From: Plantactinospora mayteni
GTDB lineage: Bacteria > Actinomycetota > Actinomycetes > Mycobacteriales > Micromonosporaceae
Direction of reading: 5' to 3'
Assembly (NCBI RefSeq): GCF_016862935.1
Contig: NZ_BONX01000002.1
Location: forward strand, 62,001 to 126,000
DNA length: 64,000 bases
A model generated the notes under the pieces. That model made no database searches, was not told the origin of the DNA, and saw nothing but the letters and a program-made list of their open reading frames with translations. Positions within the stretch are counted from its first letter, which is position 1, and each line of letters opens with the position of its first letter. This document shows positions 1 to 64,000 of the stretch, piece by piece. A program made the translations under genes and the position numbers.

Positions 1-1236
1 GGTGCCGCCGGCCTCGATCCGGTAGTCGGTGCCGGTGGCGACCGCCAGCACGGCCGGTCCGGCCGGTCGGCCGCAGCGGCGCTCGCAGCCCACCACGTGC
101 ACCGGAAGCGCCGTACCGCCCGCCGGACCGGCGTCGGCCAGCGCCTCGGTGACGTCCCGCCGCACGTCGGCGAGGGCGCTGGCGCAGCCGGGTCGGCCGG
201 TGCAGGCGGTCACGCCGAGCCAGCGCGACGCCGGGTCCACCAGCAGCCCGGCCGTGGCCAGCCGGCCGACGATATCGGGTCCGCCGGCGTCGAGCACCAG
301 GCTGCGCCACGGGGTGACGATGATCTCGTCCGTGCCGGCGAGGTCGGCCAGCAGGTCAGCCTGGTCGGCGGTCAACCGGCCGAGCCGGGCTCCGGCCACC
401 ACGACACCGCCCGGGTGGGCACCCACCACCGGTGCCGGATCCGGCCTGGTCGGTGACGCGACACCGAAGGTCGTGGTCGACGAGGCGATGGTGGGCATCC
501 CGGTCGCGGACCCGACCTGGGATGTCGCGGGCGACGCGGCGGCGGGCGTCCGGGTCGGAGGGTCGAGCGCTGCGGTGACCTGGAACGGGCCGTCCGGCAG
601 GTCCGCCAGCCGCCACAGGTCCCGGCGCTCGCCCCGGACCCGCAGGAAGGCGCGGGCCGCCGCGATCAGCAACTCGACGGCATCGTCCGGGGCGGCCCGC
701 AGCCCGGTGTCGGTGCCGGCCAGCCACAGGGTCTGCGAGCCGCCGGTCCAGCACAGGTCCGCGCCGAGGGCGGCGACGTCGTGCCGGCCGTCGTCGAGGG
801 CGAACAGGAACCGGCCACTGAGCGACGCCAGGTCGGCGGCGCCGCGCAGCGCCGCGTCGAGGTCCCGCACCATTGGGCGTACGTCGAGCCGCCCGGCCCG
901 GTCCCGTCCGCTCAGCGGGGAGGCCAGCAGGTTGCGTACCCGCTCGTGGGTGGCGGTGGGCAGCAGGCCGATCTCGGCGATCCGGTCGGCGACCCGGCGT
1001 ACCGAGGTGTCGTCGGCGAGGCGGCGGAGTTGGAGGTTGGCCCGGGAGGTCAGCTCCAGCGCGCCGTCGGACTCGACCCGGGCGAGGTCGGCGAGGACCC
1101 GCAGTTGGCCGGGGCGCAGTTGACCGCCGGGCAGCCGTACCCGGACCAGCAGCCCGTCGGCGGCCCGATGGGCCCGCAGCGCGCCGGGACAGCGGTCCTC
1201 CGGCGGTCGGGGGGACGGGGTGGCGAGGGCGGACAC
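1..1236 (-). CDS. cobG: precorrin-3B synthase CobG, C-terminus cut by window edge
   Basis: Precorrin-3B synthase acts in aerobic cobalamin synthesis, a siroheme/4Fe-4S nitrite-sulfite reductase-like enzyme that prepares ring contraction. The minus frame is open for 412 codons from GTG 1236 to base 1. The N-terminal ferredoxin-like half contains GALELTSRANLQLR. The later half carries the cysteine pairs expected for the iron-sulfur cluster, TACTGRPGC and GCERRCGRP. A Pro/Thr/Ala-rich linker lies near the middle. The ATG at 1244 is in another frame, so GTG 1236 is preferred. It is divergent from cobN, with a B12 riboswitch in the shared gap on the opposite strand. No stop codon is in view. Confidence 0.88.
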   Translation of the reverse strand, partial: MSALATPSPRPPEDRCPGALRAHRAADGLLVRVRLPGGQLRPGQLRVLADLARVESDGALELTSRANLQLRRLADDTSVRRVADRIAEIGLLPTATHERVRNLLASPLSGRDRAGRLDVRPMVRDLDAALRGAADLASLSGRFLFALDDGRHDVAALGADLCWTGGSQTLWLAGTDTGLRAAPDDAVELLIAAARAFLRVRGERRDLWRLADLPDGPFQVTAALDPPTRTPAAASPATSQVGSATGMPTIASSTTTFGVASPTRPDPAPVVGAHPGGVVVAGARLGRLTADQADLLADLAGTDEIIVTPWRSLVLDAGGPDIVGRLATAGLLVDPASRWLGVTACTGRPGCASALADVRRDVTEALADAGPAGGTALPVHVVGCERRCGRPAGPAVLAVATGTDYRIEAGGT

Positions 1237-1242
1237 GGGCTC

Positions 1243-1381
1243 ATCGTAGAGTCGGAGTCCTCGGCGCCGGCCGGCGGCGAGAAGAGCATCACGCGGTGGA
1301 CCCGGAGGAACCCGGTGCGAGTCCGGGGCGGTCCCGCCACTGTCACCGACCCAGGTACGGGTCGGGAGCCAGACACTCCGG
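1243..1381 (+). promoter_or_regulatory. cobalamin riboswitch upstream of cobN
   Basis: The segment has the conserved cobalamin riboswitch core: GGAGGAACCCGGTGCGAGTC, then CGGTCCCGCCACTGTCACC, then the B12 box AGCCAGACACTCC at 1367-1379. It ends about 55 nt before the cobN ATG, which has a GGGGAGGAG ribosome site that an expression platform could mask. The expected role is repression of cobN when adenosylcobalamin is plentiful. The 5' boundary is approximate. Confidence 0.9.
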
Positions 1382-1435
1382 ACCACCGTCGACACGGACC
1401 ACGACCACGGGCGCGGACCCGGGGAGGAGCCACCC

Positions 1436-4400
1436 ATGCCTGCGGCGGACGCTGCTGCCACCATCCTGCTTCTGTCCACTTCGGACACCGACCTGCTCTC
1501 GGCCCGGGCCAGCGGTGCGGCGTACCGGCTGGCGAACCCGGCCCGCCTCGACCCGGCCGAGCTGACCGACCTGGTCGACGGCGTCGACCTGGTGGTGGTA
1601 CGCATCCTCGGCGGCGCCCGGATCTGGGCCGACGGGCTGGCCACGCTGCGCGCCGGTACCCGACCGGTGGTGGCGCTCGGCGGCGAGCAGACCCCGGACG
1701 CGGAGCTGATGGCCCGGTCCACGGTGCCGGCCGGTACCGCCGCGCAGGCACACGCCTACCTGGCCCAGGGCGGGCCGGAGAACCTGCGCGAACTGCACGC
1801 CTTCCTCTCCGACACGGTGCTGCTGACCGGGCACGGCTTCGCCCCGCCGGCCGTGCAGCCGACCTGGGGCGTCCGGCCCCGCCCAGCCGGCTCGGCGGCC
1901 GGGCCGGTGGTCGGCATCCTCTACTACCGGGCGCACCAACTCAGCGGGAACACCGGGTTCGTCGACGCGCTCGCCGAGGCCGTCGAGGAGGCAGGCGGCC
2001 GGGCGCTGCCGGTCTTCTGCGCCAGCCTGCGTACCCCGGAACCGGAGCTGCTGGCGACGCTCGGTGCGGCCGACGCGCTGCTGGTCACGGTGCTGGCGGC
2101 CGGCGGCACCCGGCCGGCGGAGGCCGCCGCCGGTGGCACCGAGGAGTCCTGGGACGTCGGGGCGCTCGCCGCGCTGGACGTGCCGATCCTCCAGGCGCTC
2201 TGCCTCACCTCCACCCGACAGTCCTGGTCGGACAGTGCCGACGGGCTCTCCCCGCTGGACGCGGCGACCCAGGTCGCGGTGCCGGAGTTCGACGGGCGGC
2301 TGATCACGGTGCCGTTCTCGTTCAAGGAGACCGACGCCGACGGGCTGCCCCGGTACGTGGCGGACCCGGAACGCGCCGCCCGGGTGGCCGGCACGGCGGT
2401 CCGGCTGGCCCGGCTCCGGCACACCCCGGCCGAGCGGCGCCGGATCGCCCTGGTGCTGTCGGCCTATCCGACGAAGCATGCCCGGGTCGGCAACGCGGTC
2501 GGGCTGGACACCCCGGCCAGCGCGGTACGCCTGCTCCGGGCAATGCGCGACCTCGGCTACGACGTCGGCCCGGTCGACGGCCCCGACGCGCTGCCCGGCC
2601 TCGTCCCCGCCCCGCCCGACGAGGCCGCACCCGGCGAGACCAGAGGCGGCGAGACCGAACCCAGCGAGGCCGGGCCCAGCGACACTGGAGGCGGCGGGGC
2701 CGGACCCGGTGGCGGGCTGCCCGACGGTGACCGGCTGATCCACGCGCTGATCGCGGCCGGTGGCCAGGACCAGGAGTTCCTGACCGAGGAACAGCTCGCG
2801 GCGAACCCGGTACGGATCCCGCTGGCCCGCTACCGGCGCTGGTTCGACGCGCTGCCGGCAGAACTGCGCGAGGCGATGGTCGCACACTGGGGGCCGCCGC
2901 CCGGGCAGCTCTACGTCGACACCTCGCGGGACCCGGACGGCGAGATCGTGCTCGCCTGCCTGCGCGCCGGCAACGTGCTGCTGATGATCCAGCCGCCGCG
3001 CGGCTTCGGCGAGAACCCGGTCGCCATCTACCACGACCCCGACCTGCCGCCGACGCACCACTACCTGGCCGCGTACCGGTGGCTGGACGAGGAGTTCGGG
3101 GCGGACGCGGTGGTGCACCTGGGCAAGCACGGCTCGTTGGAGTGGCTGCCCGGCAAGACCGTCGGGCTCTCCGCCTCCTGCGGCCCGGACGCGGTGCTCG
3201 GCTCGCTGCCGCTGGTCTATCCGTTCCTGGTCAACGATCCCGGCGAGGGAGCGCAGGCGAAGCGGCGGGCGCACGCGGTGATCGTCGACCACCTGGTGCC
3301 GCCGATGGCCCGGGCGGAGAGCTACGGCGACATCGCGCGGCTGGAGCAGCTCCTCGACGAGTACGCCAACATCGCCGCGATGGACCCGGCCAAGCTGCCG
3401 GCGATCCGGGGCCAGATCTGGACGCTGATCCAGGCCGCCCGGCTCGACCACGACCTGGGTCTGGAGCAGCGCCCGCACGACGCCGAGTTCGACGAGTTCC
3501 TGCTGCACGTCGACGGCTGGCTCTGCGAGGTGAAGGACGCGCAGATCCGGGACGGCCTGCACGTGCTCGGCGCGCCGCCGACCGGCGAGGCCCGGGTGAA
3601 CCTGGTGCTGGCGATCCTGCGCGCCCGGCAGGTCTGGGGCGGCCAGCGGGGCGCGGTCGACGGGCTGCGCGCCGCGCTCGGACTGACCGAGGGCGGCGAC
3701 GAGCAGGGCACCGCCGAGGTGGACCGGGTCGAGGCGGTGGCCCGGACCCTGGTCGAGGCGCTGGAGGCGCGGGACTGGGCCGTCGACGCTCTCCCGGCCG
3801 TGCTGGGTGACGTGCTCGGTGCCGACGATCCGCGCGGCGCGGCGGTACGCCCGGTGCTGGAGTTCGCCGCCACCGAGGTGGTACCCCGGCTGGCCCGGAC
3901 CACCGACGAGCTGACCCACCTGCTGCACGCGCTCGACGGCGGGTACGTGCCGGCCGGGCCGAGCGGGTCGCCGCTGCGTGGACTGGTCAACGTGCTGCCG
4001 ACAGGCCGGAACTTCTACACCGTGGACCCGAAGGCGATCCCGAGCCGGCTCGCGTACGCCACCGGGCAGGCAATGGCGAACTCGTTGCTGGAGCGGTACC
4101 GGCGGGACACCGGGGAGTGGCCGCGCTCGGTCGGGCTCTCCGCCTGGGGCACCTCGGCGATGCGTACCGCCGGGGACGACGTGGCCGAGGTGCTGGCGCT
4201 GATCGGCGTGGCACCGACCTGGGACGAGGCGTCCCGCCGGGTGAACGGGTTCGAGATCGTCCCGCTGGCCGAACTGGGCCGGCCGCGCATCGACGTGACG
4301 GTGCGGATCAGCGGCTTCTTCCGGGACGCGTTCCCGCACGTGCTGCTACTGCTCGACGACGCGATCCGGGCGGTGGCCGCGCTGGACGAGCCGGACGAGC

Positions 4401-5191
4401 AGAACTACCTGCGGGCACACGTCCGGGCCGACACCGCGAGGCACGGCGACGAGCGGCGGGCCACCAGTCGGATCTTCGGCTCCAAGCCGGGCGCCTACGG
4501 GGCCGGGCTGCTGCCGCTGATCGACAGTGGAAACTGGCGGGACGACGCCGACCTGGCCGAGGTCTACACGGTCTGGGGCGGCTTCGCCTACGGGCGCGGG
4601 CTGGACGGGCGACCGGCCCGGGAGGAGATGGCGGACGCGTACCGGCGGATCGCGGTGGCGGCGAAGAACACCGACACCCGGGAACACGACATCGCCGACT
4701 CCGACGACTACTTCCAGTACCACGGCGGGATGATCGCCACGGTGCGGGCGCTGACCGGGCAGGCGCCGCGGGCGTACATCGGGGACAGCACCATCCCGGA
4801 CGCGGTGCGGACCCGGTCGCTGACCGAGGAGACCGCCCGGGTGTTCCGGGCCCGGGTGGTGAATCCGCGCTGGCTGGCGGCGATGCGCCGGCACGGCTAC
4901 AAGGGCGCGTTCGAGCTGGCCGCCACCGTCGACTACCTCTTCGGGTACGACGCCACCGCCGGCGTCGTCGCCGACTGGATGTACGAGGACCTGGCCCAGA
5001 CGTACGCCCTCGACGCCGAAAACCAGGAGTTCCTGCGCCGGTCCAACCCGTGGGCGCTGCGGAACATCATCGAACGGCTCTCCGAGGCGGCCGACCGGGG
5101 CCTGTGGGCGAAGCCCGATCCGGCGACGATGGCGGCGCTGCGGGAGACGTACCTCCAGCTCGAAGGGGACCTCGAAGACGGCGGCCCGTGA
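1436..5191 (+). CDS. cobN: cobaltochelatase subunit CobN
   Basis: Large (H-type) subunit of the ATP-dependent cobaltochelatase, which inserts cobalt into hydrogenobyrinic acid a,c-diamide. The protein is 1251 aa, a normal length for CobN. Family motifs include HLGKHGSLEWLPGKTVGLSA in the central chelatase domain and ENQEFLRRSNPWALRNIIER near the C-terminus. A low-complexity Gly/Glu/Pro insert (about residues 390-430) breaks the N-terminal part. ATG 1436 follows GGGGAGGAG at a good distance. A cobalamin riboswitch precedes it, and it converges on cobB with a 9-bp gap. The ATPase partner is probably the fused ChlI/ChlD protein at 7206-9419, because no cobS/cobT is seen here. Confidence 0.96.
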   Translation: MPAADAAATILLLSTSDTDLLSARASGAAYRLANPARLDPAELTDLVDGVDLVVVRILGGARIWADGLATLRAGTRPVVALGGEQTPDAELMARSTVPAGTAAQAHAYLAQGGPENLRELHAFLSDTVLLTGHGFAPPAVQPTWGVRPRPAGSAAGPVVGILYYRAHQLSGNTGFVDALAEAVEEAGGRALPVFCASLRTPEPELLATLGAADALLVTVLAAGGTRPAEAAAGGTEESWDVGALAALDVPILQALCLTSTRQSWSDSADGLSPLDAATQVAVPEFDGRLITVPFSFKETDADGLPRYVADPERAARVAGTAVRLARLRHTPAERRRIALVLSAYPTKHARVGNAVGLDTPASAVRLLRAMRDLGYDVGPVDGPDALPGLVPAPPDEAAPGETRGGETEPSEAGPSDTGGGGAGPGGGLPDGDRLIHALIAAGGQDQEFLTEEQLAANPVRIPLARYRRWFDALPAELREAMVAHWGPPPGQLYVDTSRDPDGEIVLACLRAGNVLLMIQPPRGFGENPVAIYHDPDLPPTHHYLAAYRWLDEEFGADAVVHLGKHGSLEWLPGKTVGLSASCGPDAVLGSLPLVYPFLVNDPGEGAQAKRRAHAVIVDHLVPPMARAESYGDIARLEQLLDEYANIAAMDPAKLPAIRGQIWTLIQAARLDHDLGLEQRPHDAEFDEFLLHVDGWLCEVKDAQIRDGLHVLGAPPTGEARVNLVLAILRARQVWGGQRGAVDGLRAALGLTEGGDEQGTAEVDRVEAVARTLVEALEARDWAVDALPAVLGDVLGADDPRGAAVRPVLEFAATEVVPRLARTTDELTHLLHALDGGYVPAGPSGSPLRGLVNVLPTGRNFYTVDPKAIPSRLAYATGQAMANSLLERYRRDTGEWPRSVGLSAWGTSAMRTAGDDVAEVLALIGVAPTWDEASRRVNGFEIVPLAELGRPRIDVTVRISGFFRDAFPHVLLLLDDAIRAVAALDEPDEQNYLRAHVRADTARHGDERRATSRIFGSKPGAYGAGLLPLIDSGNWRDDADLAEVYTVWGGFAYGRGLDGRPAREEMADAYRRIAVAAKNTDTREHDIADSDDYFQYHGGMIATVRALTGQAPRAYIGDSTIPDAVRTRSLTEETARVFRARVVNPRWLAAMRRHGYKGAFELAATVDYLFGYDATAGVVADWMYEDLAQTYALDAENQEFLRRSNPWALRNIIERLSEAADRGLWAKPDPATMAALRETYLQLEGDLEDGGP

Positions 5192-5200
5192 CCCTTTCGC

Positions 5201-6595
5201 TCACCTGACTCCGGCACGGTGGGCTGCCGCCGCGACGAAGCGGGTGGCGAGGGCCGGATGGCCGGCCCAGTGCACGTGCAGGTAGGAGGCGTGCACGTTG
5301 CCGTCGACCACGCCCTCCTCGACCGCCGCGCCGAGGCCGTGTGCCCGGGACGGTCGGGGCCGGAACCGCCACGCCGGAACCCGGCCGGGGCCGTACTCGA
5401 CCTGGGTGCGGTGGAACTCGTGTCCGGTCACCACCGTTCCCGGCTCGGCCAGCGCGCCGGCACCGACCGCGACGCCGTCCCGGTAGCCGAGGGTGAGCCG
5501 TCCGGTCATCCGGGCGGACGCGTCGACCACTCCGGTCATCGGCTGGCCGTCGAGGTCACGACAGAGATAGAGCAGGCCGGCGCACTCGGCGAGCACCGGC
5601 ATCCCAGCCCGGGCCGCTCGGGCCACCGCGTCGCGCAGCCGCGCGTTGGCGGCGAGTTCCGCCGCGTAGACCTCGGGGAAGCCGCCGCCGAGGTAGAGGC
5701 CCGCACAGTCGGGCGGCAGGTCCTCGTCGTGCAGCGGATCGACGGGTACGACCCGGGCGCCGGCAGCCGCGAGGAGTTCGTCGGCCTCGGCGTACCGGAA
5801 GGTGAACGCCGATCCACCGGCGACCGCGACCGTGGTCGGGGCCAGCCGGGGCACCTCGTCCTCGGGTCGCCACCGCCCGACGGGCAGTGCCGGGGCCCGG
5901 CGGGCGACGGCGAGCACCGCCGCCAGGTCCACCGCCCGGGCCAGGTGCTCGCCGAGCGCGTCGACGGTACGCCGCGCCTCGCCCCCGCGTTCGGCGGCGG
6001 GCACGAGCCCGAGGTGCCGGCTCGGGGTGTCCAGCGAGCCGTCCCGGCGCAACGCCCCGAGCACCGGTACGCCGGTCCGGGCGACCGCCTCCCGCACCTC
6101 CGCCTCGTGGGTCTCCGAACCGACCCTGTTCAGGATCACCCCGGCGATGGTCAGCTCGGGATCGTAGGAGGCGAAGCCGTGCACCAGCGCGCCGATGCTG
6201 CGGGAGGCACCGGAGACGTCGACCACCAGCAGCACCGGGCTGCGGGTCAGCCGGGCCACGTGTGCGGTGGAGGCGAAGCCGTCCCGGCCGATCGCACCGT
6301 CGTGCAGCCCCATCACGCCCTCGATCACCGCGACGTCGGCCGGCACCGGCACCTCCGCGCCGTGCCGCAGCAGCGGGACGATCCGCTCCTCGCCCTGTAG
6401 GTGCGGGTCGAGGTTGCGGCCCGGCCGTCCGGTCGCCACCGCGTGGTAGCCGGGGTCGATGTAGTCCGGGCCGACCTTGTGGCCGCTGACCGCCAGGCCC
6501 CGGGCGCGCAGCGCCGCCATCAGCCCGGTCGCCACCGTGGTCTTGCCCTGCCCGGAGCCGGGCGCGGCTATCACCACCCGGGGCAGCGGGGTCAC
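5201..6595 (-). CDS. cobB: hydrogenobyrinic/cobyrinic acid a,c-diamide synthase CobB
   Basis: Glutamine-dependent amidation of the a and c carboxylates of (hydrogeno)byrinic acid. About 464 aa. The N-terminal P-loop AAPGSGQGKTTVATG is followed by HKVGPDYIDPGYH. The C-terminal class I glutaminase domain has the nucleophile region LAECAGLLYLC and a late histidine motif SYLHVHWAGHP. The frame is open further upstream, but that stretch lies inside cobO and has no family similarity. GTG 6595 overlaps the cobO stop (GTGA), the usual translational coupling; GTG 6598 is an equal alternative. It is the last gene of the chlID-cobO-cobB operon. Confidence 0.93.
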   Translation of the reverse strand: MTPLPRVVIAAPGSGQGKTTVATGLMAALRARGLAVSGHKVGPDYIDPGYHAVATGRPGRNLDPHLQGEERIVPLLRHGAEVPVPADVAVIEGVMGLHDGAIGRDGFASTAHVARLTRSPVLLVVDVSGASRSIGALVHGFASYDPELTIAGVILNRVGSETHEAEVREAVARTGVPVLGALRRDGSLDTPSRHLGLVPAAERGGEARRTVDALGEHLARAVDLAAVLAVARRAPALPVGRWRPEDEVPRLAPTTVAVAGGSAFTFRYAEADELLAAAGARVVPVDPLHDEDLPPDCAGLYLGGGFPEVYAAELAANARLRDAVARAARAGMPVLAECAGLLYLCRDLDGQPMTGVVDASARMTGRLTLGYRDGVAVGAGALAEPGTVVTGHEFHRTQVEYGPGRVPAWRFRPRPSRAHGLGAAVEEGVVDGNVHASYLHVHWAGHPALATRFVAAAAHRAGVR

Positions 6596-7206
6596 CACTC
6601 GATCCCCCGCTGTCCCTTCTGGCCGGTGTCCATCGGGTGCTTCACCTTGGTCATCTCGACCACCAGGTCGGCGGCCTCGACCAGTCGCGGGTCGGCGTCC
6701 CGGCCGGTGACCACCACGTGCTGGCCGCCGGGCCGGTTCCGCAGGGTGTCCACCACCTCGTCGACGTCGACCCAGCCCCACTTCATCGGGTACGTGAACT
6801 CGTCGAGCACGTAGAGCTGATGCCGTGCCTCGGCGAGCCGGCGCTGTATCTCCCGCCAGCCTTCCAGCGCGTCAGCAGCATGATCGGCCTCGGTGCCGGG
6901 CTTGCGGCTCCAGCTCCAGCCCGAGCCCATCTTGTGCCACTCGACCGGGCCACCCGCGCCGGTCTGCTCGTGCACGCCGTTCAGCGCGAGCAGACCGGAC
7001 TCCTCGCCGACCCGCCAGCGGGCCGACTTGACGAACTGGAATACCGCGATCGACCAGCCCTGGTGCCAGCCCCGCATGGCCAGCCCGAACGCCGCCGTCG
7101 ACTTGCCCTTCATCGGACCGGTGTGCACCATCAGCAGCGGCCGGTTGCGGCGCTGCCGGGTGGTCAGCCCGTCGGCGGGTACCGCCTCCGGCTGTCCCTG
7201 CGGCAT
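6592..7206 (-). CDS. cobO: cob(I)yrinic acid a,c-diamide adenosyltransferase CobO
   Basis: ATP:corrinoid adenosyltransferase of the CobA/CobO/BtuR type, which puts the 5'-deoxyadenosyl ligand on Co(I) corrinoids. It is 204 aa, as expected. The Walker-like loop is VHTGPMKGKSTAAFGLAMR; many relatives read GDGKGKTTAA here, so this loop is slightly divergent. Other family motifs are VFQFVKSARW, YVLDEFTYPM and VVVTGRDADP. ATG 7206 overlaps the chlID stop (TGATG) and its own stop overlaps the cobB start, so three genes are translationally coupled under the riboswitch at 9502-9640. Confidence 0.94.
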   Translation of the reverse strand: MPQGQPEAVPADGLTTRQRRNRPLLMVHTGPMKGKSTAAFGLAMRGWHQGWSIAVFQFVKSARWRVGEESGLLALNGVHEQTGAGGPVEWHKMGSGWSWSRKPGTEADHAADALEGWREIQRRLAEARHQLYVLDEFTYPMKWGWVDVDEVVDTLRNRPGGQHVVVTGRDADPRLVEAADLVVEMTKVKHPMDTGQKGQRGIEW

Positions 7207-9419
7207 CAGGCGGCCCTCCGCCGCCGGCTCCCGATGCTGCCGGGTTCGACCGGAGCGGAGCCGCTGCGGTCGTCCGGCGTCGGGCCGCTTCGGGTACGCA
7301 CAGCGGTGCGGAGACGTACCGCTCCGGTCAGGGTGCCGGCGGCGACGTGTGCCAGGGGCAGGTGTTCGGCACCGAGTGCTCCGGCCAGTTCGGCGGCCAG
7401 GCCGAGCCGGATCCGTCCCGCCTCGCAGTCGACCACCACCGAGCGGACGCTACTGCTGGCGAGCAGCCGGGCGGCGTATCGGGATCGGGGCAGCGCGTCC
7501 GGGCCGGCGGTGGCCCGGCCGTCGGTCAACACCACCAGCAGCGGGCGACGGCGCGGATCCCGGATCCGTTCCACCCGCAGCACGGCACCGGCCCGCAGCA
7601 GTCCCTCGGCCAGCGGGGTACGCCCCCCGGTCGGCAGCTCGGCGAGCCGGGTGGCGGCGACGTCCACACTGGACGTCGGCGGAAGCGCGAGTTCGGCGGC
7701 GTTACCCCGGAAGGTGACCAGGCCGACCTTGTCCCGCCGCTGGTAGGCGTCGAGCAGCAGCGACAGTACGGCGGTCTTCACCTCCCGCATCCGCTGCCGT
7801 GCCGCCATCGAGCCGGAGGCGTCGACGCAGAACAGGATCAGGTTGCCCTCCCGACCCTGCCGGATCGGCACCCGGACGTCCTGCGGTCGCAGCTCAAGCC
7901 CTGCGCCGCGCCGGCCGCGCGCCCGCTGGTGCGGCGCGGCTGCCCAGAGCGTGGCGACCAGGTGCGGCCGGTTGCCCGCACCCGCCCCGGGTGGCGTGGT
8001 CCGGATCGTCTGCCCGACGGCGGTGACCGCCGGTGACCGCCGCCCGGCGACGCCCGCCCCGACCCCCGGTACGACCAGCAGCCGAGCCCGGTACGGCCGC
8101 TCGGCGGCAAGCGTCCCGCTGCCGCCGATCGCCCCGCTCCCCGACCCGGCCGGCGCTGCCGAGCCGTGCGGTACGACCGGCACCCGGACCCGGTCCGACT
8201 GCTCCGGTCCGGCGCTGTCTCCAGCGCCGTTCGCCGTGCCGTCCGGCGAGGCGTCGACTTCCCCGGGAGAACCGGTGGCCGGCGGGGTTCCGGGTGCCGG
8301 GCCGGTGTCGTCGGGTGGCGGTGCACCGCCCGGCCCACCCGGGTCGGGCTGGTCCGGATCGGGGCCCTGCGGCGGGCCGCTACCCGAGGGCGGCTCGGTG
8401 CCCCGGTCGAGGCCGGCGTCGGCGAGCGCCTGGTCGAGCCGCTCCTGCTCGATGCCGGGCGGGTCGAACGGGTCACGCCGACGCCGGTGCGGCAACGCCA
8501 GCCGGGCGGCGGCCCGAACGTCCACCCCGTGGACCGTGGTACGCCCGCACCAGGCCGCGTGCGCCATCGCGGTCCGCGCGGTCACCAGGTCGGCCCGCAT
8601 CCCGTCGACCTCGAACGAGGCGCAGACCACGGCGATCCGGTGGAGGGTGTCGTCGTCGAGTCGTACCTCGGGGAGCAGTCGACGGGCCTGCGCGATCCGG
8701 GCGGCGCGCTCGGCGTCCGCCGTCTCGTACCGGGCGGCGAACCCGTCCGGGTCGGCCTCGTAGCCGAGTCGGCGCCGGGTCACCTCGGCGCGTACCGCCG
8801 GGTCGCGGCTGGCCGCCACCTCGACCGTCAGGCCGAACCGGTCCAGCAGTTGCGGGCGGAGTTCACCCTCCTCCGGGTTCATCGTGCCGACCAGTACGAA
8901 CCGGGCGGCGTGCGCGACCGAGACGCCCTCCCGTTCCACCGTGGCCCGGCCCATCGCCGCCGCGTCGAGCAGTACGTCGACCAGGTGGTCGTGCAGCAGG
9001 TTGACCTCGTCGACGTAGAGCAGTCCACGGTGTGCCGAGGCGAGCAGCCCCGGCTCGTACGCGGTGACACCGTCGCGCAGCGCCCGTTCCAGGTGCAGGG
9101 CACCGAGTACCCGATCCTCGGTCGCACCGACCGGCAGCTCGACGAGCCGGGCCGGCCGGGTGGTGGACGGCGTCGCCGGGTCGTGTGGCCCGTCCGGGCA
9201 GTCCGGGTCGGGTGCGGTCGGGTCGCAGGAGAACCGGCAGCCGGTGACGACGGTGACCGGTGGCAGCAGTCCGGTCAATGCCCGGACGATGGTGGACTTG
9301 GCGGTGCCCTTCTCGCCCCGGATCAGCACTCCGCCGATGGCCGGCGAGACGGCGCTGAGGGTGAGGGCGAGCGCCATGTCGTCCATCCCGACGACGGCGG
9401 AGAACGGGTACGACCGCAC
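7206..9419 (-). CDS. fused magnesium-chelatase-type ATPase/VWA protein (ChlI-ChlD), likely cobaltochelatase partner
   Basis: AAA+ ATPase fused to a VWA domain, 737 aa. The N-terminal ChlI-like part has Walker A GEKGTAKST, Walker B LLYVDEVNLL and the sensor stretch VLVGTMNPEEGELRPQLLDR. A Pro/Gly-rich linker (about residues 350-440) leads to a VWA domain with MIDAS residues DASGSMA, TFRGN and LTDGRA. In actinobacteria such fusions are thought to energise CobN in place of CobS/CobT; that role is inferred from context. GTG 9419 is chosen because AGGAGG sits about 8 nt upstream; the frame stays open to GTG 9449. It heads the operon with cobO and cobB behind a cobalamin riboswitch. Confidence 0.9.
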   Translation of the reverse strand: MRSYPFSAVVGMDDMALALTLSAVSPAIGGVLIRGEKGTAKSTIVRALTGLLPPVTVVTGCRFSCDPTAPDPDCPDGPHDPATPSTTRPARLVELPVGATEDRVLGALHLERALRDGVTAYEPGLLASAHRGLLYVDEVNLLHDHLVDVLLDAAAMGRATVEREGVSVAHAARFVLVGTMNPEEGELRPQLLDRFGLTVEVAASRDPAVRAEVTRRRLGYEADPDGFAARYETADAERAARIAQARRLLPEVRLDDDTLHRIAVVCASFEVDGMRADLVTARTAMAHAAWCGRTTVHGVDVRAAARLALPHRRRRDPFDPPGIEQERLDQALADAGLDRGTEPPSGSGPPQGPDPDQPDPGGPGGAPPPDDTGPAPGTPPATGSPGEVDASPDGTANGAGDSAGPEQSDRVRVPVVPHGSAAPAGSGSGAIGGSGTLAAERPYRARLLVVPGVGAGVAGRRSPAVTAVGQTIRTTPPGAGAGNRPHLVATLWAAAPHQRARGRRGAGLELRPQDVRVPIRQGREGNLILFCVDASGSMAARQRMREVKTAVLSLLLDAYQRRDKVGLVTFRGNAAELALPPTSSVDVAATRLAELPTGGRTPLAEGLLRAGAVLRVERIRDPRRRPLLVVLTDGRATAGPDALPRSRYAARLLASSSVRSVVVDCEAGRIRLGLAAELAGALGAEHLPLAHVAAGTLTGAVRLRTAVRTRSGPTPDDRSGSAPVEPGSIGSRRRRAA

Positions 9420-9501
9420 GGGCCAACCTCCTACCTCGCGGGTGTCCACGCCCGCGACCGGTCCGGTACCGGGCCGCCCGGAGGGCCGACCCGGGACGGG
9501 G

Positions 9502-9640
9502 GCGGAGTGTCTGGCTCCCGGCGCTTCGTACGCCAGTCACAGTGGCGGGACCGCCCCGGAGTCGCCGGTCCTGTCGGACCGACCCACCGGTGTTCCTCGC
9601 CGCACCGTCGCCGCCGATGATGACACAGCCGGACCGAAGC
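9502..9640 (-). promoter_or_regulatory. cobalamin riboswitch upstream of chlID-cobO-cobB
   Basis: Read on the minus strand, the segment contains GAGGAACACCGGTGGGTC, GGGGCGGTCCCGCCACTGTG and the B12 box AGCCAGACACTCC (plus-strand 9504-9516), matching the riboswitch before cobN. It ends about 80 nt before the preferred chlID start. The 5' limit is approximate. Confidence 0.9.
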
Positions 9641-9805
9641 GGCACCGGCGGCGGCAGCGGGGCGGCCAGCTCTGCGACGACCCAGCCCGGCCAACCGGGC
9701 ACCGGCGGCAGCGGGGCAGCCGGCGGCAGGGTGCGGACGGCGGCGCGGTGGGCGGCCGGCGATGACGCGGCTCACCCGGCGGGGCATCGGCGGTGGCGGG
9801 TCGGC

Positions 9806-9822
9806 TAACGTTCCGGCTCGTG
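9806..9822 (+). promoter_or_regulatory. candidate leaderless promoter (-10) of cobL-cobM-cobF
   Basis: TAACGT at 9806-9811 is followed after 8 nt by GTG 9820. A TANNNT hexamer 7-8 nt from an RTG start is the pattern of leaderless transcripts in actinobacteria. No ribosome-binding site is seen for either candidate cobL start, which supports the idea. The -35 is not clear. Confidence 0.35.
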
Positions 9823-11100
9823 ACCGCGACGAGTGCCGGACCTGGGCTGACCGTGGTCGGCCTCGGCGCGGACGGTTGGGCCGGGCTCGGCGACGCTGGC
9901 CGGCGCGCGTTACGCGCGGCCGAGGTCGTGCTCGGCGGGCACCGGCAGCTCGACCTGCTCCCCGCAGACCTGCCCGCGCAGCGGGTGAGCTGGCCGAGTC
10001 CGCTGCTGCCGGCGCTGCCCGGCCTGCTCGACGGGTACGCCGACCGCCGGCTCTGCGTCCTGGCCAGCGGCGATCCGATGTGGTACGGGATCGGGGCGCG
10101 GATCGTCGAACTGGTCGGCCCCGACCGGGTGCAGGTACTGCCGCACCCGTCGTCGATCAGCCTGGCCTGTGCCCGGCTCGGCTGGCCGGTCGAACGGGTC
10201 ACCGTGCTCAGCGCGGTCGGCCGGGACCTGGCCCGGGTACGCCGGGTGCTCGCCCCCGGCCGGCGGATCCTGCTGCTCAGCGCGGACGGGTCGACGCCGT
10301 CCGCCCTCGCCCGCCTGCTCACCGACACCGGCTACGGTCCGAGCCCGCTGACCGTGCTGGCCTCGCTCGGCGCCGGGCACGAGCAGCGGCTCGACGGAAC
10401 CACCGAGAGGCGGCTCGACAGGACTGCCGAGAGGCGGCTCGACGGAACCGCCGAGAACTGGCCGCATCCGCCGGGCGACCCGTTGAACGTCGTCGCGGTG
10501 CACGCCGTCGCCGGACCGGAGGCCGTACTCCGATCGACGGTGCCGGGCCTGCCCGACGAGGCGTACGACCACGACGGGGCGTTGACCAAGCGGGAGGCGA
10601 GGGTGCTGGCGCTGGCCCGCCTCGCCCCGGCTCCCGACGAGCTGCTCTGGGACGTCGGCGCCGGTTCGGGCAGCATCGGCATCGAGTGGCTGCGGGCCGA
10701 GCCGAGTTGCCGGGCGGTGGCGATCGAGGCGAGGGCGGACCGGGCCGAGCGGATCGCCGGCAACGCGACGACGCTCGGGGTACCGGAGCTTCAGGTGGTG
10801 GTCGGCCGGGCACCTGCGGCGCTGGTCGGGCTGCCGACCCCGGACGCGGTCTTCGTCGGCGGGGGGCTGGCCACCGAGGGTGTGTTGGACGCGTGCTGGG
10901 CGGCGCTGGCCCCGGGCGGCCGGCTGGTCGCGCACGCGGTGACGATCGAGGGGGAACGCGAGTTGACGATCCGTGCCGCGCGGCTCGGCGGCGACCTGAC
11001 CCGGCTCGGCGTGGAGCGGGCCGCACCGCTCGGCGGCTTCACCGCGTGGCAGCCGGCCCGGGCCCTGGTGCAGTGGGCGGTGGCCAAGCCATGCCGGTGA
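9820..11100 (+). CDS. cobL: precorrin-6Y C5,15-methyltransferase (decarboxylating) CobL
   Basis: Bifunctional methyltransferase of the aerobic pathway. The N-terminal CbiE-type tetrapyrrole methylase half starts LTVVGLGADGW and includes LASGDPMWYGIG. The C-terminal CbiT-type SAM methyltransferase half contains WDVGAGSGSIGIEW. GTG 9820 gives about 426 aa. It has no Shine-Dalgarno, but TAACGT lies 8 nt before it, a spacing typical of leaderless actinobacterial mRNAs; GTG 9793 is the alternative. The linker holds three in-frame 24-bp repeats (10381-10452). It overlaps cobM by 10 bases, so cobL-cobM-cobF look like one operon. Confidence 0.92.
   Translation: MTATSAGPGLTVVGLGADGWAGLGDAGRRALRAAEVVLGGHRQLDLLPADLPAQRVSWPSPLLPALPGLLDGYADRRLCVLASGDPMWYGIGARIVELVGPDRVQVLPHPSSISLACARLGWPVERVTVLSAVGRDLARVRRVLAPGRRILLLSADGSTPSALARLLTDTGYGPSPLTVLASLGAGHEQRLDGTTERRLDRTAERRLDGTAENWPHPPGDPLNVVAVHAVAGPEAVLRSTVPGLPDEAYDHDGALTKREARVLALARLAPAPDELLWDVGAGSGSIGIEWLRAEPSCRAVAIEARADRAERIAGNATTLGVPELQVVVGRAPAALVGLPTPDAVFVGGGLATEGVLDACWAALAPGGRLVAHAVTIEGERELTIRAARLGGDLTRLGVERAAPLGGFTAWQPARALVQWAVAKPCR
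10381..10452 (+). repeat. three 24-bp in-frame tandem repeats inside cobL
   Basis: Three 24-bp units (10381-10404, 10405-10428, 10429-10452) encode EQRLDGTT, ERRLDRTA and ERRLDGTA. They sit in the linker between the CbiE-like and CbiT-like halves, where added length should be tolerated. Copy number probably varies between strains. Confidence 0.85.
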
Positions 11101-11843
11101 CCTTCATCGGCGCCGGACCGGGCGCCGCCGACCTGATCACCGTACGCGGGCAACGGGTGCTGGCCCGCGCCCAGGTCTGCCTCTATGCCGGCAGCCTGGT
11201 CCCGCCGGAGCTGCTGGAGTCGTGTCCACCGGACGCCGACCTGGTGGACACCGCCGACCTCACCCTGGACGAGATCGTGGCCCGGATGGTCGACGCGCAC
11301 CGGGCCGGTCGGGAGGTGGCCCGGCTCTGCTCCGGCGACCCGTCGATCTACAGTGCGGTGGCCGAGCAGTTGCGCCGGCTCGACGAGGCCGGCGTACCGT
11401 ACGACATAGTGCCTGGCGTGCCCGCCTTCGCCGCCGCCGCTGCGACGCTGGGCCGGGAGCTGACCGTGCCGACGGTCGGGCAGACGGTGATCCTGACCCG
11501 GGCTCGGGCCCGGTCGACGGCGATGCCGGCCAGCGAGGATCTGGCCGTGCTCGGCGCGAGCCGGGCGACCCTGGTGCTGCACCTGGCGGTCGGCCGGACC
11601 CGGGAGCTGGTCGGGCAGCTCGTGCCGCACTACGGCGTCGACTGCCCGGTGGCGGTGGTCGCCCGGGCCAGCCGCCCCGACGAACTGGTGCTGCGCGGCA
11701 CCCTGGCCGACATCGCCGACCAGGTCGAGCAGGCCGGGGTACGCCGGACCGCCGTGATCGTCGTCGGCCGGATACTCGCTGCCCAGGGCTTTCCGGACAG
11801 CTACCTCTACTCGGCCGGCCGGGACCGGTCGGCGAAACGCTAG
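11091..11843 (+). CDS. cobM: precorrin-4 C11-methyltransferase CobM
   Basis: SAM-dependent tetrapyrrole methylase that methylates C-11 of precorrin-4. 250 aa. The protein opens with VTFIGAGPGAADLITVRGQR (glycine-rich SAM loop), followed by YAGSLVPPELLESCP and LCSGDPSIYSAVAEQ, all CobM/CbiF signatures. ATG 11091 lies within the last codons of cobL, indicating coupled translation. cobF starts 12 bp after the stop. Confidence 0.95.
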   Translation: MPVTFIGAGPGAADLITVRGQRVLARAQVCLYAGSLVPPELLESCPPDADLVDTADLTLDEIVARMVDAHRAGREVARLCSGDPSIYSAVAEQLRRLDEAGVPYDIVPGVPAFAAAAATLGRELTVPTVGQTVILTRARARSTAMPASEDLAVLGASRATLVLHLAVGRTRELVGQLVPHYGVDCPVAVVARASRPDELVLRGTLADIADQVEQAGVRRTAVIVVGRILAAQGFPDSYLYSAGRDRSAKR

Positions 11844-11855
11844 GGGCGCCGAGTC

Positions 11856-12626
11856 ATGCGGAAGATCCTGGTCATCGGCATCGGGGCAGGTGACCCGGAG
11901 CAGCTAACCCTGGAAGCGGTCCGGGCAATCGCCGAGGTCGACGTCTTCTTCGTACTCGACAAGGGTGCCGCGAAGCGGGACCTGCTCGGGCTGCGGCAGG
12001 AGATCCTGCGCCGGCACCCGACGAAGCCCGGGCACCGGGTGGTGGAGCTGCGGGACCCGGACCGGGACCGTACCGCGCCGGCCTATGTGGACGCGGTGGA
12101 CGAGTGGCGCCGCCGCCGGGCCGAGCTGCTCCGGGTGCTGCTCCGCGACGAGGTACCCGAGGACGGTCGCGGCGCCTTCCTGGTCTGGGGCGATCCGGCA
12201 CTCTACGACAGCACTCTCGGTGTGATAGAGGAGATGCTGGCCGACGGGACTGTCGAGTTCGACTACGCGGTGATCCCCGGCGTGAGCAGCGTCGCCACGC
12301 TGGCCGCCCGGCACCGGATCGGGCTGAACCGGGTCGGCCGGCCGTTCCAGGTCACCACCGGCCGGCTGCTGGCCGAAGGCTGGCCGTCCGGAGTGGACGA
12401 CCTGGTGGTGATGCTCGACGCGCACTGCACCTTTGGCCAGGTGACCGAGCCGGACGTGGAGATCTACTGGGGCGCCTACCTCGGTACCGCCGACGAGATC
12501 CTGGTCGCCGGCCCGCTCGCGGAGGTCGCGGCGAAGATCGTCGAGGTACGCCGGGCCGCCCGAGAGCGCAAGGGCTGGATCATGGACACGTACCTCCTGC
12601 GCCGCCGTGCTCCTCGGATGGAATAG
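11856..12626 (+). CDS. cobF: precorrin-6A synthase (deacetylating) CobF
   Basis: C-1 methylation with loss of the acetyl side chain, a step found only in the aerobic pathway, so together with cobG and cobN it fixes the route used by this organism. 256 aa. It opens MRKILVIGIGAGDPEQLTLE and contains FFVLDKGAAKRDL, VWGDPALYDSTL and PGVSSVATLAARH, all typical of CobF. It is the last gene of the cobL-cobM-cobF run. No clear terminator follows. Confidence 0.95.
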   Translation: MRKILVIGIGAGDPEQLTLEAVRAIAEVDVFFVLDKGAAKRDLLGLRQEILRRHPTKPGHRVVELRDPDRDRTAPAYVDAVDEWRRRRAELLRVLLRDEVPEDGRGAFLVWGDPALYDSTLGVIEEMLADGTVEFDYAVIPGVSSVATLAARHRIGLNRVGRPFQVTTGRLLAEGWPSGVDDLVVMLDAHCTFGQVTEPDVEIYWGAYLGTADEILVAGPLAEVAAKIVEVRRAARERKGWIMDTYLLRRRAPRME

Positions 12627-12925
12627 ACAGGGTCGCGTTGGTGGATTCCTGATGGCGGTCGCGCTCGTCCTGGCGCTGGTGGCGGGGGCGGTCAGGGTTG
12701 GGCCTGGGGCCGTGCCCGGCGGCGCGGCCCGGATCCGCTCTCCGTGCCCGGCCCGGCGGCGTGCCAGTTGGCGGCGGGTGGTCAGTTACGCCGCGCAGGC
12801 GTACCGGCCGCGCCGACAGACACTCAGGCTTTATATAAGCTGCTACTGATATATTCGTCCGGTCGGGTTCCCCGTCGACGGTGGGCGAACCCGGCAGGCA
12901 ACGCGACGACCAGGGAGGACAGCGG
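12627..12925. other. intergenic region, no gene recognised
   Basis: About 300 bp between cobF and the SRPBCC gene. Short open frames here have no recognisable similarity or ribosome sites. The only striking content is an AT-rich patch at 12829-12856, listed separately. Confidence 0.5.
12829..12856 (+). promoter_or_regulatory. AT-rich dyad, candidate promoter/operator of the SRPBCC gene
   Basis: CTTTATATAAGC followed by ACTGATATATTC is an isolated AT-rich patch in very GC-rich DNA. It holds a TTATATAA palindrome and an ATATA/ATATAT pair, 70-95 bp before the next start codon. It would suit a promoter with an operator. Many SRPBCC genes of this kind are controlled by an ArsR repressor, but none is adjacent here. 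Confidence 0.35.
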
Positions 12926-13552
12926 ATGCGTGACATCGTCGAGCAGGTCAAACAGGTCCACCGTACGGTCGGCCGGGTCGACACCCCGGACGGCGAGGCC
13001 CGGACCGTCGTACTGCGCCGTGCCTATCCGGCGCCGGTCGAGGAGATCTGGTCCGCCGTCACGGATCCGGAGCGGATCGGCCGGTGGTTCCTGCCGGTCA
13101 GCGGCGACCTGCGGCTCGGCGGCAACTACCGGCTGACCGACAACGCCGAGGGCGAGATCCTGCGCTGCGAGCCACCGCACCTGTTCCGGATCTCCTGGAT
13201 CTACGAGGGATACAGCGAGGTGGAGGTCCGACTCGCCCCCGGCGACGGCACGGCAACCATCCTCGAACTGGAACACAGCGCCGTGTACGACCCGCAGCAG
13301 TGGGCCGAGTACGGCCCCGGCGCTGGTGGCGTCGGCTGGGACATCGGGCTGCTCACCCTCGACCGGTACCTGCGCGGCGAACTCGACGGAGCACCCGAGG
13401 AATGGGAGGACTCCCCCGAGGCGAAGGAGTTTGCCCGGCTCGCCAGCGACGCCTGGGGTACCGCCTCGATCGCCGCCGGCACCCCGGCCGAGGAAGCCGC
13501 CCGAATGGTCACCAACACCACCGCCTTCTACGCCCCGGACCCGAACGAGTAG
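12926..13552 (+). CDS. SRPBCC-family (AHSA1-like) protein
   Basis: Small hydrophobic-pocket protein of the START/Bet v1-like AHSA1 group, 208 aa, probably cytosolic; ligand unknown. Family features are RAYPAPVEEIWSAVTDPERI, the following RWFLPVSGDLRLGG and LEHSAVYDPQQW. The start is ATG 12926 because GGGAGGAC lies just upstream; an open extension to 12881 has no family match. Homologues often follow an ArsR-type regulator, which is absent here. The first CRISPR array begins 74 bp after the stop. Confidence 0.82.
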   Translation: MRDIVEQVKQVHRTVGRVDTPDGEARTVVLRRAYPAPVEEIWSAVTDPERIGRWFLPVSGDLRLGGNYRLTDNAEGEILRCEPPHLFRISWIYEGYSEVEVRLAPGDGTATILELEHSAVYDPQQWAEYGPGAGGVGWDIGLLTLDRYLRGELDGAPEEWEDSPEAKEFARLASDAWGTASIAAGTPAEEAARMVTNTTAFYAPDPNE

Positions 13553-13626
13553 TTCGCACGAGATGCGTACGCCCGCCAGACGACGACCTAGAAGCCCGGG
13601 CGCACAGCGCAATGCCGGCGGTGGCC

Positions 13627-13776
13627 GGACCATCCCCGCGTGCGTGGGGGGCAGAGCCGGTCCAGAAGCCGCTGCCGGCCCCGGGCGGGATCACCCCCGC
13701 GTGCGCGGGGAGCAGGTCGGCCTGGAGCTCGGGTGGGGCTTCGTGATGGGATCACCCCCGCGTGCGCGGGGAGCAG
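13627..13776 (-). CRISPR. short type I-E CRISPR array 1 (three repeats, no cas genes)
   Basis: Three 28-bp repeats at 13627-13654, 13688-13715 and 13749-13776 are separated by two 33-bp spacers, an exact 61-bp period. The two right-hand repeats are identical and contain GTGCGCGGGGAGCAG; the leftmost has four mismatches. By analogy with known I-E repeats the transcribed strand is the minus strand, so the degenerate repeat is the leader-distal end, as usual. The expected leader side (after 13776) is disrupted, and IS21 transposase sequence starts within about 55 bp. No cas gene lies in the window. Confidence 0.88.
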
Positions 13777-13830
13777 ACTTCCTGACCTGCGACTCACTCT
13801 CGCGCGCGTACCGGCGGGGAGCACTTCGCG

Positions 13831-13998
13831 CTGGAACAGGCGTTGTTGCGGCCGGTACCGAACGAGCCGTTTGAGACCGGCCGGGTCTTCCATCCTCGAG
13901 TGGATGTCCGCCGATCCGAGATCTGTGTCCGTATGGGCCGCCATTCGGTGCCGGTACGCCTGGCCGGCCGCATGGTCCGCGTCCTGCTGCACTCCTAT
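13831..13998 (+). pseudogene. IS21-family transposase (IstA) C-terminal remnant
   Basis: One frame reads LEQALLRPVPNEPFETGRVF, then PRVDVRRSEICVRMGRHSVP and RLAGRMVRVLLHS. This is the Mu-transposase C-terminal region of IS21 IstA proteins. Neither the integrase core nor IstB is present, so it is a short dead fragment lying where the leader of CRISPR array 1 would be. Confidence 0.65.
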
Positions 13999-14181
13999 GG
14001 CTGCTCGTCACATGTGACCGTGCACCCGGCAGGGGCTTTGCGTAGTCGCCTGGGGGTGTTCCTGGCCTGGGCGTACGCGGTGTCGCCGGCCTGACTGGAG
14101 GGTGACGTAGGACGGGTGCGGTCCGTCGGTGATCCTGGAGTTGCTGAGACAGCATGACACCGACAAGGACCACACCCGCTC

Positions 14182-14550
14182 ATGCCATCATCGCTGATCG
14201 ACGTGATCCGTCAGCACGCCCCCGCCCCGACCGACTCCTGGCCCGCTGGCCGCGAGGCGTATGGCCTGTTGACGGCTCTGGCGCGGGTTCCTGACCCGCG
14301 TGACCCGCGAGGGGTCCGGTATCCCCTGACGAGCGTGCTCGCGGTGGCGGGATGCGCGGTGATGGCCGGGGCAAGCACGTTCGCCGCGATCGGCGACTGG
14401 GTCGATGATCGCGATCCGCCGGGAAACGCAGCCGGGAAACGGTCTCTCTGGTGGCGTCGTTGCCCGCCGCCCACGCCCAACCGGCTGACCTGCAGTAATG
14501 GGCCCCCTGGAGTGGCATATCGAGAATCGGCACTGGGTCCGTGACGTGAC
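14182..14550 (+). pseudogene. ISAs1-family (H-repeat) transposase, internally deleted and truncated
   Basis: The frame starts MPSSLIDVIRQHAP and includes LLTALARVPDPRDPRGVRYP, then AGASTFAAIGDWV, the N-terminus of ISAs1/H-repeat transposases. After a disrupted stretch (about 14413-14505) the plus strand again encodes EWHIENRHWVRDVT, a C-terminal motif of the same family. The catalytic middle is missing. The remainder is cut by IS3-type sequence on the other strand. Confidence 0.65.
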
Positions 14551-14885
14551 CGTCGTCTTGACCGTGGCGAAGAACGTTTCGGCGACGGCGTTGTCCCAGC
14601 ACTGACCCCGCCCACCGACCGACAGGAGCACCTGGTTGCGGTCGGCCAGGCGGGCGCACTGGACGCTGGTGTATTGCTTCCCCGGTCTCTGTGGAAGATC
14701 ACCTCACCGGTGGGACGGCGGGCGGTGATGGCGTTGGACAACGCTTGGGCGGGCAGGTCGGTGCGCAGGTGGTCGGCGGTGGCCCAGCCGACGACCCGAC
14801 GTGACGCGATGTCGATCACGGTGGCGAGGTACAGCCAGCCCTCCCATGTGGGGATGTAGGTGATGTCGCCGAGGTCACAGCGTTG
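14551..14885 (-). pseudogene. IS3-family transposase orfB remnant with frameshift
   Basis: Minus-strand reading gives GDITYIPTWEGWLYLATVID, then SRRVVGWATADHLRTDLPAQ and EVIFHRDRG, the integrase core of IS3 orfB proteins. A one-base loss in the DRGSQYTS region shifts the frame, after which QYTSVQCARLADR and GQCWDNAVAETFFATVK continue. The DDE residues are therefore split over two frames, and both ends are missing. Confidence 0.75.
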
Positions 14886-14972
14886 TCAACCCCGAAACCG
14901 GCCAACCGTGGTCCAACTCGGGACGGTGAAGCTGCGCGCTGGCAGCAACACCATCACCTACCGGCGCCCGGG

Positions 14973-15010
14973 GTGTACCGGGTCGTGTTTTTGGACACGA
15001 CCCCGTACAC
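14973..15010. terminator. strong hairpin, probable terminator of the metalloprotease gene
   Basis: GTGTACCGGGTCGTGT and ACACGACCCCGTACAC form a 16-bp stem with one mismatch and a 6-nt loop. It starts 8 bp after the stop codon of the minus-strand protease gene. The stem alone is strong enough for termination; a clean U-tract is lacking. Confidence 0.6.
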
Positions 15011-15018
15011 CTCTCTCC

Positions 15019-16383
15019 TCAGGAGACTCTGGTAAGCCGGATCGCGTCGGCGACGACGTACCCGGTGCCGGCCGTCCAGCGCGACACGCCGACCACGTCG
15101 TGTGTCCCGGCGGACATCGGGTACGTCCCCAGGTTCACCCACTTGCCACCGTTGGTCCGCTGGTTGACCTGTACCGTCTGGTTACCAGAGCTGGTCACCA
15201 CGACGTATGGCGTGCGGTCGTTGTAGCCGGACGTCGCGGGGTACCAGACTTCCACCTTGTACGTTCCGTTACCCGGAAGGTCGGCCGAGTACCACGCCGG
15301 GTCGGAAATCGGTTCCGGGTTGGCGAACCCGTAGTCGGCACCGTACCGCTGGGTCGAGTAGCTCGAAACCTGCCAGTTGGCGCTGGCCCGGAACGATGTC
15401 GACGTGTTGTCGACAATGACCGACCAGGCGGGTGGGGTGCTGATCAGGTACTGGCTGTTCGCGACGTTCCAGTGGCTGGCCAGCCAGGTGCCGGCGGCCG
15501 GTCGCACGTTGTAGTAGTCATCGTGATTGCAGTCGAGCTGATTCTCCGGTGCTCCCGGGCACACCTTGACCAACTGCCCCGGCGGGTTCGGTATTCCGCC
15601 GTCGTCGTAGCACATGATGTCCTCGTCGTCCCAACAGTGGCCGTGGATGGTGGCATTCGGCGCCCCAGGCAGCACGGCACCGAGGGTGTGCAGCAGTTCG
15701 TGCGCGCTGGGCGCCCAACCCCAGCAGCCGGTACCCACGGTGGCCAGTTCCGGCCCTGAGTTGTACCGGTTCTCCGCACCCGGCCGGGAGTCGTTCGCCC
15801 CGGGGCCACCACCGCCGAGTCCGCACCACGAGGTGGTCTCGGCGTACGCGAGGTACTTGCGGCTCGTGCTGTTGTATCCCGCGCTCTTCAGGGCGTTGAA
15901 GGTGTTTCCGAAGCCGCCGAGCGTGCCGTTCGGCACTACGACACGGGTCACCGTCGGCACGCAGGATGCGTCGTGCGCCCACCGGACCCGCCGGTACCCG
16001 CCAGTGGCCTGCGCGTCAACGAAGAACGCCTCGTCGATCTGGTTTGCCCACTGCCGGAACGTGCTCTGGAACTCGGCGAGCCGGTCGGTCTGGGACGTCT
16101 CCCGAACGTACAGAATCTGGACGCGTTTGCCGCTGGTGCCGTCGCCGTCACAGACCACCGTGGCCGGGGCCGCAGTGCTCCGTCCGGCCGGTCCCACGCC
16201 GATCCATCGGCTCAGCGGACCAGGGTCCTCTACCGGATCGTCGACACCGGACGCGTTGACCGCGGTCTCGGCGGTGGAGCCATCGCCGGCTGGGCGCGCC
16301 ACCGCGTTACCGGCGGGGCCCGCCACCGCACCGCCGGCAGTGACCAACCCGGCTACCAACGCCATCAGCGCTCTGCGTTTCAT
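15019..16383 (-). CDS. secreted zinc metalloprotease with golvesin-like C-terminal domain
   Basis: Secreted protein of 454 aa. A signal peptide (MKRRALMALVAGLVTAGG) is followed by a catalytic region with the zinc motif HELLHTLGA (His228, Glu229, His232). A His-rich stretch TIHGHCWDDEDIMCYDDG supplies a likely third ligand and a Met turn. From about residue 325 a golvesin/XlyA-type beta-sandwich domain follows (ASANWQVSSYSTQRYGADY to YVVADAIRL). ATG 16383 is preferred because AAAGGA lies upstream. The gene looks intact although it sits among IS remnants. Extracellular peptidase function is inferred from the HExxH motif. Confidence 0.78.
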   Translation of the reverse strand: MKRRALMALVAGLVTAGGAVAGPAGNAVARPAGDGSTAETAVNASGVDDPVEDPGPLSRWIGVGPAGRSTAAPATVVCDGDGTSGKRVQILYVRETSQTDRLAEFQSTFRQWANQIDEAFFVDAQATGGYRRVRWAHDASCVPTVTRVVVPNGTLGGFGNTFNALKSAGYNSTSRKYLAYAETTSWCGLGGGGPGANDSRPGAENRYNSGPELATVGTGCWGWAPSAHELLHTLGAVLPGAPNATIHGHCWDDEDIMCYDDGGIPNPPGQLVKVCPGAPENQLDCNHDDYYNVRPAAGTWLASHWNVANSQYLISTPPAWSVIVDNTSTSFRASANWQVSSYSTQRYGADYGFANPEPISDPAWYSADLPGNGTYKVEVWYPATSGYNDRTPYVVVTSSGNQTVQVNQRTNGGKWVNLGTYPMSAGTHDVVGVSRWTAGTGYVVADAIRLTRVS

Positions 16384-16481
16384 GCCACCACTGTCCTTTC
16401 GCTCCCCATCGACATCCATCTTGATCTAGCCTGACCCCGACCTACCATATATGTCGATTTCTCGTTAGACACGAACGAACT

Positions 16482-16519
16482 GAGCCTCCGGACCCACGCG
16501 AGCTTGGGCCCGGAGGCTC
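16482..16519 (-). terminator. hairpin terminator of the severed gene end at 16552-16690
   Basis: GAGCCTCCGGACCC and GGGCCCGGAGGCTC form a 14-bp stem with one G-U type mismatch and a 10-nt loop. The hairpin lies about 33 bp after the stop of a minus-strand gene remnant, with T-rich sequence beyond it on that strand. Confidence 0.55.
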
Positions 16520-16551
16520 GTGGTGGTACTGAAGACCACCGGTGCTGTCCG

Positions 16552-16690
16552 TCAGCGGACCTGGAACCAGGAATCGGACAGCACCCGAACCTGCTTCCCG
16601 GTCAGCGATCCACGAAGCCACCGGTCCTGGTACGGCACCATGTTCGATGCCGCTGGCACGATGCCCTTGACCCGGTGCCGGGTCAGCCGA
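16552..16690 (-). pseudogene. C-terminal remnant of an unrecognised gene
   Basis: The minus frame ends HRVKGIVPAASNMVPYQDRW, then LRGSLTGKQVRVLSDSWFQVR and a stop, which reads like a genuine C-terminus and is followed by a terminator-like hairpin. Upstream the coding signal dissolves. A second minus frame at 16683-16880 encodes one hydrophobic helix (LALILPSIAMAVLLSI) and may be another piece. The family is not recognised. Confidence 0.4.
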
Positions 16691-17005
16691 CCTGCGCAAG
16701 CTCGTCGCTCCGCGCCGGCCCGGGATCGCGCAAGCCCCGGTGCACCCTGATGGAGAGCAGTACCGCCATCGCGATGCTGGGAAGGATCAGCGCGAGATGG
16801 TTCGCCCGGCCCAACGAACGAAGCACCGGGGTCGGTGATCGTGACCTGCAGGGAGCGGGAGTTTGAGGTGACAGTGCCACCGAACGGTGTGCCGGACTTT
16901 CGGCTGCCGTGGGCGGCGAAGGTCGACTACTGCACCTCAGAGGGTGGTTCTGGGGCCTTTGTCCATTGTGGGTCTGACTGTTTATGAAGGGCCCTGCTGG
17001 TGGGG

Positions 17006-17320
17006 CTACGGGGACGGCGTCGGTGAGGCGAGTGTGACCAGGCCGGCCTCGGCTTCGGTCAGGATCTGGCGCGCGACGAGGCGTTTGAGCTTGGCGCGGA
17101 GGCCTTCGGTGTTCTTCCTGGTGGTGCCGGTGCCGAGGGCGCGGCAGATGTCTTTGGCGCGCATCGGTGCGGTGGCGGCGTGGAAGACGGCGAGGATCTG
17201 CTGGTAGGCGGGGCTGGCGACGGTCGCGTCGGCGGGCGTGGCCGGGTCGGTGTGGCCGGTCAGGCTGCGTAGCGTTTTGCGGGGGGGCCAGAGCGCGGGC
17301 ACGGTCACCATCGACGACAA
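17006..17320 (-). pseudogene. winged-helix-like C-terminal fragment
   Basis: About 70 residues before the stop at 17006 look coding: SPAYQQILAVFHAATAPMRA, then KDICRALGTGTTRKNTEGLR and KLKRLVARQILTEAEAGL, a plausible winged helix. The first part of the frame has no credible start or ribosome site. It probably derives from a mobile-element-associated protein that lost its N-terminus; that origin is a guess. Confidence 0.4.
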
Positions 17321-17659
17321 CTTCGACCCCGGCCGCTACCTCTACCGCGGCTCCGGCACGGCCCTCTCCCGCGCCGTCGGCGCCTCACGACAGGAGAAGA
17401 CGTACACCGACAAGGCCGGCCAGATCATCAAGCAGTCCCTCATCGACAACAAGGGCCGCACCGATCAGCTCAAGGTCCAGGAGGACCTCTCCAAGAACTT
17501 CCCCTTCCAGGAGTTCCTCCGCCAGGACGTGAAGTACCCGGTGTACGACTTCTCGCTCTGGCTGGTTTACGCTCCAGCACTGTGACCGGTTCGACGGGAA
17601 GTACCCCCCGCCGATCGCGCAGGCGGACATCGAGATCCCCATCAGCGGCACGTTCTGAC
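17298..17659 (+). pseudogene. frameshifted C-terminal fragment, family unknown
   Basis: One frame reads TVTIDDNFDPGRYLYRGSGT through LKVQEDLSKNFPFQEFLRQD to a stop near 17585. The adjacent frame continues CDRFDGKYPPPIAQADIEIP and stops at 17659, 12 bp before the next gene. Both parts have coding-like base use, so one gene with a frameshift is likely. No start is present; it joins unrelated sequence near 17290. It may be the end of a toxin-type or surface protein, since its neighbour is a small membrane protein, but I do not recognise it. Confidence 0.4.
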
Positions 17660-17671
17660 CTCGCCGACCTG

Positions 17672-18244
17672 ATGCCCCACAGGCGCTCGCCGGGCCGGGT
17701 CCTGGTCGTCACGCTGCTCGTCGTGACGACCGGGTACCTGGCCTGGCGGGTCGCCGTCCTCGCGGGCCTGGAGGCCCACTTCGGCAGCGGCTTCGACGAG
17801 CAGCGCTTCAACCGGCTGCAGCAGGAGTACGACCGCCGCCAGGACGCCTTCGCCCGGGCCGACGCCCGGATGCGGAAGCTGATCGCGGAACACCCCCGCG
17901 CCGAACGCATCGACTGGAGCCGGTACCGGACCTGCGTCCGCGAGCCCGGCCGCCCCTCCGACACGTGCACGACGACGCCCCCGCGCGACCAGAAAGTGTA
18001 CGACGCCCTCTGGGGCGTCAGCGTGATCCTCTACCAGCCCAAGGACGAGGGCCGCACGTTCTACCGCTTCTACCACGAGGACCCCCCGCGCTACACGATC
18101 ATGCGCGCCCCCGAGGACACCGCGGAGGAGGCCGAGGAGTACGCGGACGCCCACGGCTTCCGCTCCACCCGCCTCCTCGGGCCCGGCTGGACGATCCTCG
18201 GCCCGATCGACGACATCGGCCGCGAGGAGAAGCAGTTCCCGTAG
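17672..18244 (+). CDS. small membrane-anchored protein, function unknown
   Basis: 190 aa. ATG 17672 opens MPHRRSPGRVLVVTLLVVTT, an N-terminal membrane segment. A helical, charged stretch (RFNRLQQEYDRRQDAFARAD) and a soluble domain with CVREPGRPSDTC and GWTILGPIDDIG follow. I recognise no family. It follows a broken gene end by 12 bp and precedes a truncated amidohydrolase by about 60 bp, so the three probably came in together. A role as an immunity protein for the severed upstream gene is possible but unsupported. Confidence 0.55.
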   Translation: MPHRRSPGRVLVVTLLVVTTGYLAWRVAVLAGLEAHFGSGFDEQRFNRLQQEYDRRQDAFARADARMRKLIAEHPRAERIDWSRYRTCVREPGRPSDTCTTTPPRDQKVYDALWGVSVILYQPKDEGRTFYRFYHEDPPRYTIMRAPEDTAEEAEEYADAHGFRSTRLLGPGWTILGPIDDIGREEKQFP

Positions 18245-18303
18245 GAGGGCTCGCGGAACGCTTCGCCGGGAAGCAGCAGGCACGAGAGGAGACCCCCACC
18301 CCC

Positions 18304-18597
18304 GTGAACACGTTCCTGATCACCGCCGACCGTGTCATCGCAGGCCCCGCGGACCGGGTGACCGCCGACGGCGCCGTGCTCGTCGACGAGAGCACCGGCG
18401 CCGTATCCGCCGTCGGCCCCGCCGCCGAGTTGGACGCGACGGTGGACCCCCAAGTGCCCCGCCTGCGCTGCCCGGGCGCGACGGTGCTGCCCGGCATGAC
18501 GGACTGCCACGTCCACCTCGCCTTCGACTCCGACCCCGACCCCATCGGCACTGCTCACCGGTCAGGTCACTCGGATACGCCGCACGCTCACCCATGA
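18304..18597 (+). pseudogene. amidohydrolase, N-terminal fragment only
   Basis: GTG 18304, preceded by GAGAGGAGA, begins VNTFLITADRVIAGPADRVT and reaches CPGATVLPGMTDCHVHLAF, the first metal-binding histidine motif of imidazolonepropionase/prolidase-like amidohydrolases. Similarity ends near codon 82 (about 18550) and the frame stops at 18597. Family members are about 400 aa, so the rest of the metal site and the barrel are gone. Confidence 0.7.
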
Positions 18598-18748
18598 TCA
18601 GCCCAACCCGGCCGGGACCCCACCGGTACGACCACGGCTCACATTCATATGCCGGGTCAAACCCACAATGGACGAAAGCTACCGAACCACCCTCTGACAG
18701 ACGGTCGCGAAGAAGTTGTCCATCGGCCCCGAGTGGTGCGCGTCGGCC

Positions 18749-19006
18749 ATGAGCAGGAGAGTCAGCGCGGCATCATCCTGCGTCACCGCATGCCTCGCGA
18801 CGGGAGGACATCTCACGCCCGCCCAACAGCAACTCCTGGCCGCCGCGATCGATACACTCCAACACCGCGTTCAGGCCGACCTGTGGCAGGACGACCAGGC
18901 CGCCTACTTCCGGGCGCGAGATCTGTTGACGGTCGCTCGGTACGTCCGTGCCGCTGCCGATGCCGTGCGGGGTTCAGGGCCCCCGGATTCGGATCACAGG
19001 AGGTAG
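18749..19006 (+). CDS. small hypothetical protein
   Basis: 85 aa from ATG 18749. The C-terminal two thirds (HLTPAQQQLLAAAIDTLQHR to VARYVRAAADAV) look helical with the expected high GC at third positions. No ribosome site or family is recognised, and the N-terminus is uncertain; the frame is open to 18716. It may be a fragment. Confidence 0.3.
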   Translation: MSRRVSAASSCVTACLATGGHLTPAQQQLLAAAIDTLQHRVQADLWQDDQAAYFRARDLLTVARYVRAAADAVRGSGPPDSDHRR

Positions 19007-19303
19007 CGCAAGAAGTAGCGGTCGAAGATGGCCGTCTCCGGGGAATCACAACTGGCCACCAACACCTCCCGGCGTGGGCGGTCCCTGCTGAACCAACCCC
19101 AACCCAACCAGCCCCGGTTCCCGCCAACACGCCGACCCACAACACCCTCGGCCATTAGCTCAGATGCTTCCCCATCGGACATCAGTAGTGTCCAGTCGGG
19201 ACACAACCCGAGCCGCCACCGAGGTGCTCACCCGCCACACACCGAGCATCCCGCCTACGCAGTGAGCAGTAACGGTCCGTAATCCCACCCAGGGCAGTTG
19301 CCC
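19007..19303. other. gap with no recognisable gene
   Basis: About 300 bp between the small hypothetical gene and CRISPR array 2. A minus-strand open frame of 70 codons (18994-19206) has no start signal or similarity. I see no promoter or hairpin that stands out. Confidence 0.4.
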
Positions 19304-19497
19304 GGATCAGCCCGCATACGCGGGGAGCAGCCGGACGACGACGGGTCGGTTTGCTCCCTGCCGGGATCACCTCGGCGTGCGGGGAGCAGCCCGGGCCGTC
19401 CGCGCGGAACGGTCCCGGGCGAGATCATCCCCGCGTGCGCGGGGAGCAGCGCGGCGCCTCGCCCCGCTCGATGTCGGTCTCGGGATCACCCCGTGAG
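19304..19497 (-). CRISPR. decayed type I-E CRISPR array 2
   Basis: Repeat copies at 19304-19330 (27 bp), 19364-19389 (26 bp) and 19422-19449 (28 bp) share the core of array 1, ending CGGGGAGCAG. A fourth, truncated copy (GGATCACCCCGTGAG) starts at 19483. Spacers are 33, 32 and 33 bp. Internal deletions in the repeats indicate an array no longer maintained. Orientation is as in array 1. No cas genes are near. Confidence 0.75.
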
Positions 19498-19623
19498 CCA
19501 CTCCTGCCGCGCGGGTGAAGGGCATGAACCCGGACGTCCCGGAGACGAATGTGCGGGACAATCCCTGCCCGTACACCGAATGGGACGCCGGCTCCGCCCG
19601 GTGGAAGCGGTGAAGGGCCGGAG

Positions 19624-20466
19624 TCAGAGCGTCTCCAGCGGCTGCGGGCCGGTCGGCGGCGGAAAAACCGTGTCGAGTACGGCCAGGTCCTCCTCGCCGA
19701 GCCGCAGGTCGAGCGCGGCGGCGTTCTCCCGGGTGTGCCCCGGATTCGACGACCGGGGAATGGCGGCGATCGTGTCCTGCCGCAGCACCCAGGCCAGCGC
19801 CACCTGCACCGGTGTGACCTGGTGCCGGGCCGCGATCTCGGAGATCTGGGCATCGCCGAGCAGCCGGCCCTGCTCGATCGGCGAGTACGCCGTCACCGGA
19901 ATCCCGTGCTCGCGCAGCCACGGCAGCAGGTCGTACTCCGGGCCACGCCGGGTCAGGTTGTAGAGGATCTGGTTGGTCGCGCAGGAGTCGCCACCGGCGT
20001 CCAGCAGGTCGACCATGTCCGACAGGTCGAAGTTGCTCACCCCCCACTGCCCGATGTCGCCCGCCGCCACCAGCTCGGTGAACGCCTCGATCGTCTCGGA
20101 CAGCGGATGGCCGCCGCGCCAGTGCAGCAGATAGAGGTCGATGTGGTCGGTCCCGAGCCGTCGCAGGCTCCGGCGACACGCCTGCACGGCGCCCTGCCGG
20201 GTGGCGTTCGCCGGCAGTACCTTGTCGACCAGGAAGACCTCGTCGCGGCGCCCCGCGATCGCGGCACCGACCAACTCCTCCGAGAAGCCGCTGCCGTACA
20301 TCTCGGCGGTGTCGATCATCGTCATCCCGAGATCCAGCCCGGTACGCAACGCCGCGATCTCGTCCTGCCGTTTCCCGGAACTCTCCCCCAGATACCAGGT
20401 CCCCTGGCCGAGGACCGGCATCGTCCGGCCCGACGGCAGGGTGATCGCGGGCATCACGACGGTCAT
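19624..20466 (-). CDS. aldo/keto reductase
   Basis: NADPH-dependent (by family) TIM-barrel oxidoreductase, 280 aa, probably cytosolic; substrate unknown. The catalytic tetrad is visible: Asp and Tyr in IDTAEMYG, Lys in LVDKVLP and His in YLLHWRG. NADPH-binding signatures near the C-terminus are IPRSSNPGHTRENAAAL and AYSPIEQGRLL. ATG 20466 is chosen because GGGAGG lies upstream; the frame extends to 20520 without similarity. It stands alone, about 130 bp after CRISPR array 2. Confidence 0.9.
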   Translation of the reverse strand: MTVVMPAITLPSGRTMPVLGQGTWYLGESSGKRQDEIAALRTGLDLGMTMIDTAEMYGSGFSEELVGAAIAGRRDEVFLVDKVLPANATRQGAVQACRRSLRRLGTDHIDLYLLHWRGGHPLSETIEAFTELVAAGDIGQWGVSNFDLSDMVDLLDAGGDSCATNQILYNLTRRGPEYDLLPWLREHGIPVTAYSPIEQGRLLGDAQISEIAARHQVTPVQVALAWVLRQDTIAAIPRSSNPGHTRENAAALDLRLGEEDLAVLDTVFPPPTGPQPLETL

Positions 20467-20666
20467 CTCCGGCCTCCCGGCAGCGTGGGAAACGCGTGCA
20501 GACGATAGCGGGATCGCCACGCGGCGCCGCCCGCCTACCCGCTCTGCGACCGACCAAACCCGCCGAGGCGACCGACGTTTCCCAGATGTCCGCCGGTGCT
20601 ACCGGAGGGTACGCGTCGGTTCGACCTTCCCGGCGGCGTCCTGACGAGCTGGCGAGGGTGGCCTGC

Positions 20667-21845
20667 TCATCGCGGCAGGATGTCCTTGTCGAAGATGTCG
20701 ATCGGCAGGTAGAGGGTCACGGTCGGGTTCGGGATCGTGACGATGCAACTGATGCGTATCTCGACCGGCGCGACGCTGAGAATCGTGTACGCCTGCTCTC
20801 CGGAGTATCCGAGTGTCATCAGAAAATCGACGGCCCGGAGCATGGCCTCGCGTGCGGCGAAGCTGGCGTCCTGGTAGCCCTGTTCCTTGCCGGAGAAGCA
20901 GAAGCCGTTGAAGCCGAGGTAACGGTCAGCGCCGAAGCGGGCTTCGATCGGCCCGGGCCTGACCAGCGGCGTCGTTATTGCATACCGCTCCATGCCGCCC
21001 TTGATCACGTCGAGGCGCAGCCATGTTCGTCCGTCCATCTCCATCGCGTTGAAGCTGCACTCCCCGTCGCCGGCCGACAGGTGGTGGTCACCCAGGGAGA
21101 GCAGGCCGCCTTCCACGAAGACCGGGAAGTACACTTTCGCTCCTGGACCCAGTTTGTTGATGTCCATGTTGCCGCCGTTCTCCCGGGGCGGCTGGGTACG
21201 AGCGGCAGTGCGTCGAGCCGTCTCGCCCAGGCCCCGCAGCAAGGCGTTGCGGGGTTCCGGCGCGAACGCCCGGCCGTCCGCGAACAGCGGCTCCTCACGT
21301 TCTCTCCAGAGCTGCATGAGCGCCAGTGACGGCGCCACTCCCATCGTCCCGGGGTGGGGCTGGGCGGGGATCCTGATCCCAGGCAGGTCGGGAGATTCGG
21401 CTATGCCGCCGCGGGCGTGCCAGGTCGAGCGGTAACCATCAGGGAAGATTTCACCGAGTAGTCCGGGCGTCCCTGGCAGAATGTTGGAGAAGGCGATACC
21501 ACTGAGTGGCTCGACTCCGAGCACCTCGGCGACCAGCAGATCTCCGGGCTCGGCACCATGGACGTGCACCGGGCCGGCGAGAGGGTGCATCCGGGAAAGG
21601 TCGACCCGTCGCAGTTCCTCAAGGCTCCCGTTGTCATGGATCTGATAGTCGTCGTAGCCGGGCGCCTCAAGAATCACCTCGCCCATTGGGTCGACGAAGA
21701 CCGCAGCCGGGATCTCCGGGTGCCAGCGGTTGTGCCCTAGTTGGGGTTGGTGGGCGAGGGGCGATCCGACCTCGCACCTCAGTCGCGGGACATCCAGATA
21801 ACGGTCACGGAACCGTGACAAGGGTTCGACGTTCTCCGCTTGCAT
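20667..21845 (-). CDS. acetamidase/formamidase family protein
   Basis: FmdA/AmdA-type amidohydrolase that would release ammonia from formamide or a short amide, 392 aa. Family motifs are LGHNRWHPEIPAAVFVDPMG near the N-terminus, VHVHGAEPGDLLVAEVL, PHPGTMGVAPS, and SLGDHHLSAGDGECSFNAME near the metal/active-site region. It lies 39 bp downstream of the SHMT-like gene on the same strand, so an operon is likely. Sampled GC is about 58-60%, visibly below the neighbours, suggesting transfer of the pair. Actual substrate unknown. Confidence 0.85.
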   Translation of the reverse strand: MQAENVEPLSRFRDRYLDVPRLRCEVGSPLAHQPQLGHNRWHPEIPAAVFVDPMGEVILEAPGYDDYQIHDNGSLEELRRVDLSRMHPLAGPVHVHGAEPGDLLVAEVLGVEPLSGIAFSNILPGTPGLLGEIFPDGYRSTWHARGGIAESPDLPGIRIPAQPHPGTMGVAPSLALMQLWREREEPLFADGRAFAPEPRNALLRGLGETARRTAARTQPPRENGGNMDINKLGPGAKVYFPVFVEGGLLSLGDHHLSAGDGECSFNAMEMDGRTWLRLDVIKGGMERYAITTPLVRPGPIEARFGADRYLGFNGFCFSGKEQGYQDASFAAREAMLRAVDFLMTLGYSGEQAYTILSVAPVEIRISCIVTIPNPTVTLYLPIDIFDKDILPR

Positions 21846-21884
21846 CGTTGCCGCTCCTCGTATTGTGGTGACCGGTGGGACAGG

Positions 21885-23240
21885 TCATGCGGAAGGCGTG
21901 ACCGCCTCGGCCGTGTCGGCCGTGAAATGGATACGGGTGAACTGCTTCCGCCAGGCGGTGACCTCTTCGGCGACGGCGGACGGCTCGACGTCGGGGTCCA
22001 GCCCGCGGGCGACAAAGGACGCCAGGGCGGTCATATCCTTCTCGGTCATGCCGATCCGGGTGATCTCCGGGGTACCGATGCGGAGCCCGTTCAGGTCGCC
22101 GTCGACAGGTTCGACCGGCAGACCGATACCGCTCGTCAGCAGGTTTGCCCGGCGCAACCGACGAGCGGCGCGCTGTCCACCTCCGTACCCGTTGGCGATG
22201 ACGGCGAACTGGTGTGATCGGGTGCCGCCACGGTCGGCGGCGAAGACCGGTACGCCCAGCGACTGCAACTCCGCGGCCAGTCGGGCGGCGTTCGCGGCCA
22301 TCGTTTGGGCGTATGCCGTTCCGGAGACCTTCCAGTCAAGCAGCGCGACGGCCAGCGCCGCGGTCTTGCCGACGTCGAAGTTCGCGGTCAGGCCGGGATA
22401 GGCGATGGCGTCGAGTCGCCGAGCCAGATCCGCGTCGTTGGTCACGACGAGGCCGCCAGGTGGACCACCGAGGCTTTTGTAGGTGCTCATTGTGACCAGG
22501 TGGGCACCCTCGACCAACGGTTGGGGCCACACTCGCCCGGCTATCATGCCGGACAGGTGAGCGGCATCGTAAAGTATTCGCGCTCCGACGGAGTCCGCGA
22601 TGTGCCGTACCTCGCCGACCGGGTGCGGAAACAGGTTGAGGCTACCGCCGATAGTGATCAGCTTTGGCCGGATCCGCCGAGCCAGTCTCGCCAACTCGGC
22701 GACGTCCACCGTGTACGTGTCGGCCGCGACCGGTGCGGGGACGATGGTGAGTCCATAGCGGCCGGCCACCCCGTCGACGTGGTGCGTGACGTGTCCGCCG
22801 ATGCTTTCCGGAGGAGCGATTATGGTGTCGCCAGGTCGACAGGCGGCCATGAAGGCATAGAGGTTGGCCATCGCTCCGGAACCGACCCGCACCTCGGCGT
22901 AATCCGAGTCGAAGACCTGGGCGGCGAGTTCGGCCGCGATGATCTCAATCTGCTCGATAGCCTCCAGTCCCATCTCGTACTTCTCGCCGGGGTAGCCCAG
23001 CGAGGCGCGAGTGCCCAGCCGTGCCGACAGCATCGCCTCGGCTCGTGGGTTCATGACGTTCGTCGCCGGGTTCAGATTCACCGACTCGACGTCGTGGATC
23101 CGGTGGTTCTCGGCCACCAACCGGTCGATTTCTTCGAGCGTCGCGGACGCGGATCGTCCGGCCAACGCATGCACCACTTCGCGGATTCGGTCCTGACTGC
23201 GCGAAGGAACCCACGAACGAGACAGTTGGCTTCGAATCAT
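21885..23240 (-). CDS. serine hydroxymethyltransferase-like PLP enzyme
   Basis: Fold-type I PLP enzyme related to GlyA, 451 aa. Family landmarks: NLNPATNVMNPRAEAMLSAR, YPGEKYEMGLEAIE, Asp225 and His228 in YDAAHLSGMIAG, and the Schiff-base Lys255 in VTMSTYKSLGGPPGG. Canonical SHMT reads THKTLRGPRGG there, so the active-site strand differs (Tyr before Lys, Ser-Leu-Gly-Gly after) and a different substrate is likely. ATG 23240 fits better than upstream starts. The gene shares the lower GC of the formamidase gene and is divergent from a PucR-type regulator. Confidence 0.82.
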   Translation of the reverse strand: MIRSQLSRSWVPSRSQDRIREVVHALAGRSASATLEEIDRLVAENHRIHDVESVNLNPATNVMNPRAEAMLSARLGTRASLGYPGEKYEMGLEAIEQIEIIAAELAAQVFDSDYAEVRVGSGAMANLYAFMAACRPGDTIIAPPESIGGHVTHHVDGVAGRYGLTIVPAPVAADTYTVDVAELARLARRIRPKLITIGGSLNLFPHPVGEVRHIADSVGARILYDAAHLSGMIAGRVWPQPLVEGAHLVTMSTYKSLGGPPGGLVVTNDADLARRLDAIAYPGLTANFDVGKTAALAVALLDWKVSGTAYAQTMAANAARLAAELQSLGVPVFAADRGGTRSHQFAVIANGYGGGQRAARRLRRANLLTSGIGLPVEPVDGDLNGLRIGTPEITRIGMTEKDMTALASFVARGLDPDVEPSAVAEEVTAWRKQFTRIHFTADTAEAVTPSA

Positions 23241-23403
23241 CACTTCGGCTCCGCATCTCCCGACAGCTCCACTGTGTCGTCGGCCGAGTCGCCAGGCCGT
23301 GCCGTACGACCATATGCGCAGGTCAGGGTCGTGCACATCGGATCGGAGCCGAGACCCGCCGACATGATCTACTACAGTTGTCGCAGCGAGGCCGCCGTTG
23401 CAG

Positions 23404-23459
23404 GGCAAACTCCGAATGACATGCCCCGCCGGTGGCTGTCGACTCGCCCGGAGTTTGCC
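23404..23459. promoter_or_regulatory. perfect inverted repeat between the SHMT-like gene and the PucR regulator
   Basis: GGCAAACTCCG (23404-23414) and CGGAGTTTGCC (23449-23459) are exact inverse complements with centres 45 bp apart, immediately before the regulator start. The spacing (about four helical turns) would suit cooperative binding of a dimeric regulator to the divergent promoter region. Inferred operator. Confidence 0.5.
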
Positions 23460-23494
23460 GGGTGGCTCACTCCCAGAGCTATCAGGAGCAGCGC

Positions 23495-24790
23495 ATGGGA
23501 CCGTTGGATGTGACCCGCACGTTCGAGGAGGGTCTTGACGAGTTCGCCAACCGCATCGGGCACAGCGTCTCCGTCGACGCGCCGGACGGGCGTCTGATCG
23601 CGTACAGCGTGCAGGACGGTCACGCCGATCCGGCCCGCGTCGCGTCGATCCTCTCCCGCAGGGTCACGCCCGAGATCCAGGACTGGCAGCTACGGCACGG
23701 CATCGCCGAGGCGAGCGGGCCGGTACGCGTACCGGCCAATGTGGAGCTGGGCATGGTCGGGCGGGTCTGCATCCCGATGCGGTCCGGGGATCACTGTCTG
23801 GGCTATCTGTGGGTACTGGAGGGTGAACGCGTGCTGACGCCAGCCGCGCTCGACCGGGCCGTCGAGGCCGTCAGCGAACTGAGCCACCTCCTCGAGGCGC
23901 AGCAGGATCTTGCCGGGCTGGGCACGTACGACGTCAACACCCTGGTCCGGCTCCTCCTCGACGGCAGTGCGATGGCGGCGAGCGCCCGCGACCGGTTGGC
24001 GAGCGCGATGCCGTCGTTGCTCGGTGCCCGGCTGACCGTCTGCGTGGCGGTGCCGACCAACGCAGATCGTGGGGCACTGTCAACTCTCCCGGCCGCCGTC
24101 TTCCGCCGCCTCGACGCGTCCATTCCGTCGGCGCTCACGTCGAGTCCAGCCCATGTCGGCTCCTTCGTCGCCACGACTCACGTCGCCGTCCTGCTGTGTC
24201 ACCGACCGGACCAGCCCCTGCCCACCGGTGCGGTCGACCTACTCGTCCGCACCCTGAACAGGTGCGCTCGACCGGCCAGTCGTACCTTCACGGTCGGAAT
24301 CAGCAATCCCGGCCCCTTCGACGTCGACTCCGTTCGTGGCCTGTACGGGCAGGCCCGGTCCGCCGCCGACCTGGCCGCTCTCGACCCGGCACTCCCCCGG
24401 ATCCTGCCCTGGTCGAAGGTGGGGCCCTACCGACTGCTGCTCCAGATGGCTTCGCCCGAGCCGGATCCGGTACTCCAGCGGCTGGATGAGTGCGGCGCCT
24501 CCGCCGAGATGTTGACCCGCACGCTGGAGGTGTACCTCGACCTGGGGTGCGACGCGCCACGCACGGCCGACAGTCTCCAGGTTCACCGGACCACGCTCTA
24601 CTACCGGCTGGCCCGGATCGCGAAGATTCTGGACGTGGACCTCGCCGAAGGACTCGTCCGGCTGCATCTGCACGTCGCGTTGAAGAATCGTCGACTTGCG
24701 GCCCGGACCCCTCGTGCCGCGGGCCCGCCGAACCCGGATGTCCGGCCCACGGAAAGGAAACCCGGTTATCCCCGCACCGGAGTTGCCTGA
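23495..24790 (+). CDS. PucR/CdaR-family transcriptional regulator
   Basis: 431 aa. N-terminal sensory region with DEFANRIGHSVSVDAPDGRL and GRVCIPMRSGDHCLGYLWVL (GAF-like), a central GGDEF-like CdaR region (TFTVGISNPGPFDVDS, YGQARSAADLAAL), and the C-terminal HTH CDAPRTADSLQVHRTTLYYR. ATG 23495 follows AGGAGCAGC. Divergence from the SHMT-like/formamidase pair, with a perfect inverted repeat in between, suggests it controls that pair. Its GC is normal for the window, unlike the pair. Confidence 0.87.
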   Translation: MGPLDVTRTFEEGLDEFANRIGHSVSVDAPDGRLIAYSVQDGHADPARVASILSRRVTPEIQDWQLRHGIAEASGPVRVPANVELGMVGRVCIPMRSGDHCLGYLWVLEGERVLTPAALDRAVEAVSELSHLLEAQQDLAGLGTYDVNTLVRLLLDGSAMAASARDRLASAMPSLLGARLTVCVAVPTNADRGALSTLPAAVFRRLDASIPSALTSSPAHVGSFVATTHVAVLLCHRPDQPLPTGAVDLLVRTLNRCARPASRTFTVGISNPGPFDVDSVRGLYGQARSAADLAALDPALPRILPWSKVGPYRLLLQMASPEPDPVLQRLDECGASAEMLTRTLEVYLDLGCDAPRTADSLQVHRTTLYYRLARIAKILDVDLAEGLVRLHLHVALKNRRLAARTPRAAGPPNPDVRPTERKPGYPRTGVA

Positions 24791-24925
24791 CCCGGCCTGC
24801 GCTGCGCGGTCCAGGTCGCCGCTTCCGCGAGGCGGTCGGAGCTGTTCGAGGTTTCCACGACAGCTCCGCGAAGGTATCCGTGTTTGGGGCAGGCGGCGGT
24901 CGGCGATGGGCGCGACGATGGGTTG

Positions 24926-25816
24926 GTGATCAGAACAGCAGCGAATGCTCTCGGCGGGTTTCTGCGCAGCCGGCGCGAACGCATGACGCCGGAGGCAGCG
25001 GGCATCGCGCCTGGCGCTACCCGTCGGCGAGTCCCGGGACTGCGTAGGGAGGAGCTGGCCGAGCTTGCCGGGGTCAGTGTCGGCTACTACACGCGACTGG
25101 AGCAGGGGGTCAGCGGTAGCGCTTCCAGCGCTGTCATCGACGCGCTGGCCGTGGCGTTGCGGCTCGACCCGGCCGAGCACGAACACCTGCGGATCCTCGC
25201 CGCTCCGCGACGACCGACCCGCCCGCTTTCCCGCAGAAGCAGGCTGAGGCCCTCGGTTCGCGAGCTGCTCGCCGCCATCCCGGGAACACCGGCGATCGTG
25301 ATCGATCATCGCGCCGACGTCCTCGGGTGGAATCGCCTCGGTCACGCGCTGCTGGCCGGTCATGTCGACTTCGACGCCCCGGACACGCGGATTCGGCCGA
25401 ACATCGCCCGGATGCTCTTCGTCGACCCGCACCACCGCGCGTTGTACCGCGACTGGCACGCCAAGGCGCAGGTCACGGTCGCAGCCCTCCACCAGGCGGT
25501 TGCCCGGCACCCGATCGATCCGGAGCTTGAACGGCTCGTTGGTCAACTCGCCGTCGACAGCCCGGAGTTCGCCCGAATGTGGGCGCGGCGTCCAGTCCGA
25601 ACCTGCGCGTACTACCTACGCGAACTCGACCATCCTGTCGTCGGACGAGTGACCCTGGCGAACGAGACGGTCACCCTGCCCGACGACGACCAGCAGATCG
25701 GGCTGTTCTACGCGCCTCTCGGCACCCCTGACGCCGACGCACTCACCTTACTGGCACACAGCCTCGAAGAACGCCTCACGCCAGCGACCCCGTCGGAGCA
25801 GGAGAACGCACGATGA
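24926..25816 (+). CDS. helix-turn-helix regulator with MmyB-like ligand domain
   Basis: 296 aa from GTG 24926. N-terminal XRE-type HTH (LGGFLRSRRERMTPEAAGI, RRRVPGLRREELAELAGVSV, YYTRLEQG), then an MmyB-like PAS domain typical of actinobacterial regulators (AIVIDHRADVLGWNRLGHAL, DPHHRALYRDW, LANETVTLPDDDQQIG). Its stop overlaps the start of the SDR gene (ATGA). In actinobacteria such regulators are often cotranscribed with or adjacent to an SDR they repress, which fits here. Confidence 0.87.
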   Translation: MIRTAANALGGFLRSRRERMTPEAAGIAPGATRRRVPGLRREELAELAGVSVGYYTRLEQGVSGSASSAVIDALAVALRLDPAEHEHLRILAAPRRPTRPLSRRSRLRPSVRELLAAIPGTPAIVIDHRADVLGWNRLGHALLAGHVDFDAPDTRIRPNIARMLFVDPHHRALYRDWHAKAQVTVAALHQAVARHPIDPELERLVGQLAVDSPEFARMWARRPVRTCAYYLRELDHPVVGRVTLANETVTLPDDDQQIGLFYAPLGTPDADALTLLAHSLEERLTPATPSEQENAR

Positions 25817-26454
25817 GGATTGTCGTCGTCGGCGGCGCGGGCACCATCGGACGACGACTGGTGCCCGCACTGCGATCCCGGGGCCACGACGTGGTCGTGG
25901 CCGGGCGCACCTCGGGCGACGTCCACGTCGACCTGACCTCGCCCGCCACGATCGAGGCCATGTACCGCAGGGTCGGGGCGGTCGACGGCGTCGTGAGCAT
26001 CGCGGCGCACGGTGCACCCGACGAGTTCGGGACGCTGACCTCAGACGCGCTGTACGAGAACATGCGGGCCAAGTTCTTCGGGCAGGTCGACCTGGTTCTC
26101 ACCGGCCAGCGTCACTGTGCCGACGGCGCCTCCTTCACCCTGACATCCGGCATCTTCGCCGACCAGGCATGGCCGCACGTCACCGGCGGCGGCGTCATCA
26201 GCGGCGCCCTGCACAGCTTCACCTTGTCAGCGGCGATCGAGCTACCCCGGAAGATGCGGATCAACGTGGTCAGCCCCACGATGGTCGGCGACTCCGTCGA
26301 CACCTTTGCCGAACACTTCCCCGGCATGCGTCCGGTGCCGATGGACGAACTCGTCGACCACTACCTGCACTGCGTCGAAGACGACAGCACCGGCCGCATC
26401 ATCCGCGCGTACGGCGGCGTCGGCGCACCCGGCCCGCGCGGTCAACTGTTGTAG
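25813..26454 (+). CDS. short-chain dehydrogenase/reductase
   Basis: 213 aa, small SDR. The N-terminal nucleotide loop is VVVGGAGTIGRRL, the start of NAD(P)-dependent SDRs. The later region has SIAAHGAPDE, FTLTSGIF and INVVSPTMVGDS. The usual YxxxK is not obvious (GALHSFTLSAAIEL lies in that region), so catalysis may be atypical. It is coupled to the upstream regulator by a 4-base overlap. Its last 13 bp overlap the 3' end of the convergent beta-helix gene. Confidence 0.8.
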   Translation: MRIVVVGGAGTIGRRLVPALRSRGHDVVVAGRTSGDVHVDLTSPATIEAMYRRVGAVDGVVSIAAHGAPDEFGTLTSDALYENMRAKFFGQVDLVLTGQRHCADGASFTLTSGIFADQAWPHVTGGGVISGALHSFTLSAAIELPRKMRINVVSPTMVGDSVDTFAEHFPGMRPVPMDELVDHYLHCVEDDSTGRIIRAYGGVGAPGPRGQLL

Positions 26455-27587
26455 CCGGTACGCAACCGCTGGTCCCCCTCCGGGATCGCACACGGCGCCC
26501 CGCCCGCGTTGGTGAGCCCTTCCGGCTTCAGCGACCAGGTCGGCAGGGTACCGGTGCCGGCGTAGTTGCTGCCGAGCTCGTTGTTGAAGAACCGGTTGTG
26601 GTACGACGCGCACTGCCGGTCCATGTCGTTCTCCACCGCGCAGGCCCGGTCGCAGAACTCGCCCCGGTAGTGCGAGATGCGGCCGGTACGGTTGAACCGG
26701 TTGTACTCGATCGTGTTGAAGTTGCTCATGTTACGCACCTTCACCGGGTCACCGCTGATATAGCTGAACGCGTTCCGGTTGATCTGGTTCGACGAGCTGA
26801 AGTGCGTCACGTACACCCCGTGGATGTGGTTGGGGTACGGGCTGACGTTTTCGAGGTTCACGAAGTGGTTGTTCTCGATGATGTTGTTTGACGAATTGGT
26901 CAGTACGATGGCGCCGTACCCGAAGTGGCCGCCCGTCCACTTGCTGCCCAGGTGCTTGAACACCATGCCGAACACGGTGTTGCCGTTCAACCCCGCACTG
27001 CCCTGTACGTGCAGTGGCGGGTCGTACCGCTCGTCGCTGACGTCACGCTCCGAGTTTCCGTAGATGGAGATGGCGCTCGACGAGTAGTACTCGATCTGGA
27101 GATAGTAGAAGCGCAGCCCGGAGGTGCCGCCGTTGTAGAGCGGATCCGCGGGGTCCGTGGGCAGCCGGGGTTGGAGCCAGGTGCCGTCCGGGTAGCTGCC
27201 GTCGGAGTTGCGCCGGTTCCGGAAGACCGGCAGGCCCGCGATGCCGTCGCGCCCGTCGCCGTACTCGTAGTCGACCGGCATGAACGAGACGGTGTGTCCG
27301 GGAACGTAGAACCGCCAGTTGTGCATGGGCGGCGCCTGGTACGTCCCCTGCGTGATCCGGACCTCCACGTCGGTCGCCGGTTTGGCGGCGACGAGCACCT
27401 GCTGTACCCGGACCAGGCTCACCACCGGCGTCGCCGGGCTCAGCCCGTCGTTGGCGTCGGAACCGGTCGGTGCCATGTAGACCGTGAAGACGTCGGCGTC
27501 GGCCGCCGCGGCCGGCACCCCGGGCAGGGCCGCCGCGAGACAGGCGACCACCGCGGTCACGGCGAGCGCCTGGACTCTGATCCTCAT
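26442..27587 (-). CDS. secreted right-handed parallel beta-helix protein
   Basis: 381 aa with a clear signal peptide (MRIRVQALAVTAVVACLAAA, then PGVPAAAADA). The mature protein begins DVFTVYMAPTGSDANDGLSP, a common opening of pectate-lyase-like beta-helix enzymes. Asn-rich coil repeats follow (NSSNNIIENNHFVNLENV, SSSNQINRNAFSYISG, MSNFNTIEYNRFNRTG). Likely extracellular, polysaccharide-acting; activity unknown. The promoter carries the shared direct repeat at 27704-27719, about 117 bp before the start, placing it in the proposed SARP-controlled group. Confidence 0.8.
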   Translation of the reverse strand: MRIRVQALAVTAVVACLAAALPGVPAAAADADVFTVYMAPTGSDANDGLSPATPVVSLVRVQQVLVAAKPATDVEVRITQGTYQAPPMHNWRFYVPGHTVSFMPVDYEYGDGRDGIAGLPVFRNRRNSDGSYPDGTWLQPRLPTDPADPLYNGGTSGLRFYYLQIEYYSSSAISIYGNSERDVSDERYDPPLHVQGSAGLNGNTVFGMVFKHLGSKWTGGHFGYGAIVLTNSSNNIIENNHFVNLENVSPYPNHIHGVYVTHFSSSNQINRNAFSYISGDPVKVRNMSNFNTIEYNRFNRTGRISHYRGEFCDRACAVENDMDRQCASYHNRFFNNELGSNYAGTGTLPTWSLKPEGLTNAGGAPCAIPEGDQRLRTGYNS

Positions 27588-27686
27588 CTCCGCTCCTCAT
27601 CAGCTCCGTGGGCGCCGGCTATTCCACCGCGACCGGCCGCCACCCGAGCGGGCGGACAGTCCGGATCGCGGGCACCCGTCGCACGA

Positions 27687-27720
27687 ACGCTAGGCGCCCG
27701 GCTGCACAGAATCCGCACAT
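27687..27720 (-). promoter_or_regulatory. SARP-like direct repeat and -10 of the 381-aa beta-helix gene
   Basis: On the minus strand TGTGCGGATTCTGTGC (plus 27704-27719) repeats TGTGC with an 11-bp period. After 11 nt comes TAGCGT as a -10. The same arrangement occurs at four other secreted-protein genes in this window. Confidence 0.6.
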
Positions 27721-27778
27721 GGAACCAGCGCGGAATCAGCCGGTGATATTGAATTGACGGCGGTCGCACCAACGGCAT

Positions 27779-27867
27779 TGAACCTTTCAACCTGAGCCGC
27801 GCGGCGCTCACGCACCGCGTCCGGCCCTACGGTCCGCCGGACCGCAGGGGGAGGTTGAAAAGGTTCA
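27779..27867. repeat. dispersed palindromic element, copy A
   Basis: 89 bp bounded by the inverted arms TGAACCTTTCAACCT and AGGTTGAAAAGGTTCA. Inside is a 25-nt hairpin (27825-27849): CCCTACGGTCCG, C, CGGACCGCAGGG, with one mismatch. It ends 8-35 bp before the candidate starts of the plus-strand beta-helix gene. Copy B at 56753-56844 has the same layout with a different but still paired inner stem. Confidence 0.8.
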
Positions 27868-27901
27868 TTGCGAAATGACGCGAAAGGACGATCCGTTGCA
27901 G

Positions 27902-29962
27902 ATGTCCACGACACGCACCGTACGCCGCCGAGGGCGGGCCAGTGCCGCTTTCGCGGCCGGCCTCGCCGTACTGGGTCTGGTCGGCGCGTCCGGCCCAGCG
28001 CACGCCGGCCCGGATCCGATTCCCGGGGCCGCCGCGGATGCGACGGACTCGCTCCGGGCTCCGGCGTACCCGATCCCACCCGGTGCGCTGTTCGTCTCGC
28101 CGGCCGGCAGCGACAGTGCCCCCGGCACGGAGAGCCAACCACTGCGTACGCTGACCGCCGCGGTCAGCAAGGTGGCCGCCGGCGGGGCGATAGTGATGCG
28201 TGGCGGCGTCTACCGGGAGGGGATGGGCGGCGTCAACAAGCGGATCACGGTGCAGCCGTACCCGGACGAGAGTGTGCGGCTCAAGGGCTCGGACGTGATC
28301 TCCGCCTGGGTGGCCGACGGCGGCGATTGGCGGGCGGCCACCTGGACCTCACCGCTCTGCCAGACCTGCTACGACGCGGATGCCATCGACCCGGCCTACC
28401 CGCTGGCCGGCAAGCCCGACCAGGTGTTCCGCGACGGCACGCCGCTGGACCAGGTGGGATCGCGGGCCGAGGTGGTGCCGGGCACGTTCTTCGTCGACCC
28501 GGGCAGCAAGGCGCTGTACGTGGGCGACAACCCGGCAGGCGCGGTGCTGGAGGCGTCGGTCCGGTGGCGGGCCATGCTGCTCAACCCGGCCGCCGCCGGC
28601 AGCGTCATCCGCGGCCTCACCTTCACCGAGTACGCGCCGCACTGGAACGAGGACCAGCTCGCGGTGCTGGTCGTGAACGCGCCGGACTCGGTGATCGAGG
28701 ACAACGTCCTCACCCGCAGCGCGGGCCGGGCGCTCGGCGTCCACAACACCGGGATCACGGTGACCGGCAACCAGGTGGTCGACAACGGCGGCGCGGGCGG
28801 AAACTTCAACCGGGCGCATGGCGTGCTGGTCCAGGGCAACACGTTCAGCCGCAACAACACCGCCCGCTTCGCGGTCTCGACCTGCACCTATGCCTGCACC
28901 ATCGCCGGGCTGAAGATGGCACACACCGCCAACCCGACCGTGCGGGACAACGTCTTCGCCGACAACCAGGGCACCGGCTACTGGTGCGACCTGGGGTGCA
29001 CCGACGGAACCATCACCGGCAACACCGTCGTGAACAACCCCAACAACGGCATCTACTGGGAGGTCTCGGCCCGCGCCACGATCTCGGGCAACCAGATCGA
29101 CGGCAACGGGCGGGGCGTCAAGGTGGCCGGCTCCGACCATGTGACGATCACCGGTAACCAGTTCGCCGGCAACCGGACCCAGCTCGGTGTCTACGACGAC
29201 TCGCGGTCGCCGTCCACCGACTCGTACTCAGCAGGTCTGGGGTTGACCTGGAACACCACCAACACCGTGATCACCTCGAACACGGTGCACGGGACGTCGG
29301 CGACCACGCTGTTGATGGAGACGAACCGTACGGCACAGGTCAACGCCGCCCAGATGATCCAGCAGGCGACCGGGAACACCGTGTCGGGCAACCAGACCAT
29401 CCACTGGTGCCCGTCGAGCACCTGCACCCGCTACCCCACGATCGCGGCGTTCGCCTCCGCCACCGGCATCCCGTTCGGATCCGTCGGCACCCCGGCGCCG
29501 ACCAACCACCTGGCCGACCCCGGCTTCGAGGCGAACCCGCCGGTGTGGGGCACCTTCGGTCCGGCCACCGTGCTCACCCCGGTCGGCACCGCGCGCAGCG
29601 GCTCCCGGGCGCTCCAGATCGGCACCACCGGGACGCCCCCGGTCACCGCCGGGGCCACCAGCCCGAACCCGCAACTGCGGACGGTCGCCGGTCGGACCTA
29701 CTCGGCGTCCTGTTGGATACGCTCGGCCAGCCCGGTCACCGCGCGCATCCGGGTGCAGGAGTACACCCCGAACTGGCAGTCGGTCACCGGGCCGACCGAG
29801 TCGGCGGGGGTGTCGCTGCGCGACCCGAACACCTGGTACCAGGTGACCCTGACGCATACCGCCACGACCAGCGACAATCTGCTGCCGCTGAGCGTCCTCT
29901 CGCACGGCCTCACCCCGGGCGGGCACCCGCTGCTCGCCGACGACTGCTCGCTGACCGGGTGA
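27902..29962 (+). CDS. secreted parallel beta-helix protein with C-terminal carbohydrate-binding-like domain
   Basis: 686 aa from ATG 27902 (AAAGGA 13 nt upstream; ATG 27875 is in frame but has a poorer site). Signal peptide AAFAAGLAVLGLVGASGPAH. The mature part opens ALFVSPAGSDSAPGTESQPL and has many beta-helix coils (NTGITVTGNQVVDNGG, DGTITGNTVVNNPNNGIY, SDHVTITGNQFAGN). From about residue 535 a jelly-roll domain resembling CBM4/9 follows (NHLADPGFEANPPVWG to HPLLADDCSLTG). Probably an extracellular polysaccharide lyase or hydrolase. Palindromic element copy A precedes it and a strong terminator follows. Confidence 0.83.
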   Translation: MSTTRTVRRRGRASAAFAAGLAVLGLVGASGPAHAGPDPIPGAAADATDSLRAPAYPIPPGALFVSPAGSDSAPGTESQPLRTLTAAVSKVAAGGAIVMRGGVYREGMGGVNKRITVQPYPDESVRLKGSDVISAWVADGGDWRAATWTSPLCQTCYDADAIDPAYPLAGKPDQVFRDGTPLDQVGSRAEVVPGTFFVDPGSKALYVGDNPAGAVLEASVRWRAMLLNPAAAGSVIRGLTFTEYAPHWNEDQLAVLVVNAPDSVIEDNVLTRSAGRALGVHNTGITVTGNQVVDNGGAGGNFNRAHGVLVQGNTFSRNNTARFAVSTCTYACTIAGLKMAHTANPTVRDNVFADNQGTGYWCDLGCTDGTITGNTVVNNPNNGIYWEVSARATISGNQIDGNGRGVKVAGSDHVTITGNQFAGNRTQLGVYDDSRSPSTDSYSAGLGLTWNTTNTVITSNTVHGTSATTLLMETNRTAQVNAAQMIQQATGNTVSGNQTIHWCPSSTCTRYPTIAAFASATGIPFGSVGTPAPTNHLADPGFEANPPVWGTFGPATVLTPVGTARSGSRALQIGTTGTPPVTAGATSPNPQLRTVAGRTYSASCWIRSASPVTARIRVQEYTPNWQSVTGPTESAGVSLRDPNTWYQVTLTHTATTSDNLLPLSVLSHGLTPGGHPLLADDCSLTG

Positions 29963-29967
29963 TCACA

Positions 29968-30010
29968 GGCTGTGCTGGGCCGCGAGACCAGTTCCCGGCC
30001 CAGCACAGCC
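29968..30010. terminator. terminator hairpin after the 686-aa beta-helix gene
   Basis: GGCTGTGCTGGGCCG and CGGCCCAGCACAGCC form a perfect 15-bp stem with a 13-nt loop, 5 bp after the stop codon. It also lies about 58 bp beyond the end of the convergent gene, so it may serve both. Confidence 0.75.
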
Positions 30011-30067
30011 AGCCGGCCCGCCGGACGGGATAAGGTATCCCGGCCAGCGCGTCGGCGCCGGGCGGAC

Positions 30068-30940
30068 TCAGGAGGCGAAGCGCTGGGCGAACCGGCTCCG
30101 CAGCGTGGTGCTGCCGGAGAGCGCGGGGCAGGACCATTCCGGCTGCACACCCCAGCTGTAGGCGACGTCGAAGACCGGCGAGGGCACCAGGCTGTCCCAC
30201 CGGGCGAAGATCTGGTCCATCTCGGTCGCCGTGGGCAGCCGCCACTTGCGGTTCCCCGTCGGGATGCTCGAACAGGTCTGACCGAACGCCTGGTAGGTCG
30301 GCACGATCGCGGCGAGCGGAATGCCGTTGGCCAGCGTCTGCTGTACCGCCTGGTTGATCAGGCCGTACTCACAGGTCTCGCCGATGCGGCACGGATACGG
30401 GTCGAGTCCGATCAGGTCCACCCCGGACCGGGCCGGCGCCAGGGCGGCGGGCGCCGCCTCGCCGTCTCCGCCGCCTGACGCGACGAACGACTTCTGGACT
30501 CCACCTGTCCGGGTACGGATGTAGTTGGCCCGCTTGCTGATCAGCGCGAGCAGGGTGGGGCACGCGACGAAGTCCGGCTCGTCCCACAGGTACCAGCCGA
30601 AGACCTTCGGGTTCCCGGCCAGGCTGTCGACCAGTGCGTTGAACTGAGCGTCGGTGTACTCGGAACCGCATTGGGAGTTGTCCCCGCCGACCCAGAGGAG
30701 GGCCTGGTGGCCGGCCGGCAGCGCGTTGACGTCCCCCGGCCACGGGCCCAGGTCCCAGAGGTTGAAGCCGACGTCCCGAGGCGCCGCCGAGTACCCGATG
30801 TTGTTGGCGTAGTGCAGTGATGTCGTGGCCAGCGGTGCGGCCTCGACGGCCACGGCCGGTGTCGCGACGGCGGCCGGTGCCGGACCGGCCGACATCGCCG
30901 TCACCACGAGCACGGCCAGCAGTGCCTTTCTCCCGCGCAT
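30068..30940 (-). CDS. secreted glycosidase-like (TIM-barrel) protein
   Basis: 290 aa with a signal peptide (MRGRKALLAVLVVTAMSAGP). The mature part has LHYANNIGYSAAP, then FGWYLWDEPDFVACP, a motif seen in uncharacterised glycoside-hydrolase-like barrels where the Glu of WDEP is a candidate catalytic acid. Later come LIGLDPYPCRIG and VPTYQAFGQ. No family number can be assigned by eye. ATG 30940 follows GAGAGGAGCG. An open extension to 32290 is out of frame with, and overlaps, the PLD-like gene, so it is ignored. Confidence 0.7.
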   Translation of the reverse strand: MRGRKALLAVLVVTAMSAGPAPAAVATPAVAVEAAPLATTSLHYANNIGYSAAPRDVGFNLWDLGPWPGDVNALPAGHQALLWVGGDNSQCGSEYTDAQFNALVDSLAGNPKVFGWYLWDEPDFVACPTLLALISKRANYIRTRTGGVQKSFVASGGGDGEAAPAALAPARSGVDLIGLDPYPCRIGETCEYGLINQAVQQTLANGIPLAAIVPTYQAFGQTCSSIPTGNRKWRLPTATEMDQIFARWDSLVPSPVFDVAYSWGVQPEWSCPALSGSTTLRSRFAQRFAS

Positions 30941-31065
30941 CTGCGCTCCTCTCCCGATAAGATTCCGCACCCGACGCCCGGGCCGCCGCAGAGCCGGTGA
31001 CGACGGGCACCGCCGCGCCACCCGAGGCTGACCTCCGGCTGACCGCTCTCCCCTGACCGGCTCCG

Positions 31066-32211
31066 TCAGCTGATCGGGACGGCGGCGGCCCGCAGCGCCA
31101 GGAAGTTCGACCGGTACTGGTCGTGGATGGTTGCCGACTGGATCCGCAGCAGCGCCTCGTCGTTCTCCCGCAGCGCGGCGTTGGAGTAGTTGTGGCTGCC
31201 CGTCACCACCCACTTGGTGTCCCGCTGCCCGGCGTACGTCCCCTCGATCAGCAGGTACTTCGAGTGCACGATGTAGTCGCCGCTGATCCGGTACAGCTTG
31301 ATCCGGCTGTGCCCGGACAGGATGCTCGGCACGTCGGCGTCGGAGTCGGTGTAGACGACCTCCACCCAGCACTTCCGGTTGGCCAGGTCGCGCAGCTTGT
31401 TGGCGATCGGGTTGCGGCTGAAGTACCACATGCCGATCCGGATGATGGTACGGCCGGTCCCGGTGCCGACCGAGGTGTTGCCCTCGCAGCTGACGTTCTC
31501 GTCGAGCATGTTGTAGATCGTGTCGGTGTCCTGGCTGGTGCCGGCGCGCGGAAAGAAGTACGACTTCGCGTTCCCGCTCGACGTGCTCCGGTAGTAGTCG
31601 TTGTTCTTCACCTGGGCGGCCAGGTCGTCGAAGTACTCGACGTACGAGTTGTAGACGGCGGCGTTGCCGACCAGCGTCACCGCGTTGTTCCAGTACCGCT
31701 CGGCGTTGCCGCTGGTCAGGTTGGACGAGCTCTGCACGAGCACGTTCGCCGTGCCGGAGGTGTTGGAGAAGAGGAAGAACTTGTTGTGCATGATCGGCGT
31801 ACCGAGGTTGCCGATGCAGGCCCGCCCGGTGGTGCACACAGTCACCCAGGACGGGGTACTCCGGCTCGTACCCAGCTTGCCGATCAGGCTGGTCACCGCC
31901 GGGTAGTCCCGGGACTCGCTGTCGACGACGACCCGCACGTTCACCCCCCGGTCGTACGCCGCGATCAGATCGTTCGACACCCGGGTCAGGGAGAAGTGGT
32001 AGATCGCCACCCGAATCGTGGATCCGGCGGCGGCGGCCTGGACCAACCCCTGGATGTGCTCGATGACGGCGTACTGCTGGCTGGCCACGGTGGGGTTGTT
32101 GAAGACCGCGCCCGAGGTCACGGCCGCAGCCGCCGGGGCGGTCGGGGCCAGGAAGGCCGCGGTGGCGATGGTGCTCGTGACGAGCAGCCCGGCGATACGA
32201 CGCAGAAGCAT
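31066..32211 (-). CDS. secreted phospholipase D-like protein
   Basis: 381 aa. Signal peptide MLLRRIAGLLVTSTIATAAF. Two HxK motifs of the PLD superfamily: His142/Lys144 in MHNKFFLFSN and His316/Lys318 in HSKYLLIEG, each followed by the usual Ser/Asn block (SSSNLT and TGSHNYS). The Asp of HKD is Ser149 in the first copy and Glu323 in the second, so activity could be altered. Likely extracellular. ATG 32211 follows GAGGAG. Its promoter has the shared direct repeat about 76 bp upstream of the start. Confidence 0.84.
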   Translation of the reverse strand: MLLRRIAGLLVTSTIATAAFLAPTAPAAAAVTSGAVFNNPTVASQQYAVIEHIQGLVQAAAAGSTIRVAIYHFSLTRVSNDLIAAYDRGVNVRVVVDSESRDYPAVTSLIGKLGTSRSTPSWVTVCTTGRACIGNLGTPIMHNKFFLFSNTSGTANVLVQSSSNLTSGNAERYWNNAVTLVGNAAVYNSYVEYFDDLAAQVKNNDYYRSTSSGNAKSYFFPRAGTSQDTDTIYNMLDENVSCEGNTSVGTGTGRTIIRIGMWYFSRNPIANKLRDLANRKCWVEVVYTDSDADVPSILSGHSRIKLYRISGDYIVHSKYLLIEGTYAGQRDTKWVVTGSHNYSNAALRENDEALLRIQSATIHDQYRSNFLALRAAAVPIS

Positions 32212-32270
32212 TCGGTCTCCTCGATCGGGTGGAAGTCCGGGACAACCTGGCATCGGCATTGACGCTGCAC

Positions 32271-32303
32271 AGTGTGCCGGCGGTCCGCACAGTTTCCGCA
32301 CAG
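32271..32303 (-). promoter_or_regulatory. SARP-like direct repeat and -10 of the PLD-like gene
   Basis: Minus-strand TGTGCGGAAACTGTGC (plus 32287-32302), 11-bp period, followed after 10 nt by CACACT. It lies about 30 bp beyond the 3' end of the AfsR-like gene. Confidence 0.6.
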
Positions 32304-32332
32304 GACCCGGCGAACGTCAGGTGGACGCGGCA

Positions 32333-35300
32333 TCAGCTTTCGTCGAGCTGCTGGCGCAGTTCGGCCGCCTCGCGCCGGGCCTGCTCGGCGGCGACGGGGT
32401 CGCCGAGGGCGTCGTGCGCCTCGGCGAGGACGCGGAGGCCGGTGGCGAGCCAGTGCGGCGAGCCGATCCGGCGCCAGATCGCGACCGCCTGCCCGGCGCG
32501 GTGCAGCCCGAGCCGGGGCCGGCCGGCGGCGAGCTGGGCCACCGCGAGCGCCCACAGTGTGCCGGCCTCGCCCCACGCGTTGGCGAAGTCCCGGTGCACC
32601 CACAGGCACCTTGCCAGCAGCCGGCGCCCCTCGCCGGGTCGGCCCAGCCTGACCCGCGTCTCGCCCAGCCAGCACGCCGCATGCGCGGCGGCGAGCCGGT
32701 CACCGAGGTTCTCGCTGATCTGCTGGGCGCGCCGAAAGTAGTCGGCCGCGTCGGCGTACCGGTGATCGGCCCGGGCCACGTGACCCAGGCTGCGCAGGGC
32801 CTGTGCCTCACCCGGCCGGTAGCCAGCCTGCCGGCTCAGCCGCAGGCACTCGTCGAAGTACGCCGTCGCCTCGGCCAGCCGCCCGCGTTCCAGGTGGACC
32901 ACGCCGATGCCGTTGGTCGCGTACACCCGCCCGTTGAGGTTGTCGGTGCGCAGGGCCAGCTCCCGGGCCCGGCCGAAGGTGTCCAGTGCGGCGGAGGACT
33001 GGCCGCGTAGCCGGTAGAGGTACCCGAGACCGGCGGTGATCGCTGCCTCGTACTCCGGATCGTGATTGGTGATGGCCGCCCGGGCCGCCTCGAAGTGGCC
33101 GATCGCCTCGGGATATCGGTCCTGGATCGTCTCCAGCTCGCCCAGGCCGCGGTACAGCTTCACCGCGGTCCGCCGGTCGCCGGCCCGGAGCGCGGCGGCC
33201 AGGGCCCGGCTCTGCACCCGCCGCCAGTCGTCGAAGTGGGTGCCGAGCTGGAAGAACGTGGTGAGCGCCGCGGCCAGGCTGCCGGCCAGGCCGGTCGCCC
33301 CGACGGCCAGGCCGTCGTCCACCACCGACATCAGGAGGTCGTGCTCCCGCTCGAACCAGGACCGCGGATCGGCGGTGATCCGGTCCACCTCGGCCCGGGG
33401 CAGGCTCCACCGGGCCAGCCGGTGCCGGGCCAGGCCGAGGAAGTCCGCGGACAGCCGCGTGTCGGCGCGTTCGGCCAGGGCCAGCGCGGCCCCGACCAGC
33501 CGGCGGGTGGCCGCGGTCCGGGCGGACGGCTCGTCCCCGGCGGACGCCTGCTCCTGGGCGAATGCCCGGACCAGGTCATGGAGGCGGTACCGGGTCTGGT
33601 CCGCCGCCGCCACCGGCTCCACCAGGTGCACCGCGACAAGGTCGTCGAGTACCTGGTCGGCTTGGGACAGCGGGGCGTCCAGCAGCGCGGCGAGCGCCCA
33701 GGACGGGAAGTCGCGGGTCCGCAGCGGGCCCAGCCGCCGCAACGCCAGCCGAGCCCGCTCGGTCAGCCCGCGGTACGTCAGGTCGAGGCTGGCCCGCACC
33801 GCCAGGTCGGCCACGGCCAACTCGTCCAGCCGGTGCTGGGCCGCCGCCAGCCGGTCGGCCAGTTCGGCGACGGGCGAGCCGGGCCGGGCCGCCAGTCGCG
33901 CGCCGGCGATGCGCAGCGCGAGCGGCAGGTGGCCGCAGAGCGCGGCGAGCCGGGCGGCGCCGGCGGGATCGGCGCGCACCCGAGGCGTACCGGCGAGCTG
34001 TTCGAGCAGGGATACGGCGTGGCCAGGGGAGAGCAGGTCGAGCGGGAGGCGGACCGCCTCGGCCAGGCCGGTCAGTACGCGCCGGCTGGTGACCACCGCG
34101 GCGCAGCCAGCCCCGCCCGGCAGCAGCGGGCGGACCTGGGCCAGCGAGGCGGCGTCGTCCAGGAGCACCAGCACCCGGTGCTGCGCCACCACGGAACGAA
34201 ACAGCGCGGCGGCCTCGGCCTCGTCGTCGGGCACGGCCGACGGCCGGACCCCGAACGTCCGGAGGAACCGGCCGAGCACCTCGACCGGGCGCAGCGGTTC
34301 CAGGCCCGGGGTGGCGCCGCGCAGGTCCACGTAGACCTGCCCATCCGGGAACCAGCTCGCGCATTCGCGCGCCACCTTCAGGGCGAGAGCGGACTTGCCG
34401 ACCCCGGCGACGCCGTCGACGGCGATCACCACCGGGCCGTCACCTACTCCGGCACCGCGCAGCGTCCGGGCCAGCCAGGCCAGTTCGTCGGCGCGCCCGC
34501 ACAACTCGGTTGAGCCGGCCGGTAGCTGCCGTGGTGGCGCGGCGGGCACCGCCTGGCCCGAACTCGTGCCGCTGGCCAGGCTGTCGTCGCCCCGCAGGAT
34601 GCGTTCGTGCAACCGGCGCAGCTCCGGTCCAGGGTCCGCGCCGAGTTCGCTGGCGAGCAGCGCACAGAGTTCGGCGTACGCGGCCAGCGCCTCGCCCGGC
34701 CGACCGGCCCGGCACAGCGCGACCATCAGGTGCACACACAGCCGTTCCCGCAGCGGGTGCTCCTTCACCAGCGCCCGCAGTTCGCTGACCACGCTTTCCG
34801 GCTGCCCCAGGGCGAGCCGGGCCTGCGCCCACTGCTCGGCCACGGCCAGCCGCCGCTCCTCCAGCCGTAGCACGGTCGCTTGCAGGGCCGGTCCGTACGC
34901 CACCCCGTCCAGCGCCCGGCCACGCCACAGCCGCAGCGCCCGTTCCAGGCAGTCTGCGGCGGCCGGCAGCCGGCCCGCCCGCAGCGCCCGCTCGCCCTCG
35001 TCGGCCAGCCTGTCGAACCGCTCCAGGTCCAGCTCGCCCGGGTAGACGTTGATCTGGTATCCACCGGCCCGCACGGTGCACAGCCGCGAGCCGCCTTCGC
35101 CCGGCACCTGGAGCACCCGGCGCAGACCGGCCAGGTACAACCGGAGGTTGGCACCGGCGGCAGCCGGGGGCTGCCACCACACCGAGTCCATCAGGCGTTC
35201 GGTCGACAACGCTTCGTTCGTGGACAGCAGCAGCGCGCCCAGCACGGTGCGTTGCTTGGGCGTGCCGATGTCCAGAGACTCGCCTTCGTAGTAGACGTCC

Positions 35301-35377
35301 GGTCGGCCCAGTACGCGGAACTCCACCTCGACCTCGTTCCTCCCCAGGGGTTCCATGGTCTGGTGCCGCGCTGGCAT
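32333..35377 (-). CDS. AfsR-like SARP regulator (OmpR-HTH, BTAD, NB-ARC, TPR)
   Basis: 1014 aa. Order of domains: OmpR/PhoB-type winged helix (VEFRVLGRPDVYYEGESLDI, TPKQRTVLGALLL); bacterial transcriptional activation domain (residues about 100-260, LDLERFDRLADEGERALRAG); NB-ARC ATPase with P-loop VDGVAGVGKSALALK and Walker B HRVLVLLDDAASL; C-terminal TPR array (GRVYATNGIGVVHLERGRLA). This is the AfsR layout, an activator switched by nucleotide and phosphorylation in the known case. The start could be ATG 35377 or 35356. Divergent from a second giant SARP with about 100 bp shared; it lies within the island of genes carrying SARP-like boxes. Confidence 0.9.
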   Translation of the reverse strand: MPARHQTMEPLGRNEVEVEFRVLGRPDVYYEGESLDIGTPKQRTVLGALLLSTNEALSTERLMDSVWWQPPAAAGANLRLYLAGLRRVLQVPGEGGSRLCTVRAGGYQINVYPGELDLERFDRLADEGERALRAGRLPAAADCLERALRLWRGRALDGVAYGPALQATVLRLEERRLAVAEQWAQARLALGQPESVVSELRALVKEHPLRERLCVHLMVALCRAGRPGEALAAYAELCALLASELGADPGPELRRLHERILRGDDSLASGTSSGQAVPAAPPRQLPAGSTELCGRADELAWLARTLRGAGVGDGPVVIAVDGVAGVGKSALALKVARECASWFPDGQVYVDLRGATPGLEPLRPVEVLGRFLRTFGVRPSAVPDDEAEAAALFRSVVAQHRVLVLLDDAASLAQVRPLLPGGAGCAAVVTSRRVLTGLAEAVRLPLDLLSPGHAVSLLEQLAGTPRVRADPAGAARLAALCGHLPLALRIAGARLAARPGSPVAELADRLAAAQHRLDELAVADLAVRASLDLTYRGLTERARLALRRLGPLRTRDFPSWALAALLDAPLSQADQVLDDLVAVHLVEPVAAADQTRYRLHDLVRAFAQEQASAGDEPSARTAATRRLVGAALALAERADTRLSADFLGLARHRLARWSLPRAEVDRITADPRSWFEREHDLLMSVVDDGLAVGATGLAGSLAAALTTFFQLGTHFDDWRRVQSRALAAALRAGDRRTAVKLYRGLGELETIQDRYPEAIGHFEAARAAITNHDPEYEAAITAGLGYLYRLRGQSSAALDTFGRARELALRTDNLNGRVYATNGIGVVHLERGRLAEATAYFDECLRLSRQAGYRPGEAQALRSLGHVARADHRYADAADYFRRAQQISENLGDRLAAAHAACWLGETRVRLGRPGEGRRLLARCLWVHRDFANAWGEAGTLWALAVAQLAAGRPRLGLHRAGQAVAIWRRIGSPHWLATGLRVLAEAHDALGDPVAAEQARREAAELRQQLDES

Positions 35378-35479
35378 GATGCCGACATCCGTATGGTCCG
35401 CGACACGGGGTAGCGGTACTGCTCGGCGACGCTTCGGCGGGCCGTACTACGGGTTTGCTACGGGAAGCGGGATCGGCGA

Positions 35480-38400
35480 GTGGAGGGATCCGGCGAGAAC
35501 GCCGTGCGCCTCGGCGCGCTGGTGCAGCGGTTTCGTCGCCAGGCCGGCCTGACCCAGCAGGAGGTCGCCGACCGGGCCGGGATGAGTGTCGGCGGGCTGC
35601 GGGACCTGGAGCAGGGCCGGGTAGGGCGACCCCGCCCGGCCACCCTACGCCGGCTCGCCGCCGCCCTGCGGCTCCCCGAGTCCGCCGCGACCGAGCTGGA
35701 CCGGCTGCGCCTGCGCGACGCGGCCACCCCGTACGGCCTGCGGATCCAGGTACTCGGTCCACTCACCGTCGCGGTGAACGGGAACCCGGTCGACCCTGGC
35801 TCGACCCGCCAGTGCGCCCTGCTGGGCCTGCTGGCCGTCCGGGCGAACACGCCGGTCAGCCTGGACGCCCTGATCGAGGTGGTCTGGGGGACACAGCCGC
35901 CACCGGCCGCCGCCGAGCTGATCCAGAGCCGGATGTCGCGACTGCGCCGGCGCCTGGGGACGTCGGGGCGAGCGACGTCGCCGACCTGGTCACTGGACGC
36001 CACCAAGGGCGGCTACCAGCTCACCGTCAGCGACGAGCAGGTGGACCTGTTGCCGTTCCGCCGCCTGGTCGAACAGGGCCGCCGAGCCGGCGAGGCCGGG
36101 GACGCCGCGGCGGCGTACGCCTGCTACCAGCAGGCTGTGGCGCTGTGCCGGGGCGAGCCGCTGGCCGACGTCGGGGTGCTGCGCTCACACTCGGCGGTAA
36201 CCGCGCTGGATCGGGAATGGCGCCGGGTGGTGGTGGAGTACGCGGACTTCGCCGCCGCCCTGGGGCAGCACGACCGGGTACTGCCGATGCTGCGCCAGGT
36301 GACCGAGGCCGATCCGCTGGACGAGCCGGCGCACGCTCGGCTGATCGCCGCGCTGGCCGCCGGCGGCGAGCCGGCCGCGGCGCTCGCCGCGTACGACCGG
36401 CTGCGCCGGCGGCTGGCGGACGACCTGGGCGTCGACCCGGTGCCCGAGCTGCAACGGCTGCACCAGACGATCCTGCGCGGCGAACCGGTCAGCGCCGCCA
36501 CCCCGGCCCGCTCCCCGGCCAGCCCGCCTGCCGCTCCGGGAGCGATCTCTCCGGTGCTGGCCAGGCTGGACGTGCCGGCCCAGCTCCCGATCGAGGCGCC
36601 CGGCTTCACCGGCCGGCAGGCCGAACTCGCCCGGCTCGACGCGGCCCTGGCGGCGGTCGGCCCGGACCGGACCGCGGTGATCTGCGTCGTGTCCGGGACC
36701 GCGGGGGTGGGGAAGACCGCGCTCGCGGTGCGTTGGGGGCACCGGGTACGCGACCGGTTTCCGGACGGGCAGCTCTACTTCAACCTGCGCGGCTTCGGCG
36801 CTGCCGGCGGGTCGAACCGGCAGCCCGGCGACCCGACCGGCTCGGCGGTGAGCCCCGAGGAGGCGGTACGCGCGTTCCTGGACGCCCTGGCCGTGCCCGC
36901 CGCCCGGATCCCGGCCAACCCGCAGGCCCAGGCCGCCCTGTACCGCACCCTGCTGGCCGGCAGGCGGGTGCTGGTGGTGCTGGACAACGCCCGAGACGCC
37001 GAGCAGGTCCGGCCGCTGCTGCCCAGCACGCCGGGCTGCCTCGCCGTGGTGACCAGCCGGAACCCGCTTACCGGCCTGGTCGCGGCCGAGGGCGCGCACC
37101 CGGTGCCGGTGTCGCTGCTGTCCGTTGTGGAGGGCCGTGAGTTGCTCGCCCGCCGCCTCGGCGCCGACCGGACGGCAGCCGAGCCGGACGCGGTGGACGA
37201 GATCGTCGACAGGTGCGCCGGGCTGCCCCTGGCCCTGGCCGTGGTCGCCGCCCGGGCCACCGTCGATCTTCGACAATCGCTGGACGCGTTCGCCACGCAG
37301 CTACGGGACACCGTCAGCCGCCTGGACACCCTCGACGCCGGTGACCCGGCCACCGCCGTCCGGGCCACGTTCTCCTGGTCCTACCACTCCCTCACCGCAC
37401 CGGCTGCCCGGCTGTTCCGGTTGTTGGGCCTGCATCCCGGACCGGAGGTCGCCCCGCCCGTCGCGGCCACTCTGGCCGGCGTACCCGTGGCCACGGTGCG
37501 CGCCCTGCTGGCCGAGCTGGCCCGCGCGCACCTGGTCGCCGAGGACGTGCCGGGGCGGTACGCGTTCCACGACCTGTTGCGCGCGTACGCCGGCGAGCTC
37601 GCGTACACGGTGGAGTCCGAGGCCGACCGCGTCGCCGCGGTACACCGGATGACGGACCACTACCTGCACACCGGGTACGCCGCCAGCATGCTGCTCGACC
37701 GGCACCAGGAGCCGGTCACGCCGGCCCCGCCGCTACCGGGCGTCGTCGTCGTGGAGCTGGCCGACCACCGGGCCGCGCTGACCTGGTTCAGCACCGAGCA
37801 CCGGAACCTGCTGGCCGCCGTCCGGCAGGCGAGCGGCGCCGGGCTCGACCGGCACACCTGGCAGCTCGCCCACGTCGTGGACATGTTCCTGGACCGGCGC
37901 GGGCTGTGGCATGACCAGGTCGTGGCCTGGCAGGCAGCGCTGCGTGCCGCCGAGCGGCTGGCCGATCAGAACGGGCAGGCGGAGGCCCACCGCCGGCTGG
38001 GCCACGCCGATCTCCGCCTCGGTCGCCACCGTGACGCCGAAGCGCGCCTTCGGTCCGCCCTCGACGGGTTCACCGGGGCCGGCAGCCGGATCGGCCAGGC
38101 ACACACGCACCGCTACCTGGCCCACCTGGCCGACCGGAAGGGGGAGCGGCAGCAGGCACTCGCGCACGCCCGGCAAGCGCTCGCGCACTACCAGGCGGCC
38201 GGGCACCAGCGCGGGCAGGCCGACGCCCTCAACGGAGTCGGCTGGCATCTGACCCTGCTCGGCGACCACGCGGGGGCGATCCGCCACTGCGAGCAGGCGC
38301 TCCCGCTGCTGCGGGGGCTCGGTGACCGCCGGGGCGAGGCCGCCACCTGGGACAGCCTCGGCCACGCCCACCACCACCTCGGCCAGTACGGGGAGGCGGT

Positions 38401-38617
38401 GGAGTGCTACCAGCGGGCGATCGCCCTGAACCGGGACCTCGGCGACCGCTACTACGAGGCGGTGTCCCTTGGCCATCTCGGCGACAGCCACCGGGCGACC
38501 GGCGAGCACGGCGCCGCCCGGGATGCCTGGCGGCGGGCACTGGAGATTCACGAGGCGCTCGGCCACCCGGACGCCGAGCAGGTTCGCGGCAAGCTCGACG
38601 AGCCTTACCCGTCGTGA
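35480..38617 (+). CDS. XRE-HTH/SARP fusion regulator with NB-ARC and TPR domains
   Basis: 1045 aa. It differs from AfsR by an extra N-terminal XRE HTH (RLGALVQRFRRQAGLTQQEV, SVGGLRDLEQGRVGRPRPAT). Then come an OmpR-type winged helix (RIQVLGPLTVAVNGNPVDPG), BTAD (VDLLPFRRLVEQGRRAGEAG), NB-ARC with VSGTAGVGKTALAVRWGHRV and RRVLVVLDNARDAEQVRPLL, and TPRs (HHHLGQYGEAVECYQRAIAL). GTG 35480 is used; GTG 35504 is possible. It is divergent from the AfsR-like gene. Two DNA-binding modules in one chain suggest it may bind composite sites. Confidence 0.9.
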   Translation: MEGSGENAVRLGALVQRFRRQAGLTQQEVADRAGMSVGGLRDLEQGRVGRPRPATLRRLAAALRLPESAATELDRLRLRDAATPYGLRIQVLGPLTVAVNGNPVDPGSTRQCALLGLLAVRANTPVSLDALIEVVWGTQPPPAAAELIQSRMSRLRRRLGTSGRATSPTWSLDATKGGYQLTVSDEQVDLLPFRRLVEQGRRAGEAGDAAAAYACYQQAVALCRGEPLADVGVLRSHSAVTALDREWRRVVVEYADFAAALGQHDRVLPMLRQVTEADPLDEPAHARLIAALAAGGEPAAALAAYDRLRRRLADDLGVDPVPELQRLHQTILRGEPVSAATPARSPASPPAAPGAISPVLARLDVPAQLPIEAPGFTGRQAELARLDAALAAVGPDRTAVICVVSGTAGVGKTALAVRWGHRVRDRFPDGQLYFNLRGFGAAGGSNRQPGDPTGSAVSPEEAVRAFLDALAVPAARIPANPQAQAALYRTLLAGRRVLVVLDNARDAEQVRPLLPSTPGCLAVVTSRNPLTGLVAAEGAHPVPVSLLSVVEGRELLARRLGADRTAAEPDAVDEIVDRCAGLPLALAVVAARATVDLRQSLDAFATQLRDTVSRLDTLDAGDPATAVRATFSWSYHSLTAPAARLFRLLGLHPGPEVAPPVAATLAGVPVATVRALLAELARAHLVAEDVPGRYAFHDLLRAYAGELAYTVESEADRVAAVHRMTDHYLHTGYAASMLLDRHQEPVTPAPPLPGVVVVELADHRAALTWFSTEHRNLLAAVRQASGAGLDRHTWQLAHVVDMFLDRRGLWHDQVVAWQAALRAAERLADQNGQAEAHRRLGHADLRLGRHRDAEARLRSALDGFTGAGSRIGQAHTHRYLAHLADRKGERQQALAHARQALAHYQAAGHQRGQADALNGVGWHLTLLGDHAGAIRHCEQALPLLRGLGDRRGEAATWDSLGHAHHHLGQYGEAVECYQRAIALNRDLGDRYYEAVSLGHLGDSHRATGEHGAARDAWRRALEIHEALGHPDAEQVRGKLDEPYPS

Positions 38618-38651
38618 TCAGGGCGCCCGGCCCGGCATAAGAACGACGTGA

Positions 38652-38684
38652 TGTGCGGATTATGTGCATGCCACTGCGAAAATT
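38652..38684 (+). promoter_or_regulatory. SARP-like direct repeat and -10 of the peptidoglycan-binding protein gene
   Basis: TGTGCGGATTATGTGC at 38652-38667 (11-bp period), then 11 nt and AAAATT as a candidate -10. It is on the plus strand, matching the orientation of the gene it precedes. Confidence 0.6.
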
Positions 38685-38747
38685 ATCGCCGGTTGAACAC
38701 ATGTGGGTGGCAATCCGTTACGCGCTTCGGTCGCGGGGAGGACAGCG

Positions 38748-39371
38748 ATGGGACTCAGGATATTGCGGTTCCGGCGGATGCTGCTGTCCGCGGCGCTCGC
38801 ATGCGTCGGTGTCGGCGTCGTACCAGCCACTGCCAGCGCCGACCCGATCCGGCCGCTGAACATCGACCGCGACTACCTGGACGTCGCCGCCGGCACCCCT
38901 GAACCGCCGTCCGGGTGCGCCCCGGTCAACCTCGACTTCCCGGCCTACCCGGAGCTCACCGGCGGGGCCACCGGCGACGCCGTCCGGGCGGTCCAGTGCC
39001 TGCTCGACAACGCCGGTTTCTCACCCGGCGAGGGCTACCCGACCGGCACGTACGACGAGTCGACCAGCGCGGCGGTCCGGGCGTTCCAGCAGATCGTCGG
39101 CTTGGGGCCGAGCAGCGACGTCGACTCGCACACCTGGACCGCGTTGCTCGCCTTCGGTGACACGCCGACCCTGCGCAACGGGTCCGCCGGCGCCGCGGTA
39201 CGGCGGCTACAGCGTGCCCTGACCGCCGCCCTGTCCCGCACGGTGGGCATCGACGGCCAGTTCGGAGCGATTACCGAACAGGCCGTCCGCGACTACCAGA
39301 CCACCCGCGGCCTGGGCGCCGACGGCGTTGTCGGCCCGCAGACCTGGGCCGCCCTCCAGACTGGCAGGTAG
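38748..39371 (+). CDS. secreted protein with two peptidoglycan-binding domains
   Basis: 207 aa. ATG 38748 follows GGGGAGGACAGCG. Signal peptide MLLSAALACVGVGVVPATAS. Two PG_binding_1 domains: first around GATGDAVRAVQCLLDNAGF to STSAAVRAFQQIVGL; second around GSAGAAVRRLQRALTAAL to GADGVVGPQTWAALQTGR. No catalytic domain is present, so it probably binds the wall or modulates a partner enzyme. It lies downstream of the SARP fusion gene, with a SARP-like box 81 bp upstream. Confidence 0.87.
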   Translation: MGLRILRFRRMLLSAALACVGVGVVPATASADPIRPLNIDRDYLDVAAGTPEPPSGCAPVNLDFPAYPELTGGATGDAVRAVQCLLDNAGFSPGEGYPTGTYDESTSAAVRAFQQIVGLGPSSDVDSHTWTALLAFGDTPTLRNGSAGAAVRRLQRALTAALSRTVGIDGQFGAITEQAVRDYQTTRGLGADGVVGPQTWAALQTGR

Positions 39372-39480
39372 TGGCGCCGGAAGTGTCTCCGACCCGGGCC
39401 GGGGCCGGCGAGGCGCTCCTCGCGGTCAACCGGCGTGGGTCCGTCCGCCGGTCCTGATCGTGCCAGATTGAGAGCCAGAC

Positions 39481-41826
39481 ATGAACGATCGACGCACTCC
39501 CGGATACTCCCGGCGCGCGTTGTTGGGGGCGGGTGCCGCCGTCGCGGCCGGTACCGTCGCACCCACCGTGCTGGCCACCGGCGGCTCGGCCGCACCCCGC
39601 CCGAGCGCCGCCGACGACTTCGCGCTGATGCGCCAGCAGTGGCGCGCGTTGCACGTCACCAGCGGCTACGACCCGGCCGATCCGGCGGTCGCCCGGGTGC
39701 TGACCAGGATCACCGACGACGGGCAGCGGTGGTGGTCGAGCATGGCGAAGGGGTCGGGCCGGACGTACCTGTGGTCGGATGCCCGACCTGCCGTCCACCG
39801 GTCGTTCGCGATCCGGGACTCGTTCGTCCGGCTCAGGGCGATGGCGCTGGCCTGGGCCACGCCCGGTGCGGGGCTGGCCGGAGACGCCACGCTGCTGGCG
39901 GACACCATCGGCGGCCTGGATTGGATCGTGGCGAACTGGTACGACGCCCCCCGTCCGCCGGACGACAACTGGTACGAGTGGGAGATCAGCGGCCCACGGG
40001 CATTCAACGACGCGCAGGTGATCCTCTACGACCGGCTGGCCGCCAGCAAGCTGTCGGCGTACGGCCGGGCGACGGCCCGGCACACGCCGAGGCCGGTGTA
40101 CACCGCGGCCAACCGGGCGCTGACCGCGCACGTGGTCGTCGGACGGGGGGCGCTGCTCTCCGACGCCGCCACCGTCGCCTCCGGCGTGGCCGGACTCGGC
40201 GACGTCCTCGGCTACGTCACCTCGGGTGACGGCTTCTACCGGGACGGCTCGTTCATCCAGCACGACTACTACCCGTACGCCGGCTCGTACGGGGCATCCA
40301 TTCTGGACGCCCTGGCGCCGGCGCTGGCGACGGTCGCGGGCACCGCCCGGCAGATCGACGGATCGATGGCGGTGAACTGGATCCGGGACGCGTTCGACCC
40401 GCTGATCTGGCGGGGCGCCTTCATGGACATGGCGATGGGTCGGGTGATCTCCCGGCCCGACGAACAGAACCACGCCATGGGCGGATACACCCTGACCGCG
40501 GCGCTCGGCCTGATCCCGGCCGTACCCGCCGGCGACCAGCCCTGGCTCCGCTCCGTACTCAAGGAATGGCTGCTGGCCGACGCCTCCGGTGACCCGCTGC
40601 CGGACCGGAACATTCCGGTCCGGCTGACCGCCGCCGCGCTGATGAACGACGACACCGTTGCGCGGCGTGGCCCGTTGGCCGTCAGCAAGGTGTACCCGAG
40701 ACAGGACCGGATCGTGCACCGCAAGCCGACCTGGGCGCTGGGCATCTCGATGTTCTCCAGCCGGATCGCCAACTACGAGTCCATCAACGACGAGAACCTG
40801 CGCGGGTGGCTCACCGCGGACGGGGCGACCTACCTGTATGTCGGCGATGGCGGCGAGTTCGGCAACGGGTACTGGCCGACCGTCGACCCGACCCGGATCC
40901 CGGGCACCACGGCGGAGGTACGGTCCCGGTCGGCCGCCGAAGGCAGGGGCTATCGCAGCACGGTCAACTGGGCCGGCGGCGCCACCGCGGAGGGCCGGTA
41001 CACGGCCGGCGGAATCAACCTCGCGGCGCAGGGCTCGACGTTGACCGCCAAGAAGTCGTGGTTCTGCTTCGACGAGGAGGTGGTGGCGCTCGGCGCCGCC
41101 ATCACCGCCTCGGGCGGCGGGCGGATCAACACCTATGTCGAGAACCGCCAGCTCGGCGGGGCGGAGAAACTGCTCGTCAACGGCGCCGAGGTGGTCGCCG
41201 CGCCGGGCTGGACCGAGGTCCCGGGGACCCGGTGGCTGCACCTCACCGGCGTGGGCGGGTACGTCTTTCCCACCCCGACCCAGGTCGACTTCCGGCGGGA
41301 GGCCCGCACCGGCCGCTGGACCGACATCAACAAGCACCCGGTGTACGCCGGCCAGACCGGTGCGATCACCCGGACGTACCTCAGCGCGTGGATCGAACAC
41401 GGCACCAGCCCCAGCAACGCCAGCTATGCGTACGTCCTGCTGCCTACCGCGACGCCGGAACGGACCGCCGAGTACGCCGCAAGCCCGAACACCCGGGTGG
41501 TGGCGAACACGCCGACGGTGCAGGCGGCCCGGGCGCTGTCCAGCGGCGTACTCGCGATCAACTTCTGGGCCGCCGGCACCGCGTCGATCGTCACCAGCCA
41601 GAACGCGGGGTCGGTCGTCCTGGTCGAGCGCCCCACCGAGCTGGTGCTGGCGGTAGCCGACCCGACCCACCGGGCCAGCCAGATCCGGCTGACCGTCAAC
41701 ACCGCCGCCACCAGCGTGCTGACACCCGACCCGAACGTGCAGGTCGTCACCCTCGACCCGTTGACCGTGCTGGTCAACGTCTCCGGAGCCGCCGGCGCCA
41801 CCCGCACCATCCGGCTCACGCGCTGA
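39481..41826 (+). CDS. secreted polysaccharide lyase family 8 enzyme (hyaluronate/chondroitin/xanthan lyase type)
   Basis: 781 aa with a twin-arginine-type signal (SRRALLGAGAAVAAGTVAP). PL8 features: aromatic patch DDNWYEWEISGPRA, then the catalytic triad Asn211 (AANRALT), His261 (DGSFIQHDYYPYAGSYG) and Tyr270 in the same segment. The beta-sandwich half has NHAMGGYTLTAALG, NGYWPTVDPTRIPGTT and KSWFCFDEEVVALGA. It would cleave uronate-containing polymers by beta-elimination; the substrate cannot be told. No SARP-like box precedes it. It converges on the RHS gene, with palindrome copy C and a terminator between them. Confidence 0.92.
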   Translation: MNDRRTPGYSRRALLGAGAAVAAGTVAPTVLATGGSAAPRPSAADDFALMRQQWRALHVTSGYDPADPAVARVLTRITDDGQRWWSSMAKGSGRTYLWSDARPAVHRSFAIRDSFVRLRAMALAWATPGAGLAGDATLLADTIGGLDWIVANWYDAPRPPDDNWYEWEISGPRAFNDAQVILYDRLAASKLSAYGRATARHTPRPVYTAANRALTAHVVVGRGALLSDAATVASGVAGLGDVLGYVTSGDGFYRDGSFIQHDYYPYAGSYGASILDALAPALATVAGTARQIDGSMAVNWIRDAFDPLIWRGAFMDMAMGRVISRPDEQNHAMGGYTLTAALGLIPAVPAGDQPWLRSVLKEWLLADASGDPLPDRNIPVRLTAAALMNDDTVARRGPLAVSKVYPRQDRIVHRKPTWALGISMFSSRIANYESINDENLRGWLTADGATYLYVGDGGEFGNGYWPTVDPTRIPGTTAEVRSRSAAEGRGYRSTVNWAGGATAEGRYTAGGINLAAQGSTLTAKKSWFCFDEEVVALGAAITASGGGRINTYVENRQLGGAEKLLVNGAEVVAAPGWTEVPGTRWLHLTGVGGYVFPTPTQVDFRREARTGRWTDINKHPVYAGQTGAITRTYLSAWIEHGTSPSNASYAYVLLPTATPERTAEYAASPNTRVVANTPTVQAARALSSGVLAINFWAAGTASIVTSQNAGSVVLVERPTELVLAVADPTHRASQIRLTVNTAATSVLTPDPNVQVVTLDPLTVLVNVSGAAGATRTIRLTR

Positions 41827-41858
41827 GGCTCCACCAGCCGGCCCATTCCGGCTTGCCA

Positions 41859-41881
41859 CGCGGTTCAGGTTGAAAGGTTCA
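41859..41881 (-). repeat. dispersed palindromic element, truncated copy C
   Basis: Minus-strand reading starts with the terminal arm TGAACCTTTCAACCT and continues GAACCGCG, as at the left end of copies A and B; the inner hairpin and right arm are absent. It lies between the convergent lyase and RHS genes. Confidence 0.6.
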
Positions 41882-41896
41882 CTCCTCACAGCGAAA

Positions 41897-41927
41897 AGAT
41901 CAGCGCCGCGAACCGCGGCGCTGATCT
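41897..41927. terminator. bidirectional terminator hairpin
   Basis: AGATCAGCGCCGCG and CGCGGCGCTGATCT form a perfect 14-bp stem with a 3-nt loop, between the stops of the convergent lyase (41826) and RHS (41944) genes. Confidence 0.8.
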
Positions 41928-41943
41928 CATCTGAAGTAGGGCC

Positions 41944-44900
41944 TTAATGCATGTCGAAGAGTCGCTTCGCCTTGTCCCCCCATATCGCCTCGCTGCCGTT
42001 GGAGACGGCGTCCTTGACGAACAGCGCGGCGTCGGTGCCGACGAGTTTCCCCTCCGCCTCCCCGGCCGCCCTCTCGCGGTTGGCGACGCGGGCGTTGGCC
42101 CTGGTGAGCTGGTCGACCCGGCCGGGCGCGTCCCTCGGCATCGCACGGGCCGCCGTCTGGGCGCGGCGGGCGGAGTTGATCGCGAGTTGCGCCCCCCTGC
42201 CGAGGCCGAACGTCACCAGACCGGCCGCCTCCCAGCCGGCGGTTCTGATGTTCCCGTCCCCGAGGGCCACGCCCATGTCGACTGCGGTCATCGCGGCCGC
42301 GCCCAAGCCGCAGATGGCGGAGCAGAGGGGGATGAACGCCCCGAGGGCCAAACCCGTTTTGAGAATCTTCCAGCCCGCCCCACCCGGCTTCATCGCTGCC
42401 CCTGCCTTGGCAAGGCCCCTGCTGGCCGCCCCGGCCGCCTTTCTAGCCCCGTTGACGATATTCCTCTTCATTCGGTTGATGTGCGGGCTGGCCTTCTTCC
42501 ATGCCTTCTTGACCTCGTCCTTGATCCAGGTCTTTATCCGCCGGACCTCTGTGACCCATTCCGTGATCTTTTTGGTGATGGTGCGCCAGAGCTGCTTGAC
42601 CTGCTCCACCCACTTCGTGACCTGCCTCCAGGCCGACTTGATGAGGTTGCCGATGAACGGGATCTTTATGACCCATCTCACGGGTTCCCAGCTCGTGAAG
42701 GCCACCCAGGTTCTTTCCCAGTAGGGCTGCTTCTCCGTTACGGACTTGACCTTCATCTTCTTGACGTGCTGGGTGCTGATGGCCCACCGATCACCGTTCG
42801 GGTCGGCGTAGGTGACGGGGTTGTTGTTGGAGTAGGTGTAGCCGTTGGCCTGTTGCGGTTCGTTGTGGTCGGTCACCGGGTCGACCGAGATGAACCGGCC
42901 GAGCGCCGGATCGTACTCGCGGGCGCCGAGATGGACCAGACCGGTGCCGGGGTCGGCGGTGCCGCCGACGAATGCCTTCTCGCCGGGCCACGCCACCGCC
43001 GCGCCGCGGACCTCGCCGTACGGGGTGTGCCTGCGGCGCTTCACGTTCTGGCTGCTCGCATCGATGGCGATCTCCGGCGTCCCGTGATGGTCGAGCGCCA
43101 GCCAGTTCAGCGCGTTGTCGGCCGAGGTGCGTACCGCGATGGTACGGCCGCCGAATCCGTAGTACCGGGTGCCGGTCACGGTGCTGTTGGGCGCCAGACG
43201 CAGCTCGGTCTCGCCGAGGTAGAGGGTCGTGCCGTTGGCATCGCGCCGGATCAGCCGGGTACCCCCGGCGTCGTAGAGGAAGCTCGTGGTGGCTCCCGCC
43301 TTGGTGATGCTGCTGACGCGACCTTCCGCATCCCAGGTGAGAATCTGCTCGTCGGTCCCCTTCCGCCGGCTTGCCGTGTTTCCGGCGGCGTCGTAACCGA
43401 ACTCCTCGACCTGCGCCGCGCCGTCGGGTCCGGTCGTGGTCACCCGGCTCACGGCGTGCGGCCGGGCCTGGCCCGCGGCCGGATAGCTGTACACGCTCGT
43501 GGTCCGAGCGCCACCCGGGGTGGTACGGGTCTCCGAGAGCCGGTTGCCGATCTTGTCGAACGTCCACGAGTGCCAGTACGGTGCCGGGCCGCCGAGCCCG
43601 CCCGCCGCTGGCGCTGCTTGGCAGTCACCCGAGGCCGGTGTCCACGCCTCGGAAAGCCGTCGAAGGTGGTCGTACCGGAAGCACTGGGTCTCCTCGGCTT
43701 TCTCGGCACGATCGGCGATCGACGTGATGTTGCCGGCCGGGTCGTAGCCGTAGACGAAATCGGCCACGCGTTGTGGCGCGGCGTCGCGGGAGACCACGGC
43801 CCGGGCCAGCCGATGGGTGCCGTACTCGTACTCGTATCCGAGCCGGGTGGCCGCTCCCCCGGCCGAGAGCGTCAACTGGCGCAGCTCACCGAACTGGGTG
43901 TACTCGGTGGCGGTGACGTAACTGCTCGCCCCGCTGAGCGTGACCGCCTGCCCGAGGCTGTCGTACCCGGTGGTGATCTGCTCGGCGGGGAGCCCACCGG
44001 CGGCGGGCAACCCCACCGTGGCCGACGATCCGTCCACCTTGTACGTCTGGCTGGACTCGTATCTACCGGCCAGCGCCCCTTCGCTTGCCGGGATGGTGAC
44101 CCGCGTCCCGGTCGGCCGGCCGGCGGCGTCGAACCCGGTGACCTCGGAGATGTAGGCGCTGGTGCCGACGTACCGGGCGGCGGCGATCTGACTGCCGCGA
44201 GCCGGTGTGCCGTCGGGAAGCGTGTCGTAGGTCCGGCTGGTTAGTTTGGTGCCGCTCAGCGATCCCTCGAAAGTCGCCGTTTGCCGGCCGAGGATGTCGT
44301 AGGCATGGGCGATGGTGCTGCCGCGCGCGTCCCGGGTCGTGACGATCTCCCCGGCATCGTTGTAGGTGACATCGGTGGCGCCACGGTCCGGCTCCTCAGC
44401 GCGAATCCGGAGACCCCGCAGATCGTATTCGTACCGCCAGACGTTGCCGGCAGGGTCGGTGACCGTGGCAATTTCCCCGCGGTTGGTGTACGTGTACTTC
44501 GTCGCGTCGTACGTGCCGGTCGGCGAAGCGCCGTGGTACTCGCGGAGCTCGATCAGGTTGCCTTCCGCGTCCGTGATCCTTGTCGTCGGTGTCTCGCCGT
44601 CGGGCGGATCGACATCGTGCCGGTTGACGCCGTAGGTGTGCGTGGTGCGCCACTTCTCGAGTCCGTCGACCATCAACATGATGTTCGTCGGGCGTTCGTT
44701 CTCGTCGAACACGGTGCGCACTTGCGCCGGCATCATGTTCTCGTCCGCGAGGACCACGTCGGTGCCCGGTGGCGCATCGTTGTAGTACGGCCCGTTCTCC
44801 TTCACGACGAGGCCACGCGAGTCGTAGACCTTGTCGCTGAGGATGCGGCCGCCGCCGGGTGCGGGCTCCTGGGTCTGCCGTGGCCGCATCAGGCCGTCGT

Positions 44901-47900
44901 AGAGCTCGTACTCGGTTTCGTAGTCCCCGTTGGGTTGCAGCGTCCTTGAGGTCACCGCGTTGGCCCCGGTGGTACGCACCAGGTAGCTGTATTCCGCGCT
45001 GGGCGTCTGGGTGGTCGCCCGGCCCGGCAGCCACACCTTCGCGAGCCTGCCCAGCGGGTCGTAGCGCACCTCGGTCCGCCGGTCGTTCGCGTCAAGGACG
45101 ACGGTGTCCTCGCCCCAGGCCGGCTCGTACATGGTTCGGAGGCGATGGCCGAGCGCGTTGGTGACATCGATCTGGGTGACGGGGCCATCGGTGGCCGGCG
45201 TGTAGGCCGTCGTCGTCCGGGCGCCCCTCGCGTCGTACTCCTCGATCTCGCGGCCGTGTACGTCGTAGCCCACCCGCCTCGTTGTCACGTAGGTCGGTGC
45301 CCCGTTCACCCAGCCCGACAGTCCCTCGGTCCGGGTGACCTCACCGCGCACCGGCGGCGCACCGAGCGTGCCGCTGCCGTCGTAGTAGTGCCGGACGTCG
45401 GAGATGAGGTCGTCCGGGTAGACGGGGGTACGGTCACAGTTCGCCGCGACCGTCTCGATGCGGTACGGCAGGTTGATGATCCATACCGACTCGTTCCTCG
45501 TGTACCAGTAGCGGGTGCAGGTGTCGTCGTCCGGGTTCGACACATCGTTGAGATCGTTGGACCGCTGCACCGTGCCGTCGGCGTCGTAGACGTTCTCGGC
45601 GCCCATGTTCTGCCAGCCGCCCGAGCCCGTGGCCTGGCTCTGCCGGACCTTCCCCTCCTCGACCCGGAACGCCTGGGTCGTGCCCCAGCTACGGGTCCGG
45701 GTGGCGGTGGCCGCCGACAGCCACGGGTCGGTGATCTCCTTCTCGTGCACCGCGCCGCCGGCGGTGTACCTGATGTTCTCCCGCGGGACGTTGGCGAACT
45801 GGTCGGAGTCGCGCAGCCGGGTACCGGCCGAGTCGGTGATCCAGACCTCCTTCTTCCCGCCGGCCGAGGTCCGGTCACCGTCCATGCCGCGGAAGTACAG
45901 CGACTCGGTCACGGACTGCGGGCCGTTTACCGGACCCTTGTGGACGCGAACCCGGTCGTACCCGCGCCACTGCGACCAGCTCTTCTTGTTGTCCGGCACC
46001 ATCCCGTCGGCCTCGTCGAACCGCCAGGCCGGCTTGTTCGGGTACTCGATCCGCGTGATCACCGGCGGCAGGCCGGTGGTGCGATCGACCTCGGTCACCT
46101 CCGTGACCACGTACTTGTTGAACCAGTCAAGGCGTTCGGCGGTCAGCCCCTCCGGCGTCCATCGGGTCGGGAAGCAGCGCGCGGTGTTCGAGTCGGGCAC
46201 TGGCACGTTTCCGGGTACGGCGCACTCCTTCGGCGAGTAGCCGATCGTGATCTTGCCGCCCGAGTCGAGATTGATCCCGCTGACGCGCATCCAGTTCATC
46301 GGCGGGATGCCGTCGACGCCGTCCACCCGGTTGGCCAACTGGGTCGCCTCGAAGCTGATCGGTGGCAGGCTCGCCTCGCCGCCGACGAGACCCTTGTGCT
46401 GGACCGAGGCCAGCCACATTCCGGCCCGGGTGCCGTCGCCGGGGCTGGGGTACGAGTGGATCAGCGTCCACGAGTCGACGTTGCGGTACGCGAGGCCGCC
46501 CCAGACCTGCGTCGTCACGGCGGCCAGGCGCTTCTGGGTCCAGAAGGTGGGGTTGAATTTGTTGTTGCAACTCGTGCTGCTCGTGCACGCCTGGTCCCAC
46601 GGTACGTCCGGCCAGTTCGCCGGCGACGAAGCGGCGCAGGTGGTGCCGGGGATGCACCGGTCCGCCTCGGTGAACAGCACGCGGCCGACCGCCGGCTTCG
46701 CGTAGACCTCACCGTCGCGCTGCCCGTAGTCGATTCGCTTGAGCCAGCCGCCCCGGATGTAGCTCGACACCTTGCTGGCGGTGATGTTGCGGGCGTAGTT
46801 GTTCTTCTCGGTCCCGTAGAACAGGCTCATGGTGTTGCCGTTGCGATCCACGACGTAGTCGAGGTTCCACTTCCACGCCCGGTCGCAGTACGACGCGTCG
46901 AACGTCGACTTGTAGCACGGCTCACCGGAATGGTTGCCGAAGACCGGAACCGTCCAGACCGAGTTGGTGACCTCGTCACCCGACTCCCAACGGGTCAGCT
47001 TGTGCTTGCCGAAGTAGTACTGGGTGCCGTCCGGGGTGGTGATCCGCCAGTACTCCCCGTTGTCGTCGCCGTTGTCGCCGCCGGTCAGAAGCTCCACTTT
47101 CGTCCCGTCGTCGACGCGTGACTTCCACTGCCCGGTGGCGTCGTCACGGATCAGCTCACCGCCGCGCCCGCCGAGCACCATCACCGCGTTGTCGAAGCTT
47201 CCCCGGCGTCCGCTGTCGGTCGACCAGCACAGGTCGCCGGTCTTCCGGCCGCTGTTGTTGCCGCCGCTGGTGTCCTCGCCGCACGACTTGTACCGCCGCT
47301 CGATGTAGCCTCCCGGCTCGAACGCGAACCCCTCGCCGACCCACGACGGCTGGTTGTTCGTCGACGAGGTCCGGCCGTCCATGCCGCCGCTGGAGTAACC
47401 GAGCTCCAGGGCCGGCTGCGGCCCGCTGAGGCCCGGCACGGACTCCATCGGGTAGCGCCAGTTGAAGTCGCCGGAAGAGGTGCCGACCGACCACGTGGAG
47501 GAGGGCGACAGCGCGGTGGCCTTGAAGTCGCCCGCACCGGAGGACGCGGCGGCGATGACCGCGTACAAGCCGGACCCGCTCGTGGCCCGTACCTCGACAT
47601 CCCCGCTCAGCCGGCCCGAACCGTCATTGCGGGTGGCGATCGGGGTACCGGCACACTCCGGAAGATCCGGCGTGGCGAGCGCACACTCGGGTACGGCCAC
47701 CAACCGCAGCCGGGTCGCCCAGTCCGCACCGTAGGCGTCGCGGAAGGAGGAGTAGTCGACCTCCAGGCCGACCTGGCCGGCGGTGGCCACCCCGTCGGCG
47801 CGGTTCACCCGTAACAGCAAGCCGTCCGCGCGCCGCGGCAGCATCTCGACCCGTACCCGGCCGGGTGTTGCCGAACGGGCGGCGATACCCTTGGGCGCGC

Positions 47901-48228
47901 CGACCGACACGGGCAGCTTGCCCGCCTGGACATACGCGTTGCCGGCGGCGCTCGCGTCGGCCGCGGTGCCGGCCGTGTCCAGACTGATCTCCGCGTTACC
48001 CGGCGTGGGCCAGGAGACGGCAGGAGTGCCGCGCAGCGCCAACTTCTCGACAAGGCCCGGCTTGGCTTCCGGCACCGACACCGGCCGGACGGCCGCCGAG
48101 CGCTCCCTGGCGAGCGAGAGATCGTCCACCGGCGCGGCCTCCGCCCGCTCCGGGATACCGCAGACTACCGACGCTGCCATAACCGTCGCCAACGCCAGCC
48201 CCAACTGGCGACGCACCACGTGGTCCAC
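41944..48228 (-). CDS. giant secreted RHS/YD-repeat protein, polymorphic-toxin-like
   Basis: 2094 aa. Signal peptide (GLALATVMAASVVCGIPERA), a SpvB-like N-terminal region (WRYPMESVPGLSGPQPALEL, SYSSGGMDG), many YD repeats (YDPLGRLAKVWLPGR, YDAAGNTASRRKGTD, TYTNRGEIATVTDPAGNVWR) and the RHS core end REYDPALGRFISVDPVTD to YTYSNNNPVTYADPNG. The last ~270 residues are a different, Lys/Trp-rich tail (KQLWRTITKKITEWVTEVRR) and a hydrophobic segment (LALGAFIPLCSAICGLGAAA). The DNA of that tail drops to 57% GC in lines 42481-42600, against about 68-72% elsewhere. No obvious immunity gene follows. It has a SARP-like box about 89 bp upstream. Confidence 0.9.
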   Translation of the reverse strand: MDHVVRRQLGLALATVMAASVVCGIPERAEAAPVDDLSLARERSAAVRPVSVPEAKPGLVEKLALRGTPAVSWPTPGNAEISLDTAGTAADASAAGNAYVQAGKLPVSVGAPKGIAARSATPGRVRVEMLPRRADGLLLRVNRADGVATAGQVGLEVDYSSFRDAYGADWATRLRLVAVPECALATPDLPECAGTPIATRNDGSGRLSGDVEVRATSGSGLYAVIAAASSGAGDFKATALSPSSTWSVGTSSGDFNWRYPMESVPGLSGPQPALELGYSSGGMDGRTSSTNNQPSWVGEGFAFEPGGYIERRYKSCGEDTSGGNNSGRKTGDLCWSTDSGRRGSFDNAVMVLGGRGGELIRDDATGQWKSRVDDGTKVELLTGGDNGDDNGEYWRITTPDGTQYYFGKHKLTRWESGDEVTNSVWTVPVFGNHSGEPCYKSTFDASYCDRAWKWNLDYVVDRNGNTMSLFYGTEKNNYARNITASKVSSYIRGGWLKRIDYGQRDGEVYAKPAVGRVLFTEADRCIPGTTCAASSPANWPDVPWDQACTSSTSCNNKFNPTFWTQKRLAAVTTQVWGGLAYRNVDSWTLIHSYPSPGDGTRAGMWLASVQHKGLVGGEASLPPISFEATQLANRVDGVDGIPPMNWMRVSGINLDSGGKITIGYSPKECAVPGNVPVPDSNTARCFPTRWTPEGLTAERLDWFNKYVVTEVTEVDRTTGLPPVITRIEYPNKPAWRFDEADGMVPDNKKSWSQWRGYDRVRVHKGPVNGPQSVTESLYFRGMDGDRTSAGGKKEVWITDSAGTRLRDSDQFANVPRENIRYTAGGAVHEKEITDPWLSAATATRTRSWGTTQAFRVEEGKVRQSQATGSGGWQNMGAENVYDADGTVQRSNDLNDVSNPDDDTCTRYWYTRNESVWIINLPYRIETVAANCDRTPVYPDDLISDVRHYYDGSGTLGAPPVRGEVTRTEGLSGWVNGAPTYVTTRRVGYDVHGREIEEYDARGARTTTAYTPATDGPVTQIDVTNALGHRLRTMYEPAWGEDTVVLDANDRRTEVRYDPLGRLAKVWLPGRATTQTPSAEYSYLVRTTGANAVTSRTLQPNGDYETEYELYDGLMRPRQTQEPAPGGGRILSDKVYDSRGLVVKENGPYYNDAPPGTDVVLADENMMPAQVRTVFDENERPTNIMLMVDGLEKWRTTHTYGVNRHDVDPPDGETPTTRITDAEGNLIELREYHGASPTGTYDATKYTYTNRGEIATVTDPAGNVWRYEYDLRGLRIRAEEPDRGATDVTYNDAGEIVTTRDARGSTIAHAYDILGRQTATFEGSLSGTKLTSRTYDTLPDGTPARGSQIAAARYVGTSAYISEVTGFDAAGRPTGTRVTIPASEGALAGRYESSQTYKVDGSSATVGLPAAGGLPAEQITTGYDSLGQAVTLSGASSYVTATEYTQFGELRQLTLSAGGAATRLGYEYEYGTHRLARAVVSRDAAPQRVADFVYGYDPAGNITSIADRAEKAEETQCFRYDHLRRLSEAWTPASGDCQAAPAAGGLGGPAPYWHSWTFDKIGNRLSETRTTPGGARTTSVYSYPAAGQARPHAVSRVTTTGPDGAAQVEEFGYDAAGNTASRRKGTDEQILTWDAEGRVSSITKAGATTSFLYDAGGTRLIRRDANGTTLYLGETELRLAPNSTVTGTRYYGFGGRTIAVRTSADNALNWLALDHHGTPEIAIDASSQNVKRRRHTPYGEVRGAAVAWPGEKAFVGGTADPGTGLVHLGAREYDPALGRFISVDPVTDHNEPQQANGYTYSNNNPVTYADPNGDRWAISTQHVKKMKVKSVTEKQPYWERTWVAFTSWEPVRWVIKIPFIGNLIKSAWRQVTKWVEQVKQLWRTITKKITEWVTEVRRIKTWIKDEVKKAWKKASPHINRMKRNIVNGARKAAGAASRGLAKAGAAMKPGGAGWKILKTGLALGAFIPLCSAICGLGAAAMTAVDMGVALGDGNIRTAGWEAAGLVTFGLGRGAQLAINSARRAQTAARAMPRDAPGRVDQLTRANARVANRERAAGEAEGKLVGTDAALFVKDAVSNGSEAIWGDKAKRLFDMH

Positions 48229-48248
48229 GCTTCCTCCCGCTGCTCATC

Positions 48249-48292
48249 CTGCGAAGAGTAGGAATAGGTTCTGCGAAGAATAGGAATACGTT
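48249..48292. repeat. 22-bp tandem duplication in the RHS leader
   Basis: Units 48249-48270 and 48271-48292 differ at two positions; each contains CTGCGAAGA and TAGGAATA. They lie between the putative -10 (48300-48305) and the RHS start codon, so they would be in the 5' untranslated leader. Purpose unknown; the AGGAATA copies are unusually AT-rich for this DNA. Confidence 0.75.
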
Positions 48293-48299
48293 GATGCGC

Positions 48300-48332
48300 A
48301 GCATGACAGGCGGTATGCACAGAATTCGCACA
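48300..48332 (-). promoter_or_regulatory. SARP-like direct repeat and -10 of the RHS gene
   Basis: Minus-strand TGTGCGAATTCTGTGC (plus 48317-48332), 11-bp period, then 11 nt and CATGCT. One base differs from the other copies in the first half-site. Confidence 0.6.
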
Positions 48333-48445
48333 CGCCTCAACAGGCGCGCGTTACATATCACCCGGGCGTTGTGGTAGTCCCGTTTCCTCGTCCTGGCCGC
48401 GCACAGAAGGAGCGCACACGAAGCCGCCGACCCAGGTATCCGTGG

Positions 48446-51400
48446 TCACGGCTCCAGGCGGAGCGCGAACCGTTGATCGGACGGCGGTACGGCGGCACAC
48501 GGAGCCTGCACGATCCGGGCTCCGTTGGCGATACTCGCGCCGCTGACCCGCAGGCACTTTTCGCTGTGTACGACCCGCAACTGCACCACGGGCTCGTATC
48601 CGCCGCCCGCCACCAGGTCCAGCCGGAACTGCTGATTGGACTTCGCCGCACCAGCCTCGTAACACGCGTACTGGAGCGTGTGTGCGTTGTCCAGCAGGCT
48701 GTACCCCGCGATGTCGAGGCACTTGTCGGCGGCGGTCCTGATCAGGTAATACGGTGAGCCGCCGACGCGTTCAAAGCGGAACGTCTCCCAGGTCGCCGTG
48801 GTGACGCAGTCCCACTGGTCCAGGATCGCGTCGTTCGCTGTGCTCCCGCCCGGTACGTCGAAGCACTTGTTGCTGTGCACGGGATGGATGCGGTACCTCC
48901 GGTTCGGGTCGACGTGCACGGTCGGCCTGGCCTCGCTGACGTACCCCTCCCAGTCCGCGCGCTTGTCGGCGAACCCGCTGCCGGTCGAGATGAAGGTGTA
49001 GAGGCGGCGCTTCCCGCCGCCGGTGTCGTACAGCGACGCGATGTCGGTCCGGCCGTCGGCGTCGAAGTCCCCGGCGGCGAGGGTGCCGCGGGTGGCGTCG
49101 AAGCCGCCCACGCCGCTGCTCCACCGGGTGGTCGGCGTCCAGACGGTACCGTCGCCCTTCCAGGTCACCAGCCGGGCCGTGGCGTTGCCGTCGTCGTAGA
49201 GCGCGACCACCTCGGCGCGGCGCAGGGCGTCCCCGTCGACGTCCCCGGCGACGAACCGGGCGCGCCGGGCGTCGAAGGCGCCGACCCCGCTGTCCCAGCG
49301 CGTCACCGGGCCGCCGAATACCCCGGCGGTGGCGTGGTGGATTCGCATGTGCGTCTGGGCGTTCCCCATGTCGTGCATGTCCACGACGTCGTCGTCGCCG
49401 TCTCCGTCGACGTCCGCGGCGACCAGGTTGGCACCGGCGACCCCGGCACCGGTGGCGCCGCTGTCCCAGCTCAGCGCGGGGGCGGCGAACCCGTTCCCGG
49501 TGGAGAGGTACGCCCAGAGCTTGAGCTGGCCGCCGGCGAGGCCCTGGAGCGCGGCGATGTCGTCGTCGCCGTCCGCATCGAAGTCCCCGGCGACCACCTT
49601 CAGGTGGCTGAGCCGGAAGATGTCGCCGGTCCACACCGGCTCGCTCACGGCCGAGAACCGGTTCCCGTCGGCGGGCAGCAGAAAGAGCCGGACCATCCGG
49701 TCGGCGTCCTCGCGGAAGATGGCGACGTCGGTGCGGCCGTTCCCGTCGAAGTCGCCGGTCACGCTCCGCACCAGCTCGGCCGGGAACCCGCCGGAAATGC
49801 CGGTGTCCCAGGCGACGTACCCGGGATGGAAGCCGCCCGGGGCGGAGAGCAGGTTCCACACCGCGGTCTGGCCGTGCCCGTGGTCCACCAGCGCGGTCAC
49901 GTCGCCCCGCCGGTCGCCGTTGACGTCCGCGGAGACCGCGGGATCGCTGACCGTACGGCCCCGGGCGACCAGTTCGCGGCCGGAGCTGAGCCCGCTGTTG
50001 TTGCCGGCCCGGTCGACCGCCCGCGCCCAGAGGGTCCGGCGGACGTCACCGGTGTCGGTCGCGAACTGCGGCCACAGCGTCACCGGTACGGTGGCCCGAC
50101 CGTCCGCCCCGGCGGCCACCCACATGGTGGTGACGTCCTGGCTGAACCCGTACCGGTAGCCGGCGACGTCGGTCTCCGCGCCACTTGGGGCGAAGGTGAC
50201 CGTGCCGACCTCGCCGACCGCCTTCACCGGGGTAGGGCCGGGATAGTCCGTGGAGGTCAACGTCGGCGGCAACGGCCGACTGGCGTCCACAGTGAACCAG
50301 CAGCGCTCGCCGTATCCGCCGGGCGGCCCCGAGTCGCGGGTACGGGCGCGGTAGCTGAACACGGCGCCGGGCTGATCGGTCGGCAGGGTCCCGGCGGGGA
50401 CCGGCGGCCAGCGCACCACACTGCCAGAGCCGACCGTGCCCGAGGACAGGCTGGTCAGAACCGTCTCTCCGGAGAGGATCTCCAGCTCGTTGGTGACGTT
50501 GTCGCTGTTCGGGTCGTAGCCCACCGCCGTGAAGGTCGGGGTGGCGGTGTTCAATGCGGTCGGCGCGGCGGCGGTGCCACACGGCGTCGGCGGCACGGTG
50601 GAGACGCTCGTCGGACTCTCCGGCGGCGTGTTGTACTCGATGTTGAGCCGCGCGGTGGCCGGGTTGAACCGTTTCCAGTAAAGTTCCTTGCCCTCGTGGT
50701 CATCCGGGATCTTCAGCCCGAACCCGATCGCCTCCTGCGGACCGTTCACCCCCCGCACCGCTTCCTGCACGACCGGGGTGACCGTGTCGGGGGTCAGGCC
50801 GAACTCCATCAGCATCGGCGGCTGGCCGCATCTCGACTTGTTGGCCTTGCCGTCGCGGGTCGCCAGGGCCGCCCCACCGAGCCAGTTTCCCGCACTGTTG
50901 TTCCAGGTGACACCTACCGCCGGGTCGATCGGTCTGGTGTGCCACAACTCGACGCTCGATTCCGCGCAGTTCGCGGTGTGCGTCATGGAGATCGAAAACC
51001 AGGCGCGGGACACCGTTGCCCGGGCCACCCGGGCGATGTTCATCTGGAAGAACGTCCGCCACGGGCCGTCGCCGCTGTCGTACACCGTACCGACCCGGAC
51101 GTCCTCGCGGTAGAAGTCGTCGGTCCAGTAGGACTTTCCGGCCGCGTCCTTGTTGACCAGGGTCCACCGGTACTGGGCCGCACTGTACGACGGGTCGATG
51201 TAGACCGGGTACCGGGTGTCCGGGGCGGTGAGCATCTTCTGGTCCGGGACCACCACCAGTTCACCGGGGTTGACCTCCAGGTCCATCACCCGTTGCCGGC
51301 CCGGCGCCGGCCGCGCCTCTTCACCCCGGCCGCTCTCGGCGTCCGGCGCGATCCGGAGGGTGGCGCCGGTCGCCTCGGGTGGCTCCGGAGTGCTGTCCCA

Positions 51401-52138
51401 CATCACCGGCGGGCCGGAGGCGAAGACCGCGCGGCCGGTGGCGTCCACGGCCGTGCTGCCGCCGTCCGCCCCGGCGCGCAGGGTCAGCTTCCGGGTGCTG
51501 GTGCCGAACCGAATGCGGCGCAGCGCCGGATTCGCCGCCGCTGCCGCGTTCTTGACGACGAGGAACTGGGAGAAGCCCACCCCGTTGACCCGGACTTGCA
51601 GGTCCACTCCGGGCAGCACCTCGGGATAGGTCGCCGTGTCACCGTCGAGCACCGGCGCCGGCAACGGCGCCGGCCAGGTCAATCCCAGCTCGGCGCCGTC
51701 CTGCTCGGCGGTGACCAGCGGACCGGAACCGCCACCGGAGAGTCGCAACCCGATGGGAGTCGCTCCCGGCGACACCCCGCCGGCCGCGTCGCGGACCAGC
51801 CGGGTGTCGATCGGAACCCACCGGCCGTCGCGCTGGGCCCGTACCGGCAGCACATACTGCTCGAGGGTGCGGGTCCCCGACGGATTCGCGAACACCCGCG
51901 CGGTCTCGGTGCGCTCGCCGACGATCTCGACGGGTACGCCGGTCCGCCGCGCGGTCTCGGCCGCCCGGGCAGCCTCGACCCCGCCCACCGGGTCGGGTGC
52001 CGCCGACGCGGTCGGCGGTCGGGACAGGGCAGCGTGGGCCGACGCCGGCCCGGCTGAGCCGGCCGGCGCGCCGGACCCCACCACGAGCGCCGTCAAGAGA
52101 GCCACCGACCAACCGGCAGCACCGAAACGAAGCGTCAT
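48446..52138 (-). CDS. secreted DNRLRE/VCBS-repeat protein with ricin-type lectin domain
   Basis: 1230 aa. Signal peptide (AAGWSVALLTALVVGSGAPA). N-terminal DNRLRE-like beta domain (SYWTDDFYREDVRVGTVYDS, AWFSISMTHTANCAESSVEL), an Ig/fibronectin-like stretch, then FG-GAP/VCBS repeats (VTGDFDGNGRTDVAIFR, VAGDFDADGDDDIAALQ, VAADVDGDGDDDVVDM, AAGDFDADGRTDIASLY) with calcium-type Asp loops. It ends in a ricin B beta-trefoil (NKCFDVPGGSTANDAILDQW, DKCLDIAGYS). It probably binds extracellular glycans, and it precedes the RHS gene on the same strand by 217 bp, so the two may act together. A SARP-like box lies 91 bp upstream. Confidence 0.87.
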   Translation of the reverse strand: MTLRFGAAGWSVALLTALVVGSGAPAGSAGPASAHAALSRPPTASAAPDPVGGVEAARAAETARRTGVPVEIVGERTETARVFANPSGTRTLEQYVLPVRAQRDGRWVPIDTRLVRDAAGGVSPGATPIGLRLSGGGSGPLVTAEQDGAELGLTWPAPLPAPVLDGDTATYPEVLPGVDLQVRVNGVGFSQFLVVKNAAAAANPALRRIRFGTSTRKLTLRAGADGGSTAVDATGRAVFASGPPVMWDSTPEPPEATGATLRIAPDAESGRGEEARPAPGRQRVMDLEVNPGELVVVPDQKMLTAPDTRYPVYIDPSYSAAQYRWTLVNKDAAGKSYWTDDFYREDVRVGTVYDSGDGPWRTFFQMNIARVARATVSRAWFSISMTHTANCAESSVELWHTRPIDPAVGVTWNNSAGNWLGGAALATRDGKANKSRCGQPPMLMEFGLTPDTVTPVVQEAVRGVNGPQEAIGFGLKIPDDHEGKELYWKRFNPATARLNIEYNTPPESPTSVSTVPPTPCGTAAAPTALNTATPTFTAVGYDPNSDNVTNELEILSGETVLTSLSSGTVGSGSVVRWPPVPAGTLPTDQPGAVFSYRARTRDSGPPGGYGERCWFTVDASRPLPPTLTSTDYPGPTPVKAVGEVGTVTFAPSGAETDVAGYRYGFSQDVTTMWVAAGADGRATVPVTLWPQFATDTGDVRRTLWARAVDRAGNNSGLSSGRELVARGRTVSDPAVSADVNGDRRGDVTALVDHGHGQTAVWNLLSAPGGFHPGYVAWDTGISGGFPAELVRSVTGDFDGNGRTDVAIFREDADRMVRLFLLPADGNRFSAVSEPVWTGDIFRLSHLKVVAGDFDADGDDDIAALQGLAGGQLKLWAYLSTGNGFAAPALSWDSGATGAGVAGANLVAADVDGDGDDDVVDMHDMGNAQTHMRIHHATAGVFGGPVTRWDSGVGAFDARRARFVAGDVDGDALRRAEVVALYDDGNATARLVTWKGDGTVWTPTTRWSSGVGGFDATRGTLAAGDFDADGRTDIASLYDTGGGKRRLYTFISTGSGFADKRADWEGYVSEARPTVHVDPNRRYRIHPVHSNKCFDVPGGSTANDAILDQWDCVTTATWETFRFERVGGSPYYLIRTAADKCLDIAGYSLLDNAHTLQYACYEAGAAKSNQQFRLDLVAGGGYEPVVQLRVVHSEKCLRVSGASIANGARIVQAPCAAVPPSDQRFALRLEP

Positions 52139-52211
52139 CGCGGCCCCTCCGCTCCTTCACGCACACTCCACCGCTCGGGCCCGAACGAGTACGAGTCTGG
52201 AGTGCAAGCAA

Positions 52212-52244
52212 AGGATGCCCACAGGGCAGCACATTTTCCGCACA
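52212..52244 (-). promoter_or_regulatory. SARP-like direct repeat and -10 of the VCBS/lectin gene
   Basis: Minus-strand TGTGCGGAAAATGTGC (plus 52229-52244), 11-bp period, then 11 nt and CATCCT. Confidence 0.6.
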
Positions 52245-52389
52245 GCCCGTGAAGTCTCCGCCGAGGTAATGCCAACGCACCGCCGGTTCCGCCGGCGCCA
52301 CCGGCCAGCCGAGGCAGACGCTGCGGACCTTCTGGCAGGTAGCGGCCACGACGGGAATCGTCCCCGACGCGCCAACGTATCCTCTGGGT

Positions 52390-52713
52390 ATGGCCGCCTG
52401 TGATATCTGCAACGAGCCACCTGGCCCGAGCGCGAAACGATACTCCGCAGCGCAACTGCACTCGGCCGTCGACAGCGGCTACCGGCCGAAGGCGGCCATC
52501 GAGCACCACAAGCGCCTGTCCAGCCAGTTCGGTCTCGACCTGAGCGACGAACACTGGTTCGGGGAATGGGTCGCGCAGGTGCGCCGGGACCAGACAGACT
52601 GGCTGCTGTGCCGGTCCTGCGGGGCCGGACTCGAGGCGCACCTCCAGCGATCTGCTGACGCCCCGCCGCCGCAGCCGCGTCGGCGCCGCAGCCTGTTCGG
52701 CTGGCGCCGATAG
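52390..52713 (+). CDS. small zinc-ribbon-like hypothetical protein
   Basis: 107 aa. Two CxxC pairs, CDIC near the N-terminus and CRSC near residue 75, could form one zinc site. Between them lies a helical stretch (SAAQLHSAVDSGYRPKAAIE), and the C-terminus is basic (RRRRSLFGWRR). No family recognised. It stands between the secretome island and the kinase gene, divergent from the VCBS/lectin gene. Confidence 0.6.
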   Translation: MAACDICNEPPGPSAKRYSAAQLHSAVDSGYRPKAAIEHHKRLSSQFGLDLSDEHWFGEWVAQVRRDQTDWLLCRSCGAGLEAHLQRSADAPPPQPRRRRSLFGWRR

Positions 52714-52784
52714 CCGACGGGGATCTGAGACCCGGCCGCGGTAACCGAGCGTGGTCGAAGGAAGCCTCGTCTGTGTGACGGCGG

Positions 52785-53459
52785 TCAGTGTGTTCGGGTC
52801 TCCCAGACCGGCTGCTGGGGCTCGTCGTTGTGCACGATGAAATCGACGTGATCGGTCGGGTTGACGGTAGCGAAGTAGAACTGCTGGGAGGGGATGTAAC
52901 GCTCGCGCCAGCGCCGTTCGACTTCGGCCCGGGACAACACCTGACGCTCTCGGAGTACGGCACGATCCACGGTCTTCTCGAGCGCGGTCGACACGAGGAT
53001 GCGCAGATCCCACCGATCAATCAGTTCCGGGCGCATGAGGAAGACGCCGTCGAAGACCAGCACGGCGTCGGCGGGGACAGTCGTGACCGGCGGGGACAGC
53101 GCGGTATCCGTTGTGCGGTCGTAGACCGCGTGTTGGAAGTGCCGATCCCCGCCCGGGCCGAGCGGATCGAGCAGAACCCGGTTCAGCGCGTCGTGGTCGT
53201 GGGTGTCGAAGTAGCAGCCTTCGGCCGAGTACTCGCCGCGCGGATAGCGCTGTGCCCGGAGGAAGAGGAAATCGTCGATCGTCGCCCGGATGACGTCGCG
53301 GCCCTGTGTGCGCAAGACGACGGCCAGCTCGTCGGCGAGCGTGGTCTTGCCTGCGGCGGGCGGTCCGTCGATGGCAACCCGCGTCGGGTGTGCGACCGTG
53401 ACGGACCCGACCGCCTCCGCCAGCCGGCCGAGCAACTCGTCGCGGGTGCCTTGGACCAT
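52785..53459 (-). CDS. uridine kinase-like P-loop kinase
   Basis: 224 aa, cytosolic. Walker A DGPPAAGKTTLADEL, then IRATIDDFLFLRAQRY (substrate region of the uridine kinase/phosphoribulokinase group), ILVSTALEKTVDRAVLRE and the Arg-rich lid VERRWRERYIPSQQFY. It probably phosphorylates a nucleoside or sugar; substrate unknown. ATG 53459 starts MVQGTRDELLGRLAEAV. The membrane-protein gene upstream on the same strand ends 24 bp before it, so they may be cotranscribed. Confidence 0.85.
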   Translation of the reverse strand: MVQGTRDELLGRLAEAVGSVTVAHPTRVAIDGPPAAGKTTLADELAVVLRTQGRDVIRATIDDFLFLRAQRYPRGEYSAEGCYFDTHDHDALNRVLLDPLGPGGDRHFQHAVYDRTTDTALSPPVTTVPADAVLVFDGVFLMRPELIDRWDLRILVSTALEKTVDRAVLRERQVLSRAEVERRWRERYIPSQQFYFATVNPTDHVDFIVHNDEPQQPVWETRTH

Positions 53460-53483
53460 CTGCTTCTCCGCTGTGATTCAGGG

Positions 53484-53792
53484 TCATCGGCGCCGGATGA
53501 GCCGCCAACCTACTGCGCCGTACCAGATCATGACAGGTAGTTGGAGTGCGTAGCAGAGTTGTTCCAGCGTTGGTGACATGCCGTCGGTCCCGGTGGTCCA
53601 CGGCACGACGACAGCGGCGAGACCAGCCAGGGCAGCGAACCCACCGGCCCGACGAAGCCGGTCCGGCAGGTGGGCACCAATCGCGGTGACCACAGTGGCC
53701 GCGACCCACAGCAGCCCGGCAAGGTTGACCGCCCATTTGGCGGTAAGCAGCACCGCGCCGGCCACCTCGACGCCGTAGAAGCACGCCCACAA
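53484..53792 (-). CDS. small integral membrane protein
   Basis: 102 aa from a TTG start (53792; approximate). Three hydrophobic helices: VAGAVLLTAKWAVNLAGLLW, FAALAGLAAVVVPW and QLCYALQLPVMIWYGAVGW, ending in a basic tail (RLIRRR). Function unknown. No ribosome site is obvious, so the N-terminus may be incomplete. Confidence 0.6.
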   Translation of the reverse strand: MWACFYGVEVAGAVLLTAKWAVNLAGLLWVAATVVTAIGAHLPDRLRRAGGFAALAGLAAVVVPWTTGTDGMSPTLEQLCYALQLPVMIWYGAVGWRLIRRR

Positions 53793-53841
53793 GTCGGGCG
53801 CCCGGGTTCCTGTCAGCCGATGTCATGCTGGGGGACGGTAG

Positions 53842-53864
53842 AACCCTGCCCCAGGGAGAAGGTC
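53842..53864. promoter_or_regulatory. MerR-type operator/promoter dyad
   Basis: ACCCTGCCCCAGGGAGAAGGT just before ATG 53868 resembles the dyad between widely spaced -35 and -10 elements of actinobacterial MerR/TipA-type promoters. The gene it should control is now broken. Confidence 0.45.
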
Positions 53865-53867
53865 AAG

Positions 53868-53943
53868 ATGTGGCGGATCGGGGAACTCGCCCGGATGACC
53901 GGCGTCACGGAACGTACCTTGCGTCACTACGACCGCATCCGCT
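53868..53943 (+). pseudogene. MerR-family regulator, N-terminal fragment
   Basis: ATG 53868 (GGGAGAAGG upstream) starts MWRIGELARMTGVTERTLRH, then YDRI, the standard MerR winged-helix opening. After about 25 codons the sequence turns into unrelated low-complexity coding, so the rest of the DNA-binding domain and the effector domain are lost. The frame then runs into the APH-like gene, making a chance fusion. Confidence 0.75.
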
Positions 53944-54035
53944 CACCGCGCCGGCGGCCCCGCTGTCCACCCTGCTCGGCTACCACCGCCGGTTTCCCTG
54001 GCTGGCCACCTGGTCCCCTTGTAGGCTCACTCGAC

Positions 54036-55055
54036 ATGCGCGTGACCCACTCGCTCGTCCACGCCGGGGACCTCGCCCAGCTCGTGGAACGGGAGTACGC
54101 CGTCGCAGCGCCCGTCAATGTGAGCCTGCTGAACCGCGGCTTCAACGACACCTACCTCGTCACCGACGTCGAGGGCGGTCGCCGCGTGCTGCGGGTCTAC
54201 AACCGAGAGAAGTACTGGATCCGTTCGGAATCCGACCTCCGCTTCGAACTCGACCTGCTTGAGCACCTGGCCGCGGCCGGGCTGGGCGTCATCCGCCCGT
54301 ACCAGCGGACCGTCGGCGACCGGCTCGGCCGGCTGGTGGCGCCCGAAGGCGAACGATGCTTCGCCCTGTTCACCCACGCGCCTGGCACACCCTTGTACGA
54401 AGGCACGCTGACCGCCGAGCAATGGCGCGAGTACGGCTCCGGCATCGCCCGGATGCACCTGGAGATGGACACCTTCCTCACCAGCCACGATCGCTACCAC
54501 CTCGACGAACACATCCTCGTCGAACGCCCGCTGGCCAGCCTGGCACCCTATGCCGGCTCGGGCCGGGCCGCGGCGGACCTCGCCGAGCTCGGCGAGCTCG
54601 GCGAGCGACTGACCGGCGAGATCCAGCGGCTCCGAGCGATCGGCGGCGCATACGGAATCATCCATGCAGACCTGCACCGGGGCAACACCAACATCGACGG
54701 CGACGGACGGTTCGTCACGTTCGACTTCGACCACTGCGGGTTCGGGTTACGCGCGTACGACCTGGTCGCTCTCTATCGCGGGCCGGACTCGCCGGAGGAG
54801 GATCGCGAACGCTGGGCAGCGGTCCTCGCCGGCTACCAGCAGGTCCGTCCGCTGAGCCAGAGCGAGGTGACCGGCTTTCCCGTACTGGCTGCCTGCCGGG
54901 CGATGTGGGACATCGGTGATTGGCTGGGTGCCGCCGACCGTACCGGCAACGCCTGGGTGACCGAAGCGGTGATCGCCAAGCTGCTGGCGGACGTCCGCAA
55001 AACAGAATCCGATCCCACACCCCGGCTGGCCGCCGAGGCGACATTGGAGCAATAG
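54036..55055 (+). CDS. aminoglycoside phosphotransferase-fold kinase (homoserine kinase II-like)
   Basis: 339 aa from ATG 54036. N-lobe NRGFNDTYLVTDVEGGRRVL with Lys/Arg nucleotide site VYNREKYW. Catalytic loop IIHADLHRGNTNID (HxDxxxxN) and metal motif VTFDFDHCGFG. The arrangement resembles homoserine kinase type II/ThrB-like and CotH-like small-molecule kinases as much as antibiotic kinases; substrate unknown. The frame is open upstream through a severed MerR gene, but MRVTHSLVHAGDLAQLVERE is the natural N-terminus. Confidence 0.83.
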   Translation: MRVTHSLVHAGDLAQLVEREYAVAAPVNVSLLNRGFNDTYLVTDVEGGRRVLRVYNREKYWIRSESDLRFELDLLEHLAAAGLGVIRPYQRTVGDRLGRLVAPEGERCFALFTHAPGTPLYEGTLTAEQWREYGSGIARMHLEMDTFLTSHDRYHLDEHILVERPLASLAPYAGSGRAAADLAELGELGERLTGEIQRLRAIGGAYGIIHADLHRGNTNIDGDGRFVTFDFDHCGFGLRAYDLVALYRGPDSPEEDRERWAAVLAGYQQVRPLSQSEVTGFPVLAACRAMWDIGDWLGAADRTGNAWVTEAVIAKLLADVRKTESDPTPRLAAEATLEQ

Positions 55056-55280
55056 CCACCACACGTCGACTGTTCAGTGCCATGACATCTGATAGCCGGC
55101 CAGGCCGCAGCAGACCAGGCAGAGTACGAGCAGGACCCGCACCCTGGCCAGAAGCTCGCCAGGTAGCCGGTGGTGGCCTCGGACAGCCCGAAACACCGAC
55201 CGCCCGCGTTCGGAATCGACGGGCGTCACGATCGGGATCGTAACGGCCATCCGCAGCGTCGCCCAAGTGCCGCAACCGCC

Positions 55281-55570
55281 TCAGGCTTGATCACGGGCTC
55301 GGGCCAGGATGTCGGCCCGCGCACGCAGGTCGGAGAAGTCGTCGCGGGGAAAGGTACGCGCAAGGAAGTCGACATCGCGGCGCAGGTCCGCCTGGGCGTA
55401 GCCGAACCCGGGATCGTTCGGATCGGCGTAGAGGTAAGGCCAGTGGATCAGACCCCGGGTGAGCAGCATCGCGTCCAGGTACTCGGGATAGGTGATGTCG
55501 AGCCGCACCAGGCTCGCGTCGGTGTTGACGGAGAACTTGTGATCGAGATGCCAGACTCCCCCGGAGGATG
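55281..55570 (-). pseudogene. C-terminal remnant of an uncharacterised protein
   Basis: The minus frame reads GVWHLDHKFSVNTDASLVRL, then DITYPEYLDAMLLTRGLIHW and YAQADLRRDVDFLARTF to a stop at 55281. It begins abruptly near 55570 without a start; GTG 55508 would remove the conserved front. The sequence looks like the C-terminus of a larger cytosolic protein of unknown function. About 220 bp to its left contain no recognisable gene. Confidence 0.5.
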
Positions 55571-55698
55571 GCGGTGGAGTCAGACCGGCGCCACCGGCTC
55601 AGGTCGGCGGAGGTCGTCGGGGGGACTGGCGGCGGTGCTGATCTCGAAGCGCGGGTGGACGTTACGGCGGGGGGCGCTCGCTGAATTTTGTGCTGACG

Positions 55699-56619
55699 TT
55701 ACGCATTAGCCCGGCGGAGGCGTTCAGCTGCCTGCGCCCGCAGCGCATCGGCGCCCGCCGGGCTGCCACCGCACAGTGCCATCTCCCGGGCGTTGTAGGC
55801 AGCCATCCACAAGCTGGCCGCCCATGCCATCTCCAGCTCCACGACCGTGAACCGGCGCCCTCGAATGTCTTGGTAAGCCACCAGGAACGCCTCGGAGCTT
55901 TCGATCGGCGCCAGTGTGGGCGGCCCGGAACTGGCGAACGACCCGCTCGCCGCTCCCACCAGCGCCGCCTCCGGCTGCCACGCCAGGCTGTCCCAGTCGT
56001 GCACCGCCCACACCTGCCAACCCTGCCACCGCAGGTTCTGCGCCTCGAAGTCGGCGTGGCCGAGCACGCACGGCAAGCCTGCGGCCAGCAGCCGCTCCCG
56101 GGCCCGCTCAGCCGTCTGGACGATGTGCTCGGACACGACACTCTGGTCCCGGCTGTCGAGAAAGTCGATCGCCGGCCACACCCCGGAATCGGTGTGGTCC
56201 CAGCGCACCCAGGGCGGATTCGGCAGCGGCGGCGCGACCGTCACGCCGGCAAGTTCGGCCGTCAGCCCGGCGTACGCCTCCGCACAGCGCACGGCTATGT
56301 CCGGCGAGTCCCCGTGCAACACCTCGCCGCCGGGCTGGTACTCCTCGGCGTGTACCGCCAGTGCACCGACACCGACCACCGGCGTGAGCGGCCGGGCACA
56401 CGCAAACCCGCGCTCGGCCAGCCGCGCCTGCGCCGCGACACACGACGCGGCCCGGCCGTCGTCGGCGCGCGCCTTGACCACGACATCCCTGCCACCGGCC
56501 AACCGCAGACCGAACACCATCGAGACCTGTCGCGACTGGAACAGCACGCCGGCGGGCTCGCCGCCCAGATGGTCAAGACACCACGCCGGCAACCAGTCCG
56601 GCAGCTCGTCCAACAGCAC
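55699..56619 (-). CDS. aminoglycoside phosphotransferase-fold protein
   Basis: About 306 aa from GTG 56619 (start uncertain). Catalytic loop VLGHADFEAQNLRW (HxDxxxxN) followed by the metal aspartate in VHDWDSLAWQPEAAL. N-lobe QSRQVSMVFGLRLAGGRDVVVKARADDG supplies the nucleotide lysine. An open extension runs to 56823 but crosses palindromic element copy B, which is not coding, so a downstream start is preferred. Substrate unknown. Confidence 0.75.
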   Translation of the reverse strand: MLLDELPDWLPAWCLDHLGGEPAGVLFQSRQVSMVFGLRLAGGRDVVVKARADDGRAASCVAAQARLAERGFACARPLTPVVGVGALAVHAEEYQPGGEVLHGDSPDIAVRCAEAYAGLTAELAGVTVAPPLPNPPWVRWDHTDSGVWPAIDFLDSRDQSVVSEHIVQTAERARERLLAAGLPCVLGHADFEAQNLRWQGWQVWAVHDWDSLAWQPEAALVGAASGSFASSGPPTLAPIESSEAFLVAYQDIRGRRFTVVELEMAWAASLWMAAYNAREMALCGGSPAGADALRAQAAERLRRANA

Positions 56620-56752
56620 ACTCAGGATCGTGCCATAGGCACCGAACGCACCGGAGGCGAGATCGCGGGGATTGCACGATGATCGCAGCGGCCGTCCGAT
56701 GTGACATTGATGGAATACCGAAGGGGTCGCATTACGTAAGATGCCCCTCCAA

Positions 56753-56844
56753 TGAACCTTTTTCAACCTGAACCGCGCGGCGCTCACCCACCGCGTCCGA
56801 CCTTGCGCTCCGACGGAGCGCAAGGGGAGGTTGAAAAAGGTTCA
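56753..56844. repeat. dispersed palindromic element, copy B
   Basis: 92 bp with perfect 17-bp terminal inverted repeats TGAACCTTTTTCAACCT and AGGTTGAAAAAGGTTCA. Inside is a perfect 12-bp-stem hairpin at 56801-56825: CCTTGCGCTCCG, A, CGGAGCGCAAGG. Copy A at 27779-27867 has the same design; several bases of the inner stem differ between copies on both sides so that pairing is kept. It lies 33 bp past the HxlR stop codon and could act as its terminator. Confidence 0.85.
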
Positions 56845-56877
56845 ATGATAGGGCAGCCCAACCAAGAATGATCAGGG

Positions 56878-57384
56878 CTAGTCCTGGGTCGACTGCTCGC
56901 GCATCGCCGTTTCGTAGGCGGTTCGCAGTTGCTCGCTGGCGCGAGGGGCGTCGGGGTCCGGGCGCGGGATGCCCAGGTGGATCTCGCGCAGTTCGTCCAT
57001 GAACCGTGTCAGGAGTTCGGGACCGCCGTCCCGCAGGAGTTCTGCGCGCACGCGCAGGCGGCGACTGCCGTCGCGGTGGATGAGGCCCCAGTTGCCGAGC
57101 GCCACCATGATGGGCAGCACCTGGATGCCCGCCTCGGTGAGCGAATAGGTCACCCGCTGTCCGCGCTGCGCGTCCTGGCGGGTGAGCAGTCCCGCCGCGG
57201 TAAGGCGCTTCAGCCGGCTGCTGAGGATGTTCGTGGCGATACCCTCCTCGGAACCCGCGATCAGCTCACGGAAGTGGCGACGGTTCCCGAAGATGATGTC
57301 GCGCAACACGAGCATCCCCCACGGGTCTCCCAACACCTCCACCGCCGCGTTGATCGGGCACCCCGAACGTGATGCGCTGTCCAT
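56878..57384 (-). CDS. HxlR-family transcriptional regulator
   Basis: 168 aa winged-helix regulator. Signatures: CPINAAVEVLGDPWGMLVLR, RHFRELIAGSEEGIATNILS, RLKRLTAAGLLTRQDAQRG and TYSLTEAG. The C-terminal extension (residues about 110-168) is helical. Cys9 is in the N-terminal position often redox- or ligand-sensitive in this family. Divergent from a severed DHFR-family gene, with an inverted repeat in between as the probable operator. Confidence 0.9.
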   Translation of the reverse strand: MDSASRSGCPINAAVEVLGDPWGMLVLRDIIFGNRRHFRELIAGSEEGIATNILSSRLKRLTAAGLLTRQDAQRGQRVTYSLTEAGIQVLPIMVALGNWGLIHRDGSRRLRVRAELLRDGGPELLTRFMDELREIHLGIPRPDPDAPRASEQLRTAYETAMREQSTQD

Positions 57385-57403
57385 GCGGCACCCCCCCGAT
57401 TAG

Positions 57404-57462
57404 TGGTTGCAATCTACTACCACCGCCCCCAGCCTAGGGCAACCGATTGCAGCTTGCAACCA
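57404..57462. promoter_or_regulatory. probable HxlR operator (TGGTTGCAA inverted repeat)
   Basis: TGGTTGCAA at 57404-57412 and TTGCAACCA at 57454-57462 are exact inverse complements, centres 50 bp apart, with a further GATTGCA at 57445-57451. They span the divergent promoter region between the HxlR gene and the DHFR-family remnant. Confidence 0.55.
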
Positions 57463-57472
57463 CGGGAGAAGC

Positions 57473-57526
57473 ATGTCGCAGGTCCGTGTCCACAACCTCT
57501 CGATCTCACTCGACGGAGCCGCGCTC
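57473..57526 (+). pseudogene. dihydrofolate reductase-family protein (RibD C-terminal type), N-terminal stub
   Basis: ATG 57473 after GGGAGAAGC gives MSQVRVHNLSISLDGAALG, the usual N-terminus of actinobacterial DHFR-family proteins, which are often divergent from HxlR or similar regulators. After about 18 codons it runs into the 18-bp tandem repeats and the 3' end of the opposing SDR gene, so the gene has been cut off. Confidence 0.6.
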
Positions 57527-57580
57527 GGAGACGGGGCGAGGCCCGGAGTCGGGGCGAGGCTCAAAGTCGGGGCGAGGCGG
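57527..57580. repeat. three 18-bp tandem repeats at a gene junction
   Basis: Units 57527-57544, 57545-57562 and 57563-57580 share a GTCGGGGCGAGG-type core. They cover the last codons and stop of the SDR gene and the breakpoint of the DHFR-family stub. Confidence 0.7.
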
Positions 57581-58397
57581 CGAAGGGACCGCGCAGCTTC
57601 TCGGTCTCCGCCCAGAGCCGGGCGGCGGTCTCCAGGTCGTACGAGGCCGACGAGGAGGCGATCGGGGTGAACCGGTCGTAGTAGGCGCCGCGCTGGACGT
57701 CCGGGGCGGTGGCCAGCCGGACGACGGGTTTCGCGCCGTGCGCGGCCGAGGACGAGAACGCGCCGACCAGCGCCACCTGGATCCGCGGGAAGTGCCGGCC
57801 CAGATCGGTACGGACCATGCCGGGGTGTACGGCGACCACCGCCAACTCGGGGTTCCGGCGCTGGAGTTCGTAGCTGAACAGCAGGTTCGCCAGCTTGGTG
57901 CGGCTGTACACCAGGAACGGGTCGTACGCCCGCCGCGCCTGGAGGTCGGCGAAGTCGATCCGCGCCGGACCGTCGCCGCGGAGCGGAGCCCGGTGCCCCT
58001 CGGAGTTGACGTTGACGACCCGGCCACCGGCCAGCAGCGGCAGCAGCCGACCGGTCACCGAGTACGGGGCGAGATGATGGACGGCGAAGTTCAACTCCAT
58101 CCCCTCCGCCGTCTCCTGCCGGCGCGGCAGCATCACGCCCGCGTTGTTCACCAGCACGTCGACCCGGTCCGTCACCGCGTACACCTCTCGGGCCACCCGC
58201 TCGACGCCGTCCAGGGTGGCGACGTCCGCGACGACCAGGTGCGCGGCCGGCACCGCCCGGCCGAGGCGGGCGGCCCGGGCCGGGTCCCGGCCGACCAGGA
58301 TCAGCCGGTGCCCGGCCGCCGCCAGCGAGCCGGCGGCCTGCCGGCCGAGCCCCGAGGTGGCACCGACCAGGACGATGACCTTCTCCCCGGTGCTCAT
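57561..58397 (-). CDS. short-chain dehydrogenase (retinol dehydrogenase/WW-oxidoreductase type)
   Basis: 278 aa. Cofactor loop VLVGATSGLGRQAAGSLA, DVLVNNAGVM, the catalytic Ser in VVNVNSEGHRA and the intact YxxxK in FLVYSRTKLANLLF. ATG 58397 overlaps the stop of the upstream SDR gene (ATGA), so the two are coupled and probably PadR-controlled. Substrate unknown. The C-terminal end meets tandem repeats at 57527-57580. Confidence 0.88.
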   Translation of the reverse strand: MSTGEKVIVLVGATSGLGRQAAGSLAAAGHRLILVGRDPARAARLGRAVPAAHLVVADVATLDGVERVAREVYAVTDRVDVLVNNAGVMLPRRQETAEGMELNFAVHHLAPYSVTGRLLPLLAGGRVVNVNSEGHRAPLRGDGPARIDFADLQARRAYDPFLVYSRTKLANLLFSYELQRRNPELAVVAVHPGMVRTDLGRHFPRIQVALVGAFSSSAAHGAKPVVRLATAPDVQRGAYYDRFTPIASSSASYDLETAARLWAETEKLRGPFAASPRL

Positions 58398-59290
58398 CGG
58401 GCCGCCGGCCCCGAGACCGGCGCGGCCGGGGCGGGACCCCGGAGCCCCAGCGCACCCGCGACCAGCCGATCCCGTAACCCGGCCGGCAGGTGGGCGAGGA
58501 GTCCCATCGTCCGCGCGCCGCTGCCGACCACGTAGCGCCGGCGCGGTCGGTTGGCCCGTACCGCCTGGAGGATCGCCCGGGCGACCGGGTCGACCGACTC
58601 CAGTTTCTGCCGGGCCATCGCGTCGGCGACGGCGGCCAGCGGTCCGTCGTAGAGCGCGACGCGGGCCGGGTCCGCCAGGGCCAGGGCGGCCCGGGCCGCA
58701 GTGTCGGCCTTGGCGAAGATCGAGGTGGCGGTGCTGCCGGGTACGACCAGCACCACCGGGATCCGCCAGGTGGCGAGTTCGATCCGCAGCGAGTCGGAGA
58801 GCGCTTCGAGAGCCGCCTTGCTCGCCGAGATCGGGGCTAGGAACGGCATCCGGACCCGGGCCGTCGGGGCGCTGACGTTGACGAGCCGGCCGTTCCCGGC
58901 CCGCAGCAACGGCAGGAACGCCTGGCTCACATACACCGGGCCGAAGGTGTTGACCGCGAACTGGCGGTGCAGTTCCTCGGCGGGTACCAGTTCCAACGGC
59001 CCCTGCACGATGACGCCGGCGTTGTTGACCACCGCCCGTAGTCCCCGGGTCTCCCGGGCGACCAGCCGGGCAGCCTCGGCGACGCTGTCCGGGTCGGTCA
59101 CGTCCAGCACCACGGTCCGTACCCCTGCTCCCCCGGACGGGCGGGCGACCGGTCCGGGCGGTTGGCCGCGGTCGTCGCGAACCCCGGCGTAGACGCGGTG
59201 GCCCTGCTCGGCCAGCAGACGGACCACGGCGGAGCCGATCCCGCCACCGGCGCCGGTCACCAGAACCGCAGGGCATTGATCGTCGGTCAT
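58394..59290 (-). CDS. short-chain dehydrogenase homologue lacking the catalytic tyrosine
   Basis: 298 aa from ATG 59290 (GAGGTG upstream). SDR landmarks are present: LVTGAGGGIGSAVVRLL, VVNNAGVIVQGPLELV, NTFGPVYVSQAFLPLL and LVNVSAPTARV. In the active-site motif the tyrosine is Ile154 (APISASKAALEALSD, codon ATC at 58829-58831), while Lys158 remains. The lack of Tyr should abolish normal SDR catalysis, so this may be a non-catalytic partner of the coupled SDR, or a sequencing error. It is divergent from padR. Confidence 0.85.
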   Translation of the reverse strand: MTDDQCPAVLVTGAGGGIGSAVVRLLAEQGHRVYAGVRDDRGQPPGPVARPSGGAGVRTVVLDVTDPDSVAEAARLVARETRGLRAVVNNAGVIVQGPLELVPAEELHRQFAVNTFGPVYVSQAFLPLLRAGNGRLVNVSAPTARVRMPFLAPISASKAALEALSDSLRIELATWRIPVVLVVPGSTATSIFAKADTAARAALALADPARVALYDGPLAAVADAMARQKLESVDPVARAILQAVRANRPRRRYVVGSGARTMGLLAHLPAGLRDRLVAGALGLRGPAPAAPVSGPAAR

Positions 59291-59369
59291 TGCGGACACC
59301 TCACAGAAGTTGGCGCGATTGCGGAGGGATGGCGAGAAGGGAAGTCGAGGGCGACATCGCCCCAAGGAC

Positions 59370-59411
59370 ATGTCCCATGGAACATATCCAAGCACATGTC
59401 CCTTGGTACAT
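59370..59411. promoter_or_regulatory. two PadR-type operators
   Basis: ATGTCCCATGGAACAT (59370-59385) and ATGTCCCTTGGTACAT (59396-59411) both fit ATGT-N8-ACAT, the classical PadR operator, and are 26 bp apart. They lie between the PadR gene and the divergent SDR operon, pointing to autoregulation and control of the SDRs. Confidence 0.75.
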
Positions 59412-59454
59412 GTCAAGATGGTGGCAGTCGACAACCACCCGAGGGAGATCCGCG

Positions 59455-60012
59455 ATGTCGCTGCGCCACGGCCTGCTGGGCCTGCTCGCCGAGGGCCCGG
59501 CCAGCGGATACGACCTGGCCCAGCGGTTCCAGCAACTCCTGGGGGCGGTCTGGCCGGCCCAGCACCCGAAGATCTACGCGGAGCTGGGGCGACTCGTCGC
59601 CGACGGGCACATCGCCGTACACAGTGAGGGGCCGCGCCGGCGCAGGGCGTACCAGATCACCGACTCTGGCCTGGCCGAGGTACGCCATTGGCTGACCGCG
59701 ACCGAGGTGGACCACACGGTCCGACTGCAACCGCTGCTGCGCTCGGTCTTCTTCTGGCTGATGGAGCCCGACGAACTGCGCCGGCACCTCGCCGAGGAGG
59801 CGCGGTACTACGCGGAGTCGGCCGCCCTCTACCGGCGGTACGCCGAGGCGAAGGACCGGGGCGAGGTCGGGACCAGCCCACAGACCCAGTCGATACGGGT
59901 CGCCGCCGAGGCCGCCACCCGACTGCACCAGGCACTGGCCGACTGGGCGGAGTGGGCCAAGACCGTACCGCCGGCCACCGGCACCGGTCCAGGGATCGAC
60001 CGGGCGCACTGA
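59455..60012 (+). CDS. PadR-family transcriptional regulator
   Basis: 185 aa from ATG 59455 (GAGGGAGATC upstream). N-terminal winged helix: MSLRHGLLGLLAEGPASGYD, AQHPKIYAELGRLVADGHIA, RRRRAYQITDSGLAEVRHWL. The C-terminal Vir-type helical domain (RSVFFWLMEPDELRRHLAEE) is full length. Two ATGT-N8-ACAT operators lie just upstream. Expected to repress itself and the divergent SDR pair until an inducer binds. Confidence 0.92.
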   Translation: MSLRHGLLGLLAEGPASGYDLAQRFQQLLGAVWPAQHPKIYAELGRLVADGHIAVHSEGPRRRRAYQITDSGLAEVRHWLTATEVDHTVRLQPLLRSVFFWLMEPDELRRHLAEEARYYAESAALYRRYAEAKDRGEVGTSPQTQSIRVAAEAATRLHQALADWAEWAKTVPPATGTGPGIDRAH

Positions 60013-60095
60013 GCCAGCCGACGCGGCGCCCGAGCCGGGCCAAGCCGACCCGGCACCGGGCGCCTGGCACCCGGCCTGCGTCGCTGATGGACGGT

Positions 60096-60131
60096 CATGG
60101 GTGGATGGGTCGACATGGGTGGATGGGTCGA
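60096..60131. repeat. 18-bp tandem duplication
   Basis: CATGGGTGGATGGGTCGA occurs twice head to tail (60096-60113, 60114-60131) in the gap between padR and the next gene, about 90-120 bp before its start. No function is apparent. Confidence 0.8.
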
Positions 60132-60218
60132 TCGGTCGGGAGCGGAAACTGTCGCCGTCGGCGGCTATGGTGCCTGGGTTCCACCAATCGGACGACTACG
60201 GCTGGAAACTGGAAATTC

Positions 60219-62873
60219 ATGAGCAACGCCGACAACGGCCTGGCTGCCGCCGCACTGCTCGCGGTCGCGACGCCCGGAGACTGGGAGCAGTTCGTGGGGC
60301 GGGCGGACCCCGCACTGCTCACGGCATTGGCGCAGGCGCAGACGCCTCGGACGTTGCCGCCGCCACTGGTGAGCGCGGCGGTGGCCAGCGACCGACCGGC
60401 GCTGCGCGGCGCGGCGGCACAGAACGTCGAACTCGCCGGCCAGCCGTGGGTGCTGGACAAACTCGCCGAGCACGGTGATACCGCAACGGTTCGGGAGCTG
60501 TTCCTACACCGCCACTGGGACGCCCGGCAACGCCGGGCGATGCTCGCCGCCGCCACGCGTACGAAGGGTTGGACAGGCCCCGGCGGCCTGATTCCCGATC
60601 TGCTCACCCGGACCGAACCAGCCCTGCTCCGCAGCGCCGTGGTCTGTGCCTTCCCCGACCTGGTACGCCGCGCGCTCACCGTGGTCGGCCCCGACCTCAG
60701 CAGGGCGGAGCAGCTCCGCGCACTGCTCTCGCTGCACACACATGCCGGCCCGGACGCCGTACGATCCGTGCTGACAGTGGCCGACCTGGCGGCGGATGTG
60801 GTCGACCTGGCCCGAGCGGCACTGACGGATCCGGACGGGCGACGATCGCTGGAGCAGGCGGTCGACGCGGCCGAGAACACGGCCACCCTGATCAGCGAGT
60901 TGCGCCGGATCGACGCCGGCAGGCGGGGTACTGCCGCCACAAAGGCCGCCAGTGGCGGGAGCGCCGCGCCCAGCGCGGCGGAGCTGGTCGGCGCGCGTAC
61001 GGGTCTCGACTGGGACCTGCTCTGCGCCGAGTACGCCCGGCAGCCGTTCACCCAGGAGAGCATCGCCGAGGCGTTGCTGAGCCAGTGGGACTCCCCACCC
61101 GAGCTGATGCGCGCGATGCTCGCGGCGCCGCCGCGTACCCGCAGCACGTCGAAGTGGATGGAGGGTCTGACGACGTATGCCCTGCACGCCGGCGTCTCGG
61201 GGGCGGAGCTGGTGACGCTGGCCCGACCGGCGGTCGCGGTGCTGGACGTCGCGCGGACCGAGCAGGAGTTCACCCGGTTCAGCGCCAGCGGGCAGCAACG
61301 ACAACAGGCACGGCGGTTCGGGCCGGGCTGGTACCCGCGCTCCCCGAGGTGGTCGCTGGGTTGGGCGCAGTTCCGCACCGAACTGCAGGAGTTGGTCCGG
61401 GACCGGCTCGGCGCCGACGTGGCGCCCTGGCGGTCCCTGCGCGCCCGGCTGGCGGAGCACACCGGCAGCGTGGCGGAGCTGCTCGACACGGCGGTGGCCA
61501 CCGCCGCCGAACACCGTACGACCGGAGCACCCTGGCCGGATTCCGGAGACCTGCCGGACCCCCGGCGTACGGTGTCCCGGCTGCCCGCCGTCCGGTCCGC
61601 GTTCCTGATGCTGCTGGAGGTCGCCGACCCGGCGGCCCATTCCGCCCTGCTGCCCCACCTCGACGACCGTACGGCCCACGAGCTGGTGGTCACGGGGTCG
61701 GCGAAGCCGATGCTGGCCGAGCGCATCGTGACCGCCGGTGGTGCCCGGGACCGGTTGGTGCTGGCCCGCCGGGCGAGCCTCGACCCCGGACATATCGACC
61801 GGCTGCTCACCGATGACGACCCTGAGCTGGCGACCAGCCTCTTCTTCCAGGAAGCGGCCACCGATCGGCAGAAGCTGGCGGTGCTGGTCGGCAAACCGTT
61901 CGGGGCGGGCCGCACCGGGCAACGTCCGCTGCCGCCCGGGCTGCGCGACTACCTGCTCGGCAAGCGGGCCAACTCGTGGACGACGCCGTTTGCCCTGGGC
62001 TGCGGCGATCCGCTGGTGGCCCGCAACCTCCTGCGGTACGTCGGGGTACGCCCCGGGGTCCGCCGCCTGCGGTTGATGGCCGGGCTGTGGCGCCGTGGTG
62101 GCCCCGACGCGGTACGCGCGCTGCTCGACGAGGACCTGGGCGCGGTGCCCGGCCAGCGGACCAAGAAGTTCGACGCCAAGCTGGTGAAACTGCTGACCGA
62201 ACTGCTGGCCGAGGCCGACCCGAGCGCCGCGTTGGACCGGCTGCGGGCCCACTTCCTGGTGGCGCTGCTGCGCGGCTCGGCCGCCAGCGCGCGTTCGGCC
62301 GACCAGGAGGACCTCGCGACCGCAGACCTGATCGCGGTCGAGCTACCAAGTTGGAACTGGGACACGGTGCTGGCCGAACACCTCCGCGAGCCGCTGCCGC
62401 CCGGGTCGCTGCCCCACCTGGTCGACGTGCCGGCCTGTCCCGACGAACTGGCGAAGGCGGGTCGGTCGCGCCCTGGGCCGGCTTCGCCGCGCCGCCCGGC
62501 GACGGGGTTGGCGGCGTTGGCGAAGGGCCCCGCCCCGGACTACCCGCCGGGCCGCCTGGCCGCCGGTGTCGAGGCTCGGGAGGTGCTCACCGACACCCCG
62601 CTGGACAAGCGCCCCTGGCAGAACTGGGCGGACCGGGCGTTGCAGGACGGGCTGCTCCGGGCCGAGGACCTGCTCCGGTACGGCCACCCGGCGCGGAGAG
62701 TGCTGGGCCTGTTCCCGTCCGGTGTGGCCGAGCCGGACAACGCGCTGCTGACCGAACTGGTCGCCCCGATCGACGGCAACCTGGAGGCGTGGTTGCTGGC
62801 CCTGCGCCTCCTGCCAGACTTCCCCGGGACAATCACGGAGTTGATCGTCACCGCCGAGAGGGCCAACCGATGA
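60219..62873 (+). CDS. large, probably helical-repeat protein of unknown function
   Basis: 884 aa from ATG 60219. The frame is open upstream but only as a shadow of padR. The sequence is Ala/Leu/Arg/Asp-rich and without transmembrane or signal segments: ALLAVATPGDWEQFVGRADP, NVELAGQPWVLDKLAEHGDT, FLHRHWDARQRRAMLAAATR. Short repeating helical units suggest a HEAT/ARM-like scaffold; this is inference from composition. Its stop overlaps the start of the metallopeptidase-like gene (ATGA), so the two proteins are very likely partners. No family recognised. Confidence 0.72.
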   Translation: MSNADNGLAAAALLAVATPGDWEQFVGRADPALLTALAQAQTPRTLPPPLVSAAVASDRPALRGAAAQNVELAGQPWVLDKLAEHGDTATVRELFLHRHWDARQRRAMLAAATRTKGWTGPGGLIPDLLTRTEPALLRSAVVCAFPDLVRRALTVVGPDLSRAEQLRALLSLHTHAGPDAVRSVLTVADLAADVVDLARAALTDPDGRRSLEQAVDAAENTATLISELRRIDAGRRGTAATKAASGGSAAPSAAELVGARTGLDWDLLCAEYARQPFTQESIAEALLSQWDSPPELMRAMLAAPPRTRSTSKWMEGLTTYALHAGVSGAELVTLARPAVAVLDVARTEQEFTRFSASGQQRQQARRFGPGWYPRSPRWSLGWAQFRTELQELVRDRLGADVAPWRSLRARLAEHTGSVAELLDTAVATAAEHRTTGAPWPDSGDLPDPRRTVSRLPAVRSAFLMLLEVADPAAHSALLPHLDDRTAHELVVTGSAKPMLAERIVTAGGARDRLVLARRASLDPGHIDRLLTDDDPELATSLFFQEAATDRQKLAVLVGKPFGAGRTGQRPLPPGLRDYLLGKRANSWTTPFALGCGDPLVARNLLRYVGVRPGVRRLRLMAGLWRRGGPDAVRALLDEDLGAVPGQRTKKFDAKLVKLLTELLAEADPSAALDRLRAHFLVALLRGSAASARSADQEDLATADLIAVELPSWNWDTVLAEHLREPLPPGSLPHLVDVPACPDELAKAGRSRPGPASPRRPATGLAALAKGPAPDYPPGRLAAGVEAREVLTDTPLDKRPWQNWADRALQDGLLRAEDLLRYGHPARRVLGLFPSGVAEPDNALLTELVAPIDGNLEAWLLALRLLPDFPGTITELIVTAERANR

Positions 62874-64000
62874 GTCGACTCGACCACCCCCGGGCCACCG
62901 ACACCGAGCCGGCGCGCCGTCCCGGGACACATCGGGTCCGTCGCGGTCCCGACCTGGCCGACCTGCGGGCACTGCTGGCCGAAGAGCCGGCCGAGCCGGA
63001 GGTGGTGGAGCGGGCCCGCCGGCTGAAGGAGTCCGCACTGCTGGACTTCGGCGTCGGGCAGAGCGTGCTGGCGTCCTGGCTGTACGCCAAGTGCCACCAC
63101 CACATCGCCACCACCGCCGTACCCACCGCCGCCGTGGTGGCCACCGGTGACGGCGGGTGCGCCCTGCTCTACAACCCGTACTTCCTCACCGAACTGGACC
63201 TGGACGGGGTCAAGTTCGTGCTGTTCCACGAGGCGCGGCATCTGATGCACCGGCATCTGCACGTGGAAGAGGAACTGCGGGGCGACCCCGCGTTCGTGCT
63301 CGCCGCCGAGGTCGCGATCAACCACGTGGCGATGCGCCGGCTGGAGCGGAGCACGCTGCCGAACCAGACGACCCGCGACGAGGCGGGCCAGCCGGTGCCC
63401 AGGACGGTCGGGGTCGACCCCCGGCAGGTCCACCAGACATACATGGCGGACCTGCGGGCACAGAGAATGAACCCGCTGCCGTACGACGACTTCGTCTACA
63501 CCGACCTCACGGTCTACGGGGAGCTGAGGCGGATGACCGATCCGGTGTGGCCAGAGGTGGTGGTCTGCATCCACCTGGATGGCGAACCGGACGGCGACGG
63601 AGAATCCGGGGGCGAGGACGGGGAGTCCGAGGGCCGGGACGGGGAGTCCAACCGCAACCCCGACGGCAGCCGGGAGGCGGGCACCGGTCGCGGCAGCGTT
63701 CGCGGACAGGGCCGGTGGGGCGTGCCGCTGGACGACGAGACCGTCGAGCGGGTGGCCGGCGACGTGTTGCAGGAGGTGATGCGGGGGGCGTTGCGCGGCA
63801 ACCCGGCCGCCCGTGAGGAGCTGCTCGACCTGGCGGACCGTACGGCGGACGGCGGTGAACGGCTCACCCGGCTGTGGGGCGGGCTGGGCCTGGACAAGCT
63901 GCGCGGCAGCACCCCACAGACCCGCCGGATCGACTGGTGGCAGAAGTGGCTGACCGACGTACTGGCATCGAAGCTGACCGAGGCCGAGCGGCTGGTCTAT
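62870..64000 (+). CDS. putative zinc metallopeptidase/VWA-type protein (DUF2201-like), cut by window edge
   Basis: 377 codons visible. The N-terminal domain has TAVPTAAVVATGDGGCALLY, then the zinc motif VLFHEARHLMHRHLH (HExxH), then VLAAEVAINHVAMRRLE, as in DUF2201-type predicted metallopeptidases, which usually end in a VWA-like domain (not yet reached). An acidic Gly/Glu/Asp-rich linker with GES repeats lies around residues 225-265. ATG 62870 overlaps the upstream stop, so it is translated with the 884-aa protein. Such proteins are often encoded with a MoxR-type AAA ATPase, which may lie beyond 64000. Confidence 0.8.
   Translation, partial: MSRLDHPRATDTEPARRPGTHRVRRGPDLADLRALLAEEPAEPEVVERARRLKESALLDFGVGQSVLASWLYAKCHHHIATTAVPTAAVVATGDGGCALLYNPYFLTELDLDGVKFVLFHEARHLMHRHLHVEEELRGDPAFVLAAEVAINHVAMRRLERSTLPNQTTRDEAGQPVPRTVGVDPRQVHQTYMADLRAQRMNPLPYDDFVYTDLTVYGELRRMTDPVWPEVVVCIHLDGEPDGDGESGGEDGESEGRDGESNRNPDGSREAGTGRGSVRGQGRWGVPLDDETVERVAGDVLQEVMRGALRGNPAAREELLDLADRTADGGERLTRLWGGLGLDKLRGSTPQTRRIDWWQKWLTDVLASKLTEAERLVY

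Follow-up and report, generated by a model that had tools for sequence, protein, structure and literature searches.

Sites and genes of the island

The window, the whole stretch of DNA that was analysed, comprises 64,000 nt of Plantactinospora mayteni (GCF_016862935.1, contig NZ_BONX01000002.1, positions 62,001-126,000; genome 9.84 Mb). It carries two large regulators with SARP domains, S1 and S2, and five short sites, each of which points towards a gene with a signal-peptide-like start. The features are given below in window coordinates.

26442..27587, minus strand: 381-aa protein facing site 1; signal-peptide-like start, without Pfam/NCBIfam match
27704..27719, minus strand: site 1, TGTGCGGATTCTGTGC; -10-like TAGCGT at 27687-27692
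30068..30940, minus strand: gene 3' of the PLD-like gene; signal-peptide-like start by eye
31066..32211, minus strand: PLD-like protein (PLDc_2); signal-peptide-like start
32287..32302, minus strand: site 2, TGTGCGGAAACTGTGC; -10-like CACACT at 32271-32276, 10-nt gap
32333..35377, minus strand: S1, large SARP (Trans_reg_C, BTAD, NB-ARC, TPR); candidate reader of the sites
35480..38617, plus strand: S2, head of XRE HTH, Trans_reg_C and BTAD; NB-ARC/TPR part like those of S3 and S4
38652..38667, plus strand: site 3, TGTGCGGATTATGTGC; -10-like AAAATT at 38679-38684, alternatively GAAAAT, shifted one base upstream
38748..39371, plus strand: peptidoglycan-binding protein (PG_binding_1, two stretches); signal-peptide-like start
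39481..41826, plus strand: polysaccharide lyase family 8 (PL8), 3' of the peptidoglycan-binding gene, without its own site
41944..48228, minus strand: RHS/YD-repeat protein, 2094 aa; signal-peptide-like start, C-terminus variable past the Rhs core
48317..48332, minus strand: site 4, TGTGCGAATTCTGTGC, with one mismatch; -10-like CATGCT at 48300-48305
48446..52138, minus strand: FG-GAP/ricin-lectin protein, 1230 aa; signal-peptide-like start
52229..52244, minus strand: site 5, TGTGCGGAAAATGTGC; -10-like CATCCT at 52212-52217

The five sites were located at the coordinates and on the strands given by the first-pass annotation, which had described a single repeat shared by all of them. Four are exact copies of TGTGCGGAWWMTGTGC (mean of 100 shuffles, 0.00), and the site at 48317 has a single mismatch to it. 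As annotated, each site faces a gene in that gene's direction and near its start, with gaps of 116, 75, 80, 88 and 90 bases before the start codons at 27587, 32211, 38748, 48228 and 52138, respectively. The YANNNT-like hexamer ascribed to the sites holds in the form NANNNT, which follows TGTGC after 11 nt (10 nt once, at 32287); AAAATT of site 3 lacks the leading Y. When up to three mismatches were allowed, 19 matches were obtained in the window against 27.6 expected. This looser motif was not enriched and was dropped, and thus only the tight motif stands out.

Behind site 1 a beta-helix gene had been annotated. The site does face a gene, namely that of the 381-aa protein, which has no Pfam match, a structure prediction with pLDDT 31 and an 80% identical counterpart in Micromonospora sp. 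HM5-17; the Pfam beta-helix/NosD gene lies at 27875-29962, is divergent and is not faced by the site. A longer ORF at 30068-32290 was rejected as the PLD gene, as it begins in another frame. The gene at 30068..30940 is possibly co-transcribed with the PLD-like gene, and a Pfam search of 30068-30886 gave no match. The wall-binding, glycan-binding, lyase-like and RHS genes had been said to be deployed together; the others have sites, but the lyase has none of its own and possibly shares one transcript with the peptidoglycan-binding gene.

The candidate target set in the whole genome

A scan of the whole genome, which had been proposed with the annotation, was conducted with two patterns. The exact pattern TGTGCGGANNNTGTGC occurred eight times (control, 0), always upstream of, and facing, a gene with a signal-peptide-like start. 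The relaxed pattern, TGTGC-N6-TGTGC-N11/12-A-NNN-T, in which GGA is dropped and the -10 is included, gave nine sites across the 9.84-Mb genome, against 0 in the control and about 0.7 predicted by base composition; five lie in the window and four on other contigs. The faced genes encode two RHS proteins, two FG-GAP/ricin proteins, a PLD-like, a peptidoglycan-binding and a LamG protein, and two proteins without an assigned family. The expected enrichment before signal-peptide genes was obtained, with eight of the nine faced genes positive by our crude, home-made rule (the ninth judged by eye) against 78/323 in the background, where target starts were partly picked by eye and background starts by script. 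The candidate regulon extends to contigs C53, C55 and C80. A BTAD search on C53 and C55 gave no match, so that sites on these contigs must be acted upon in trans.

The first repeat is TGTGCGGA in eight of the nine sites and TGTGCGAA in one, and the second is invariant only for TGTGC, reaching the full TGTGCGGA in site 2. All nine have the layout of a SARP operator, direct repeats of 11-bp period with 8 conserved bp, and a -10 about 8 bp past the 3' repeat, a spacing that is built into the search pattern (NANNNT 10-11 nt after TGTGC lies 8-9 bp past a heptamer). A -10 was also present at 8/8 own sites found without requiring it. By contrast, with the same 13 fixed bases in genomes lacking S1, only one of 30 sites examined (37 found) had a -10.

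Genome-wide, 15 among 23 places were one-mismatch sites, and the backward control gave six places. Among the 15, the site at 48317 and four overlapping places on contig C4 look promoter-like, and the others look like chance matches. A chance origin of the motif is disfavoured by the shuffles, the backward controls and a comparison of 300 genomes.

S1 as the probable reader

S1 has Trans_reg_C at residues 39-108 followed by BTAD at 116-261, the order of a SARP (OmpR-type DNA-binding domain, then BTAD), together with NB-ARC and TPR_12 matches as in large, AfsR-like SARPs. It matched AfsR chains with E values from 3e-41 to 4e-40. The structure prediction of the S1 domain had a pLDDT of 63, and below 50 in the DNA-binding part (residues 1-101); like that of the 381-aa protein, it gave no lead.

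S1 orthologues (E <= 1e-70) were found in 4/300 genomes of the family, the own genome included. Scoring covered the eight best first-look candidates of each genome, and the companion scan relied on two short peptide patterns; distant orthologues may thus have escaped. The exact pattern of the first-pass annotation occurred in 4/4 S1-bearing genomes and in 2/296 others (hand count), and this co-occurrence gave a Fisher P of 2e-6 with the own genome left out. In two genomes, G087 and G170, that pattern is present, and neither an S1 orthologue nor a -10 was found. These results suggest that S1 is the probable reader of the sites.

In the account of the afsS promoter in PMC10936776, the AfsR box has two 11-bp repeats, of which the first 8 bp each are contacted and the last 3 are free. 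It lies between -35 and -10; a weak -10, CACTGT, is 8 bp away from the 3' repeat. S1 resembles AfsR of Streptomyces coelicolor as a large SARP with NB-ARC and TPR, and the sites share the layout of the afs box, including weak -10 sequences (CACACT, CATCCT and CATGCT here). The repeats differ, with CGTT(T/C)ATCG given for AfsR in the text of PMC10972967 and TGTGCGGA or TGTGCGAA at all nine sites, and S1 is not classed as AfsR. AfsR R92, which contacts T-38 in that account, is Gly in S1, S3 and S4, whose HTH loop is shorter by one residue. This is a hint at most. R92 does not appear in the list of highly conserved residues in PMC10936776, Gly stands at this position in 8/49 own-genome SARPs (hand count), and the orthologues have Asn (S1 of Micromonospora sp. 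NBRC 107566) or Ala (S3 of HM5-17). The small SARPs DnrI, ActII-ORF4 and PimR are likewise described in PMC10972967 as using heptameric direct repeats with an 11-bp period over the -35 region. The targets named there are secondary-metabolite gene clusters, with phosphate and nitrogen genes added in the case of AfsR; those found here differ from both, as the nine genes are of the exported type and spread across four contigs.

The SARP-type fold is not confined to regulators of antibiotic clusters, as EmbR shows. S1 matched EmbR of Mycobacterium tuberculosis (2fez) with an E value of 4e-38, sharing the SARP-type DNA-binding and BTAD fold, but EmbR has an FHA domain in place of NB-ARC/TPR. It is named in PMC10936776.

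Other SARPs as candidate readers

Both SARPs of the window had been proposed as regulators. S1 is a good candidate, but the DNA-binding head of S2 clusters with that of another SARP (L065) in a distant clade, with 52-61% identity there versus 29-43% to the S1, S3 and S4 heads. That S2 reads the sites is very improbable. In its favour are its place in the island, its transcription in the direction of site 3 and its SARP domains, but no TGTGC operator was found in the L065 locus, and S2 matches in relatives fall on other SARPs of the S1/S3 type. S2 is probably not the reader.

S3, a SARP on contig C80, adjoins two sites without mismatch, and another such site follows its orthologue in HM5-17; S3 may also read the C80 sites. 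S4, a sister of the S1 clade, lies beside a three-repeat TGTGCGG-like operator. On these grounds S3, alone or with S4-like paralogues, could be the real reader and S1 could have another target. We consider this unlikely, as NBRC 107566 has two sites near its S1 orthologue and lacks an S3 orthologue, the protein there most similar to S3 being the S1 orthologue itself (45%), and S3 orthologues were found in two of the three S1-bearing relatives (78% and 61%). The own genome has 55 BTAD matches. In a weight-matrix scan of the neighbourhoods of 49 own SARPs (four weaker BTAD genes left out), nothing scored above 18.1 outside S1, S3 and S4, the training sites scoring 29.8-34.5 and one control match 17.4. 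A strict scan of the other own-genome SARP loci gave assorted 11-bp repeats and no TGTGC ones outside S1/S3.

Conservation in relatives

Genes in the fetched loci of relatives were called by a simple GC-position script, so their starts are approximate. Setting S2 aside, S1 and RHS alone among the window genes had matches in each of the three relatives' fetched neighbourhoods. This bears on an OmpR/PhoB-type response regulator, PhoP-like with 11-bp direct repeats, as the reader. As described in PMC10972967, repeats in the afsS promoter are common to PhoP and AfsR, and an 11-bp period is therefore not proof of a SARP by itself; yet among the window genes only the SARPs and RHS recurred in all three neighbourhoods, and such a reader is very unlikely.

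The neighbourhood in NBRC 107566 contains the S1 orthologue and two sites. In HM5-17 the relaxed pattern gave nine matches, four of them placed before exported-type genes, and no site was found before the orthologue of the 381-aa protein. In Phytohabitans maris it gave two matches versus three in the backward control, and at least one match occurred in 109/300 genomes; the relaxed pattern alone therefore proves little in this species. This species lacks a counterpart of the window RHS site, its S1 orthologue is short (an open frame of 313 aa, apparently without NB-ARC/TPR) and its best full-length match to S1 is another SARP (42%). Three sites face no gene (HM5-17 C49:287834 and C49:266866, and P. 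maris C22:9849), the first lying upstream of S1, pointing away and without a -10.

In the lectin and peptidoglycan-binding promoters of relatives, the site and the -10 are kept and the flanks have diverged, as in footprints. The sites might instead be duplication remnants, promoters copied with paralogous genes and no living regulon, since the lectin and RHS genes of C80 have paralogues in the window. This is extremely improbable, because the PLD-like, peptidoglycan-binding, 381-aa, LamG and C53 genes belong to other families or none and have the same site with different flanks, and because the site and -10 outlast their flanks in other species.

RHS proteins

The window RHS protein is about 50% identical to the C80 and HM5-17 copies, falling to 24% and 14-15% past residue 1800; the P. 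maris orthologue retains 66-72% identity there. It resembles RHS/YD-repeat polymorphic toxins in its signal-peptide-like start, long YD shell, conserved Rhs core and variable C-terminal tip, and differs in having no adjacent immunity gene. Only 117 bp separate the RHS stop at 41944 from the convergent lyase at 41826, and the minus-strand ORF at 39271-41889 is antisense to the lyase and without a Pfam match. Toxin activity is putative.

That every RHS gene is under a TGTGC operator was rejected. Within the fetched stretches, the own copies on C52, C33 and C45 (3/6 own matches) had no TGTGC direct repeat. The comparison covered 30 RHS loci, the top-ranked among more than 150 listed matches in 180/300 genomes; a 5-mer repeated at 11 bp together with a -10 was seen at three of them, and this 5-mer was TGTGC in every case. 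The starts in several of the loci are uncertain. TGTGC-type operators precede RHS genes in two further genera, with three repeats in one (G027) and four 11-bp repeats in the other (G023); S1 orthologues at 1e-70 were not found in either. In the abyssomicin cluster of Verrucosispora maris, the SARP genes abyI and abyR lie near the YD-repeat gene abyK (PMC3625739). The abyK product differs, with 579 aa and membership of a polyketide cluster, and a SARP site before abyK is not described in that paper's passages on the cluster. Among the top matches listed in the open-access literature, SARP control of RHS, secreted proteins or a secretome was not described. The new part is the proposed control of RHS, not the RHS protein.

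Discussion

The SARP-operated class of promoters before exported-type proteins, proposed in the first-pass annotation, is supported by the genome counts, the published geometry, the co-occurrence with S1, the footprints and the -10 control. From the motif, its count, placement and orientation and the genome-level association with S1, we infer that the nine sites are quite likely operators of an AfsR-like large SARP, S1 as the main reader and S3 probably too, that would activate promoters of predicted exported proteins. A site would consist of two 11-bp direct repeats, TGTGCGGA+NNN, with TGTGC as the sole fixed part of the second. The bound activator would overlap a poor -35 region and offer RNA polymerase a -10 located 10-11 nt past the second TGTGC. 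At any given site the reader would be S1 rather than its paralogue S3, which would probably recognize the same sequence. S1 would activate nine promoters, of RHS, lectin/FG-GAP, PLD-like, peptidoglycan-binding, LamG and other genes, both in the island itself and, acting in trans, on other contigs. Its NB-ARC and TPR domains would keep it off until ATP and a signal act, as described for AfsR.

SARPs have been studied mainly as antibiotic activators, according to the overview in PMC10972967. With some reserve, we suggest that a large-SARP clade with its own recognition helix and TGTGCGGA operator may have moved away from regulating antibiotics to act as master switch of a contact/competition secretome in Micromonosporaceae, which would comprise RHS proteins and wall- and glycan-binding partners. 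Its small genome-wide target list, readable from the sequence, would hold RHS, lectin and wall-binding proteins, not metabolites. S1, S3 and S4 versus AfsR would be a test case for the residues that set SARP specificity, and the regulon may provide a route to finding the trigger of RHS deployment in Actinomycetes.

Direct-repeat sites in the window and in the genome

To examine the TGTGC direct repeats of 11-bp period upstream of window genes, the window sequence (C2:62001-126000), the whole genome (9.84 Mb, 123 contigs) and 300 genomes of its family, Micromonosporaceae, were scanned. The regulators considered as readers of these sites, i.e., the proteins thought to bind them, are as follows.

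32333-35377 (-): S1, large SARP
35480-38617 (+): S2, XRE-SARP
contig C80: S3, large SARP
contig C4: S4, further SARP of the same genome, sister of the S1 clade

The window sequence bore out all five sites of the first-pass annotation (27704-27719, 32287-32302, 38652-38667, 48317-48332 and 52229-52244). The shared motif was exact at four of them, but the site at 48317 has one mismatch. Each of the five faces a gene whose product begins like a signal peptide, at a distance of 75-116 bases, and a -10-like hexamer (NANNNT) lies 10 or 11 nt downstream in every case. The exact pattern, TGTGCGGANNNTGTGC, had 8 matches in the genome, while the backward-read pattern had 0 and about 0.3 were expected from base composition. 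All eight are upstream of and facing a gene with a signal-peptide-like start. When GGA was dropped and a -10 was included (TGTGC-N6-TGTGC plus -10; relaxed pattern), nine sites were obtained against 0 for the control, namely the eight exact sites and 48317. GGA was present in eight of the nine and GAA in one, neither being part of the query. These genome-wide counts support the proposal of the first-pass annotation that the motif stands before a set of exported-type genes.

Targets of the nine sites
Window, 27704-27719: 381-aa protein, no family
Window, 32287-32302: PLD-like protein (PLDc_2)
Window, 38652-38667: peptidoglycan-binding protein
Window, 48317-48332 (one mismatch): RHS protein
Window, 52229-52244: FG-GAP/ricin-lectin protein
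C53:147780: 194-aa protein, no family; site 65 bases from the chosen start
C55:4818: LamG protein, then RHS gene; site 72 bases from the chosen start
C80:18718 and C80:22936: FG-GAP/ricin protein and RHS protein; sites 87 and 149 bases from the chosen starts

Contig C80 is a second module, with the gene order S3, site, lectin, site, RHS. The anticipated enrichment before signal-peptide genes was also found: a crude signal-peptide rule was passed by 8/9 target proteins versus 78/323 background genes. The ninth protein start, MTFWAGTTGWSMTLVAALVIGSA, is without the leading basic residue required by the rule and otherwise fits.

Across this genome and that of Micromonospora sp. HM5-17, the RHS proteins have a common shell, and their differences lie in the final 300 residues, a pattern that looks like that of polymorphic toxins; the orthologue in Phytohabitans maris ZYX-F-186 keeps 66-72% over these residues. 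No immunity gene was found in the 117 bp between the window RHS gene and the convergent lyase. Small proteins 3' of the C80 and C52 RHS genes (L025:9280-9945 and L278:14903-15505) have stretches that are alike by eye, and are candidate immunity or partner genes.

Comparison with known SARP operators

The site layout is the known SARP layout. According to PMC10936776, SARPs recognise direct repeats with a period of 11 bp (or 22 bp), the 3' repeat being 8 bp from the -10, and within every 11-bp repeat AfsR touches the leading 8 bp and leaves the last 3 free. The present sites, TGTGCGGA + NNN with the -10 at 10-11 nt after the second TGTGC, are laid out in the same way. No description of the operator sequence and target set was found in the open-access literature searched. 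In the abyssomicin cluster of Verrucosispora maris, two SARP genes lie near a YD-repeat gene, and the part of PMC3625739 consulted describes no site.

S1 as the candidate reader

Orthologues of S1 (DNA-binding + BTAD region, E <= 1e-70) were found in 4/300 family genomes: its own, HM5-17, Micromonospora sp. NBRC 107566 and P. maris. A scan of GTDB contigs with two short peptide patterns returned the latter three alone. The exact pattern of the first-pass annotation occurred in 6/300 genomes (by row count), i.e., the four S1 bearers, G087 and G170. With the own genome left out, it was present in 3/3 S1 bearers versus 2/296 others (Fisher P = 2e-6). In G087 and G170 the sites lack a -10 at either spacing (10 or 11 nt). 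A search for the same 13 fixed bases gave 37 sites in S1-less genomes, and the -10 was present at 1/30 examined, versus 8/8 of the own exact sites (Fisher P = 2e-7). The relaxed pattern had at least one match in 109/300 genomes; the own genome and HM5-17 had 9 each, all others had 0 to 3, and backward controls reached 3 (in P. maris, where the relaxed pattern itself gave 2). High counts therefore mark two genomes, not all four S1 bearers.

Only the two SARPs and RHS, among the window genes, were matched in all three relatives' neighbourhoods examined, and what S2 matched there were SARPs of the S1 or S3 type. The P. maris orthologue of S1 has a short frame of 313 aa, so that the best full-length match of S1 in that genome is another SARP (42%). 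In NBRC 107566, the S1 orthologue is accompanied by two sites; an RHS gene (33% identical to the window RHS) follows one of them, and the gene of another exported-type protein follows the other; a search for an S3 orthologue in this genome found none.

In a tree of 59 SARP heads, S1 and its three orthologues grouped together (support 100/100), with S4 and a further SARP as neighbours (94/86). S3 formed a separate branch with its orthologues (100/99), and S2 was distant, grouped with the L065 SARP (100/99). Both window SARPs had been proposed as readers; S1 stands as the candidate from these sequence comparisons, but the S2 head belongs to a distant clade. The S2 head is 52-61% identical to the L065 SARP, but the NB-ARC/TPR part of S2 shares 49-65% identity with those of S3 and S4. 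S2 (35480-38617) therefore looks like a domain-swapped SARP, a hybrid of an L065-like XRE + DNA-binding + BTAD head and an S3/S4-like sensor. Compared with AfsR, S1, S3 and S4 have in common Gly at the R92 position and a shorter HTH loop. These features are only a hint, because five more SARPs of the genome have this Gly, and the position is Ala in the HM5-17 S3 orthologue and Asn in the NBRC 107566 S1 orthologue.

Site conservation in relatives

Lectin promoters were compared between the window, C80, HM5-17 and P. maris; all four keep the site (as AGTGCGGAAGATGTGC in P. maris) and a -10 at 10-11 nt, whereas their flanks have diverged. This also holds for the promoter of the PG-binding gene, compared between the window and P. 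maris. HM5-17 retains the site of the C80 RHS gene, altered at one base (TGTACGG). In P. maris, by contrast, the RHS-lectin gap is ~83 bp and nothing corresponds to the window RHS site; in HM5-17, a search at the 381-aa gene found no site. Eight of the nine relaxed matches in HM5-17, all except C8:12119, were placed, and four of the nine precede exported-type genes.

Placement of relaxed matches in HM5-17
C34:480490: before PG_binding gene
C49:31240: before CBM96 gene
C49:243692: before lectin gene
C49:249486: before RHS gene
C8:26135 and C8:35656: promoter looking duplicated by eye, no clear target
C49:266866: no gene faced
C12:519550: taken as chance

On C8 of HM5-17, L226:7152 and L168:8657 are seemingly one promoter twice, with TGTGC direct repeats in both; one copy has, by eye, short ESX-like proteins among its downstream genes.

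Outside the nine relaxed matches, HM5-17 has an exact motif upstream of S1 (C49:287834), pointing away and without a -10. In P. maris, the site C22:9849 is upstream of the S3 orthologue and directed away from it. These two sites may be autoregulatory or chance occurrences.

Related operators

A putative three-repeat TGTGCGG-like operator lies between S4 and a divergent lipoprotein-like gene. A similar three-repeat site, TGGGCGGAATGTGTGCGGATTCTGGGC, is located 20 kb from S4 (L029:8718-8744; C4:293717-293743), before a 463-aa gene without a Pfam family. In another genus, an RHS promoter of G027 (L277:16856-16888) carries TGTGC three times with an 11-bp period, together with CATGCT; an S1 orthologue at 1e-70 was sought in this genome and none was found. 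An RHS promoter of G023 (L230:7464-7502) has four 11-bp repeats (AGTGC, TATGC, TGTGC, TGTGC), then CATCCT. Two genomes of another genus, G225 (L228:8668-8694) and G249, have a three-repeat TGTGCG operator with CATACT, which is probably another SARP-type promoter.

Proposed mechanism

The sequence, count and placement of the sites and their co-occurrence with S1 are observed; binding, activation, the signal and export of the targets are the predicted parts of the following scheme. Most likely, S1 would be restrained by its NB-ARC/TPR part, by analogy with AfsR, until a signal arrives. Two S1 molecules, side by side, would then occupy the repeats, stand in for the -35 element and bring RNA polymerase to the weak -10, and the nine promoters on four contigs would fire together.
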